The translations under genes were made by a program, and so were the position numbers. Under the pieces are notes generated by a model. That model was given only the letters and a program-made list of their open reading frames with translations, did no database searches and was not told the origin of the DNA. This document shows, in pieces, positions 1-64,000 of a stretch of DNA of 64,000 nt. The stretch spans positions 18,056,304-18,120,303 of the forward strand of contig OV121090.1 in NCBI GenBank assembly GCA_921293015.1, written 5' to 3'. The first letter of the stretch is position 1. Each line of letters opens with the position of its first letter. This DNA comes from Phorcus lineatus. Lineage: Eukaryota > Mollusca > Gastropoda > Trochida > Trochidae.

Positions 1-285
1 GATCTTATCGGGATAATTTCATACTATTATTTGCTAACGTTTATGCTATCATTGATCAGATATTGATCTTCTCTCAAAATGTATATGAAATAAGTAGTGA
101 ATTAAATGCTACAAAAAGCCAACCTCATGATCATGGAAACGAAATAAAGTCTAATTCATCTTTGCAATAATTTAATCACTGTCGTTTTGAAATTCAAACA
201 AATAGTTTCAATCGATTTTTTACCATATAGTAAACATCGCCTAAAGTTGTACATTCCCTTTAATGACCATGAATAATGCACTTAC

Positions 286-1031
286 GCACAGCCTGCCAAG
301 CATGCATTGTCGTAGGTTACACCATCAGCACCACAGACTTTGGCTATGATCCTGGGACATGCACACTCTTCAGTAGCCGTAATAAATGCTGCAAATAGAA
401 TAGATTTTTTGATGCATTAAATTTGGAATTTGAAGACATCAGATAACCATAAGAGTAGTTGCCTCTAGGTTTATAACTTGACAATATATAATGGCACTTG
501 ATATTTCATAAGCACAGTTTGATCTGACCAAATAATAACAATAGTTTGTCTTATGAATTTACGCATGTATTTATGTTTTCTGCAGAATAGCTTTTCTCTA
601 GCTTAGAAATCATCTCAGATTATACATTATACTATTTTCCTCCAATTGTCTGTTGACCATTGGTTATTCAACACTCGCAAATTCAAGTTAGTGGCGTCGT
701 TTTTTAAACTGAATTTGTCTGAAATTCTATTAACGAAAGTATTCATCCTATAACTTTCCCCCATATCTTTCGACTGTGATATACAGGTAAAAATTTCAAC
801 AATAATTTACCAAGCTGAAAGCACCATCATGAAATAAAAAAAACAAATGTTTTCCCCTATAATGATTGCCTCCTTATACTGTGTATTGTATAATGTATCC
901 CTCTATGCTGTCTCAAATACAGGCTTAATAATTTCTTTAAGATAGTTAACACTAAGATACAAGATAAATAATAAATCCAATTACTTACCCACAGAGGCGA
1001 TCAGAACAACGAGAAAAAGAACAGCTTTCAT
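286..1031 (-). CDS. Kazal-type protease inhibitor, copy 1 (3' end outside window)
   Basis: Secreted serine-protease inhibitor; the fold is inferred from the cysteine pattern. Exon 1 is 989-1031 ([14 protein letters not shown] plus the first base of the next codon) and exon 2 is 286-388. The GT donors and the CAG acceptor of intron 1 are visible. Exon 2 carries the Kazal core, ECACPRII then [17 protein letters not shown], so cysteines 1-5 are present with C1-x1-C2-x7-C3-x10-C4-x3-C5 spacing. This is the short C1-C2 form of non-classical (leech-type) Kazal domains. The inferred P1 residue is the Arg two positions after C2, which predicts trypsin-like targets. Exon 3 with the sixth cysteine is missing. 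By alignment, window base 1 corresponds to 5119 in copy 2, so exon 3 should lie about 120-155 bp to the left. The mature domain encoded here is the same as in copy 2, so the duplication is recent. Confidence 0.9.
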
Positions 1032-1084
1032 GTTGGTAGGTCTACTTGTGTTGATCAAGTTGTCTTTTTGTAAGTTTGTCACCT

Positions 1085-1180
1085 TTTTATACAGTTAAGA
1101 TAAAGATATAAAGGTTGTAAAATTCGTATGAAAATGTCGTATTTATCACTCAGTCCCACTTCAAGTTGTTAAAGCTTGGC
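1085..1180 (-). promoter_or_regulatory. Kazal copy 1 core and proximal promoter
   Basis: A TATAAAA box reads on the minus strand at 1085-1091, about 54 bp upstream of the ATG. A block at 1148-1180, with core CTTGAAGTGG followed by ACTGAG, recurs at the same place in copies 2, 4 and 5. The leader between TATA and ATG is also conserved. Transcription probably starts about 30 bp after the TATA box, giving a very short 5' UTR (inference). Confidence 0.65.
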
Positions 1181-1805
1181 ACAGTTTTTTCTCTAGTAGT
1201 CTTTATTATAGAATTTGATTTAATAGCTCAATATAAACATAAAATATAAGTCAGTAATCGATAATGAATGTATATGAGTTTCAGTTCGAAATGGTAAAAC
1301 TCTTTTCTTTTCCCTTTATTATGTGTCAAAATTTTATGAAAATCTGCAATAAAATAATTCTCGTACTTGACTTGACATGACTTAAGTTCATATCTGTCAA
1401 ACTCGTAAAATGTAAAGTGAAATGTTTTCGATGACTAAAATTTGAAGTGCAAATTTGTCCTTTCACCTTTTTTTTTACTTATCTCAAAGTAACTTTTCTG
1501 AATGCATTTATTGCAAAAATATGTTTATGTCTGGACTATCATACGATTTTTTGTGAGTCTAAATATACATGTATGTCCAAATCATTATTTTTTTTAATCA
1601 GATCAAATTACCACTAACAAAACACATAACTTTATCACGCCGATTCGTGAAAGGTGTAATTTTATTTTGATTTGCTGCAGTCATTGCTCTAGCCAACAAA
1701 GGAATAGTTTTAAAAATTAGTATGACAAACAAATTAGAAAAGTAAAAGTTGAATTATTTCATTGTTGAAGTCAGACACTAAAAATATAGCCAAATCCCTC
1801 CTTCA

Positions 1806-1823
1806 TCCTCCACAGATCGTGAT
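1806..1823 (-). promoter_or_regulatory. Conserved Kazal-unit distal block (copy 1)
   Basis: The 18-bp sequence ATCACGATCTGTGGAGGA (minus strand) lies 775 bp upstream of the ATG. It recurs at 7103-7120, 15318-15335 (one change) and 26972-26989, each 0.7-0.9 kb upstream of a Kazal gene, and at 16876-16893 with no gene. It could be an enhancer or simply a conserved part of the duplicated unit. Confidence 0.5.
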
Positions 1824-2031
1824 TATGTTTTTCAGACTGACACTGCTTGAAATGTGAGAAATTTAGGTAAAATAAAAACTTTCTAAAGATCATAAATCAT
1901 AACCTCTCCTATAGCACTTAAATGTCTCATTATATCAAAATATCACTTGAAAGAATTGCTTTTGTCAACTTGCATTTTGATGATTTAAAGTTTATGTCCT
2001 TAAAATCAGAGTCAGATTTCCGTAACATGTA

Positions 2032-2638
2032 CAGCTGCATACCGAAAGTTTCTTCACTTACCACTGAATCGTAGTGCTAATATCATGTAATTTGGGTTTC
2101 GTTTCAACTTTAATAGAATAACTTCAGCAAAACTGACAATGGATGGCCCACTATCCATGTGTGAAATAGCCATTCTTGAACACTTTTTGGGATCATCTGG
2201 TCCCTGGTGCAAAAATTCGAATTTTGGCATATTGATAAAGACAGAGGGGTCACATGTTCGAAATTTCGATTTCAATAATGTCAAATAAAATGTTCCATAT
2301 CGACTCTCTGAGATTAATACCAACATAATCACGTTGACTTTGTGCTTAAGTACAAACGTGACGTATTCTTTAAGAAGGTTTTATTGAGAAAAATAAAAAT
2401 TTGTGTTTTCGGAATTTTGACCACTGGTCACTTCAATGACCTGCCAAAATTATTACGGATAATTGTGGGGTACGATAAACATTTGCCTTAAAGAAGAATG
2501 GATCTACATATGTGTTTTGAAAATTCAATATTGTATGTTTGTTTTTCGCAACGCTACGAACCCTAAAAGGCATCTCAAATTACATGATATTTGAACTATT
2601 ATATCCAGGTATGTGAACAAACTTTTGACATGCAGCTG
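2032..2638. mobile_element. 607-bp TIR element with TA target duplication
   Basis: The element begins CAGCTGCATACCGAAAG and ends with the reverse complement of CAGCTGCATGTCAAAAG. The inverted repeats stay similar for about 30 bp. It is flanked by TA on both sides (2030-2031 and 2639-2640). The paralogous unit around copy 2 carries the uninterrupted site (ACATGTACTCAAG, TA at 7333-7334), so this is an insertion after the unit duplicated. TA duplication and TIRs fit the Tc1/mariner superfamily. A 92-codon minus-strand ORF inside (2054-2332) resembles nothing I know, so the element is probably non-autonomous. Confidence 0.8.
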
Positions 2639-4905
2639 TACTCAAGTCTTGTCCATTTGAACTTTTAAGGACACTTTACTTAAGAGTAAATGGTGCTGGT
2701 TTTTTTACTTGAGATCTATGAAACGATAGATACCAACGCATAACATACTTCTATTGCGCTTGACAAACACATAATCACCGAGCCGAGTGGAGCGAAGAGA
2801 AGAGTTCATGCATGCATGCCAGATACTAACTAAAGACAGTATGTCATTAAACCAATGACTTTTTCTATGCTTTTGTTGTTTTTATAAATGGTCGAAAATA
2901 GGAAAATTTACCCCACCGATGGAAATATGATTATTACATTATTATAAATATATTTTCGTCTTCTGTTTTAGCATAAAAGATGAAAGTTAAGGAATGATAA
3001 AACGTAACAAGCCAATTTCCTCTGAGGACGTAACTTTTTATGATATTCAATGTTGAAAAGGTGTAACATTTCTTTTGGTGTTCAGTTTACATGTAAACAT
3101 CATCATCAATATAAGTCTCAGAAATAACTGAAAAGACTTCTATTGTTGAATTTATGCACAATTCTCTAGTCGGCCCGCATCGTAGCGTATTAGAAGCACA
3201 TAAAACATCCGTAAAAACTATATCCTACTCATGCTGCTGTACGATTGCTTTGATTAAAAAAACAGTTATTTTTTCATGGTCATGATAAATGTTCGATCAA
3301 TGTTTTATCAAATAAGACGATTTTATTGATAATTATAATTATAATGACGTCTCGTTATTGTTTAAAGAGTGGATTATATTCAAGTATCCACTTCTCAATG
3401 ACGGTTCCGTTGTCATTGAGGTGTGTAATTGTTAACGCTTTAAGAGAAGGAGTCTGCTTTGTTGTTTCAAGAATGATCAATCTGAGAAGTCTCAAACATT
3501 GAATGAAACTCTATAGACACAGGAACTTGATATTGTAAGTAAAACGTAGGTAAAAGGAAGATGTATAAAACCTACATCCTCTATACAGTACAGTGAAGGA
3601 GTAAACGCAGCCATATTGCCCATCTCAATTCGTTCCGAATTTAGGTTGAGATATTCAGTAAGAATTTGATGACATTCAAAATGAAACACCCTTACCTGTC
3701 AAACACACATCGTCCCACAAAACCTGGTTTGTTTCAACCTTATGTCACCTTTAGGATAACTTTAACAACACTTCAAGCTATTTGTACTCTCTGATATCAA
3801 ACGTTTCGGCATGGTTTTGACGGCGATTTTTTTCTGAAGCGGCTCCACCATGAATTTGACTGCTTATGCAACGAAATATTTGTTTTAACTAGATATTTCT
3901 AAAACTAACACTGGTAAAATATTTAAATTGATAGGCAAAATTGGTCTTTGTTAGCGCTACACCTAAAGGAGAGTAAAAGATTTTGTTGTTGAGGTTCAGA
4001 GTGACGTCTAGAAAGTTTACATTTTTTTGTGTGCTTTAGTTATGAATCTAAGATCATGTTGTTTGAACTTTGCAGATTTCTAATGGGTAAAGAAAAGGGA
4101 AACCTATACCCCCCTTACCTGTTTTTATGGATGGCATATGGCAGCTTTTTTATTCGATCTTGTAGCAGACATGGTTTTGCTGAATCCTTTTTATGCAGGA
4201 AGCTAAGTACTGGAGACGTGGATTTTCATTAAGATATCAGCAGATGTAATATTGGGTTAAATTTATCCTAATGTGCCTCATGGTGCCCAAATTTCGTTGA
4301 GTTGTTATTAAAGTGTTTTTTAAAAATTCATTAAAAGATTTCATCCATCATCTACATAACAACTTACTCGTTGCTCATACACCGAATATCTCTAAAGGTG
4401 TTTGTCGAGGAACTTTGTCATAACAAAAAATGCCAACCAGACACAATATCACATTGTCAAACTATGACCGCTTTGAAACAATTTGAGTCGGTTTTTATAT
4501 GCCTTTTTTCATAAGATGCTTTGATTTCAGTGTCACAAATGCACCTGTTATCATATTTCTGTTTCTTTCATGTCTTTCATATGTTCAATGTCCATCCCAC
4601 AGAATTCTTTATATATGAATGATGTGTACTTACTACTTATAAGACTACTATGCTTTTAGGATTCACTTTGGGTGCTCTTGTATACCTAGATTATCTCACT
4701 CGAGGTACTATGTTAAATCTGGTCACTTTAGTCATTGATGTTTGAGTACTTTGCTGACATAGTTTTAACAAATCTATTTCAACATATTGTAATTGACTTA
4801 AATTCCATTGGTCAACCAATTTAATCATTGCATTTCAGATACTCTGTTAAAATGCTTTGCTTGCCTTATTTGAGTCACAGAATATGAAATTGTGTTCGCA
4901 ATTTT
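2639..4905. other. Kazal-unit spacer, no gene seen
   Basis: From 2640 to about 3020 this matches the spacer of the copy 2 unit (7335-7720), then the two units diverge. A small hairpin at 3394-3420 has a 9-bp stem (CTCAATGAC/GTCATTGAG). ORFs of 65-67 codons here have no recognisable domain. Near 4750-4905 the sequence again resembles the 3' flank of the other copies. Confidence 0.5.
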
Positions 4906-4911
4906 TTTATT
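4906..4911 (-). terminator. Poly(A) signal of Kazal copy 2
   Basis: AATAAA on the minus strand, 54 bp after the stop codon. The same signal sits 50-60 bp downstream of copies 4 and 5. Confidence 0.7.
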
Positions 4912-4964
4912 TCAGCAAAATATGGGAATTATTTCCAAGATTTTGTTCTGCATGAGAACTTGGA

Positions 4965-6408
4965 CTAGCATCCTGCTTCACTGTTGGTTACAGCAACGTT
5001 CCTGAAAATGAAAAGAAAAACTTTCTTAGTATCATGTTAAAATAAAAATAATCATTGCCCAATATTCATTTTGAAAAACTTTCTAAGTATCACAATAACA
5101 TCAAAATCATCATGACTTGATCTTCTCGGGATAAGTTCATACTATTATTTGCTAACGTTTATACTATCATTGATCAGATATTGATCTTCTCTCAAAATGT
5201 ATATGAAAGAAGTAGTGAATTAAATGCTACAAAAAGCCAACCTCATGATCATGGAAACGAAATAAAGTCTAATTCATCTTTGCAATAATTAAATCACTGT
5301 CATTTTGAAATTCAAACAAATAGTTTCAATTGATTTTTTTACTTAAAGTCAACATCGCCTAAAATTACTCAAGTTCCTGTTTCTCTCAAAAGAACTTTGT
5401 TGTACATTCCCTTTAATGACCATGAAATATGCACTTACGCACAGCCTGCCAAGCATGCATTGTCGTAGGTTACACCATCAGCACCACAGACTTTGGCTAT
5501 GATCCTGGGACACGCACACTCTTCAGTAGCCGTAATAAATGCTGCAAATAGAATAGATTTTTTGATGCATTAAATTTGGAATTTGAAGACATCAGATAAC
5601 CATAAGAGTAGTTGCCTCTAGGTTTATAACTTGACAATATATAATGACCCTTGATATTTCATAAACATAGTTTGATTTGACCAAATAATAACAATAGTTT
5701 GTCTTATGAATTTACGCATGTATATTTGTTTTTCTTTTGTATGTGAAATTAATTAATTGATACAAAAAGAATTTTCTGCAGAGTAGCTTTCCTCTAGTCT
5801 AGAAATCATCTCAGATTGTTTGATATATTATTTTCCTCCAAGTGTCTGTTGACTGTTTTTTAAACTTCATCTTTTCTATATTATTTATTTATAAACCTCC
5901 TTATAAATTCAAAGGAATTGTGACATCATGAAGTGTTAAGATGTTGCTATGCATATTGATGTTTGATGGCCATCAATAGAATTAGAAGGTCCATGTAGCT
6001 GAAGAAACTTTGGTTTTTGCAAAACGTGATAAAAATATACCCCTGTAATATTAATGAAATAAGTCTTGCAAATGTAAATAGATATAGACATTTAATCAAT
6101 ATCATAACATAATATGTATGAATGCTTTATTCTGATTGGCTGAATTACAATATCCTTACGTTAAATGTCGATACATTCAAATTAACTGAGCCAATCACGA
6201 TAAAATGACATAACTTGTTTTATTCAGCCTGATTCAAGATTTTCCCTTAATATTGCGTATTGTATAATGTCTCACTCTATGTGGTCTCAAAAAAAGGCTT
6301 CACACTTACTTCATAATAAGAATAAATACTGAGATACAATATAAATAACAATTCTAATTACTTACCCACAGAGGCGATCAGAACAACGAGAAAAAGAGCA
6401 GCTTTCAT
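4965..6408 (-). CDS. Kazal-type protease inhibitor, copy 2 (complete, 60 aa)
   Basis: Three exons: 6366-6408 (43 nt), 5439-5541 (103 nt) and 4965-5001 (37 nt). They join to 183 nt, giving 60 codons and a TAG stop. Introns are phase 1 (824 bp) and phase 2 (437 bp), both GT-AG. Residues 1-14 are [14 protein letters not shown], a signal peptide that probably runs on to Ala19. The mature part carries six cysteines at 23, 25, 33, 44, 48 and 60, in the non-classical Kazal arrangement, with the family motif [13 protein letters not shown]. Arg27 is the inferred P1 residue, predicting inhibition of trypsin-like proteases. Exon 3 adds [16 protein letters not shown] box lies upstream and an AATAAA lies 54 bp past the stop. 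The product differs from copy 1 over the shared exons at residue 4 (Ala for Val). Possible roles are antimicrobial or anti-parasite defence, or regulation of digestive proteases (inference). Confidence 0.93.
5860..6240. repeat. Insertion within intron 1 of Kazal copy 2
   Basis: This stretch is absent from intron 1 of copy 1, although both flanks align. It contains TTCTGATTGGCTGAA and, farther on, GAGCCAATCACG as an inverted pair, typical of short non-autonomous DNA elements. The exact ends were not resolved. Confidence 0.4.
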
Positions 6409-6474
6409 GTTGGTAGGTTTACTTGTGTTGATCAAGTTATATCCTCCAGTCAATTTACTTCTCTTTTTATACAG

Positions 6475-6560
6475 TTCACTGAAAGCTAAAAAAGGTATAA
6501 AATTCGTATGGAAATGTCGTTTGTATCATTTAGTCCCACTTCAAGTTGTAAAAGCTTGAC
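6475..6560 (-). promoter_or_regulatory. Kazal copy 2 core and proximal promoter
   Basis: TATAAAA reads on the minus strand at 6475-6481, about 67 bp upstream of the ATG. The CTTGAAGTGG...ACT block shared by the array follows at about 6524-6560. A leader conserved in all copies separates the TATA box from the ATG. Confidence 0.65.
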
Positions 6561-7102
6561 ACTGCATTTTCTCTAGTAGTACTTGACATAGAATTAGAAT
6601 TAATAACTCAATTGGAACATAAAAGATAAGTCAGTTATCGATAATGAATGTCTCCGAGTTGAAGTTCGAAAGGTTCAAGCTCTTTTCTTTTCCCTTTAAT
6701 ATGTGTCAAAATTTTTATGAAAACCTACAATTAATTTGTATAATATATTTGGATATGACTTCAGCTCATATTTTGCAAAACTCGTAAAATTAAGAGTGAG
6801 TTGTTTTCAAAGACTAAAATTTAAAAAGGTGAAATTTTTCCTTTCACCTTTTTTTTGCTTAACTCAAAGTACAACTTCTGAAAGAATTAATTGCAAAACT
6901 ATGTTTATGTCGGGACTATCATACGATTTCTTGTGAGTTTAAGTGTATGTCCAAATCATTATTTTGTAAATCGGATCAAATTGCCACTAAGGAAAAACAA
7001 AACTTTATCACACCGAAAAAAATTTAGTCTGACACCGAAATGAGAAAAGTAAAATTTGAATTATTTCATTATCAGATATTAAAAATATGGTCAAACTCTT
7101 CA

Positions 7103-7120
7103 TCCTCCACAGATCGTGAT
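7103..7120 (-). promoter_or_regulatory. Conserved Kazal-unit distal block (copy 2)
   Basis: Exact match to the 18-bp block seen upstream of copy 1, here 695 bp upstream of the ATG. Confidence 0.5.
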
Positions 7121-7779
7121 TATGTTTATGCAGGCTGGTAATGATTGAAAGGTGAAATTTTTAAAAATAACGTTTCAATAGGTAACTAAAGATTATAAAT
7201 CGTAATCTGTCTTATAGCACTAAAATTTCTCATTATATAGAAACATCACTTGAAATAATTGCTTTTGCCAACTTGCATTTTGATGATTTTAAATTTATGT
7301 CCTTCAAATTTGAGTCACAATTCCTTTACATGTACTCAAGTCTTGTCCGTTTATAAAATAAATAGTGCTATTCTTATGCAATGCCATATCTTCTAAGATT
7401 TGAGAAAGCAGCGAAGACACCAACGTGTAAAAGTGAGGACACTAATTTTGCGCTTGACACACACATAACCGAGCCGGGATCAAAACGTGTAGAGTTCAAG
7501 CATGCTTGAATGCTAACGGCGGGACTACCAGATCTTAATCAGAGACAGTATGTCATTAAACCCATGATTTTTCTATGCCTTTATTGTTTTCATAGATGGT
7601 CGAAAATAGGACATTTGACCCCACCCATGGAAATATGGCGATTACATAATTATAAGTAAATTCTCGTCTGGTATTTTAGCATAAAAGACTAAACATATAG
7701 GATGTTAAAACACACAATATCATATATGTTTATATGCGTGTAGTTCGACCTTGTTAGAGTTATGTACAGTGGTCAACAT

Positions 7780-8925
7780 TTTCGTAAATGCTTTATGGGT
7801 GGTTTGATGGACATATTGTAGGACATTTTTTTGTTTTTTTGAAGCTGTTGTGGTTTAGGTTGAGATGTGACGTCAAGGGAGACTACAATTTGTTTAATTT
7901 GCTTTAATGGTGATTCTTAAATCATAATTTTTGTTTGAATATCTCGCAGATTCCTTTTTTAGTTTTTTTCTAGTTGCCGCTAGACCGTCATCTATACCGG
8001 CCAATGTCGTAGCCGAACTGTGTGTGCAGTTTGGAGAGCAGGAAGCAACACACAATCTCGCAGGTTTCAGCACCATCGAAGCTGTCCTCAGTGATGTCAA
8101 TTGATGTTTCTGATAATAGTTTACTCCATGGTCTGATGTCATGTTCCAGGAGGAACATTTTTACATGTAGGGTTATGTTTCTTTACTGACACTGTCGAAA
8201 TTGGAGGCGAAGTCAAGTGCATTGTTTAGAGTTTATTCAGTGATGGATGGGTAAAACTATACCAAATCGAAACAGATGAGGCTTGAGGCTATGTTTTGGT
8301 ATGTTATTGAATCATGTTAGTACTGGTATTTTTCCAGAGGTTAGTTTTGTTGTCTTTGATGATTTTATTGTTTATGCAGTCAAGTATTTGTTTGCTGACA
8401 TGGCCTATTTCAGATTTGTCAGGGTTTATCAGGCGGCATGATGGGTTGTTTTTAAAGTTAGGCATGTTGCATTTTAGTGTGATAAATGCTTCGCATATTA
8501 CCCTGGTTTCAATTCGGTCGTCAAGTTCAAGCTCACGGCAATTGCATTAGCCTCTTCTTTTATATGCTTTTGTAGGTTGTTACTGGATACTTCATAGGTT
8601 TTTGTGACGTTGTTGAGCCATATGTATCAGGATGCATTATATAACATTTTTGGTATTGTATGCCTTTACGTTCGTTTCTCATCTCTTCAATGTCTGCTTT
8701 CATTTTGGTTTTGGAATTCGTAAGAGGGGGTTTTGATCTCGATGTTTTGTGTGAGTTTTAAGGAGATTGTCTTCACATTCTTTTAGTTCAGGTGTAGCAG
8801 GTAGGAATTGTCTGCTTCTAAAGCCAGTTGTAAATATGAATTTGGAGGTAGTGTTTGGATTAAGGTAGATGAATGCCTTCCACCTCATGCGTTTTAGAAA
8901 TAGTTTTTTTTCTGTCAATCTTTAA
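7780..8925 (-). mobile_element. Degenerate reverse-transcriptase retroelement
   Basis: Reading the minus strand from about 8925 downwards, three frames together give the order of a known invertebrate reverse transcriptase family. First come PELKECEDNLLK and, frame-shifted, NVTKTYEVSSNNLQ. Then comes the conserved AFITLK block and CRLINPDKSEIGHVSKQILD near 8400. The catalytic-site stretch with YRDDGLA lies near 8000, followed by ICEIFK. Several stops and frameshifts break it, so it is dead. I recognise the family from many invertebrate genomes but cannot place it firmly; Penelope-like and DIRS-like are both possible. It lies between copy 2 and the copy 3 relic, beyond the end of the duplicated unit at about 7720. 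Confidence 0.75.
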
Positions 8926-9483
8926 ATCTTATTTGTGCTTGTGGCAGTGAGGATGTTTTAGGTATAGTAGTCGAAGTTGACACGATAAGGAGAATTTACA
9001 AGGAAATGATAAATTCAATAATAGGTGCTTCATTTGACACATACCAATCAAGGGAGGTAATTCATGAGCTTCCTTTTATTTCACTCTGCCACATAAACAT
9101 CATAACTAAGTAAGCTTTATTCAGTGTATATCTCAAAACATTGTTATTGAAGAGGTCTGCTGATCTTATGTATTTGGATAGCTTTAACAATGTGATGCTT
9201 TGATTTCATTGTACCACCTTGAGTTACTACTTTTCCTGTTTCAAACATTTCATTGTCTTTCATGTCTCTCTATTGTTTTCATGTCCCTCCGAAAGAATCC
9301 TTGTTGTGAAAATTAATTTTGATTTTAAAGTTATTTTAATTTGTTGATTGATTTAATTAATCAAATTTCTATTATTAATAGTTATTCAGATACTTTCAAT
9401 AAGCTTCTACATCATTGTATGTGTCAAAGAATACAAATGTTTTTTAAAGATCTTTGGAATTATATCCATGACCGTTCTCCACA

Positions 9484-9957
9484 CTGGCATCCTGCTTCAC
9501 TGTTGGCGACAACAACGTTTCTTAAACGAGACCAAAATTTTTCATAGTATCATATCAAAATAAAAATAATCTTATTCTATATCATTGCTTCATCTATATC
9601 ATGACCATTCCTTGCTTCACTTTTATGAAATTTTCATAAATCGTTCCTTACAAAGAGATATAGCTTGTATTTTCATGAATAAGTTACTACAAAGATGTGT
9701 CAAACAAGGTTTATGAAATATGCAGTAAATTCAAAGTCACAGTACATCGGTAGTAATCTTATTGGCACGAAATTGAACACATTTATTCTTGACAATCATT
9801 GCAAACAGTCTTTTAATAATTAAACATGTTATTTAAATTCAATTTCCAGGGGCATACATATACAATAATTCTTTTCTTTAAAAAAATCCTTGCTTCCTTT
9901 TCAACAACATTTCCACGTTAATGCCACAAAACATGCACTTACGCACAGCTTGCCTCA
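9484..9957 (-). pseudogene. Kazal inhibitor copy 3, broken remnant
   Basis: An exon 3 relic lies at 9484-9520 and still spells NVVVANSEAGC. Its acceptor has changed from CAG to AAG and its stop from TAG to CAG. The AATAAA signal seen in the other copies is destroyed (TTTTTTAAAG at about 9440). Only the last 14 or so bases of exon 2 remain at 9944-9957, with the donor intact. The sequence then breaks into unrelated DNA, and no exon 1 is present before the LINE or before copy 4. It cannot make an inhibitor. Loss may have come with the LINE insertion just to the right or from a separate deletion. Confidence 0.85.
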
Positions 9958-10127
9958 CTGTGTTGAATGTTTAGAAGAAAGTATGACGTAATGAATATTT
10001 AAAAAACGTCAGTTAACTTGCCTTTTGTTGATTCAAAGCCGTGCCATTCAAATTAATATTTTAGAAACTTTCCATGAGATTTTGGAGTCACATATTACGT
10101 AAATTATATTACCAATAGGGTTGATGA

Positions 10128-11137
10128 ATAAGATTGTGGATATCGGTACACCTGCGAATAAACTTGATCAATGATATGAATGATATGCTAGATGAAGAAG
10201 GCAGACTGTTAACATGTGAAGAATTTTCCAATACATTTTCGATAAAAACTAACTTTTTAACATACGAATCGGTGAAAAGAGCCATAATGACCTACACCCG
10301 ATCACTTAACATAAACAAATTTAATAGAAAACGTATTGGCCCTATTTACCCATTTAACAAGTTGAAAATTGATACCATAATTGGCGGTAAAAAGTTATAT
10401 GCCTTTCTCCTCAACTCAAAATTTGTTCGTCTTCCAAGTTACTCAAAATGGGGAAAAATTCTACAAAGTGAGTTTACTGAAAATGACTGGAAAATTTTCA
10501 ATATTATTGCAAATAAATGTTCGAGAAGCACAGATCTAAAATGGTTGCAATATAGAATTATTCATAATATTCTACCAACAAGAAAATTTCTTTATAGAAT
10601 TGGATATACATCCTCGCCACTCTGTCCATTCTGTCAAACAGAAATAGAAACAATCAACCATATGTTTTGGGAATGTGAACCTATTTTCAGATTATGGAAA
10701 GAAATAGAATCATGGCTAAATTCTGATCAATTGAAATTAGAATTCATAAATAAAACTATCATTTTAGGAATGAAGGGTAAAAACAATAATCCTATAAATG
10801 CAATCATTTTATTAGTCAAACAGTGTATATACAGATGCAGTATTAATGCTTTTAAACCAAATTTAAAATACCTTAAAACGGAAATTGTACGTTATTACGA
10901 TTTATCAAGATTTGTTTTTTTGTCAACTTCAACAGAAGAAATGTTTTTTCGATATTGGTCAACTTTACATTTATTACTTGGTAGATAGTCTTGTTTTGTT
11001 AGCAAAATGAATTGAAGGAGCCAAATGTGGATTTGTGTATGTTTTTGTTTATCTCGTTTTCCTTATACAATGTTATTTTGCTTGTATCACAAAATATGGA
11101 AAATAAAAAAAATAAAAAATAAAAAAAAAATAAAAAG
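10128..11137 (+). mobile_element. 5'-truncated LINE with RT C-terminal zinc-binding domain
   Basis: The open frame runs from about 10128 to the stop at 10988. Its C-terminal half is the conserved tail of non-LTR retrotransposon ORF2. It has the basic stretch around LKWLQYRIIHNILPTR and then a CX2C-X8-H-X4-C motif (Cys164, Cys167, His176, Cys181 counting from 10134), followed by FRLWKEIESWL. The N-terminal stretch INDMNDMLDEEGRLL is typical of the region just after the RT domain in L1/Tx1-type elements. The RT catalytic part is missing, and stops occur upstream at about 10110-10127. An A-rich tail of AAATAAA-like units at 11098-11137 marks the 3' end. The good frame over about 860 bases suggests a fairly young insertion. 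It is dead because it is truncated. Confidence 0.85.
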
Positions 11138-11843
11138 TTTGAAAGCCAAGGTTTAATTGTTTACGGAGTTCTGGCCCTTGAATCTGTTATTTGATTTTGT
11201 TTGAATGGTAAGTGGACAAGTTTTCTAGGAAACTGTTTCATCTAGATTTTAAAAAGTTTCGTCAATGAAACACTTTTGATAAAGTTTGAAAACCGATTAT
11301 TTTTGTTCAGAGTTATGGGCCGTGTATCTATGAGTGAAACTTTGCAAATTGTGGGTATAATGATTCACACAATCCAAATTTTCTTAGAAACTATTATATC
11401 TATATATATTTACATGTACAATATAAATTTCACAGATAAGTTGCCTTGGAAACTGTAACTGAATGTGTTACATATGACAGTTCGTTTAAGGGAATTAATT
11501 TTCATATGTGATCAATATTGTTCATCAAGTTCCAAGCTGTTTGAGAAATTCAGTTTTCACTTACTTACGGGGTTCGTCGGAGAGAGGAGCGGTTGTTAGT
11601 GCTCGATGTTTTTTCTTGTCCCTGGAAGTGTTTCATGTTTACATGAATAAAGAAATAAGTTTCTCTATTCCTTCATGTGTCTTGCGTTTTCTGAATTACC
11701 AGGTTTTGGTGTGAAAATCCAAACAGCATCTCGGCAACTTTATCATGCATATTCCCTTAGAGTTAACCTTTTCGTTGACTTCAATTGTTCGTCATGTTTA
11801 ATCTGCTCTACATATTGTTCTAATGGTCATTTCTCCTTTTTCA
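11138..11843. repeat. Diffuse repeat region with GAGTTATGGCC-like motifs
   Basis: The phrases GAGTTCTGGCCCTTG (about 11167) and GAGTTATGGGCCGTG (about 11309) sit in similar surroundings about 140 bp apart. Such phrases are common in molluscan interspersed repeats (recalled, not checked). No coding potential was recognised. Confidence 0.35.
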
Positions 11844-12200
11844 GTTGAGAAACAAAGAGTAGTTTGCTAAAGCCAATGAGTGCAGTTTTTAATATAAAAC
11901 AGAATGGGGACTTTCATCTTTCATTAACAACAACACTTATCGTATGGGTTAAATTCAACCATATATGGTTCGTTGTTGTCCTGTTAATTATTCACAGATT
12001 TTCGTATGGTTAATTGCAATTTATTCAGTTTAGAACCAAAAAGGGTTAAGCTAAATCCAACGAATGCAGGTTTCACCTTAACATAAAGTAGCACACATAT
12101 GATTTGAATTCAACCCTATATGATCCGTGGTTGTTCAGTAAATTTTGCGTTCACAGATTGTTCGTATGATTAATTTAGTTTACTTAAGAAACAAATAATT
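11844..12200. repeat. Diverged tandem repeat, about 150-185 bp unit
   Basis: AGTTGAGAAACAAAGAG (11844), AGTTTAGAACCAAAAAGG (about 12028) and AGTTTACTTAAGAAAC (about 12176) start successive units. The units share AACCATATATG/AACCCTATATGATC, GTTCGTTGTTG/CCGTGGTTGTT and TTCACAGATT..TTCGTATG. They are clearly homologous but well diverged. Confidence 0.55.
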
Positions 12201-12651
12201 CTGCTTTCATCTATTGTCTGAGTGTAATAACTTGTATATTCCTTATGAAATGTGTCAATAGTTGTTATCAAATAAAATCAAAATGTGAAAAAGTGATTGG
12301 TTTAAAATCATCAAGTTATATCTTATAGAGGTTTCATTTTAAATCTTGCAACTCCTGTCAATAATTCCGTTTCTTTAACATCTTTCTGTAGTGTTTTCAT
12401 TTCTGTGTCACACAGAACAACTTTTTGTGGATAGATGTGCAAATTTATGATAACAAGCCTTGAATGAATCCTCTTGCAAACTTAAGTCAAACTTGCGTCA
12501 GCTGTTACTTAAGTCTTTGATGTTTGAGTATTATCTTTACAATTTGATGTCAATGGTCAGTTTATAAATAGTTGTATTCCAGATGATCTTTGAATTTGTT
12601 TCCACGCCTTTGTTTGTGTTAAAGAATACCAAATATTACATTGCAAGGTGT

Positions 12652-12657
12652 TTTATT
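12652..12657 (-). terminator. Poly(A) signal of Kazal copy 4
   Basis: AATAAA on the minus strand, 53 bp beyond the TAG stop, in the same position as in copy 2. Confidence 0.7.
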
Positions 12658-12709
12658 TCAACAAAATATCGAAATTGTTTCAACATTTTATTCTCTATAA
12701 ATATTGGCT

Positions 12710-14493
12710 CTAGCATCCTCCTTCATACTTGGCGATAAAAACATTCCTGAAAATGAAAGATTTCTTAGTATCATAGAAAATCATAATCATGTTTTTTTGA
12801 GGAAATCAGTGCCCGTATCATATCTTCTTATGTAATGGTATTGAATTGTCATTGATCATAACATTATGAAATAGCGAAAGTATAAGAAATATGCAGTAGC
12901 TATATAGAGTTAACGTCACTGTACATTCAAGCAATATTTATTGAACCGAAATTGAGGGGAAATGTTCATGGCTGGATCAACAGGACAGTTGATTTTATTT
13001 CAAACATAGTATCTCAATTATATTTATATTCAGATATACTTCTCTCAAGGAATCCTTGCATCCTTTTCAACAACATTTCCACTTAAATAACAACAAAACA
13101 TGCACTTACGCACAGTTTGCCTCGCATGCGTTGGTGTAGGTTACACCATCATTACCACAGACTGGGGCAATATCGTTCGGACAAGCACACTCGTCAGTAG
13201 CCGAAATGAGTGCTGTAAATAGAATGCATTTCATAACATTAAAGGCACTATAACATGCATTTCCCAGCTCAAATAGCTATTACAAGGCTAAATTAGACAT
13301 AGCCACTCACTTTTTATCGGCGCAAAATATAAAGTATTATTCTTTACGATTGATTTGCAATCAGTAACGAAGAAAATTAAGACGGCCGAAATCGGCTTAG
13401 AGGTATGAAAATTCTACTGTCAGCTTTCGACAGGGATTAAATATGGACTGTTAAAACGGCTGGACTAGAAATGAGCGCATCTTTTGAATATACCTTAACT
13501 CTGCCCTGGTAAGTAAGGATGGAATTTTGTTTAAAAGACAAACCTGAAACTTAACCAATTTCTTAAACACATTCATAGCATTGTTGGTGGATAAACCATG
13601 GCGGCTGCCGTTTTGGCTTTTCTGCCTGTGAGCAAAATTACCAAAATAGTAGTTCATGTGAATTTGTGGCAACGTTACATTAAATACTTGCGGTCTTTCA
13701 GAATTGACTTAACCTAAATGTACCTACATGTATATTCCAAAAACTTATATGGTAGATTAACCGAGTGCGGGTGGTTGTTAATATTGTGAGATAAGTAGTT
13801 ACTGTGCATTGTTGTAAATCATGAATTATTAGTGTGTGCTAGAGCCTTGAAATTCTAAATATTAAGAAAAATCATAACTTGTTAAAATTTGGTAGGCAGG
13901 TGCTTAGTTTGAAGTTGTTGATGGATTTTACATTAGTGTTAATTGTATAACTTCTAATTTGACTTAGGTTTTTTATCCCATTGTTTACATCTGATTTTGC
14001 TATGGTGTATATGTAATCCATCTTGATGACCACACATCTCACCTGAAGGAGGAAGCATATATTCCGAAATTTCGTTATTGTAAAAGTTAGAGTAATTGTT
14101 ATGCAGAAATGTCTTTTTTATCCTTTTTAACAACACAGTACATGTAAATAAGAAACTTGGTAATGTATGTAAATAAAGCGGTATTTCATGTGTCATTTTA
14201 TAACTTTGTTGCAAGTAAATAAGTTCTTGTTTGCTACACACCGTAACGAAAATAGATCTGTGAAATTACTTTTTTAGACAGACAATTGTAGATATATTTA
14301 TAAATTTAAGCACTCTAAAATAAGGTTTGTCTATAAACTTTATTTTTCATATCAACCTTCTCCAACTGACTTTTGACAGAAATGTTCACCGCCTACTTAA
14401 TGTTAATTTGACATTCAGATACAAGATAAAAAATCCCTTTAGTTACTTACCCATAGAGGCGATCAGAACAACGAGAAAAAGAACAGCTTTCAT
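12710..14493 (-). CDS. Kazal-type protease inhibitor, copy 4 (complete, 60 aa)
   Basis: Exons are 14451-14493, 13110-13212 and 12710-12746, joining to 183 nt and ending in TAG. Intron phases are 1 and 2, as in the other copies. Exon 1 gives [14 protein letters not shown]. Exon 2 carries [17 protein letters not shown] and then [11 protein letters not shown], and exon 3 adds [11 protein letters not shown]. All six Kazal cysteines are in place (23, 25, 33, 44, 48, 60). The reactive-site loop differs from copies 1 and 2: after C2 it reads Pro-Asn-Asp rather than Pro-Arg-Ile. The inferred P1 is therefore Asn with an acidic P1' residue, which is unlike a trypsin inhibitor. This copy may target a different protease or have lost tight inhibition (inference). 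Intron 1 is longer (1,238 bp) because of inserted repeat DNA. A TATA box and an AATAAA flank the gene. Confidence 0.93.
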
Positions 14494-14545
14494 GTTGGTA
14501 GTTTTACTTGTGTTGATCAAGTTATCCCCAGTCAATTTGTTTCCC

Positions 14546-14639
14546 TTTTATACAGTTTGGTTTTTGATTAAACGGCTATAAATTTGGTATTGAATGTTGT
14601 TTATATCGCTCAGTTCCACTTCAAGTAGTTATGCTTGGT
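14546..14639 (-). promoter_or_regulatory. Kazal copy 4 core and proximal promoter
   Basis: TATAAAA reads on the minus strand at 14546-14552, about 53 bp upstream of the ATG. The array-wide block with CTTGAAGTGGAACTGAGCGAT lies at about 14604-14639. Confidence 0.65.
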
Positions 14640-15317
14640 ATGTCTTCTCTCCAGTAGAATTTAATGATTTTATAGGTCAATAAAAGTTATGAAAACTTTG
14701 AAATCGATTATGAAATTATTAATTTAGAATGGTACAGATGTTTGATTTCCTTTCTTGTTATATACCTATGTGAAAGTTTATAAACTTTTTGTTATATTTA
14801 ACTTTATGTTTAGCTCATTAATCGGAAAAAAAACATTTTATGGTAAAATTTTCTCTTTGATTTTGAATTTGAACTTTGCCAACATCTTTCCTGCGTAACT
14901 ATAAATCTATGCCCATTTCTTGATATCTTTTTTCTGAATGAATTCAATATAAAAATATATTTAGGTCTGAAAAGTTGTTATCATAAAATGTCATTCTTCC
15001 TTTAATTTAAGTCTGTTGACATTAGACATTGAAGAGTTGGTCGTGTCGCTCAAGAAATGAAATTATTATTATTTCTATTTATTTATATTACAATATTTAT
15101 TATTGTTCCATGACTACACGTCTTCCGTGACTGACAGGTTTTATATTATTCTCTCTGTCACTATAGGGATATGTGATTTATTATCTTTGGTAGAAATCAG
15201 GCATTGATTTTATAAAACGTTAAGATAATGAAAAATTTTTTTAACTCAAATATTTTTTAGTAAAAATGTCTTTTAATGTCTCAGTCAGACATTCTGAAAA
15301 CATATATAAATCCTTCC

Positions 15318-15335
15318 TCCTCCACAGATCATGAT
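15318..15335 (-). promoter_or_regulatory. Conserved Kazal-unit distal block (copy 4)
   Basis: A one-mismatch copy of the 18-bp distal block, 825 bp upstream of the copy 4 ATG. Confidence 0.45.
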
Positions 15336-15639
15336 TGGAATTTTTGTAGACGTGTACTTGTGTATAGTTTGTATATGATATATTGTTGAACATAAATAAC
15401 ATATCTATATGGAACTGTATCAGGAGCAAGCAGTTAGGAGTTCATAGTGTTAAGAAGGTTTATAACTAGCTGTCATGTAAGTTTGACATGAGATCTTCGC
15501 GTTTGTACATAAACATAATGAAATAAATTATTCCCATGCCCATATTATCTGACGTAAAAACCTTAAAATCCTATAAAATTCTGACATATTATTATTCTAA
15601 GGATCCACATTAGTGTCCTGCAACTCCAAACATTGACGT

Positions 15640-16440
15640 TGTATCATTATTTGGGGCAAAATGGCAAATGAAGTGTTCTATTGGGTAGGGATCCGGACAC
15701 ACGCCTGGGTCTAGAATCGTCTCAACGGCATAGTGTTGCAAGATTTGATTACAGCATGAGCTCTGTATGTCCTAAAATTGTTTTCAATAAATATTGGTCT
15801 TATGTCAAGAGGATTGTTATCCAAATGTGGGATGATTGACTGTCAAGGATCTTATGTTGGTACTGAGGTACATTTAAATTTTCTAGAACTGTAATGAGAT
15901 CCATCGTGCAAAACATGAAGATGTAACACTTTAACATTATTGTTCCGTCCTTAAAATGAACTGTTTCCTTTATATAGCGGGGAACCATTACTCTCTGTTT
16001 TTGCCTCACAACAATTGTTCGACTGTCCACCATATGCCACAAAAAATGCCTCTCTTCATAGCAGTTAACTCTCCTTCAGGATGCATTTTTGACAAACACG
16101 TTCATTAGACAAAACGTGCTGTATGATTTGTTGAAAACAAATTGCGCTGCTTGAGAGGTCTTCTAGCCTTTATCCTGACATTTTCAGTCGATTCAGTTAT
16201 ATCTCTGGGTAACCATTCTTGCTTCAACAATAATTGACGCAAGTAAGCCTCAACAAGGCTCTTGCGATTCACGTGTATGGTCATTATGTTCATGTGTCAT
16301 TAATGTCAATCACACAATTGCATGTATGTCAACATATTTGATAATGTAGTTATCTATTGAAACAATCATTCATTCAATTGATATTCTTTGTTGATTACTA
16401 CGGAAACGATGATGTCATTTTTTATGTGTTACAGTAAATG
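15640..16440 (-). mobile_element. Tc1-like transposase remnant A
   Basis: Minus-strand reading from 16300 downwards follows the order of a Tc1-like transposase. It starts with a helix-turn-helix-like stretch (VEAYLRQLLLKQEWLPRDI, ARRPLKQR). It continues with RVMVPRYIKETVHFKDGTIM and then an ENNFRTYRAHAV-type segment. It ends near 15680 with a degenerate PDPYPIEHF matching the usual SPDLNPIEHVW. Frames shift and stops intervene, and the catalytic acidic residues are not preserved in one frame, so it is inactive. About 460 bp of it (roughly 15975-16435) recurs at 22780-23235. Confidence 0.7.
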
Positions 16441-16479
16441 AAATGAAAAAAAAATGAAATATCCCTTTTTAAAAAAATA

Positions 16480-17040
16480 AATAGAAATGCTGATTGAATT
16501 GTCAACATTAACTGGCAATTTAGAAGTAATGATTGTGAAATATGACAACATTTCAGATTATACTAAATCTTTAACGGCAATGCTGTTCAAATATATATTC
16601 TTATGTCTTTGCTTCATTGTTGTAAAACCTTTGATCGAGTTTGAAACATATTTTTTTCAAATGTGGTCGAAAAGTAAAACACGAAATAATTAACTTTCTA
16701 TCACTGAATTACTTTTAATTTTGTTTTGATTAGCGGTAGGAATAGACAACAAAAGAATTGTTCTAACACAACTGAGTCGGACAAGGTAATTTGAATACTA
16801 AAATTGGAATGATTTCATTCTTGATGTGATTGATTTTCTTTGTCACACATTATAAAAATATACATAAATCCTGCCTCCTCCACAGATCGTGATAATTAGT
16901 TTTTCAGACCGAGAATTCTTGAAATTTGCGTTAGCGTTGAGATGTAAGTCATTTTCAACGTTTTTATAAATTCCTTCAGAATTATGAACCATAATTCAAT
17001 CATAATTTAATGTTTTTTCTTATATTCAATTCAGGATTTT
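16480..17040 (-). pseudogene. Orphan Kazal-unit upstream region (gene body lost)
   Basis: This stretch aligns with the DNA upstream of copy 5 (about 26690-27010). Shared landmarks in order are TTATGTCTTTGCTTC, AACTTTCT.TCACTGA, ACAACAAAAGAATTG, TGAGTC.GACAA and the exact 18-bp distal block at 16876-16893. No Kazal exon lies to the left within 1 kb; a Tc1-like relic is there instead. It looks like the leftover flank of a deleted copy. Confidence 0.55.
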
Positions 17041-17292
17041 TTGTTGTTTTACAATTATGTATCTTTTTAAAAATCATTATACTGATTGAGTTTTATGTAT
17101 CATAAGTTTTGTTGAAACATTTTGAGATTTCATCGTTAATATTGTATATTGTACATATATCAAGACTTTTACATTATTTTCATAATCTTTTAATATGTCA
17201 ATTATCTCACTGTGATTACAATAGTCATTTTGCTTTTGTGCCTTGATGTGAAAGTGGAACGAACCCTCTAGCAATGTAAATATAAATAGATT

Positions 17293-17731
17293 CAGTCTGA
17301 TCTCCCTGTTCCGAGGAACAAAGTTTGTAAAAAATCATTATAGCGGGATTCGAACGTATCAATCAGGGGCTGTCCTCTCCACAACGGTCTGAAAGCTCAT
17401 TCCTTGCTCGCACGTTCTTTCACCATTTTAGCGCAGACAAAACCTAGTCATTAGCGGACCAATAACATCACCCCGTTTCAAATAATAAATAGCTGCGATA
17501 ATGGCTAACAAATGGTAAACGGGATTACTTGCCCCTAGATACCGATACCGAAAGCTTTTGCCGCTGTCATTGTGATTGGCTAGTTGTGATTGCGTCAGAA
17601 CGTGCGAGCAAGGAATGAGCTTTCAGACCGTTGTGGAGAGGACAGCTCCTGATATAGTACACTCGAATCTTGTTCGAGTCCATATTTAACAAAATTCATT
17701 CCTCGGAACACGGTCGATTTTAATCAGACTG
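17293..17731. mobile_element. Foldback MITE, 439 bp, long terminal inverted repeats
   Basis: The outer 130 bases or so at each end are inverted copies. CTGTCCTCTCCACAACGG at about 17370 faces its complement at about 17625, and the element ends in CAGTCTGAT/ATCAGACTG. It is flanked by a near-perfect 10-bp direct repeat, TAAATAGATT (17283-17292) and TAAATAGTTT (17732-17741), which looks like a target-site duplication. There is no coding capacity. The long arms and 9-10 bp duplication suggest a Mutator-like or foldback family. Confidence 0.85.
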
Positions 17732-17741
17732 TAAATAGTTT

Positions 17742-19250
17742 AAGATCGACAATTCTGTGTCATGTAGTTACAGTCAATCTAACATAGGTCTGTACGAGAG
17801 GTCGAGCATTGCTGCACAGAAGTAAGAACTCTCAATAAAACAATCAGGATTGGCGTATTAAGCAGGCCTCACAATAAACTGTTTATAATTTATGATAATG
17901 GCATTTAAAGAACCTTATAATAGCTTACAATAGTAACAATAACAGTTCACAATAGCAGTGTTGAGTGACCAAACAAAGAAATATTTGATTACTTGCCAGC
18001 AAGCAGGGTTTTTATTCCACATGCCTCTAACAATGTGATTACCATTTAACATGGGAGTTTTTGTGTGATGCTCATTTCATATTTGTCATTGACACCTTGA
18101 GGCTATATTTAAATTAAAGATAAAAAAAACTTTAAATACATTTGAGCTTTCGGATCATTCATCGAGATGCTAATGTTGGTAATGTTGTTGCTTCTTAAAG
18201 CAAACGAGGACTCAGGCCAGTTTTGGCTTAGTGGTGAAATATCAAAGTTGAGGAACAGCCGGCTTTATCTACCAATGCGTGACAAAAGAATTATATCCCT
18301 TCAAAGAAATTGACTGTGGTGATATAAGTTAGATATAGTAATTCAGTGTAATGTTCCAAACCTAGCAGGTTCCATCCTGTTTATTACCCCAATTATCATA
18401 ATTCATAAAGGATTAATATGTATTTTCATATTTGATAGAAATCTGACGTTAGTGTTTAAAAAGATCAAAATTAAAATAGCCCCTCAAATATAGATTCTGA
18501 AACTTATCTTGATATTTATTATCCAAAAATCTTTTTATATCCATATTGAACCACAAATAAAAATATCTCTTTATATATTTGAAACACCTAGGGTTTCTTT
18601 ATCTGTAGCAGTCATTAAATAGATTAAATAAACAAGGCAAAGTACTGAAAAGAGAATTCTAATACATCAATAATTGCAGTAAAATTTGAACTATTCGTTG
18701 GATCTTTGATTTAAACTACATGTATATGTCACACTTAAGGATGTCCGTTCCTCAAATTCAAAGTATTAAACTTTTTTCTAACTTGTTTTTTTCCCAAAAG
18801 TTTAGTGTATTTGCTTGAAATATCAACCCAAAAAATTGGGGGTTCGTTTTGTTTTTTTCAAGATATATTTAGACAAAGATCCCTATGTCAGTCAGAGATT
18901 TAACATGGGAGTCAATGGGGAAATGATGACCTTTTTTTGAGAAATCTTAAATCTGAATTAGTTTCCTGTATTAAAGTTTTTTAATATGAAAACATGTTTA
19001 AGTTAACATAATTTTCTTCCAGAAAAAGTATACAATATATATGGTATTGTGGGTTTTTAGCCGTCACGGCACAACATGTATTCAAACATTTCAATTAAAT
19101 GATCAACATGTAAACTATTTTTGTACTAGAAACATGCTTTCACCCACTCATTATCTAAAAATATACCTGAACGCATACATACAAATCATATTCTTTCAAC
19201 ATCATCTACTTTCTAAGAAAAACAGATTATAGAACTTGCTCAAATGATAG
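17742..19250. other. Intergenic, no gene seen
   Basis: AT-rich DNA with only short chance ORFs. A TTAAGGATGTCCGTTCCTC motif near 18735 resembles ends of MITE-like elements, but no matching second end was found. Confidence 0.4.
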
Positions 19251-19254
19251 TTAC

Positions 19255-19500
19255 AATTAAAATAGCTGAGTCAGCAAAATTGTGAATTATTTCAAAATGG
19301 AAGATACCACGTTTCTAAATTTTGATGAAAATTTAATCAGAAATCATCAAAATTGAGAAATTGCCGCTACATTTTGGTTTATTATATTAGAACATCATGA
19401 TTTAAGGTTATTTGAGTTTTGTCACTGCGACTGAGGAGCGATCAGCCTTAATCAGAAATATATGATTACTTCCTCCAACACAGGCTATGGTTGAAAATTT
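19255..19500 (-). pseudogene. Second orphan fragment of a Kazal-unit upstream region
   Basis: It retains a TGAGTCAGCAAAATTGTGAA landmark at about 19268 and a decayed distal block (ACTTCCTCCAACACAGGCTATGG) near 19468, in the same order as upstream of copy 5. There are no exons nearby. The match is weaker than at 16.5 kb. Confidence 0.4.
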
Positions 19501-19809
19501 AAACTTTAAATGTATTTTGTTCTTTATATGATATGTTGTTGACCAATTTTCTTAAGAAATATCATAATAAACATTATATCAAGAATCATAAATTGGCTTA
19601 GATTCCACGTTCAATTTTCAATAATTTGAATGTAAACACATAACAGAAATGACAAACTTAGTCAAATAAGTAAATTTGATAGAAACACAACGGGGTAGAA
19701 ACATTTTACAAGGGAACTGTTCATACAGAAAGTTTTTTACAATGAAATTCACACAGTGTAGAGTATAATAGCGAGTATATCCTCTTTGAGCATCGATGTA
19801 TGCAAGGTT

Positions 19810-20030
19810 ACATCGGGGTATTGGCGATGGCAGGCGTCATTAGACGCCATATGACGCCATGTGGAATATGATTCCATGCGCGAATCAGACACTACTCAAG
19901 TTGTTGTAGGTTGGTTGGAGGTATGGGTCTGGCCCGAACCTTAGTATTCAGGTGATCCATCATGTGTTCAATCGGGTTCATGCCTGGTGATCACGCAGGC
20001 CACATTTAAACGTGCACACTCAGTGTTATC
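19810..20030 (-). mobile_element. Tc1-like transposase fragment B (C-terminus)
   Basis: The minus strand reads WPA-stop-SPGMNPIEHMMDHLNTK, then ARPIPPTNLQQLE, a stop, and LIRAWNHIPHGVIWRLM. This is the C-terminal end of a Tc1-like transposase around the third catalytic acidic residue. Two in-frame stops show that it is a relic. It belongs to a different subgroup from remnant A. Confidence 0.8.
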
Positions 20031-22777
20031 AGTCTCTATCAGTCTGGTTATATGAAGTCTTACAATTTTATACTGGACGAAAATACCGTTCCGTTAGTTG
20101 ATGAAGGAAAGGTAAAGTTTTCCAAATAATTGAGTTCATGAGACAGCTTTTGTCACCTCAAGATTTAATGAGAACAAATAAGTAACCAAACGGTTTCATA
20201 TGTTTCTATTTTATGGAACTCCGTTCAGAACTAATGTTTTTGACAGAACAATAGTTTATGTCGGTCAAATCTAATGAGACACACAGTTGTTGTTTGAGAC
20301 ACATATGCCATAAGGATATCATTGGTCATTTATTGAGAAAAATCATCATTATTTCATGCCAGTTGATTAAGAGCTATGACTATGCAGAGCTTTTAGAGTC
20401 TCAATCCTACTGTGCAAAGCATGCGTCAACGGTTAAGACATCAGTTTGGCAATCTATCAAAAGCAAACAGAAGGGGAATAAAAAGTTCATGGTGTTCAAT
20501 AACACTGAAACAATGTTTAACTTTAAACTTTGATTCTGAAATCGCGATTCACGTGGCTGTGTTTCTTCTCCATTCCATCTGAAGTCAAGGTCATTCGTAT
20601 GACCCGTACAGCTGGTCACGTGTACTGTCTTGACAGACTGACAGTTGGTACAGCCTTGCAAATTCATTTATACTGTTTCCTACGCATTTGCCTTTTAATA
20701 ATAAGAATTCGACGAATTCATCTTAAGGAAAATAAAAGGTTTAATAAGTAGATTTCGTGTAAATGACGTGACATTTCGGTTTATTTACATTTAATACATT
20801 TTTCTTTTTGCATGGACAAGAAGTACTTATTATAATTTTGTGATAAATATTTTTTGAGAAAATTACAATTTTGAAATTAGTTTCAAAATACAAAGAGCAA
20901 GTGTATTTATGGAATTTATGTCAATTGCACAGTTGCCAGGTCAGTGCACTTGCAAATGAATCTTTCCATCCAAACAATGATCCAAACAGTGTTTTCACTC
21001 CTCATTCCCAGTCGCAAATAAATGTAGTTTTAAATTTATTTGTGTCCCTTGTTGTTCCATGAATTCTTTTCACTTTTTCGTATGATGCATTTTGTTTATT
21101 TTTGCTGGTAGTGGTTTGCTGTTTCTCAAACAAATGTTGAAATTTATCTTTTGTCCTCGCTTATTGTGAATTTTTAAAGCATATAAAGTGTTTCTTTTGG
21201 GATAAATGGAGGACGCTAAATAATCCTCAACTTCATCCAAGTTCTATAAAACTAGTTAAGGTTCTGATCAACCTCCAAGTCAGGGCGCCTTTCCTTCGAG
21301 TACCTCTACGGTAGTTGCCCTGCCTTCACTTGCGGGGGCATTGTTGTCAGGATTCTTGACAACAATAGGAATTGACGTCATCGATAATCTCGAACCAAAT
21401 TGTTATTTTACATACAAATAAATTGGTTCGAGAGTATGTTATAAACGTTTGGCGTATGAAATTCTATGAATATTTCAAAAGTTGGTGTAATTTGCTTCAA
21501 ATATAATTTTGTATTTGATGAGCATATGGTGGACAATTTGTTACGTTTTAAAAATTCAAAGACAACTTAATAAAATAACAAAAAGTTTCGTTTGCCGTAC
21601 TCATTTCTTGAGTCGTTGTTCGGAGTTGCATTGTGAATCCTATGAGTTAGGAGCTTCAATTTTAGAGCGTGACATCAATCGTTGGTTGCACGCGCTGTGT
21701 TAGAGCTTTTTCACCTTGAAGCCTTCTGATGGCAGCGAGTATATTAGTGACGTCACGGAGCGGATACTCGCTGTCTGGAGCTAGGGTTCTGATATGAAAC
21801 GAGAGGAAGACGGCTTGGTACCAATTCATATAATTTCATAGAAATGGTATTACGTGGTAGGAATTTCACTCACATGGATATTTCTCTCTTCAATACTGTG
21901 ATAATTACAGTTACCAGAGGTTTAATTTCATTTACCTTTTGTGACATATTTTGATAAGGTGAATATTATGAAAATATGAGACACTTATTTTTGCATTGTA
22001 ATAGACATATTTCTTTTATAGATGATTTAAGTTTACTTAAAATCTAAATAAGATCTAAATGTATACTAGTAGAGTCTTTACGAGTCTTCCCTTTGGAAAA
22101 TCGAAATACATACTTAATTTATTTCATCTTTTGAGATTTTGAAGCTCTGTCTTGGTTTGGTTTGATATTTGACATTCTTATTGTGGTTACAGTTTCATCA
22201 CTGTTCTTTAAAATAAATACTGTTGTCATGGAATTATCTGCATTTATATATCATTTAATGACTGAAAGCATTTTAACATTAAGGTTTTTATCAATAAGAG
22301 ATCAATGTTCACGGCAACATATTTGTAATTCTTTGTGTCATATGATTATATAAATTTGGTTTGAGGATAATTTTAAGAAAAAGTCAAATTTCATGATCCA
22401 TTATGGGATTTTTATATATAATAATACAAAATATACACACTAGAAATAAACTTTTAAATATTAGATGAATGAATGAATGAATTAATTAATAAAATTGAAT
22501 AACTATTCATGGTATCAAAAACAGATAGATGATGTATACTGTACTGTAGGCTTTTTACCTTTGACAATTGACAACATGTGTATAACATAACTTAAAGATA
22601 ATATTAGTATTGCTTTTAAAACAACTTATAACATTGTTATACCATATTTTAGTTTGTAAAAACACAAGATTTTATATTGAAATAGTTTAAGAAGGTACAT
22701 CCCAGCTTAGGATTCCAAGTTTGGATGGGTCCTATCTTAAGAAGGGGCAGATCGGCAGTTGGAATGATACATATATA
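20031..22777. other. Intergenic, no gene seen
   Basis: AT-rich DNA. A locally GC-richer patch at about 21270-21380 is followed by an inverted pair, CTCGAACCAA (about 21390) with TTGGTTCGAG (about 21423). Another imperfect inverted repeat around a GTGACGTCAC core lies near 21735-21770. A TGAA tetranucleotide run occurs at 22464-22480. ORFs of 63-91 codons overlap on both strands and have no recognisable domain. Confidence 0.4.
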
Positions 22778-22779
22778 TC

Positions 22780-23235
22780 GGGGAACCATTACTCTGTGTC
22801 TTTGCCTCACAACAATTGTTCAACTGTCCAGCATATTCCACAAAAATGCCTCTCTACAGAAGAGTGACCCCTACTCTGGCACTCCTTTCTGACAAACATG
22901 TTCATTAGACAAAACGAGTTGCATGATTAGCTGAAGACAATTTGGGCTGCTTGAGACGTGCCTGTATCCTGACAATTTCAGTTCATTCAGATACTGATGC
23001 GTCAACATTGTGCCCCATGATCGACGCCAGTAGGTCTCAACAAGGCTCTATCCTCTTGCGAGTCATGTGCATGGTGTATGGGATATTTTCAATATGTTTA
23101 TGTCACATTTATGTCAATCATACAAATGCATTTATGTCAACATATTTGATAATGTAGTTCTCTATCAAAATAATTCTTCATTCAGTTACTAATTCATTGT
23201 TGATAACGGCGGAAATGATGATGTCATCTTTTTCA
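22780..23235 (-). mobile_element. Tc1-like remnant C, partial duplicate of remnant A
   Basis: Homologous to 15975-16435 over about 460 bp: GGGGAACCATTACTCTGTG, CCTCACAACAATTGTTC, TTCATTAGACAAAACG and CAACATATTTGATAATGTAG occur in the same order and orientation. The C-terminal half of the transposase is absent, so this copy is shorter. Confidence 0.65.
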
Positions 23236-23267
23236 TGTGTTACAGTAAAATTGATTATTTGTATCTA

Positions 23268-23633
23268 ATAAGGGTGCGCGGTATTATCAGAATATCGGTA
23301 TATTGCAGTACAGAAACACCACGATACGTACCGGTACAGTCATCTTAAAATATCCAATATACCGTAGGTTTTAGAATGAACATTTTCCGTGTAAAATTGC
23401 TGAAAAACGTAACAAAAACACTCTTTGATTTTACTGAAAGTTGTAGAAAAATTGTGAACATGCAAAGTAAAAACCAGTCGCTGAATTACCTCTCTTTACA
23501 AAACGACGTCTAATTGAGCATTGATTACTGTTCTTATTGCTGTTCTTAGTCAAAAGAACATAGAAAAACTGAAATATGAAATGTACCAATATATTGCAAT
23601 ATGGAAATGAGGACCGATATCCATCCTTACTAG
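23268..23633. mobile_element. hAT-like MITE candidate
   Basis: The left end TAAGGGTGCGCGGTATTA and the inverted right end TAAGGATGGATATCGG both lead into stretches such as ATATCGGTATATTGCAG and AATATATTGCAATATGG. This style, with CACGATACGTACCGGTAC inside, is typical of small hAT elements (recognition from memory). I could not define an 8-bp target duplication. Confidence 0.45.
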
Positions 23634-24075
23634 GAGATAGGAAATACCCTCTATAACCTTTAAAAATCTAGTAAAGGGTTTGGTATGAAAGAAGGCAAAC
23701 TAATACCAAATCAGGTTTTCAAATAAAAATAAATCGTCCTTACCTTTTATTGATAACAATTATGATATATAATATTCCATTTGTTAAACTTCCATGATTC
23801 ATTGTTATTCAACAATCGCAAACTATATATGATTAACTAAGTGTTGGCTGGAGGTTATTGACATTTAAATATGAGAGTGTCAACGAATCCGAGGAAGTTT
23901 GAATTTTTTAAATTTCTACTGCAACCTTACCGTTAGTTATTAGAACTTCAAGAATGATTTTTAAATACCAAATTTAGGAACTTTGGTTGTTTCATTTTTG
24001 AAAGAGGTATAGTTACTGAGGTCAAACCAATTGTAATAAACAGTATAAAACAGCGCATGATTCAATGGCAGAGAG

Positions 24076-24081
24076 TTTATT
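24076..24081 (-). terminator. Poly(A) signal of Kazal copy 5
   Basis: AATAAA on the minus strand, 54 bp after the TGA stop. Confidence 0.7.
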
Positions 24082-24134
24082 TCAGCAGGATATGACAATT
24101 GGTTCCATCATTTTGTTCTCCGTAATTATTTGGC

Positions 24135-24353
24135 TCAGCATCCTGCTTCACTGTTGGTGATAACAACATCCCTGAAAAAAAGGAAATTAGTAGATTAATA
24201 ATTAATAATTAAAAATTAATAATAACACTATATCTTAAGAGTTTTAAAGCCAATGTTAAAACTTACCTTTTCAGGAAATATTACCCATAGGCACATTTTC
24301 ATGTACAGCGCTTTGAGCATATGTCATATGGATAAGGCGCTTTATAAATACTC

Positions 24354-24421
<68 letters not shown>

Positions 24422-26101
24422 TCAATTTCAAATTCAAACATATTGCATGAATAAAATGTTCATGAACATTAATATATACTTAAAGTATTTCTGCAAGTTG
24501 CTGATTATCCCAAACAAAACTGCTACTTTGATGACCACAAAACATGCACTTACGCACAGCTTGCCTCGCAAGCGTTGTAGTAGGTTACACCATCAGCACC
24601 ACAGACTGGGGCAATGTTATAGGGACAGGCACACTCGTTAGCCGAAATGAATGCTGCAAACAGAGTACATTTCATTGTAAACTAACCTTAGAATTAGAAG
24701 TAATCATAATCGTTAATAACCATAAGAGTATATAATATAATGTAATAATATATAGCATATAATGGTACAAAGTTTTATAATTTAACAATTTGTAAAGGTT
24801 ATGACTCTTTTTAGAACACTGTGAAAAAGAACAATTTGCCGTATGAAGGTATTTCATGTTAAATGATTGTAACCTCAACAATTTCCAAAGGTTGGGTTTC
24901 TAAAGTATCACTTCTTTCAAAATCTTCTCAGATTGAGATACATAAATTCATTTCAATTATTAAAGATTGTTTTACATTTTTTGTGCCTCTATCGATGTAT
25001 AACAGCAACAAATTGTATAACATCGCGTAGCGTAGCGTAGCGGTGTTATACAAAATTTGTTGCTGTTATACATCGATAGAGGCACCATAAATGTAAAACG
25101 ATCCTTATAATTACAAAATCAACTCTACTTCTACAGATTTTCTGAATAATTTCAACAAAACTTGAATAAGTGTCGTGAACATTACGTTATTTTGCAGCGT
25201 GTTACACACAACAATACGTGGTGGAATTAAAATTGAGAAATGCATGTACTAAAACGGAAGATGATTTAATTTCGTTTTCATCAGCATTGGCGCTCATGCA
25301 ATCAAAGTTCGTCTTAACTCGAGTCCGCATTTTTGGAACAACCTCTTATTAGCATATCACATGACATTCAAAATGGCTACCGTTTGTTGAGCGATTCGAG
25401 TTATCAAACTGTTGCATGGACTTATTAAAATCAAGAGTTTTAGGTGAAGGTAATTGATTCTTTTGGGGGAGGAAAGTATTATCTGGTTATCCACTCAATT
25501 ATAAAGATGATGACATGCGTACATTTCTTATTTTGCAAAAAAAACCCCACAGTAACGCGATGTTGTCATAACCGGACTAGCCGTCGCGTCAATTTGTTCT
25601 GTCAGATGGTGACGTCATAAAGTATGAATGCACGAGGTATAACAGCAAATTTTTCTGCATTCATCGATAAATGGTTGCATGTTTTTGAGAGCTCTCGTCC
25701 AATCAGAATCGCCGAAAAACGTGTAACAACATCATTTTGTAATTATTATATTTTAACAACATATACAAATCTACAAAGATGAACTAAGAATCTATGACAT
25801 GTTGATATACATATGTGCTATTTTAAGAGCCATTTGTTTGCTTACCAATGGAAACGTTTGGCCATGTAGCTGAGATAATTTATTTGCTGTTTTCAAAACG
25901 TGATAACCCGATTACATCCATAAAATGAATGTGTAAATAGATTAAGAAATGTAAGTATTCCTAATTACCTTTATCCATCGACTGTTGTTATCTTTCTTAC
26001 CGACTCTAATCTGTCTCCTCACACAATGGTTCCACACTTACTAACTTTAGTTACTTACCCACAGTGGCGATCAGAACAACGAGAAAAAGAGCAACTTTCA
26101 T
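24135..26101 (-). CDS. Kazal-type protease inhibitor, copy 5 (complete, 59 aa)
   Basis: Exons are 26059-26101 (43 nt), 24554-24653 (100 nt) and 24135-24171 (37 nt). They join to 180 nt and end in TGA, where copies 2 and 4 use TAG. Exon 2 is one codon shorter, before the first cysteine. Exon 1 gives [14 protein letters not shown]. Exon 2 carries NECACPYNIAPVCGADG and then VTYYNACEASC, and exon 3 adds DVVITNSEAGC. Cysteine spacing from C1 to C6 is unchanged. The inferred P1 residue is Tyr, which predicts chymotrypsin- or subtilisin-like targets rather than trypsin. Intron 1 (1,405 bp) contains a strong hairpin, and intron 2 contains an (ATT)n tract and a SINE/LINE-like tail. Despite these insertions all splice sites are intact, with a TATA box upstream and an AATAAA downstream. 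It is the most rightward gene of the array in the window. Confidence 0.93.
24290..24420 (+). repeat. SINE/LINE 3' tail followed by (ATT)n microsatellite
   Basis: The phrase GGCGCTTTATAAATACTC followed by about 21 ATT units (24358-24419) resembles the 3' end of L2-type LINEs and their SINE partners, which end in short A/T-rich tandem units. It lies inside intron 2 of Kazal copy 5. Confidence 0.65.
24983..25085. repeat. Near-perfect inverted repeat (43-45 bp arms) with CGTAG loop
   Basis: The left arm 24983-25025 (GTGCCTCTATCGATGTATAA...) pairs with the right arm 25041-25085 with only a few mismatches. The loop is a tandem GCGTA run. Weaker pairing extends about 20 bp outward (TTTTACAT/ATGTAAAA). 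It probably belongs to a MITE. A decayed third copy of the AACAGCAAAT...CATCGATA phrase occurs near 25640-25670. It lies within intron 1 of Kazal copy 5. Confidence 0.75.
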
Positions 26102-26155
26102 GTTGGTAGGTTTACTTGTGTTGATCAAGTTATCCTCCAGTCAGTTTGCTTCTCA

Positions 26156-26252
26156 TTTTATACATTGTGGTTACTGATTAAAGGGTTATAAAATTGTTAT
26201 GGAAATGTCGTCTGTATCGCCCAATTCCTCTTCAAGCAGTTTACGCTTGGCA
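26156..26252 (-). promoter_or_regulatory. Kazal copy 5 core and proximal promoter
   Basis: TATAAAA reads on the minus strand at 26156-26162, 55 bp upstream of the ATG. The array block, diverged here (TTGAAGAGGAATTGGGCGAT), lies at about 26214-26252. Confidence 0.6.
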
Positions 26253-26971
26253 GTTCTTCGCTTTCGTAGTATTATGTGATCATATTACAATAAAAGTGAT
26301 GTTATGGCTGAAATCGATAATGTAGATCATGCTCGAAATAGTACCGCCTTATCTATTAATGAGTTGCAGATATTATGGAAATTTTAAACACATTATATTA
26401 GTTCTTTGTAAATAAAGACAGATAAATTTCTTTAAATTGTTTTCACGGACTTAATGTATGACTTGAAATTTTAATTAGCAGAATCTTTCTGGCTGAACTA
26501 TTGAGTTATGAATGTTCTTTATTCTTAGCGGATATCTGTACGAGCCTATGAACGATGGGTTTTACGGTAAAAGAATCTGTTTTATATTTGTCAAAATATG
26601 TAGTAAATATTTGAATCTTTATCTTTGACGAGTTAAGTAAAAATAAGACAACTTAAAGGATAAACATTTCTTTATTCTGTAATGCTGACATTTAAACATT
26701 TTGATTCTTATGCCTTTGCTTCCAAATTGTAGAACCTTGAATTGTGTTTCATATTATTCTCCTTTTGAAATACCTGGTCAAAATGCCAACAAGCAAACAA
26801 TCAACTTTCTTTCACTGATTTAACATTTTGATTTTCAAAATTCTATGGTCTAAACAACAAAAGAATTGAGTCAGACAAAATATTTGTGAATAATTAAATT
26901 GTGAATAATTACATTGTTAAAATGATTTAATTTCTCTGTCAGACATTATGAAAATATTCATCAATCCTTCC

Positions 26972-26989
26972 TCCTCCACAGATCGTGAT
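26972..26989 (-). promoter_or_regulatory. Conserved Kazal-unit distal block (copy 5)
   Basis: Exact copy of the 18-bp distal block, 871 bp upstream of the ATG. Homology with the other units fades just to the right. Confidence 0.5.
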
Positions 26990-27009
26990 CATTACGTTTT
27001 CAGGCCTAA

Positions 27010-30000
27010 TTTACTTTAATGTGCGTTATGATGACGACCATTTTCAATATGATGTATAGAGATTACTACGGGAGGAAGTGGGTCATATGACTTTTACGAA
27101 ACGAGTGTGATTATTAGTATTACTCGAGCGAGGGCGATTTTATTGCTTTGAAATCGCATGGAAATATTAAGAAAATGGCTTGCTTCTCTTGCGACAGCTC
27201 GCTTTAGTGACGATAAAGACGACAAAATATAGTTACTCGAAACAAACCTTGCTAGACAAAAGGGATATGTGCATTTGTGCTCATATTGAAAATATGTCAC
27301 CAATTTACCATTTACTTGATTTAACATATGGATGATAAATTGTTGAATGAATTCCTTCAGAATTTTGAATCATAAACTGATTTAAAGGGCCTGTTATAAT
27401 GACAAACGCATTTTTTGGGGAAACTTTCTATATTCTGGTTAAGGTCTACAGATAATGGAAGTTATTAGTTTTGAGGTTGAAAAGGTGTTCAAAAATCACA
27501 CCTCTCACGTAATTCAGATGTACTCGTTCACAACAGTAAAAATTTTGCAAATGAAACATTTTGTCTTAAATTAACTCTTAATGTAACCTGAAGTTGAAGG
27601 CTAATTTCGTTATGTTCTAAATCATATATACTACTAGCGAACGGTTATACGCTACCAGATCAATCATATAAGTACAGGGTCGAGTTATCATATTTCTGCT
27701 AAATGGAATGTCAGTGTAGGAATGTCCTTTTTGGAGAATTTAACACAAAGGAATGTCCTTTCAAGGAGATCAACAGACGGACGTTGTAGAGGTAAAGATG
27801 TCTAATATGTAAAATGCAAAATGAATAAAAATGACAAACAGCACTTATTGGATGAAATTAATTTCATTGTGATTTTTCACTTTTAGAATTCTTTTGGTTT
27901 CAAGAAGTTAACAAATGGTGAATCATCTGTTTTCCAATTATCTTTTGGGTTACAACCATTAGTAAAAAGTAAAAATTCAGTGTAACCACATGGTTCTGAA
28001 GTCAATCAAATGGTTCCGTATATTGCCTTGCCTCAATGATTTTGCAATAAAATCAGTCTCCGTGTAAACAGGGTTAAACCCCAAACCCCCTCAATTGTAA
28101 ATTACAAAGTATTTGTGTATTGCGACCCAGAATTGATAAAATCACATTGCCTTTCTCTACTTAATATTCTTATAATAAAATTCCATTTATATATATGTAT
28201 ACCACCTTCACATAATTCGTGCAGAGCTTCTAGATGAACAAAATGGTAAATTTTCCTATACCCAAAAAGAAAAAGAAATCAAACAATTTAAATTTATGTC
28301 GTCCGTTCTCAATGTGTCGTCTGCGATCTTCATTATGCTAGCGAAGTGTCGCCTGTCAAACGCGTTGAATGTAAACAAGAGTATATTTGTCTCTTAGACG
28401 TTCAAATATTTTGATCGTCCAGGTGTTCGATTTGATAAACAGTTAAGTGTCACGCACATTGACACCAACTTCCGATGTTGTCTGCCATTCAATCTATCGT
28501 CTGCTATATTGAACCGTGTTTTAGCTATGCTGTGTATTCTTTGTTCATTCTGTCCACTATTGTATTGATGATCTTTTTGAAGGTTTTTAGTTCCGGTATT
28601 GTTTCCTGCATTGCGTTTGTCGTCTTCTCGCATTTATCATCCATTTATCATTTATTCAGGTTCTAGGTGTAATATCCACTTCGGTCTTCGTCAACCTGGT
28701 GTCGTCTGCTGTCTTGGTTATGTTTTCAGCTATATATTGTCCGTTGCATCTTTTGACGCAGTTTATCTAACACTTTATATCTACTTACAGAATAATTCAT
28801 TTAGGACGGTTTGGTCGTAAACCGTAATTTTAAAACACACACAGCGGGAATATAGGTTGGCATTGCTTAGTAGGTCATTTACCTAATTTACATGTAACTG
28901 GGACGCTGAATTTCACCTCCTAATATCGATATAGCCGTTTTTTATTCACAAGTGAACATTTCGAAATCGAAAATGCCACACAACGAGTTTCTGTCATGGT
29001 CATAAGAAATGTTATCTCAATGCTGACCGATTCCTTGGCTGAAAAGGAATTGTTTTATTTTTTTGTTTCACAAACAGATACTTATCATCGTGACAAATTT
29101 ATCTTGAAACATTTTCGTGACCCTTCCACTTACGAAACACTACCATAGACCCCATTCCAAACTACCTAAACCTAAACGAAACTGTTGCCATAGAGGAATG
29201 TTATAAAAGAGTGATGTGATCATAACACAAATTTTGTTAGGACATAGTAAATCTTTGATCAACTGTTAGGATGAAATTGATGCATCTGAAGTAAATCCTA
29301 CAAGAATTAACAGAACTGTAAACTTATTTCCATCTCTGATTTCGTAAAAATATGAATACCAAAGAAGACATAGTTCTTGTCATAGTGTGCCTGTTGGGCT
29401 ATTATTATTATCAATTATAGCTATACACACACGCACCTGCTGAACTCTATGCACCTTACCTGTTTGAACGCTGTAACAAGTGCATGTCACGCCCCCTCAT
29501 TCCCCTTCCCCCTTCTTCCTCCTTTGCGACAACCTCACTCTAGACCACCTTCGACCAGTTATACGAATGCGTAGGCAACTGTCGTATTCCATCATGATTT
29601 AATTTTTCTGGAACAGAAATGATTGAGAGCAAACATAACAAGTTACATAAAAATATTGGGACGAAGTGCGCCACTGGCAAACGCAAACTGGTTGCGCTAA
29701 GGAATGAAATAACCAGTTTCAATCCATACGATTCGCGCAGGAACTGGTTGTTTTAAACCTCGTAAACAACAACTTTGTAACTGTCGTTTTACATTATAAC
29801 GTTTTATTTTCTATCTCTGTGCTCGTTGCACCTTCTGCCTTCTGCGCCTTATTTGCCAAACATCCAAACCAAATGTATTCTCAAATTGATGACCTGATGT
29901 CGATACCTACAAAGCTCTGTTCGTGCTCAACGCCCCTAGAATAGTAAAAAACCTAACATCCAATCATTAAACTGTTAGGTCATTATTTCTCTTTATGTAC

Positions 30001-30700
30001 CCTTTATTCTATTGTGGCATATTTGAACAGGACACATTTCCCCTTACTCGCGGGTTTTTGTACATCATATTTTACAACTCGAGTATCAGTGTTAACAAAG
30101 GAACCAATTCCTCAAACCTAGGTTACTAATCCAGCGAGAAACAACGCCAATTATTGTTGAACCTTAATGTATTCACCTTATCAGTAAACCGAGTATCGGA
30201 TCATGTCTCCAAAGGTGTAAAAGCTGTTAAGAGGGTAAATGCTAATCGAATATGACTTAGACAAAAATATTTCTGGACCAAATAAAGTTGAACTAAACCA
30301 AGTAAAATATAATGTATATTTAAATGTATGATTTATTACGCATAACAAGGGCATAATATATGGTGTGTTGTTGTCAAGAACTATTATTTAATGAGTTCTA
30401 CTGTTGTAAAAAAAAACACCGAAAAATGTATCTTTACTTAACTTGTAGACTTATGGTTCCGCCACTTAATCATATCTGATACACTATTCAATATTTGCTA
30501 TGAATAAATAATCACAACATACTTCTAACAAATGAGTTGAATTCAAAGTTGTATAGAGGATGGTTATCACAAGACATAATGATATTGAATTTTGATACAA
30601 CCGTACAACAACATAATAAGGCCTATCCTATATGAGTTTTTTTTACTGATGGTAAATCAAACGCCCCTTTGAAGCCAGTTTTCAATAGGATTTTTAAAAT
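27010..30700. other. Gene-free region
   Basis: No gene supported. GGAATGTCCTTT occurs twice at 27719-27762. Between 28290 and 28760 the motif GTCGTCTG and close variants recur several times. On the minus strand part of this gives a protein-like but interrupted reading (QETIPELKTFKKIINTIVD), possibly a decayed mobile-element ORF of unknown type. Confidence 0.35.
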
Positions 30701-33700
30701 CTTTATTATCATTAAAATATAAACGCATGACAACTGCGTATTCTGATTTCACTTTTGTCAAGTCATCATGGAATGTACTAAAGCAGGAAGTAAATTTCCA
30801 AAAAATCTATGTCACAAAACAGTTCTCTGTGTCACATCGATCAAAACATCAATTCGCTGTTTACCTCTGATTAATGCATGATGCGGCAAACATCAAAGTC
30901 ATTCACACCTGGTGTACGACGATCAATAATCCATCAATTAATCATGATTCAATCGATATGCACAGACTCGCAATGTTGTGACGGGACTGAGTTTTGCTTT
31001 TTTATACAGGTACTGAGGTACACATAAGTGTACGCTTTGAAGCCTTCAGCCGAAATGGGCATATTCTAAGATAAATGAAGGTAAAATTAGTTTAAACATG
31101 AGGATGAAAGTACAATGAAGGCACTTTGTATAAAATTAGGAGGGGGCTCAAGAAAAGATTTACTTTGACGGTAATGACTTACATCTTGAACATCTTAAAT
31201 CGTAAACAAAATAGAAATGTCGTCAATCTTTAATCATGGCTACTTTACCACATATAAACATGACGCCACTCAAATGTTAAGAGCAAATGTAAAAACGTGA
31301 AATATCCTGCCAGTCAATAAAACATCTTTGAATGTGTGCACTTTCACGTATTTAGAAACCCGTTGTGATTTTATTGTAGCATTTCTTTTACTCTTAAGAG
31401 CTTGTTATGTGACGTTATATACCCAATTATTGCATTTAAATTAATGATTTTAACCACGCTACAAATAGAATATACATAAATGTTTTTTACTTCTGTTTTT
31501 TCCCCATACTTTTCTGTTATCCTGCCATACGTGATGACACCATTCAACTTAAAGTAATAACGAATACTACACTAACGACTAAGAAAACGACTTTATCGTC
31601 CATTGAAATATTAACAACGCTGTTCAATGAATACACGGGTGCATAGAGTTTGAGTTGGTTCATGCAAGGATTAAACCGATCCCAGCATTATGATAATAGT
31701 TTTTAGAAATCGATATGAACTATTGATTATGATGTTATTGTTGTTGTTCGATGAACATGTTTGTGTTTACTTCGACTCTGAGGTGTGTTCCCTAATACGC
31801 AAGTTCATAATTGGAAAACAGTTTACCGTGTGAAAATTCAAAAACAACGCATGAGGAGGGGGCGTTTGCCTGAGGATAACACACCTGGATTCAAATCCCG
31901 TGATATTCCCATTTGCGGTAGTTTACTTTCCAAATTTTCCTTTGGTTTAGCTTGACTGTCATTCAGCCAATATTCCAAATGGTTTGATTATATCTTCCAA
32001 AGCTGGCAGGCTCCATCGCAGTGTTAAATCGCAGGTGTTTTTTTAAGGATTTCCTCAAACAAGTATGGCCGGTAAGGTATAACATAGCAAAATTTGTCAT
32101 TTAATTCATGAAGCGGACACCGCAAACAAGTGCTGGCATAGCAATAATCAACACATTGAAATTTAAATTATACAAATTCGATGAATGTAAATAAATAAGC
32201 CACTGACTCCGATTAGGGCCTCTGATGATCACGGAATTGCAAAGCATATGCCGACCTTCTGAAGGATCTCATAAACAAGTTTTGTTTGGGGCTGTCGCGC
32301 TTGAGATAGTGTTACAATCTACATGGCAGGTGTCGGCAATGCTGATGTTATTGATTAGATTCATAAACTCAAGCAGCATCAATATTTCTTTTCACAAGAA
32401 ACTCGACAGTTACCAAAGTTCTCTTCAATCTTGAAAAGGCCAGGTACCTTGTTCGACTGCTTGGAGAAGAGAGGCGTGTTCTTAAAATAACTTCTCGTCA
32501 GTATCTCATATGATGTCTTGGCGTTGAAACAGGAAGATAAAACAGTCCATTGCTGCATCTTCACAATTCACGATTAAGATATTAACGATACGTAATCCAA
32601 ACATACGGTTGATATATTCCCGTAATTGTTTTGGCAGGATTTCCTCTTATATTCAACATAATCATGAAATCAATTATATATAATTTCTCTGCAAAATTTA
32701 GGATATTTCTAATTAATTTCATTACTAATTAATCAAGAATATAGTTGTTTCATCCCCTCAGAAGAATATGGTTTCGACTAATATAACCTTTGACACCCGA
32801 TCAATTACGGACCAACGTCAAAATACTCCATTAAAATGTCAATTATACTCCTCATAGAAAAATTAGATAAAAAGAGAAACTGTCAACTTAGCAAGTGATA
32901 ATAAAAACCATACATAACCGTTTGAATATTAAACCTAATATCAACTTTGAAATACTTGTTTATGAGTGTTCGTTGAATATTCATGAATTGTTCTGATCCT
33001 ATGAAAATATGAAATGTTAGTTTTTGGGATTAATTGCCATTTAAGTATGAATTCTTCATAATCTGTGTTACTGATTAACGCAGCATATTCGCAAATTTAA
33101 GATTATGCAAACAGGTTGAGAGGGAATTGTCGATTACCAATTCCACAGACTGCCAGTTTACCTTAATGGAAGTCGATATTGTTTAATACCGGCTAACTGG
33201 AGCTTATTACAAGATATAAATATCCCAAGAAGTGCGAGCGTGAATATGAGGTCTCATTAAGTATCCGAGAAGGGCATGAAAATCATTTATCAAAATATTG
33301 GACGTTTATTTCTGACATAAATGATCCGAAAATACATTTTTCGTTTGCGCCTTCTTACGAAGTTAGTTCGGAGAAAACTATTGGCGTATTTATACAGCGT
33401 CTTGATGTTAATGCCCCGCAATTACTTTTGCGGAGAAACCATTAAGTGGTGGAAGCATGATAAGAATGAAAACACCTCTGCAAGACAGTCTTTTGCTTAC
33501 GGTTTATATTTCACAAAAAGATAGACAATAGATTGTTGCAATTTCTGTATTCTGATTGAATAGTTAGTGTAGCCCCTTACCAGCAGTTCACACACAAGAA
33601 GAAAAGAAGCCGGTAGAGACAAAGGCTGACAATACCAATTTTGTTACATTTTCACTTGTGATAAAGATAAAGGATTATTACCAATGCAGTCATCATAACA

Positions 33701-34989
33701 TGGGACATATATACGATACATACACATGAAAACGTTTTCCTAGCACTGCTTTTGCGGTTCCATTTTTTCATCATCAATCAAATTGAAAGTGACGTCATGA
33801 AAAAGAAGTTGAATGGCAAAAAATAGTTTGTACATTTTCCCCATAAATTCAACTGACACAGCTTGTCAAGTAAGCTTGTCTTTACTGATTATCAGCAGAT
33901 GAATAACGTTTTGAACATTATTTGAAAAATAAACTGATTAAAGTTATTAAGGTCAATCATAACGTCAATATAATCCACCAACTCAATCACCTACCTGACA
34001 ATGGATATACATCCACGCATTAAGTTCATCTACATATGAATTAAGACATCATCTAATAAACTATGACAACTAACAAATCCCCTGGAATGGCGCCGAATCT
34101 CCATTAAGAGGTGACAAATGCAATTAGATACGTGCATTATTGGATTATAGGCAAACACGCAAAGATTTGTAATGGAGTGCGTGTGAGGGCGTGAGACGGT
34201 GTTATAACCTTGATTTAGTCAAGCGACATGAGACTTGTCTTGAAGAGGCTTTATGACGTATGAAATTGTTAAAAACATACTTTACCTTCTTATTTTAACT
34301 ATTTTTTCATTCGTATCTAAAATCGATTTTATCCAACGATATGGATACACAAGGGAATCTTTTTTATATCAGAGATTCAGTAGTATAAAATATGAATATT
34401 TCATGTATTGATGATGTTTCTCTGTGATATATTGATTATTTCGTCCAAAAGTTTGGATATGAAAGAAAACTTGTAGTTGTTAAAAAAAGTACAGGGGGTA
34501 AGGTTCAGTAAGTTTTACGTGTATAGACAAATTAAAGTGTTAATGTGAAATAGTTTTTTTCTTTATCATCATCTTAATTTGAAGTTTTATTATAATTGTC
34601 TTATTCATTAAAAGTATTCGTAAAAGTTAGATTTTCCTTTTGAAAAAAAAAGTTAACCTTTAATCATGAGATAAATGACATATTAACAATTGTCAGAAGT
34701 TACACTGTGACAAATATTGGCTTGAGAAATACCGGGATTATTCCATTATTTCCAAACCATTTTAAAAAGGCAATGTTACAAACGATGTTAAGGACCTTTC
34801 AAAACTTAACCGACCCCGTAAGAGAACGATACTAGAGGGCAGAGCTAGGATTATCTAGAGTTTTACTTCCCGGTCATGGGAATGAATCACACTGTTTAAG
34901 CAACCGTGGCTACCATCTCTGCAAAACGGGAATCGACTTGAATCGGCAGGATAAATGGCAAGAGGACTAACAAAGCATCCCAAATTGTC

Positions 34990-35006
34990 TCGAGAGAGAG
35001 AGAGAA
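34990..35006. repeat. (GA)n microsatellite
   Basis: A CGAGAGAGAGAGAGA run in a gene-free stretch. Confidence 0.8.
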
Positions 35007-35143
35007 AGTTACCGTGGGTGAAGGGTCTCTCTTGTGACGAGAGAGTTGGTCTTTGTGGCACAAGATGGCTGGTCGTACTCGTGTATAGAGACAACGACTT
35101 GCAGCATTTACCTGCTATAACCAGGAGACGGTTCTCTAAAGGT

Positions 35144-35159
35144 GGGGGGGGGGGGGGGG
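35144..35159. repeat. Poly-G tract, 16 bases
   Basis: An uninterrupted run of G in a gene-free stretch. Such tracts are often mis-sized in assemblies. Confidence 0.9.
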
Positions 35160-37129
35160 ATCAATATTGGGTACTGGGTGCTTTTCCATGGCTTGCCAGT
35201 TGACCTCTCACCATTCGAGTAAACCATCCAGGTACCAACGGGAGACCCTTTATAGTGTAGGAATCGAAGCTAATTGTGCGATCAGTCACGTTGTTTCAAA
35301 CTGAATATCTGTATCTGCATGTAAACATTGAAAAGTCTGGAGTTCCTTCATCGTTCTAGAGTTACATACATTTATGTTTGCATGATTGAATGAAAACAAA
35401 AATATATCAGTGCTTCCAATTTTCACCACTATCTTTTTGGACCAAAGAGGGATGATATGGAGTATTTGAACAGACATTAAATTTGATTAAATGATAAAGT
35501 TGATCAGTAAAATATACATACAAAGTCTCAATGTTCCCATGGTGAAAATTAACACTTAAATTTACATTACAACTTATTCTGAAACAGAGCATAGCGCCCA
35601 CGCCTCCCACGATAGATAGGCCGCTGTGTTTGGCGGGAAACGTCTTCTCTGCCATGGACGATTAGGGAGGCTGTTCAGCCTAATGGGGTAAAATCCATCA
35701 GAATATTTCCTTCTATTTACTAGCTTCGACATATTAAGGACAAACGCAGTTCCATCAATATCGTTACCTACAGTTAAACACTTAATGAGGGCGTCTTACG
35801 ACAGGATAATTACACACGTTCCGGGCCAGTTTCGTATGTCATTGGGCCAGGAATGTGAAGGTTTAATCTCGTAAAAGCCCCTGCAGCACGTTTTCTTTGG
35901 AAATTGGTCGCACTGTAGTATTACGTCTCTCTCTTCGCTTTTCCAACGGCATTGATAAAGTGCAACGGAATTATGAAAATTGATATGCTTTATGACACCC
36001 CCGCATCATAAAGCTGTCCGGAGTTTTACCGGAATTCAGAACGAGAATGATAGCATTTACTGCAAGGAAGCAAGTTCGGAATACAATATCGGCTTAATGA
36101 CGTTAATCTTGTGAAACAATCATGCACAATTTGCAAATGCCATTTATTGAATTCTGGCAAAATTATTCGCCCACGGAAGCGCAATAACGTTGTTTCTCTG
36201 ATTGTCGCCAATTCCATTTATTTTGAAGAAGCTTTGTAGCAAAAATGGTACAAACGTATGTGATTTATTTGGGACTAGTGGGCATTTGTGTAACATTTAA
36301 ATGTGTTAATAGGTTGGCTCAGATTCGTCTTGACGTTTACTTTTAAAACGAGTTGTTTCTCAAACTTACCTTCGTTGTTACTCATTTCTTACTTGCGTGA
36401 GAAGGTTTTAGAGGTGACTGCAACATGTTTAAGGAGATTGTTGATATCCGCAGCAAGACTGCATATTATCAATCCTATTTTACGAAAACGAACGGCTCTA
36501 TCGATGTACTAATACAGAAATGAAAATAACTGCGACGTCGTTTATAAATTTGTTGACATAAGCGCGATTTTTTTCGTTTTGCAGGACTTTCAAAAGATTA
36601 TATGAAAGATACAATTCATTCAAAGGATGAATTTGTATAACCCGTAACGCCTCCTTTAAGCATATGTTTAGAAAGAAGTCAAATAAAATAAAGGGTATAA
36701 TTCAATTCAAAGTTTAACAATACATTCTACGCAGTTCATTTAATCATATTTGAAGCTGCCGGCAATGCTATCCCTCACAGTCAAAATCCTTAAAAACGGG
36801 GCTTTTAATTTGACAATGTCTTTGAGAGTGTTTCTGTCCCCTTTATGTCTTTGAAACCGATTTCGTTCAATTTTAAATGCAAACCCAACCGGGACATGAC
36901 AAGAATATATAAATACAAGCCTATCCTTTGAAGGCGAGAAGGTCAGTGCGTTGACACGTATGACCTAGTTTTGCACGTGTCTTAATTCATGCAATTGATT
37001 GCCCAGGTGGCCAATTAGATCCCAAGGTCATCATAAGGGACTATTTCAAAATGATTAAAGTGGATTATTAAAATTGCCTGTTTCGCAAAAACATCTTTTT
37101 TGAACTTACGACATTCGGTTTTCTTTTAA

Positions 37130-37512
37130 TGGATAATTTGATGTTATGTGTGAACTGTAAGACGGTGACATATTGTAGGATATACATATGGTAAGTCGAT
37201 CTCGTATTTGAAAAATTACGTAGTAAGTGCTTGTCGTGGTTGTAGATTTACGTAGTACAGATAATTGATTGTCGTGTTTGCAGGACTTAAATGGTAAATG
37301 GTTGCCGTTTTTTGCAGAATTTATATGGAAATGGTTGCATTTTTTGTAGAAGTTAAATGACAAGTGTCCATATTGTATGATTTACATGTTTAATTTATTG
37401 CCGATATTGCAATATTTACAAGGTTAATGTTTGCCGTTACCTCAAGATTAACATGGTAAATGGTTGTCGTTACAACAGAATTAACATGGGAAATGGTTGT
37501 CGTTACAACCTA
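37130..37512. repeat. Minisatellite, about 33-40 bp unit, roughly ten copies
   Basis: Successive units carry variants of ACATGGTAAATGGTTG, then TCGTT and then a CA/GCA-ending tail. The last two or three units (37440-37512) are nearly identical, while the left ones are more diverged. No coding sense was found. Confidence 0.8.
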
Positions 37513-37686
37513 GCTTTTCATACAGGTCCCTTATCCATAGGTTATCGAATTAATTGACCCATAGTCTTGATCAAATGTAATCGTGACTATAGACACTTAT
37601 GACAATGACTAACATTAAATGCGTAACCCGTATTACTCAATGAAAGATAAGGCAACGTGGCAATGTAGGCAATACTAAGTGCAGTT

Positions 37687-37707
37687 GTATTGTATTGTAT
37701 TGTATTA
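37687..37707. repeat. (TGTAT)n pentanucleotide repeat
   Basis: Four full TGTAT units in a row. Confidence 0.85.
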
Positions 37708-38033
37708 TGTGGAAATGCCACTAGCGATGTCACAATGATGTCGCTAGAAAGAATCTTTAACCTTTGAACTGATCGAGTGTCCATTGCGAGACCACGACAT
37801 TTAAAGGGACAGTGATACGACGGTACACATGCCATTTGATAGTTTGACTCAAAGTATTTAGTGCTAAGATCAATGTAATGATTTGTAATATTTAATGAAA
37901 TAAAAATGAGGAAGGACATTCGCTGGAAATAATATCAAGAGGGGTCAACAATATCCTCTGTGAACAATGCCTGATCCGGTTTGAAAGAATTAGCCCACCT
38001 GTTTTAGAAACCATATTGTCAAAACCATTCCAA

Positions 38034-38071
38034 CCCCCCCCCCCCCCCCCCCCCCCCCCTCCCCACCCCCC
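38034..38071. repeat. Poly-C tract, 26 C plus interrupted C runs
   Basis: Twenty-six consecutive C, then T, CCCC, A and six C. The complementary strand is G-rich enough to form a quadruplex. Confidence 0.9.
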
Positions 38072-41000
38072 GTTACACACACATCACCCAAATATGTGCC
38101 TATAGAATAATGAATACAGTTTCTGAGTATAGTGATTAGATAGATTAGCGAATCTGATTTCCACATTTTCATCCCATATGACTGAGGAAACCTTTGAGAC
38201 GCTCCCTCAAGAGATAAGTACAAATGTTTATCTTTGGATTAGATTCAAGATCTCCACTAGTGACAGTGTTTATCAAATGTGTGGACATAACTTCAGGGAT
38301 CACCTGTCTTATAATGGCGCAAAAAAGCGGTAATTAGGTACTTTATTGTTTTACTTAAACATTTGTTTATTCATTTTTTTGACGAATTCATTGACATATG
38401 GAAGAAAAAGTGTTATCCATATATGTACTCTTCATAATCTGCGTTGAGCAAATATAATTAACCGACATTTTAACATACACTTATTCTGTAAGCTGTATTC
38501 TTTCATAAACTGGCACTTAATAATATGGTAAGACTTTGTGTAACACGAGACATAGCCGTCAATTGAACAGTTTCCAACGACGCCAGTCACCCCATTTACC
38601 ATCCGCTCGCTTACCAAAAAAAACAACTAACAAAACATGTATGACAAGCTTAAACTTTTCCTTATGTTCCCCCGAATATTGTGATTTAAGTTGATGTGAC
38701 TTCATTTATATTGTGGTCAATAAATACTTTATCATGGAGGAGTTTGTTAAGAAATTCTTTCAAAAATTTTAAAATATAGAACTATCAGTTTGTTTACGGT
38801 TTGCATAACCGCCTTTTTTGTTTTTTTTCATCAACACAGTTTCATTGGAACGTCCTCCGATAATAACTATAAATCAAGCATTCAAGCATTTGGCGTAGTT
38901 AATCTTTTTTCTAACTCTCGGTCAAACCATGAATCATAGAAAGTAATAGATAATTCATTAATATTTTCTAGGTTTTAAAAGTGACTGGTCAGTTGGCCTC
39001 ATATCCAACTTAAATTCACAATAACCATGGTTAAAACTACACAGCAAGCTCATGAGCGGAGTCATACGCTGTACCTGGTAAATTTAAGGTTCTATACATG
39101 CTATATAAGAATATAAGCTTGTAAATTCTTTTAGAAAAGGTTTCGAAATCACTATAAATCAAAACTGTATTTCAAATTTACACTGAGCTTTAGGATTGCC
39201 CCGCAAGGGCCAAGGTTTTGCATATCAAACTGCATAGATTCCGAAACAAGGAGAATTCTCCTAGGATTCTCCACCATCTATCATAAGGCCTTCTATTTCA
39301 AACTTCAACACCTTATCAGCAGCGCCCGCTGTACCTGTTTCAACTGCGAACGAAAATGTATTCACAAATTTCCCTAAGTAATGTACAAGCTTGTTAAAAA
39401 CCTCAAAGTAAAGCTGAATAAACTAACACTGTTATAGATCGATGGAGACAAATGTTTATCTTTATGTAAAGTTTCATGATTTCTCCCCACTGGACCTCAA
39501 TGTGAAATACAAATTAAAGTCATGACCCCTCAAGATTTCTCAACAAAATAATAGAATACATCCAATAAATCACTTCAGAAACTAAAGCTAGTTCTCTGAT
39601 TAATAGCATCAAACTTTTATAAAACAGAGCAATATAATCTTATACTTATATATGGATAATATGTTTTCATACTAAGAAAAAGCAACAAAATGTCATAGAA
39701 AACCTAAGTTTAGTTTATAAGTGACTATTTCACCTGAACAAGTTTGGATAGTGTTTTTAATGGTTGTCATTCGGAGGGATATCATGGTTTAAATAGGTAA
39801 TTATTTATGTTAACAACATTAAAACTGAAACGTCAGCAAGATATCAGTGACAATCGCAACTCAGTGATCTTCAATGTTGATCATGATTTTCAAATTCATA
39901 AATTCCAATGGATCCTCAGAATCCCATTGAGTTTAAGAGACACCCCGTCATTTGATAGGCTCACATTATGCCAAACTTTATCTATTGTATCATTTGATCG
40001 AGAAGTACCGGCTATATCTGATAAGCATCATTCAAAAGCTAATCGATTTTATATTGTGACTAAAGGACGTTTAAAAGTTGCTTTTATACAAGCGCCAAAC
40101 GTAATTTGAAAACTTATCTACGATTATGTGTTTGAAAGTTTATACAAAAAGTATCCATGTACACTGGATGTATGATTCCGGCGTCTTCCAATATTATGTG
40201 AATGTTTTTGGACCTTCCCTGAAAACAAGTAATTATCTCATACTTTTGTCTGGGAGTGATTATGTAAGATGTTTTGAATTTATATCATCATAGATAACAT
40301 AGGTTCGCATCAAAGCTAAACATGATGAAAATCATGGAGTGTCTCTTTAAATCTTAAAGCCAAACCCTTAGCCGAACCCTAAGCCAAACATACAATCGTT
40401 TACACTGACAAAGGGTTACAACACAATGATTAAAAGTAACCTCTTGTAATTTTTTTGCATTAATGTCAGGTCATTGAACCTCAAAGTTGAATACAGAGCA
40501 AAGAGTTTTCTCTTTTAAGATTCTCCACCAACTATGATAATGTCTTCAATCTCGAACGTAAAATATCAGTGTCAACCGTATTCGAGTTAAAAGAGCGAGT
40601 AATATACGCACTTATCTTCGACATACCACTCCTCAATAGTACGTTTTGGCCCATTCATCACATGTCCCATTCATAAATCACCTGATAAGACTAGTCACCC
40701 AGTGAATAATTAATTGCAATGTATTAAAGATAAGTGGGACGACAAGCGATTACCATGTATATACACTCGAATCCTTTGTTGGAGTATGGCAGGTATCTTA
40801 TGTCTTTACGCATGATCGCATGCAACATATGACAGGGGCCGTATAAGAAGTTATGTTTTTATTAACTATAATTTTCAATCTCTCCAAAAAGTTATAAAAT
40901 TACCTTTTGACATTTTAAAGGATACCGTCATTGATAACTTATCTTATATATTATAAAATAACACAGTGAATAAGTATTTGTCCTCTATTCACACTGTGAT

Positions 41001-44000
41001 CGAGATAGAATGGCTGTAAGGGAAATGGGATGTGTTTATTTTTTCTCTCGGATTAAACTGGTAAATGAGTGAAAATTACTTTGAGGTAGATGTTATTAGT
41101 GGACGGATGAATGGCGAAAGTACCAGATTCAAAATAATTACCAAAAAGAAATTACCTTTCCAAAGGAATGTTAAAGTTGTTAAATTTTAAATATTTTTTG
41201 TCAGGATGTCCTCTTACAAAGTCAGAATACCATTTAAAGGGTAAATAAAACCACACCAAATTAAAGTGTTCTAGGATATATGATTGAAGATCATATATTA
41301 GTAAGCTAGCATATATTAGAAGTGAGATTACATCGGTATTTACATGATTCCTCTTCGTAAACAGAGAGTCTTGTTACTGAATTTTAATGTCCAAAACCAA
41401 AAACAGAATTATATGAAAAGAGCTAATAATTATATGATAGAATGCATATATACACCTCGAAGGAAGTCTTGCAACACTATTTTTTCTTCTTCCTAGCGTT
41501 CTGTAACCGATCTGGACACACAAGGTTTTCCATTTATTTACAGAGCCCTAGTGATGAGTGCATTGCCAAAAGGGAATGGAACCAACGGCCTCGCAGACAG
41601 CTCACCATCTTGTATAGTAATACAGTTGACACTTGGCAGCATTCATTAGTGCTCATTTGATTTGCACCAAATACTGAAGGCTTTTCTTTGTCTTTGTCAG
41701 TAAATATCGACACCCGCCTCTTCTAATGTAACATTATTCTTACAACAAAACATTTTCGGCTTTGAAATTTGTCATTTTTTCAATGATTACGTCGATGAGT
41801 GTTTATAAAATGATAAAATGGCCAAATACTTTTTTTTTTGGGGTTTTTTTTTTAGTTTCATATCTTTAGATTTGTTTAAACTTGAAACAAACACTTTTAT
41901 ATGAATAAGATCCTTATCCATCGAATACCAACAGTAACGGCTTTTATTTTTAAAACAAACAGGTGTGGCAATAATGTACCAGTAGAAAAAATGATATATA
42001 TAACATATGCATGATAAAATTTAGCAATCAGATGGCGTGTGTAGCAACTCCAGGATTACATTTAAATATTCGGAAAATTATTTTCTAGATATTTTTTTTT
42101 AATTGTCGAAAGTTCCGTGTCGTCTGACAAAAATATTGGAAAATTGTAGATGATAAAAATACACATAAGTTCAGGATGTCCTTTTCAGTTGATGAATGTT
42201 CTCCCTTGTGACGTTTATGGGCAACATGTATTCCTTCACACAAAGTCTTCCCTATCAAATTGAAACAAACTATAATATTAATGTCGGTAAATACATTTGT
42301 TTTACATTACATGTCTTGTGTCTCCAAGAAAGAGTTTCAATGCGAAACTTCGTGATACTTCCTTTCAAACGTGTGTCTATGAACGTGTAGAAGATTGAAT
42401 GTTTCTTCTAAACTAATTTGGTAAAAATATAAGTGATGATTTTGTACCATATAATAATTTTTTTTTAATGTTAATGTTCAGTCAATGGTGTTATTTCATT
42501 AGCTGCTGCTGACATTACCATTTTAACGATAATTGGTAAAAAACGATTTCACGGTAAACGTCTTGATTTCTGATCTAAAACCGTAAAATTTCAATTTCTC
42601 AAACAAAACTTTGAAAACTTCTTTCAGCACAATGGAAAATTGTGACTGAAAGTGTTTAAAAGATTATGTGACCAGTATGTAGACTCTGGTTGCTGCGAAG
42701 GTTTGATATTATGGATTTTCCATCGGCATTTATTAACTGATACCATATATTTTTTATCTGAAGATAAATTTACAAGCCAAGATATACCTTTCAAAATTTT
42801 GAGAAAATATTGTATATTGTATTTATCAAAGCCAAACAAGATTTCATGAAAAACAAGGAGTGTCCTTATAATTAATGATAATCTTTCATAGATAAAAGTT
42901 ACCCAACTTTATTGAGTAAATGGATCTCAGAGTGAAGGGTAGCTTACAATGTCTCACTTTGGTAAGAAATGAGTATAAACACGTTATGGGCCGTGTATAT
43001 TCGTCATGTACTAAACGCTTTATTGTTCGAGATTCTCACGCATGGCATCACATACAATTTGCATATCACGAGAGAAAGTGGATAAGCCTTTCATCTAACA
43101 CCTATTCATCTGATGAGTTCGCCTGTGTCGTCACACTGTACGACATACTTCCTAACTGTGTCATACTGCATTGTCACCGTATCAAACTAGGTCATGTCTG
43201 TGACGTCATATCACGTGCCCACCATATTGGGCAATGGCCTGTTTGAAGTAGGCTCATTCAGGAAGTGAACGCTTCACGCTGGGAAATGACTGTTAAGGTT
43301 GGAAACAGCTATTTCTTAAATGGAAAGAAAACGAAAATAAATCATGTACATGGAAATCAAATAAAATTCTCACGATTGCAATGGTGATTTCAGAGAAGAA
43401 TGAAGTGTTTGATTTCAGTATAAAGATTACTATCATTAAAACTTATTTTTCTTCGAATATTTATATTTACAAAATTTAGGATATCACAGATGGACACTCA
43501 AGGTTGATCTACAAATTGTATCTATACGCCTTTTATTATATTCCCTTTTTCGAAAACGATCTATTGAAAATTCAATATTAAAGTCTTTGCATTAAGGTAA
43601 CAAATCATTAGCAGTTCTTTCAAAAAATGATTTCGGTAAAAACCGAAAACGAATCTAGTGTAAATTAAAATAGAAGAATTTCATTTCCCTGTTTGAAATT
43701 CTTGAAGAAACAAGGCACATTCCAACATTCATGAAAGAGTAAATATTTGTATACGAGTCTGCACATGCACGGACAACATATGCATGTACAACGTATTTGA
43801 AGTGACAATTTACAATTCTTACATTGTAAACATACATTTACTCTAACTTATAGTAGATATATGTAAACTGTTCTCTTCAGTAAAGAGAAGTATTTGAAAA
43901 ATATTATGGCAACTACACGTATTTACTGTATATAGGAGGGTATTGTCAGGCATTTATACTTATCAAATTTAGAAACAAAGAAAAACATTCTTTCTATTTC

Positions 44001-44110
44001 CTGTGCCTGATTCTTGATTTATAGTTCTGAGCTATTGTTGCTTGATATATGGGTCAAGTTATCGTTAGACCTAACGTCACCATAATTGAAACAAGCAAAT
44101 TATATTAACA
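38072..44110. other. Gene-free region
   Basis: Apart from the MITE candidate at 39.9-40.3 kb, I see only A/T-rich DNA and scattered short ORFs, the longest 108 codons at 42920-43246, without recognisable domains. Phrases such as CAGGATGTCCT (41212 and 42173) and GGAGTGTCCTT (42858) resemble ends of short inverted-repeat elements. They could not be paired with confidence. Confidence 0.35.
39935..40347. mobile_element. MITE candidate with about 25-bp imperfect TIRs
   Basis: The left end TTTAAGAGACACCCCGTCAT and the inverted right end TTTAAAGAGACACTCCATGA are imperfect inverted repeats about 410 bp apart. Inner similarity (ATTATGCCAAACTTTATC against ATGTTTAGCTTTGATG) is weak. The plus-strand ORF 39807-40109 crosses its border and is probably fortuitous. 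Confidence 0.45.
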
Positions 44111-44779
44111 CTATTTTTTTAAGATTTCAGAGTAAATGTTCTGTAAATTAATCAATTCTACAAGCTGGATCCTCAATGGTAAACGTGAAAAGTCAACGTG
44201 ACTGAATGAAATGAACAAAACAAAAACAAGTTTAATGCCAAATTCTAAATCCATAATGTCTATAACAAGTTTACCTTTTATTTGGAATGTTTCTCTCCTT
44301 TTTAGTGACAATTTTTCTTAGACAATGTTCTATTTCAGTTCAGAATGTTTTGATTCTTCACGAGATCAGTGAAACACACGTGAGATCATTTCCAATGTTT
44401 ATGTCTACATTGTTATTTTCATTCTATCACAGTTTTAATCTTTATATACTTATCTTTCCTCTGTGGGAGATCAGCTGTTTATCAATTGAGCGCAGAGAAG
44501 AAGGAGATGAGTATATATATATCTTATTTACTAGAAATATACATGAAAATATCATTTAAGGTACATCTATTATTTTAAGGAAGTTTTTATCAATGCTTAT
44601 TAGTGTCTCATAGGCCTGTGGGTGTCACCCCATTACCCCTACAGTCTCATTACCCCTACACTTTTTTCCATTAAAACTGGGGTGTCTTAAATAAACATTG
44701 TGGATGATGCATCCCCTCTAGTTTGAAGTGAACTCACCCAAGCTGTGTTATAACACTACATGTTTAAGTTTGGTGAATG

Positions 44780-44785
44780 TTTATT
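44780..44785 (-). terminator. Poly(A) signal for the FLYWCH ORF
   Basis: AATAAA on the minus strand, 118 bp after the stop at 44903. Confidence 0.45.
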
Positions 44786-44902
44786 GCTGAAAGTTACATA
44801 AAATATTTTTAAAAAGTGTAAACATTTTAAAATTTTAAAAAGCTTAGAAATCTAACAGTTTAATTACATTAAAATAGTTTAGTCGTAAAACTGTTCAGTG
44901 CA

Positions 44903-45418
44903 TTACTTCTTAAAGTCCAAGTTTGACCAATTATCTACGTCACCATCATCAACAACCAGGAAATCCCGTCCATCAGATGTCAAAGTCCATTCACCCTCCA
45001 GGTGTACGGAATCTCGTGATTGAGGAAGCACAGGGGTAGTCTTTCTTCTGTGTCTGTATAAGGCACTGTCGACACTGTGGAATGAGGGGATATTGTAGAC
45101 ATCTTCCTCTGGAACCTTGTTCAACTCCTCGTCGTATATACGCTGTAGTGGAGTAACTTCTTCCCGGGCTCGCTTCCGTAGATTGCTTATAAGTTTGACC
45201 TGTGGTTCTGAATCTGGTTCATGGGTGTGAGGAGACTCGTTTCTAACTAGATCATCAACCGTTGATAATTTTCCAGTGCAATTCGCCACAACACATTTCC
45301 AATGAGTAGCAACTTTTCTCTTATTATTCAAAGTGTAGCGATATCCATCCAACAAAACTTGTTTTCCACCCCTCTGTGATATAACATATTCTACTCTCCT
45401 TACAAACGCCATGTTCAA
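44903..45418 (-). CDS. FLYWCH zinc-finger protein (171 aa, no transposase domain)
   Basis: A single open reading frame. Residues 9-66 match the FLYWCH-type zinc finger: VEYVISQRGGKQVLLDGYRY, then THWKCVVANC, then SPHTH. The probable zinc ligands are Cys42, Cys47, His64 and His66. FLYWCH domains bind DNA or proteins and are often the N-terminal part of MULE-transposase-type proteins. The following linker (QRIYDEELNKVPEEDVYNIPS, the HRRKTTPVLP segment, GEWTLTSDGRDFLV) is like the linker of those proteins. The MULE transposase domain expected next is absent: the ORF stops after NWSNLDFKK, and the DNA beyond is non-coding. It may be a truncated transposon-derived gene, a domesticated short form, or a first exon spliced to something not seen. 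The unbroken frame and acidic tail suggest that it is recent or maintained. Confidence 0.72.
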   Translation of the reverse strand: MNMAFVRRVEYVISQRGGKQVLLDGYRYTLNNKRKVATHWKCVVANCTGKLSTVDDLVRNESPHTHEPDSEPQVKLISNLRKRAREEVTPLQRIYDEELNKVPEEDVYNIPSFHSVDSALYRHRRKTTPVLPQSRDSVHLEGEWTLTSDGRDFLVVDDGDVDNWSNLDFKK

Positions 45419-45488
45419 ATGTGTTTAAATTCAAGAAACCTCTTAAATAGACTACATTCTAATGTGAGTAAGGAAGCTACAATTTGTA

Positions 45489-45645
45489 AGAGAAGAAGAA
45501 GAAGAAAAATAGTTTATTACAAAAAGTGTCACACCCTGAAACAGGGCCCGGCCTACACAGGCAAACAAATTGTTAAAACAGCATCCGGCCAATGAGGCAA
45601 GATGATACTTTTGAGACATACAACACATTAAAGCATTCTTGTTAA
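45489..45645 (-). mobile_element. LINE/SINE 3' end with (TTC)n tail
   Basis: The minus strand reads GGCCGGGCCCTGTTTCAGGG, then TGTGACACTTTTTGTAATAAACTA and a TTC trinucleotide run (45489-45503). This is the style of a LINE or partner-SINE 3' terminus. It lies just upstream of the FLYWCH ORF and on the same strand. Confidence 0.55.
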
Positions 45646-46085
45646 TGCATTTTTCGAATGCACAATCACACATATATATACATATATAGATGATTAATTG
45701 ATCAAAATTCTCGAAAACGCTGCAAAACAGCTGAAATACTTCGCTACCATTTTCTACTTTAAGAAGCATTTCAAATAGACCATCTTTTTTTCAAAAAGGA
45801 AATTGGACAGCTAAGGTAATGGTCAACGCAAGAAGAGTTCTGAAAGAAGCACCATATACCATATATGAGGTTATGAGGTATATTTCCTAAAATTTTGATA
45901 ATGTTATTCTTTCTAGTTCTAGTTTTTGAAAGATTTATTTTTCATATTTTCAGCAATAATCATTAGTTTAAGCCAAATGTGGTTTACAGATGTTTTAAAT
46001 TTCATTTACCTTGAAGAGGAATATATCAAAATAACATCTATCTTAACCAATATCACTTTATATTGTATCTTCTGGTTTAAGAAGT

Positions 46086-46125
46086 ACTTGGGGGTATATG
46101 TGACGTCACATACCCCCCCACAAGT
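46086..46125. promoter_or_regulatory. 40-bp palindrome centred on a CRE (TGACGTCA)
   Basis: ACTTGGGGGTATATG, then TGACGTCA (46101-46108), then CATACCCCCCCACAAGT form an inverted repeat with small indels. The centre is a perfect cAMP-response-element octamer. Function is unknown, and the nearest promoter is 1.9 kb to the right. Confidence 0.45.
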
Positions 46126-47700
46126 GCAATACACAAATACACCCAAACCTCAGGCGCCACCATATAAAAGTATACATGTAAACTTTAATTTTCTAATTTT
46201 AGTTGGTTCATACAAAATTAAAAACTTTATCAACTTCTGTATTTCATGAAAGTTTGACAAATAAAAAGAAATTTTATGTCTGTAATCGCAATTTTAAATC
46301 TTGTTGTATGTCGATACAATATCTCGTATGCTGTTTAAAAGGGATTTTTAATCGTATGAGTCACTATGCTCGATGTTAAAGGTCCAGAACTACTCTTATC
46401 GCTAAATTGAATTTGTAAAAGCGTCCCCTTCAGAGTATTTTGTCTAAGAATAACTAGATGCCTTTGTTTCATGGAAACGTACTTGTGGACGTGTTTAAAT
46501 TGAGATTATATACGAGCCTTTGACCCCGTTCTCCCGACTCATAGAATTGTTAGAATACGAAACATGATAAGCGAGAGACATGTTGCATTTTCGAAGAATG
46601 AATATTTCAATATGATTTTTTTAACCGTTTGCCTGGCACATATGATAGCTACTAGTTTATACAGCGTTAACCCCTTAGGTATATTCCTCTATGGGTGTAT
46701 TGGTACACAAATAATAGTTATGGTGACCTATTTCTTAATATATACATATCATATATTATTTATATTAAACGCTTATGTTAAAGGAGTCGCCAATTTATGA
46801 AATGGCGTGAGTGTGGTTAGATCTTCTTTCATAAATGAAATAGAGAAATAAATGATAATTAAATGATATCAGATACCCTCTTCATTTTAGCTTCGGGGTT
46901 GCTTTCATTTCTATTGTGGGAATGAGAATTTATGATAAATACCATTCTTCCATATCTAGTCGGAAACAAATTTTTATAAATGTAAGGAATGTTATCGAAT
47001 GCAGTAATGACGTCATCGAAAATTTAATTATCAGCTTAGAAATGACATTTCCATTGACAGTTGAAGCCATGAATTTATTTTGAGACCATGTTTACTACTT
47101 ACAATAATTTGTTACAATTAATTATGATCAACGAATTCATGTTTGATCAATTCGGACGTTGACTTTTATACATCCTGTGTAACTGTACTGAACAACATTT
47201 TGAAAAGACACATTAATTTATTGATTTGTTTATTCCTCAGTGCACGCGGATGATATTGACTGACGTCACATTACAACACGACTCCATGGTGTAAACAGGT
47301 CGTAAATCGTTATTTCATTCTTGTAATTAATAAAATAGGTCACCCAATTTCATTGTTATGCCTGGCCACTTTCCCAGAGGGATTAATACGTGCAGAATCG
47401 TATGTAACGTGAATTGTACATGTTGTTGAAACGTAAAAGAACGAACGCAATCAGCAACTTATGAATGAAATCCGTTTGGCTACCTGCCAAGTTGTGTCGT
47501 CTGCTAGGTGAGAAAGCTGTAAATATTGTGTTACATTCTAGAAGAGGTATATCGTTATTTTTACGAATAACTGACAAACTGATAGAGTTTCTTTTGTATT
47601 TTGAAGAGAAAATTGCAGACGAGATTGCCGCGACGCGCAGACGACATTATTTGACGTCTGGGTACAACGTGGGTGACACGTGGCTCCGCCCACCGTCAAT
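46126..47700. other. Intergenic, upstream of the LamG gene
   Basis: No gene supported. TGACGTCA-type sites occur at about 47008 and 47260. GC content rises towards 47.5 kb, where the LamG promoter region begins. The 78-codon and 90-codon ORFs here have no recognised domain. Confidence 0.35.
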
Positions 47701-47761
47701 TTCAGCTGTCAATCATCTGAATCGGCGCTCGTGCTGAGGTGTAAACAACGGACGTGATTGG

Positions 47762-47778
47762 TCGTCTGACTCAGACGA
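47762..47778. promoter_or_regulatory. Palindromic AP-1-like site upstream of the LamG gene
   Basis: TCGTCTGACTCAGACGA is a perfect 17-bp palindrome with the AP-1 core TGACTCA in its centre. It lies 164 bp upstream of the TATA box. The half motif CGTCTG recurs at about 47497, 47656, 47838 and 48001. Confidence 0.5.
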
Positions 47779-47941
47779 AGTTCGCCATGAGGCAATTTTC
47801 CTGTGAACAATATCGTAGGTATTTCTTCTTCAAGGATGTGTCGTCTGTTACTCTAGCCGCGACTATGGATGATGAAATTCACTGAGCTCTGAGCCAGCCC
47901 ACAGTTTTGTCATTAACAAGATCGCCGTGACATCACACATC

Positions 47942-47949
47942 TATATAAA
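47942..47949 (+). promoter_or_regulatory. TATA box of the LamG gene
   Basis: TATATAAA, 145 bp upstream of the ATG at 48094. Transcription would start near 47972-47980, giving a 5' UTR of about 115-120 nt. Confidence 0.65.
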
Positions 47950-48093
47950 GAGGGAAGTATCCTAAGTTGGGCAGTTGAAACTTTCAGCGCTAACTTTTCT
48001 CGTCTGCTTAAGTCAACAACGAGGGCTCACATTGACTGGCAACAGACGTGAAATTTGTTTCAAGGAATTTTTAAAACTTTGAAAGAAGTAGAG

Positions 48094-51000
48094 ATGCAAC
48101 TGTGCTTGAAGGTCGATTTTTTATCAACTTTGGTTGTTTACCTGAGCCTAACCTGGTTTTCGCACGCGGAGTCCAAACGACAATGCAGGGTGAGTATCTT
48201 ATATATGTCACCTGTTAGATCGATTCGTACTCATTGATTTTTTGTCGTTATATCGAGCTTAGGTATTTGACCATTTTACAAACCATGTTTTTGCTCACTT
48301 CAGAAACATACTATTTCTCTATGTAAGCCATGATTTAGTAAAACATTTTATATCATTTTATCTTTAGAAATGGCCATTTTTAGATCATGATAACTTTCAG
48401 GGCGTACTTTGAATGAGAAACTTGGTGTACGAGTAAGGAATATATGCTATTGTGTTTTGGCTGAAATTCTGCCTTATTGATTAATAAGTATAAGAAATAA
48501 CAATAAATATTGTGCTAACTAAAACGGTTAACCAATTAACGACTTTTTAATATGTTCAAACTGAATAAAAGGGACAATTAAACTTACATAAAGTACTATT
48601 TTTTATTCGCCTTTTTTAATTACTTTTTTTAATTAAAACGCAACATGCAATGTCTCTCGCCGTCAGAGAAAATCAAATATGATCGTTCACGGTTTAGTAT
48701 GATTGTAAGTATTTCAGTAAGGCCATATTCACATACAGTTGTGTTGGACATTTTTTCAGGGTGCACATAAGGGGTTCTGGATTTGTAAATAATGTATATA
48801 CGATTTTGACTCAAAGGTTAAAATAGATGTACGTGTAGATAAATGTACTAGTTTAGGGACTTGTTCTGAAAAAATTCTTGGAAATATATAGACATGTGTT
48901 TATAACATGTTTTCATAAGGCTTCATTCTGACGCAAATGTGGCATACCTTATCGGCGAGCGCAGCGAGCTTTATAAGTAGTGTAGCATTGAATCGATTTG
49001 ATCTATTTATGATCGTAGTGTATCACTCTTGCTTTACGCGATTGTTTTGCAGTTCGTTGTGTTAAAGTAGCTTTACTATTACCCTCGTAATATACATGTT
49101 CCATGCCTAAAACATGCAATGTATTATTTTCTTTATGTGCAACAATATTTTACTAATGACGATATAACGTCTAAAGTCTTTTTGAGTAATAGTATACACT
49201 AGGCAAGAATTATTCATTATGGTTTGAAGCAAAGCTGTTATACCAGTTTATCTCTAACGTCAACGCAATACCCATGTCCTTTCGAACAGCACCGTGGCTG
49301 AATACCAGCTTACAACAGACCGAGTTTAGGTTTCATTACAACAGGGATATACTAGCTCATCTAGCTTTATGCGATATTTCATAAAGCAAATAAAACCTAT
49401 TAACTACTTGTACAATTAACAATAAAATCGTAGTCTCTTATTCATATCTATATCATCAATCAATAAAGTAGTGATATTCAATAACGTAGATTGTGATTTT
49501 CTTATATGGAGTTGAACAAGTACGCCAAGTCTTATAACAATAAAAATGCAACCATTTTTTCTGCAAAGGATAGAAAATTGACTTAAACAGAAAGGTCTTT
49601 ATACCAATTTTTTAAAAATGTGTATCACTTTCTACCCTGTTATAATTTGTTGAAGAAAATTAATCAGTCTTGTTTCTGTTCTGCAAAGCAAAGCCTCTTG
49701 ATACTTCATATGTATGTTAAACTGTTTGCAAGGCTCGTGTTTATAAGTACATTTACTCATCTAGACTTACGAGGTCTTTAATGTATACACCCTGAAGCGT
49801 AACGGCCTGAAGTGTTATAACCAGTTTATATGCACTGGGTAAGGTTATTTTGTGCACCTATTCTAACGTACATATTTTTTCAAAGAGCTCTTAAAGCTTA
49901 AAATCGGTGTTACAAAATCTTTTAATCTGTAGATTGCAGTTATAAACGTAGTTTAAACGCAAGGTTCGTAATTTAGATAAAAAAAATTGGCTGTAAAATC
50001 AGATATACTGTATGTTTTGAATCGCTTAAAGTTGTTTTTTATAGAGCTCAAGTAATTGACTATTGGCTTTCTCTATCTGTGTGTAGTGTGCAGCTACTTG
50101 GTTTGTTACAATTGCACTTTAAGGGTTATTTGAATTCATATACACGGTGAGCTTGAATGTTTTATCATACATAATGTTTTGAAGCGCAGTACAGGTTTAA
50201 AAACAGTTTTACAGGTGACAGAACGGCGTCTTTAATCTCTAATAATAGTATGCATCCGTGAGAGCTGTTTGAACGGCGAGTTCAATGTACATTAAGTTAC
50301 TTACTACACGTAGAGTACGGGCTAGCACCTGTGTAGGGTTATGACTAATCAACGACTACCTTTCATATCTGTCAGTATGTCAAATCCTCGGTAAACACGG
50401 ACGAACCCAGGTGCAGTGCATGTTGAAGATACCGTAGTCATTCAATTATAGGATAAGTATGATGTTGATGCACAGTTCATATATAATAAACACTGGCGTT
50501 GCTTAGAAAGTTATTTTAAACGTATCGATGTATAAACAGGATCTCCCCGACAAGTGAAAGATATATCTACATGGTGTTTATTGTGCTGAGATAGTCTTGT
50601 TTAGTATTTATCATATTAGATTAACATTGACTTATGACAAACTTAAAGGCACTAACGCACGCTTATTTTTCGTAACTATAAATAATGCACAGATAATGAA
50701 TTTCTCTCGGTTTTGCTAACAATCCGAGCTCAGGGAATCAGCCATATTAGAAATTCGGAAAATTATGAACGTTATCAGGTTAAAAAGATAATTGATAATG
50801 ACCAGAAGGACTAATTGCAACGTTGCAATAAGTTCGCATGAATAACTCAAATATATTAAGACAATGTAATGGTAGCCGCTCTGGTTAACGAAACAGCTAT
50901 GCTCATTCTGTATATAACAAATCGGTGAAGTTATAGATATAACTTTATTCAGAATAGTTAATCGTTTGCTCTCAGCAAGGAGAGTACGATTTATTCATAA

Positions 51001-54000
51001 GCTTCACATATTTCTAAAAATACGATATGTATATATGACAAAAGTATTGCTTGGCTTTAAAAATGTTGTTATTTTGTTTCGAAAATCTAGAAAAAGTTTC
51101 TCGCTATGTTGGAGATGGATTCGAACAATTATCCAAATCCGAAAACCACAAATTTAATGAATATTAGAAATACGTTGTGTATATATACATATCTTTAAAA
51201 ACATCGAGTGGTTCTTTACAAAAGTAATTTTCAAATGTTTTTTTTTAAAAACCCAATGATAATTTGACTTTCTGGGCAGTGGGCTATGTTATTGGGGAAA
51301 CTACGACACACGCAGCCTAGTCAGTGAGTCACTGGCCAAACTTTGTCCGTGCCTTTAGCATAAGGGTACGGGTAGTCAATAAGATTATATTGGATGCAGT
51401 TTTTTGTGGCTTATCTGACAACTAAACCATCAAAAGTATGTGTCAAAACAGGCGTGGTGCGTTTTATATTTAACCCGTGTCAAACCAGCATCGATTACCT
51501 GATGCTGTTTATATATATAACAAAGTAAAATTCGAAGCAGCATTATTTCACTATTGAAATAAGCTTTTAGCGCATTCTCCTTTGATTTGGTTTTACATAT
51601 ACATGTTTCGGCAAAAATGTGTTTGTTGAAAATTATACTAATATAAAAAATATGTACTAAGTTTGAATATGCCGACTCGCACAGATAAAACCTGATTAGA
51701 AAGTTCTGCTACATTCGGATTTAAGCTAATGCATTCGAGTCTTTAATTATACTATGCTATAGTCGTCTTTGATTTTCAGTGGAAAATAATGTACTATGAG
51801 TTGACGAATGCCTATAGGCTTAAATGAAGTATATCACGATTAACCCGGAAATGTTATTTTTTAAAACACGAAGTTCTATTAATCTTCAGAATATCTTATT
51901 TTGTTTTGATGTAACGCCTGTTATTTACCACGCTTGATTTTTATGAAGCTTTTAAGGCGCTTCGTTGATTATCCAAACGAATTTAAACAAGGTTTGACAT
52001 AGGCGTTCGGGAAACCCTTGCTCTTTTTGCGAGAATTTCATTTGTAAATGTGTATTTTATAGGGTTTTAGTTCACTTTACATATATGGTTCCCCTTCTTC
52101 AAATGGTTAAAGTGAATTTCAATTAAAACCAATAGCGGTATCATACAAAAATAACATACCTATAAATTGATTACTCCAAAATGAAATTGACACTATCAGG
52201 CTTGAAGACCTTCTGGTTTTAGAAATGTTTGCTCGAGAAAACCGTTAATTTCTGCCAGGTATTGTTAATTTCTTCCCTTATTATATAAATGTTCAAAAAC
52301 ATTCTTTAGTTCCAGTCCATTAATACTTTCAGGTTTCATCTCAAAGCTCTTACACAATGTTGTTGCGGACTTTCTTCCTCAAATCACACGAGTAGGCTGA
52401 AGTGAAATAACATTGAAGTCAGTGTGAAATATCGCCTCACCTAACCTTAAACGAAGGACAAGTACCTATCATTGATCTATGTTAATCACAGATCTACTTC
52501 ATATAAGTATATACGTATGAACACTCCTGAAAGAAGTAATAGGCCGTAAAGGTTAAACCTCTCATGTTACGCGCCTCTACCTTTTATTGGTCTTAAGTGG
52601 TCAAGATATACCTGATCGTGTCCGCATTAACTTTCACAGGGTGATAAGGTGTGGAAAAGGCAAACCAATATTGGTGATAATAGGATTACTATTATCGTAG
52701 AAGTACTGTAAAAATACCTGGCCACATTGCAATAGGGTCCTGACGTTACTCGGGGATAATTCCCCTGACAAGCTCGTCGTTGTTGACCGAATAATTTCGC
52801 AATGTTATGAACCTTAGTGCGTACGGTGCTTTCGGGTCACATCGCCATATTTAAGTTCCCTTCATGCAAACTGACGATGACGCAAGGTTTATGAATTAAG
52901 GTTTCGTGGTAATTTAATTTTAAGCCTTCCTCCAATGGAAGTTAAGCATTGATTCATTTTTCTTACACTTCGTGTAGTTTAGAAAATATTGAACAACACA
53001 TATCATAATAGAAGCTAATAAAAACAAAGTAAGATGTTCTGAAGATTATTAAGATTGAGAAATATGTTAAAAACTGATTTGTATTTGTAAGGTGTTACAG
53101 TTCTTCGAAACTGCTTAAATAGTAGCAAGGTCGTCTCATTCCATTTAAAGCAAATGGCTAGGGTTTTTCAAAGAGAAAAACAAACTTAGAAATATAAACA
53201 CAATCATCATAAAATTCGAGTTGACATCAAAATCGACAGTCGTCAATATCCGTACTATATGCACAGAAAAAAAGTACAATGTGCCGGAGCCTTGGAATCC
53301 TTTTATATTTGACCCTTTTTAACCACATATCCTTGCGATAAATAAACACACCCCTCAAATCTATGAACATTTAGACATGAAAGGTAAAACCCGAGGGTTT
53401 ATTACCCAGAACTACAGAGATAATCCGAGATTTCCTCTGTTGTATGCGGTTATGTCTTTCCCAAGTGGTCTTGACGTTGGCCCGGGCCGTTCATCCCAAA
53501 CTATTGCTTCGATTGTTTTCAAGAAACGCACAAACACTCCCTTGGTTTATCAGTTTCTTACAAGCTTATAAAGAAAAATACCTTTATCTTCAAAGAAAAC
53601 CAAAATTATCGGTCTCAACTTATATTCCCAGTTTCAAACTATGACTTGAATATTGTCATCGGAGAGAATACGTGTGAGGTCGAAATTCGGATATTGGTCA
53701 CGTGACCATGATTCTCGATAGGCAGAGGTTTTGAAAGTTTTATGTTGACAATAATATCGTACATCGAATTTGATAGATTTTGGCCTCGACTGGAAATATC
53801 CGAATCAGTTAACGTATACATTTACAAAAAACAATGATAACATAAACATGTCAAACGAGACTTGAAAACCTTTGAGTGGGTGATTTATAAAAGTGATGAA
53901 TGTCCGGATAAGCAATTGTAGATAATGTTTATATTTATTCAAAATGATAGATTCATAGAAATAATGCACATTTACTATCCTTAATAATTCGTATCCACGG

Positions 54001-57000
54001 AAACGCTATGGCCTCACTATACACACACGACCAAAAACTTTGAAACAAACCTTTTACAAACTCAATCTTGATTCTCCCACGCTTATGCTAACGATTTAGC
54101 TGTGTTCGGGCTTTCTCAATCAATGCGCAAAGCAGGTCCTTTTGCAGTGATTTTGTATTCAGTTGTAAACCTGTTATGAATAAAGATTTTTGTGCCAACA
54201 TTATTTAATATTTAGCAAAACGCTTTGAAGCATCAATGATTTTTTATCATTTGCTGCATTGGTCGTCTGTATATATAGGTGACGGATAATATTTGGTGGT
54301 GTGTTTAGAGATTACAAATCATAATACGTTAAAGTCTCAAGAATACTGAACCTATTAGTTTTAAAGGTCCTGCTCTCATAGTTTTATAGCCTCGATATCA
54401 TATATGAGATAAACGCGTTTCACTAATTATTTGAAAAATCGCCCATGCCATTTCCATAGACCTATCGAGACAAATTTAATTGTACCAAGTGATGTGCCCA
54501 TATTAAGTTAAATTGTTTACTCAGGTTGACGTGGCTGTATAGTCATAAACGCCCTCCGGTGTTAAAGTTTTGCAACAGTTTGTTGCAAACACGAGATAAA
54601 CCACACAAATACTACATCAATAAAGAAAAATTGTATATTTTTATTCATAAAGGGTATTTATAAACCGCTCTCAATTGTTTTTTAAGGTTAGATAGACATC
54701 CGAGTTATAACATCTTCTGCTCATTAATATAAAATTAAAGTACATTTTTGCATTTGAAATCATTTCTGCATTTGAAATCATTTCGTACCTCTGAATCGTT
54801 CGTATTTACTTTCGTATTTCAATATCAAAGTAGAATCCTTTTGCATCATGTTGAAATACAGAAATCTGAGATTAAGACATGCAAGTATGTGTGACGCTTT
54901 CTGCAGTTCATTATGACGGCAGGGAGCACATCTGTATTGGAAGTCACGTCCCTTTATTATCTTTCAACTGCAAATGTGCAATTTGATTCTCCAACTGGCG
55001 TCATCTCAGCTTGTTTAGCAAGCGGGGGAGGGGATTAGCGGAAATAACATCAAACGATTCGGTGTAAAACGCAGGAAATTCGACGATAAAGAAGCCAGAT
55101 TGTCATTAACCTATTGCCACGACGCCCTTAAAGAGATTTGCTTAACAAACCGCAATATCTTTTCCATTGTAATTTGCAAAAATGTTACCTTTGGTATTTG
55201 ATAGCTAATTCCGTTTATATCCTTTGAACTGACTGTGATCGTAATGATATTCAGTTTTGCATTCGTGCAAGAAAATGAGATTTACATATTCACTGGTTGA
55301 CATATCAGGGAAGCTCTGTTTTAGCTTAAAGACCTACATAGCATTTAAAGGTGATACATTTGCCCTTTACTAATGCCTTTCAATAAGTCTATCGAACATA
55401 CGTGTCCAATCAAGCCTTTTATATGAGATGGATGTAGAAGTTGGACATTACAAAACCATGTTATATATAATACGTTTGACTGATTATGGCTAGCTTATGT
55501 TTTGTAAAACTAAAGTTTGTGTTCAGGATACTATGACAATTGTTAAATGAATAGATATCTTTTTTAGTTAAAATACCCTTGTTCATCAGCGTATTTGTAT
55601 CTGAAGAGCTTCTAGCCTTCTACAATACCTATATACCTACATACACACAACTTACATACTTACTTACTTTGTCATTCTGAAAACTTATTTTTATATACTT
55701 TTATTTTCAGAATTCCCAGATCGACATAATGTCTTCGGCGGGTGTTAAAATTGAACCTGTTTCTATAAGTAGAGTCGTCCTACCAAGACTTTCAAAAACA
55801 TTTAGCAGCGATGGGTAAGTTTCATACAACTACTAAATAAAAGGTATACCAAACAAAAAACTGTAAACCTATGCATAGAGGTTATCATCAATTAGAAACT
55901 TATTAGAAAATGCTTATTGGGCAATCTGTTGCTTTCCCATACATTATCGGGTCGTTATTTACATCTTGAATTAATGTTATGCAAACATAATCCTTGAAAT
56001 AATTATCATTTGACACAAAACCCTCTGCATGCTTTGTTAAATAATTGTTCATTAATTTCAGGCATAAACTGACTTTCGAGTTTAAAACGACAAAACCTTC
56101 CGGTTTGTTGTTTTATGGGAAACAACCTGGTCATCCCAGAACGAGGCTAATAGCTCTCCAGATGGTTGATGGGATGCTTTTCTTCACGATAAGATGTCCG
56201 TCAGCGGATGTGGAACTAAGACTTCCTCTTCGGGCACGAATAGACGACGGCGAATGGCATACGGTAAGTTCTCGAACAGTCCGAACAGAATCAATCTTGT
56301 TCTGAGGAATAAAAGTTTTAAAGAACTGTCCATAACAGAGTCAAGACTTCATCGCATTGGTCTTCCATTGGCTTCGTGCAAAAATTGTACATTTACCATC
56401 TTCCCATGAAAATGTCAGATCGTAACTCCAGCCGGATGTTTTTGGAAATAGCAATACACAGAGTGACCCTTTGAATGCTCAATGTTCAACATGTAAGAAA
56501 CTCTTCTACGTTTCCTATTGGTTTACATGCTAATAATGTTTGATACGTTAGCAATATATATTGTTTGAATTTAGACGAAGATTATCTTGAGCTCTAGCGT
56601 TGAGAATTTAAGCATATGCAATACTTACAAAGGAAAAACAAGATCGAACAAACATGCAACTTTTTTTTTATGATTTGTTGTTATGAATCAACAGAAATGT
56701 CATTCAGTAAAATTGCTGTTTTTGGATACATCTTATTCACTTTTGTTCATACAACATAGCTTCTATTTCGCCAACATGATATTAATGAACAATATAACCT
56801 ACGCATAATTGTGACATAACTTGAAAGTTGAAAGAGCATATTTGTCGGTGTATTTCTTCTCCCAGTGTATGAAAGATGTATGGTTTCATAATATTGGCCC
56901 GAATATATTGTAGGCATTGAAAACCTAAATACACATGATCCCATCGAATATAGATGCCTCAAAGTCGAATTGTTCCATTTAGTGTCAATATGGTTGATGA

Positions 57001-58656
57001 ATGTGGATTGATTGAAACCACAGCTTCCGTGTAGGAGGAGGATTTATTATGATGCTATATGCATCAAAATGACAAACCATTTCCGTTAATTAGCTTATAA
57101 TGACTTCTAATCATTTCAGCATGACGACAATGATTCTGAAGGAAATGATTAGGTTTCATATCATTGTTTACGGCATTTCATAAGAAACATTATCAATGAC
57201 TGCAAGAATATATTGTCACAACATTTCACAACTATAATAGCTAATCGATTCTCTCCTCACAATGCATAAGCAAGACTTATCTTCTGCTAACCCCTGTCAC
57301 GAGTAGGCTACTTTCTGGGCTGGCGATGTCACCAGATTTGAGTTTATTTTCCTGTTATTGTTGAGAAGTCTGAATTCTGACTCCGGTGCGATGCGCAAAT
57401 ATTTCTGAAATATCGCCCACCTTTAACAGAGGTTGGCGTGGAAAGGTATGCCTTAAGTTCATGTTAGATAATGAACCAAAAGTATAACCTCAAATACAAG
57501 AATGTCCCAAAGAATTTCATTTTTACAAGATGAACACCGTTAAATAACCTTCAAACTTGAAGTTAAAAAATCTTCACGTGCTTCATTGGTATAAGAATGA
57601 CGATCCACCGTCAGAGACGAAAACAACCTCATCCTTTATCAACCTAATCCTCGATGCTTATGCATGTCTTTCAATTTAAAAAAAAAGCTATTGACACTCT
57701 CTAATTCCTGCTTATTACTTGAGACAAACCTGTCCAAGTTAAAGCCCACATAAATACATATAACAATGCATTTGAACAAGTTCGGAAGTTCTTGATGTTT
57801 CATGTCCATTCGCTTTTCCAGATCGAGTTTCGACGGAGAGGAAGAAAGGGATACATCACTTTGGACGGCAAACCCTACTTCCGGCGTTATCCGGCCACAT
57901 GCAGACTGACGTCATTCGTTTTCGGCGGCCTTGACCAAGTGGACAACTACGCCCTTAGACCCATACTGGTAAGTTGCTATGGTAACTTGATATGGATTAA
58001 TGAATTTTGTTTCGTTGCAACAAATCATCCATGTCAAAGAAATTTGGTACTTTTGATGGAAAGGTCAGATCAAGCCAGGGTCCGACCTTAGGATGAATTG
58101 TCTTGTAATGCATGAAACAACTAAATCTCCTTCTATATGAAATCAAATCTGACATTAATGGTTTAAACATTTGGTGGTGTCCAATCGTCACCATAGACAT
58201 GGGAAATTTCGAAATAAACGAGTAACTTGATCATATACCACCATGGTAATTGACGTAGGTTACTGTACTGAGCCCAATTGGCCGATTCTGGTTCCATTAG
58301 GCAATGCACTATCTTTTCATGGTTATTCGAAATACCTATGTACCATACGTGTATCCAAGGCCTACTGTGTGACGGAGAACACATCGTCATAGTCGCAGAT
58401 AGTGTTGAACCTCATAGAATACCATATTGGCTCTATTGCAGTTTTGTTAGAGGACATCCCAAGGTTAAGATTGTCAATTTATAATGTATGTCCATGTCAG
58501 CACATTGCAAACTAAGACCTATGATTTAACACGTCTGTAATTGCATTGCAGAGACTCGGTGATTATGGACATTTCGACGGCTGTATGCGTGGCCTTCACC
58601 TCAACCTTGACCTCAAATCTTTACCAAAATACTACGCCGTGTCGAGCTGTAGCTAA
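48094..58656 (+). CDS. Secreted single laminin-G domain protein (217 aa, five exons)
   Basis: Coding exons are 48094-48189, 55711-55814, 56062-56263, 57822-57968 and 58552-58656. They join to 654 nt and end in TAA. All introns are GT-AG, with phases 0, 2, 0 and 0, and intron 1 is 7.5 kb. Exon 1 encodes a signal peptide (FLSTLVVYLSLTWFSHAES, residues 9-27) with a dibasic KR just after. Exon 3 holds the laminin-G core: LTFEFKTTKPSGLLFYG, then LIALQMVDGMLFFTI, then LPLRARIDDGEWHT. Exon 4 has a very basic strand (IEFRRRGRKGY, a possible heparin-binding patch) and SFVFGGLDQ. Exon 5 closes the domain with DGCMRGLHLNLDLKSL and a final SSCS. Cys194 and Cys216 are the usual C-terminal LamG disulfide. 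There is no EGF repeat, transmembrane segment or second LamG. The product is probably extracellular-matrix or secreted; its ligand is unknown. I cannot assign it to a named family. Confidence 0.9.
48190..55710 (+). other. Intron 1 of the LamG gene
   Basis: GTGAGT donor at 48190 and TTATTTTCAG acceptor at 55701-55710. No nested gene recognised. Complex, repeat-free stretches at about 52700-52900 and 54880-55130 stand out against the AT-rich background and could be enhancers (inference). Confidence 0.6.
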
Positions 58657-60150
58657 AGACCTTTCGACAGAGCCGAAGAGAAAAGAATCTAGCCCGACAA
58701 CCGTGCAACTTTAGTTTGTCATGCGGGGCTGTTACGGCTCCAGCCAGTTAGGAGTTTGACCGGTTCCATTCTGATCAACCGGGACGGACTTACCCGAGAA
58801 GGGTTGAAAAGATTTCAAAGCGCTGAGAGATTCGAAACGACACCGCTATAGTCGCATCGGCGCCGTTCCATCAAACAAACCCCGTGCTTGTGTGACCGCC
58901 ATCTTCAACTCGACCTTGACCTTGCTCCTCAAGGCCACCGCAAGTCGTTTTCAAAGCGTCACGCCAATCAAGTCCTGGCGTCCAATTGCCGTCCATGTCG
59001 ATATTCAGCTTTAGAGGGTTGCCGTTTAAACCCGCCATATCATTTTAATAATTCCTTTGCATATCCACTTCTCAATGCTAGTTGAACTGCCATTGACTCA
59101 ATGAACTCATTAATGCCATTCAATTTATTTTCAAATTTAAGCACAGTGAAAGTGTGGACAAGAAAAAAGACCAGACAGGGCGTTCCATTTCATTCCATAC
59201 TAACTTTTATGAGAGAAATGAATTCAGATTAGAAATTATAAGCCAAGCGTTTCTAGAATTCTTATTGGACCAATAGTCTCATTGCACGAAACATCCTTAA
59301 ATTACCTGTTATATATTCATATTCTATTGATGTTATTTATCCATGTTTTTAAGATATTCTATATATACTGTGTAGATCTGGAACCTGCAAACGTGAGAAT
59401 CTTTACAATATATTATTTTAACAAACGGATTACATAAAGCTATACGTGATCATCTAGTTGCCATTCATAAAATGAACATTTCTTTTCAAATCTACTCAAC
59501 TCTCATATATTGTTTTATTTTCATATTTTGCTTAAAAATAATTATTTGAACCAGACACTCTGTGAAGACAGAAAAAAGGGTACAGGCGGTCTGATACTGA
59601 GTCAAACCAGCTTTGCTTTTTCAATATTTACATTTTTCAAAGTTTCAAATTTATAATATCCAATTTGATGAACCTGGGATGTTTAATATAAATTACTGTA
59701 TTCCCATTGGTCTATACAAATGTCATGGAAACCACCATTTCGACGCTGATTGGTGATGGTTAATGAAATTACAAACTAAAGCGCACTGCGATCTCGTGCA
59801 TCGGAAAACGTCGAAATGGTTTAACCAACTCTTTGAAGGAATGTTAGGTGCGTCAGAGATTTATATAATTGTACACAGAAACTTTGTGTAAATGACACTA
59901 TTTACAAGAATATTATGTATTTGAACGAGAAGAATGAAATGTTTGCAAAGATTTACTTGTTGGGGACGATTTGACATCGTCTGAATTGTATCTGTGATAA
60001 TAGACAACTCGATGTAGTTTTTATTGTAATTGTGAATAATATCATTACAGTCGTTGCATTGTGAATCAAATGTCTAGCTTTTGTTGAGATTTTGTAAAGA
60101 TATTTACATTATGCCATTATATGTAATAAACTGTCCATGTAAAAAGAGTC
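58657..60150 (+). other. 3' UTR of the LamG gene
   Basis: An AATAAA at 60125-60130 (TGTAATAAACTG) is the first convincing plus-strand poly(A) signal after the stop, which gives a 3' UTR of about 1.5 kb. The first 400 bases (58660-59060) are clearly richer in GC and CpG than the flanks, yet stops appear in every plus-strand frame. Confidence 0.5.
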
Positions 60151-62200
60151 TCTTGTCATGTAGATCCTAATCGTTTATAGCAGATTTCAGATTTCATCCA
60201 AAAACATATTTTCCTTTGTAAGGACAGCACACTTACGATTCATTCTCAACTCTTATCCTCAAGGACTAAAGCATCAATCCTGTCGTCATCGATATTAGTT
60301 TGTTCTATTAAAAAGCAGGTACACAAATAAACTGCCTAAAGGAAGCACATCCTAAGAAAACATCCAAAGCACCATATTTAATATCTCAATGCATCCCTTA
60401 AACCTCATAGTGCATCATCAAATCGCCAAATGCATCTGTCTTGGTCAGAGAATCAGCTCTTTCATACTCCTAGATTACCCAGCATGTTTTTCTGGTGATA
60501 CATAACGTCAAATAAGGCTAAACTTGACTAATACGATCAATTCAATCTCATTGAAAACAAACAGAACATCATGTTCGTACCACGCTTCATTTCTGATCGA
60601 TCAGGGCACTCGTCCATAGGGAAATGTCAAATCGTGGCGATGGCTTTTTAGCCTCATCGCTGATTGGCTGAAGTGCAAAGGTCATCTGACACAACCTAAA
60701 TGAGATCAGAAACGCAGGGAGGTATGAGTGATAGTGTCTATCAAAGTTCAACGAGAAATGTTAAATTTTATATGGGCTTGATCGGAGTTTGGCGATCAAA
60801 GAAGTACATTAAATATCCATCATTGTTGAAAGAACTCATGTTAATGTTGCATGAGCTGCACGTGCTAGGTTGTTTTTTTCTACCTTACAGAAACCATGCA
60901 CGAGAAACACGTGATAGTGGCCCGTTAACAGTCAGAAACTTTCGCGATCGCACGATCTCCATATGTTTATTTGAGAAAAAAATAAGGTTGCCGACTTAAA
61001 CACCTGCAGATAGAAATTATCGTTTCTCGTGCATAATCATATATTTAAATGCCTTAGGCAAGAAAGTGTATATTCCAATGAGAACGTCGGAAGTTATTTC
61101 CAATACACCACAAACAAAATATAGACGAATGAGCTGACTGACTGTGAACGAACATAATTTGAGTATTTCATGGCAAATGTTTCTTGAAGTAACCTAGTCT
61201 ATAATTTTGAAGAATGTTTTGTATCCGCTACAACCCAACTCTGGTGAAAATATAACTCTAGATATTGGACATGGGTCAAATTATTATTTAAGTTATTTTT
61301 TGCAAAACCAAGACATTGGTTTCCCTGAAAGCCAAAATTAAGAATTTTATTTAGAAACCTCATGAGTAACACCTAAGATATTCTTATCTTTAATATGCTT
61401 ATGACTTTGATATTAAACCATGACATGCAAAAGACATGTACATGTAAGCTAAACATCAATACTCATATATCAGGTAAACCTTTGACAAACTGATGAGCAA
61501 CACCTTAAATATTTCACCTGTCAATCAAGGTGATTTTCACCTGTGACTCACCCTGATATGAATCACAATCTACACAGGTAGATATACGGGTTTGATTGAA
61601 GGTGAAAGTAGGTGGCAAGATCATATTTCAAAAGATTTGCGGAACAAGTCGCCTGTAAAAATCACAAAAAAATGAATAAAAGGTATGCGTGACACAACTC
61701 TAGGTCATCAAAGGGAATAATGTTTTACCCTCTATATGATGTAACCCCTGGAAATATATGGAGCTAACGCGTACACAAAATAGCTGGCGAAAAGATTCAC
61801 CAAGGACGAAAAGGTTTTATACGAGATGACATCATACCTGATTTGGTAACTGGAAATTTTAAAGCAACCACTTTCTAAATGGCAGTCAGACCATCCTCGA
61901 ATCGGAAGGTTTACCCTGGATTATCGAGGACATACGTATATTCCCCCGTATTTGTACAAATGGTGAAATGGCTCATCGAACGTCAGAAAACATACAATTT
62001 TCTCCAAAAATAGATCTGAGATTGAAGACACTTGATTTTGAAGTTACATCCTCTTCGAGGTCTTACGATGATTATTTTCATAGGCGTAGCAACACTTCAA
62101 ACGTTTGGGCTGGGGTAAGGGGCGCTTTATTTCATTTAAGTAATAAGTCAGGAGAGAGGTGGGGTGAAGTGGGCTAGTATAGGCCTATGCGTTTTGTCTC
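60151..62200. other. Intergenic, no gene seen
   Basis: A 99-codon ORF (60700-60999) has no recognisable domain. AGGTGATTTTCACCTGTGA and related short inverted words occur near 61530. Nothing else stood out. Confidence 0.35.
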
Positions 62201-62399
62201 GATGTCTAATTGAGTTGTGGGGTAATACAGGGTTTAACGCCGCTTTCAAATGTATTCCACTTATATCGCGGCTGCTATTATTATTGCCGGGAAAAAGCCT
62301 GCAACACCAATGTGGCTATGCATTGCGGTGAAACCTGCGAGCAGCGGCTGAACTAGCGAACCATGGGTGGTACTGCACTGAATTTCAATGTAGCATTGC

Positions 62400-62510
62400 A
62401 CCCAAACCTGACAGCGTGTAGAACAGTTCTCTACTGCAGACAAACTTGCTGAGGACCTCTTGATCCGAAGCCGAACGCGAATACCACTGCGCTATCCCGA
62501 TCCCTAATGT
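62400..62510 (-). repeat. tRNA-derived SINE remnant
   Basis: The minus strand reads GGGATCGGGATAGCGCAGTGG, with a polymerase III A-box-like TAGCGCAGTGG. After GTATTCGCGTTCGGCTTCGG comes ATCAAGAGGTCC, where a tRNA would lead into its B box; the B box itself has decayed. The body may continue to about 62230. It is not a functional tRNA gene. Confidence 0.55.
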
Positions 62511-64000
62511 CTAGGCTCCCACCCATACCCCCTGCCGCCTTCATGGGGAGGTGGGATGTTTCATTTGTTGATCTCGAGGAGGAAAGTAGTGGTAAGTCTT
62601 CTCCAATTAGCGGAATTTTAATTTACCAGCAGAGACTTGATTGTGCTCTATCATTTTTGTTTTGTGTCCATGAATAATTTCCGTCTTGTAAAAGCCCAGT
62701 TTCTTTACTATACCTATACTAAGGTCCTTCACATTCAATCCGAAAGTAAAAAATCATTGAAGAATAATATTTTAAAGGTTGACTCCCTTACTAAAAATCA
62801 TTCAAAGAAGAAATAATCCTACATTTATCTTATAATTGTATATAGCATTATATTATCACTTGAGTTGGAAACTTTCGGATATTTAAAATAGTGTTTTTAG
62901 TACTGCTCCAAAACATATCCTCCTCAGCAAAATGTTTCAAATACTCTGGAATCTTTGTCCAGTATGAGTGAAACACTACATTTAGATGTTTCTTGAAAAA
63001 ACATTCCAAATATAAAAGTGCAAATTTTGTACTTATTTAACATTGTTAATTCTGATCGTGAAACTTACAATCAGACTGAAGTAAACCTTTAGAGAAGATA
63101 AACTGAAATACCATAATTTTTTATTATAAAAATCATCATCAATATCACAATAGAGCATTATAAAACAATTCATAACAATAGGTGTAATAATCTCTTATAT
63201 CAATGTTATTCCAATAGTTACAAGTTTTCATTATGCTATACAGTTCATGTCAGTTCATTCAGTCTGATCAAATTTGACTTTGTCCCCAGAAATGATCAAA
63301 ATTGATTTTGTCCCCAGAAATGAACGTTTCAGAATACTGACTCAGAATATTGACTCTCCTTGAAACTTGTCCATAAGGAGGTTGCCTCTCTATTAGTGTC
63401 CGAACATGCAACTAAATGGGCTGTTCTCAGACCATGATGGAGAGGAATCTCATGTGTGAAATAATTTCTCACTAAAGTTATGGATACAAATTTGTTCAAA
63501 ATCACGATCGCCTCTTAATTCATTGTAACAACCATTATAAGAGAAGCACATAATTGGATACACAAGAGGTTACAATTATGTTGAATGCAGTACATGATAA
63601 CAATTAAAATCATTTAAAAATTATTATAGAAAAGACCCAAACCCATTTCAGGTTTTTAAATGATGGTCAACTACATTACACCTATGCCTATATAAATATA
63701 TATGAATACAACATTCATAAATGTTTAAATTAATCTAAATCAAAACTTTCATTTCATTAGTGAAAATGAAGAAAATATAAAGCAAAACTTTAAAAATGTG
63801 AATATATTATAAACATAATATTATCAAAAACTTGCTTCAACAAAAACAAAACACTTTTAAGGTTACATAAATTGCCTAACAGAGTTAAAACATTCCAAAA
63901 TTCATACATCATTCTAATCATTTTATTAAACAAATTATGTAAAGGATGTAAAATGCATTTTTTTTAAACTTGACAAATAAACAAACATTTAATATGAAAC
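62511..64000. other. Intergenic, no gene seen
   Basis: Very AT-rich beyond 62700. A short direct repeat, TTGACTTTGTCCCCAGAAATGA and TTGATTTTGTCCCCAGAAATGA (63273-63324), is the only structure noted. Confidence 0.4.

Follow-up and report, generated by a model that had tools for sequence, protein, structure and literature searches.

Twelve intact three-exon genes, here K1 to K12, lie at one place in the genome of Phorcus lineatus, and each probably encodes a secreted, single-domain Kazal inhibitor of the leech-type group II, about 40 residues long, with the copies falling into discrete classes. The cluster spans 81 kb (C16:18000941-18082404), with K1 to K5 on the plus strand and K6 to K12 on the minus strand, and also contains two remnants. 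Tandem duplication, together with one duplication in inverted orientation, probably built it up.

Cluster layout, gene anatomy and Kazal identity

We analysed a 64,000-nucleotide stretch of DNA (the window) that covers one end of the cluster and holds part of K9, K10, a truncated pseudogene, K11 and K12, which correspond in this order to copies 1 to 5 of the original prediction. That prediction described an array of four genes and one pseudogene; all of them are found in the window, but they form only part of a 12-gene locus. Its limits for the array, 1..27010, have to be revised: the cluster extends past the window, and K12 exon 1 ends at 26101 with a TATA-like box at 26156-26162, not at 27010.

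Exon lengths are 43, 100-103 and 37 nt in all 12 genes, with GT-AG introns, and the common exon design proposed for the array is borne out in K9 to K12. Every gene model has TATAAAA at -59 to -63, a conserved leader and AATAAA 52-54 nt past the stop codon. All features of the window given here lie on the minus strand. For K9, the TATA-like box is at 1085..1091, exon 1 (43 nt, putative signal peptide) at 989..1031 and exon 2 (103 nt, Arg-Ile at P1-P1') at 286..388; these two exons are confirmed in the window, but the 37-nt exon 3 lies beyond it, at -153 to -117, and is therefore not visible there. K10 has its TATA-like box at 6465..6471, exon 1 (43 nt) at 6366..6408, exon 2 (103 nt, Arg-Ile) at 5439..5541, exon 3 (37 nt, carrying Cys6 and the stop codon) at 4965..5001 and its AATAAA polyadenylation signal at 4906..4911. 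The pseudogene (9372..9965) lacks exon 1; what remains of it is the final 24 nt of exon 2, the second intron, an exon 3 that has lost its stop codon and part of the 3' flank. The corresponding features of K11 are a TATA-like box at 14546..14552, exon 1 at 14451..14493, exon 2 (103 nt, Asn-Asp) at 13110..13212, exon 3 at 12710..12746 and AATAAA at 12652..12657. In K12, TATAAAA stands at -61 from the ATG (26156..26162), followed by exon 1 at 26059..26101, exon 2 (100 nt, Tyr-Asn) at 24554..24653, exon 3 at 24135..24171 and AATAAA at 24076..24081.

A genome-wide search with exon 2 gave exactly 12 matches with E <=1e-7 among the 52 listed, all at the cluster, and the next match listed had E 1.8e-4. 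The search with exon 1 listed 13 matches, 12 at 95-100% and one remnant at 83%, again all at the cluster. No close copies elsewhere in the genome were found among the matches listed, which are lower bounds, and the other Kazal matches in the genome (C39, C9, C29 and others) are distant. A possible thirteenth gene lies at C16:18034712-18034969, where exon 1, a splice donor and a promoter-like stretch can be recognised; we treated it as a remnant because a pattern scan gave no Kazal exon downstream of it. Searches for other families in the genome gave 11 octopine dehydrogenase matches, 10 of them above the cut-off, and one translated frame is, by eye, about half identical to the scallop octopine dehydrogenase of PDB 3c7a. 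On a mitochondrial contig the genes, named from their translations, run cox3-nad3-nad2-cox1-cox2-atp6, an arrangement suggestive of molluscs or related lophotrochozoans. The myticin and egg-lysin families produced no match, a result that does not establish their absence.

Each of the 12 spliced proteins has hits to both Pfam Kazal models, Kazal_1 and Kazal_2 (PF00050 / PF07648), with E 0.01 or better, in agreement with the Kazal identity first proposed; member 1 scores 32.4 bits for PF00050 (cut-off 21) and 34.6 bits for PF07648 (cut-off 22.8). Within the window, four exon-1 matches have 0-3 mismatches to the query over 51 places, compared with 21 at the next best place, so that, taken with the Pfam matches, the genes in the window are more than chance. 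Six cysteines with the spacing 1-7-10-3-11 occur in every protein, giving C1-x1-C2 and C4-x3-C5 (m = 1, n = 3). Non-classical Kazal domains have short C1-C2 and longer C4-C5 spacers, with limits of m = 1-5 and n = 3-8 in PMC9112662, and all 12 proteins fall within this definition, as the predicted leech-type C1-C2 spacing had implied. Judged from sequence, the spacing fits non-classical group II (the LDTI, bdellin and rhodniin type), and the Cys-x3-Cys spacing of the group II helix, or CSH motif with two cross-linking disulfides, is present in all 12. Comparison with the sequence of the LDTI structure 1an1 covered two real copies, K10 (residues 2-40, E 4.7e-9) and K2 (residues 3-40, E 9.2e-8), and in both the whole domain aligned with all six cysteines in register. 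In Kazal inhibitors the disulfides join cysteines 1-5, 2-4 and 3-6. The N-terminus is hydrophobic as judged by eye (a 19-residue stretch in K1), which suggests that the proteins are secreted via a putative signal peptide.

Exon-intron contrast between copies

The copies resemble one another much more closely in their exons than in their introns, and this holds even for third codon positions; the introns and flanks of most copy pairs are strongly divergent. K12 and K5 differ in exon 2 at 1 of 100 sites and at 0 of 33 third positions, compared with 63 of 264 and 22 of 107 sites (21-24%) in their alignable introns. With alignable introns only, the contrast is weak for K5, K6 and K7.

The contrast could reflect purifying selection on exon nucleotides, through the splicing of 37-103-nt exons, codon use or leader function, and not gene conversion; we see this as nearly an even call that falls slightly on the unfavourable side. 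Copies share 90-100% identity (mean 96%) over the non-coding 30 nt preceding the ATG, and the contrast persists even between classes. Synonymous constraint alone could explain part of it, because the exon synonymous divergence of between-class pairs (mean pS 0.196, 39 pairs) is far below their non-coding distance (mean 0.81, a measure that in global alignments is inflated at unalignable introns, locally alignable values being safer). What such selection accounts for less well is that within-class pairs with a non-coding distance above 0.5 have a mean pS of only 0.10 (18 pairs) at a similar mean non-coding distance of 0.72, in a comparison whose pairs are not independent, and that the tract linking K7 to K9 and K10 is intronic. 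Over the final 73 nt of intron 2, K7 and K9 disagree at 3 of 73 sites, compared with 20 of 64 in the stretch before it (p 2e-5, uncorrected for the many pairs looked at). It is likely that exon-level exchange, constraint or both underlie the likeness of the exons; exchange between paralogues and selection acting on the exon sequence, singly or together, would keep the exons alike while the introns drift. Conversion driven by reverse transcripts was discarded on the ground that conservation is much lower in the 3' flank than in the 5' leader.

Reactive-site classes and selection

The residue after C2-Pro is in register with P1 of leech-derived tryptase inhibitor, as had been assumed, and the residue pairs given above for K9 to K12 are those originally claimed. 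P1 is Phe in four genes (K1-3 and K5, all outside the window), Tyr in three (K6, K7 and K12), Arg in four (K4, K8, K9 and K10) and Asn in one (K11), and these four residues are more states than occur in any other of 60 columns. In two pairs, K2/K6 and K5/K12, P1 is the sole difference in exon 2; K2 and K6 differ further in exon 3. Positions P1', P14' and P18' likewise separate the Arg class from the Phe/Tyr class, and Phe or Tyr at P1 occurs with Asn or Ser at residue 47 in all four combinations, which, like the intron tract of K7 and K9, is a sign of exchange. The copies form a few discrete reactive-site classes, not a continuous diversification.

The mature peptide would act as a canonical inhibitor whose C2-C3 loop a serine protease meets in the manner of a substrate, perhaps in defence or digestion. 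The most likely targets would be trypsin-like enzymes for the Arg-P1 copies and chymotrypsin- or subtilisin-like enzymes for the Phe/Tyr-P1 copies. For K11 the target is uncertain and inhibition may be weak; Asn at P1 with Asp at P1' is not typical of a strong inhibitor loop.

It had been proposed that specificity is changing while scaffold and signal peptide stay fixed. P1 does differ, and the signal peptide is more conserved than the mature part (omega 0.44 / 0.41 vs 0.87 / 0.89 on two topologies, p 0.05 / 0.02), but a fixed scaffold is too strong a description because variation is seen in 4 of 12 contact columns and also in 12 of 28 non-contact mature columns. The preset test, whether replacement is enriched in the C2-C3 loop, gave a higher point estimate there (omega 1.11 / 1.15 vs 0.59 / 0.71) that is not significant on either topology (p 0.12 / 0.22), and no replacement excess was detected at the 12 textbook contact positions (p 0.50 / 0.77), both tests having low power with 12 paralogues only. 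We rejected loop-specific positive selection and contact-residue enrichment, and by the measure of loop or contact excess, at this power, the cluster does not qualify as an adaptively diversifying reactive-site array.

In another reading, many copies provide more of one secreted inhibitor, and what differs at P1 reflects drift that is tolerated, or slight tuning, and not an adaptive change of target. The lack of a significant loop or contact excess and the homogeneous exons agree with it, as do K8, K9 and K10, which share one identical mature protein, K4, which differs from it by one mature residue, and the seven Phe/Tyr genes, which are nearly identical in protein. The four residues at P1, the two pairs that differ in exon 2 at this position only and the class differences at P1', P14' and P18' speak against it, and we regard it as possible with the balance tilting the other way. 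A cassette system is improbable, in which short exon-centred exchange would keep signal and scaffold exons alike, single-base changes (TTT -> TAT) would switch P1 and selection would hold the Phe/Tyr, Arg and Asn classes apart; if true, the copies would make up a defined panel of inhibitors directed at several types of protease.

It is unlikely that the Kazal fold is used otherwise here, as an antimicrobial, shell matrix protein or carrier, and that the proteins are not protease inhibitors. The Asn-Asp loop of K11 would suit such a role, and the word Kazal occurs in published work on mollusc shell proteins and immunity, but the loop is canonical, with P2 Pro in 12/12 copies, an aromatic or basic P1 in 11/12 and an invariant P15' Asn, and K10 and K2 resemble LDTI over the whole domain. 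That some copies are assembly duplicates of two haplotypes and not real paralogues is very improbable: the stretch from K8 to K10 does contain a 4.8-kb direct tandem repeat whose units are 95.5% identical, but introns and flanks diverge strongly in most copy pairs, the cluster sits on a 49.6-Mb contig, and K8, K9 and K10 show a mosaic of differences (for K9 and K10, 3 of 395 sites of the 3' flank vs 67 of 391 sites of the 5' flank).

Relation to known inhibitor families

The cluster, whose genes would encode secreted Kazal-type proteins, adds a new member to an already familiar kind of gene family. Avian ovomucoid third domains, reportedly described by Laskowski in 1987, are said to have hypervariable contact residues; they likewise vary at P1, P1', P14' and P18' on one scaffold, whereas the contacts of K1 to K12 have no significant excess over the rest. 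The 12 contact positions are set out in PMC1236909. Non-classical group II includes LDTI-C, bdellin B-3 and rhodniin (PMC3082530). The K proteins share with LDTI (PDB 1an1/1ldt/2kmo) and this group a small domain with C1-x1-C2, C4-x3-C5 and a C2-Pro-P1 loop, and differ from them in one extra residue between C5 and C6, no tail past Cys6, three-exon genes, a 12-copy cluster and four P1 residues. In the leech Whitmania acranulata, six LDTI genes stand in tandem (PMC12467411). Inhibitors of this type have thus also undergone tandem expansion recently in that different animal, but with fewer copies. Razor clam scSI-1 to scSI-14 form mollusc clusters of tandem small protease inhibitors, in which positive selection was not detected either (PMC9198434); these belong to I84, a different MEROPS inhibitor family and not Kazal.

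Estimates of dN/dS from such arrays are misleading when the synonymous sites are themselves homogenised or constrained. K1 to K12 form a compact natural series of 12 paralogues encoding mini-inhibitors, among them the two pairs with P1 as the sole exon-2 difference. In this series, how much one reactive-site residue matters and what paralogous exchange does to a reactive site can be measured directly.

Gene models and extent of the cluster

The original prediction described a tandem array of mini Kazal inhibitor genes built from exons of 43, 100-103 and 37 nt. We slid patterns for Kazal exons 1, 2 and 3 along the whole window, which recovered the three exons of the predicted genes (here K9-K12) on the minus strand and no further comparable exons anywhere else in the window. 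Exon 3 of K9 lies 117-153 bases outside the window edge, and a truncated pseudogene occupies window positions 9372-9965. The spliced models agree with the predicted design: exons of 43, 100 or 103, and 37 nt, GT-AG introns of phases 1 and 2 (derived from the exon lengths) and proteins of 59-60 residues. Adjoining the pseudogene, a plus-strand open frame of 286 residues (10128-10988) matches zf-RVT and represents a retrotransposon piece. Among 10 of 67 listed frames scanned, a Laminin G exon (56045-56305, plus strand; Pfam E 1.3e-11) probably belongs to an unrelated neighbouring gene; a 173-residue frame (44903-45424, minus strand) has a FLYWCH zinc finger match.

Searching the 958-Mb assembly (74 contigs) established that the array is real and that its extent had been underestimated. 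The exon-2 peptide gave 52 listed matches, 12 of them at E ≤9.9e-8 and all inside C16:18001321-18080960 (C16 being contig OV121090.1, on which the window spans 18056304-18120303); the next best of those listed, on C39, has an E-value of 1.8e-4. All 12 strong matches are complete genes, numbered K1-K12 along C16, with K1-K5 on the plus and K6-K12 on the minus strand. An 81-nt exon-1 query returned 13 listed matches, every one in the cluster: 12 at 95-100% identity and one remnant at 83%. The locus is a real cluster of non-classical Kazal inhibitor genes, larger than first reported. Outside the window, C16:18034712-18034969 preserves the 5' part of another copy, a promoter-like stretch and leader followed by exon 1 with its splice donor; this exon 1 is still open, reading as a signal-like peptide, and a downstream scan found no Kazal exon. 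Distant Kazal exons, several near-identical as protein, are densely packed in ~7.3 kb at C39:43708957-43716287, which may be either a single multi-domain gene or a second Kazal cluster.

Self-comparison of the cluster yielded 28 blocks of at least 350 nt. K1-K3 are direct duplications (89-94% identity), the surroundings of K5 match those of K6 and K7 as an inverted duplication (74-90%), and K8-K9-K10 form a tandem series spaced ~5.15 kb apart (largest block, 95.5%). In all 12 copies, TATAAAA begins 59-63 nt upstream of the ATG and AATAAA lies 52-54 nt downstream of the stop. The 30 nt preceding the ATG are 90-100% identical among copies (mean 96%); because identity drops abruptly upstream of this conserved leader block, its edge is compatible with a transcription start ~30 nt downstream of the TATA-like box.

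Elsewhere in the assembly, the mitochondrial contig has a COX1 frame with 13 TGA codons and, at about 6172-9000 of its 19 kb, a long TA-repeat stretch beside cox3. Ten octopine dehydrogenase matches above the family cut-off, several closely spaced, lie at C5:22.65-34.49 Mb. Together, the COX1 frame, the mitochondrial gene order and the octopine dehydrogenase group suggest a molluscan or related lophotrochozoan genome.

Subgroup, reactive sites and selection

All 12 proteins match both Pfam Kazal_1 and Kazal_2, and all share the cysteine spacing 1-7-10-3-11. The predicted non-classical, leech-type assignment is supported: the C1-C2 spacer (m = 1) and C4-C5 spacer (n = 3) lie within the limits given for non-classical Kazal domains in PMC9112662, and the two copies compared with leech-derived tryptase inhibitor (LDTI), K10 and K2, align over the whole domain (E 4.7e-9 and 9.2e-8, respectively) with all six cysteines in register. 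Agrin and rhodniin gave better whole-sequence E-values than LDTI for both copies, as did three-domain ovomucoid for K2, these values being sums over several Kazal domains. The Cys-x3-Cys spacing is compatible with the description of group II in PMC3082530, and a group II placement would fit. LDTI genes, six in number, occur in tandem in Whitmania acranulata (PMC12467411), and a Kazal-domain transcript is induced in Mytilus digestive gland (PMC6215123). Among titles and abstract openings of open-licence papers on Kazal inhibitors, none described this cluster, which does not establish it as undescribed.

The reactive-site pair P1-P1' sorts the copies into four sets: K1, K2, K3 and K5 carry Phe-Asn; K6, K7 and K12, Tyr-Asn; K4, K8, K9 and K10, Arg-Ile; and K11, Asn-Asp. 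The pairs in K9-K12 are those predicted. With 12 contact positions (from PMC1236909) placed by taking C2 as P3, four contact columns vary (P1, P1', P14' and P18'), as do 12 of the remaining 28 columns of the mature part. P1 takes four residues, the highest number of any column. Exon 2 is identical between K2 and K6, and between K5 and K12, except for a one-base change at P1. Predicted protease targets of the copies would rest on this residue, which dictates specificity according to PMC3082530.

A codon model was run on the coding and then the non-coding tree (figures in that order). An excess of replacement changes in the C2-C3 loop, the key expectation of the original prediction, was not shown, at small power (omega 1.11 and 1.15 versus 0.59 and 0.71 in the remaining mature part; p 0.12 and 0.22). 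Contact positions gave 0.79 and 0.83 versus 0.62 and 0.76 (p 0.50 and 0.77). For the signal peptide, omega was 0.44 and 0.41 and for the mature part 0.87 and 0.89 (p 0.05 and 0.02). All these omegas need careful reading because synonymous sites are themselves conserved. Positive selection was likewise not detected in tandem I84 inhibitors of the razor clam (PMC9198434).

Exon homogeneity among copies

Over all 66 (non-independent) pairs, exon synonymous differences are 0.02-0.26 against non-coding path distances of up to 1.0, the latter inflated by poor alignment. The safer comparison is confined to locally alignable introns. K12 differs from K5 at 63/264 sites in intron 1 and 22/107 in intron 2 versus 1/100 in exon 2 (third positions 0/33); from K6 at 33/135 and 27/122 versus 1/100 (0/33); and from K7 at 10/52 and 17/125 versus 3/100 (1/33). 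Third positions differ at 3/33 between K12 and K1, and the alignable intron of K12 and K2 is too short for this comparison. The contrast is weaker among K5, K6 and K7 (introns 0.16-0.20, exon synonymous 2-3/42) and does not appear in the young pairs K1-K2, K1-K3, K2-K3 and K8-K9.

Paralogous exchange of exon-scale tracts may keep the copies alike. All four combinations of Phe or Tyr at P1 with Asn or Ser at residue 47 are present (Phe-Asn in K1-K3, Tyr-Asn in K6 and K7, Phe-Ser in K5 and Tyr-Ser in K12), which needs recombination or repeated mutation. The Phe/Tyr split also conflicts with the non-coding tree, in which K5 and K6 pair as sisters (ultrafast bootstrap 98%, on an imperfect non-coding alignment). 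Over the final 73 nt of intron 2, K7 differs from the Arg-type K9 and K10 at 3/73 sites, whereas the preceding stretch differs from K9 at 20/64 (p 2e-5, uncorrected); over that final stretch K7 differs from its relative K6 at 10/70 (p 0.04) and from K5 at 14/70 (p 0.004). Constraint on the exon sequence may also account for the likeness: the non-coding 5' leader is likewise conserved, and exons are conserved beyond introns even between classes. Exchange and constraint may act together. In summary, the cluster is of an ordinary type; its genes fall into a few discrete classes by reactive site, and the exon-level homogeneity among its copies is a testable feature.
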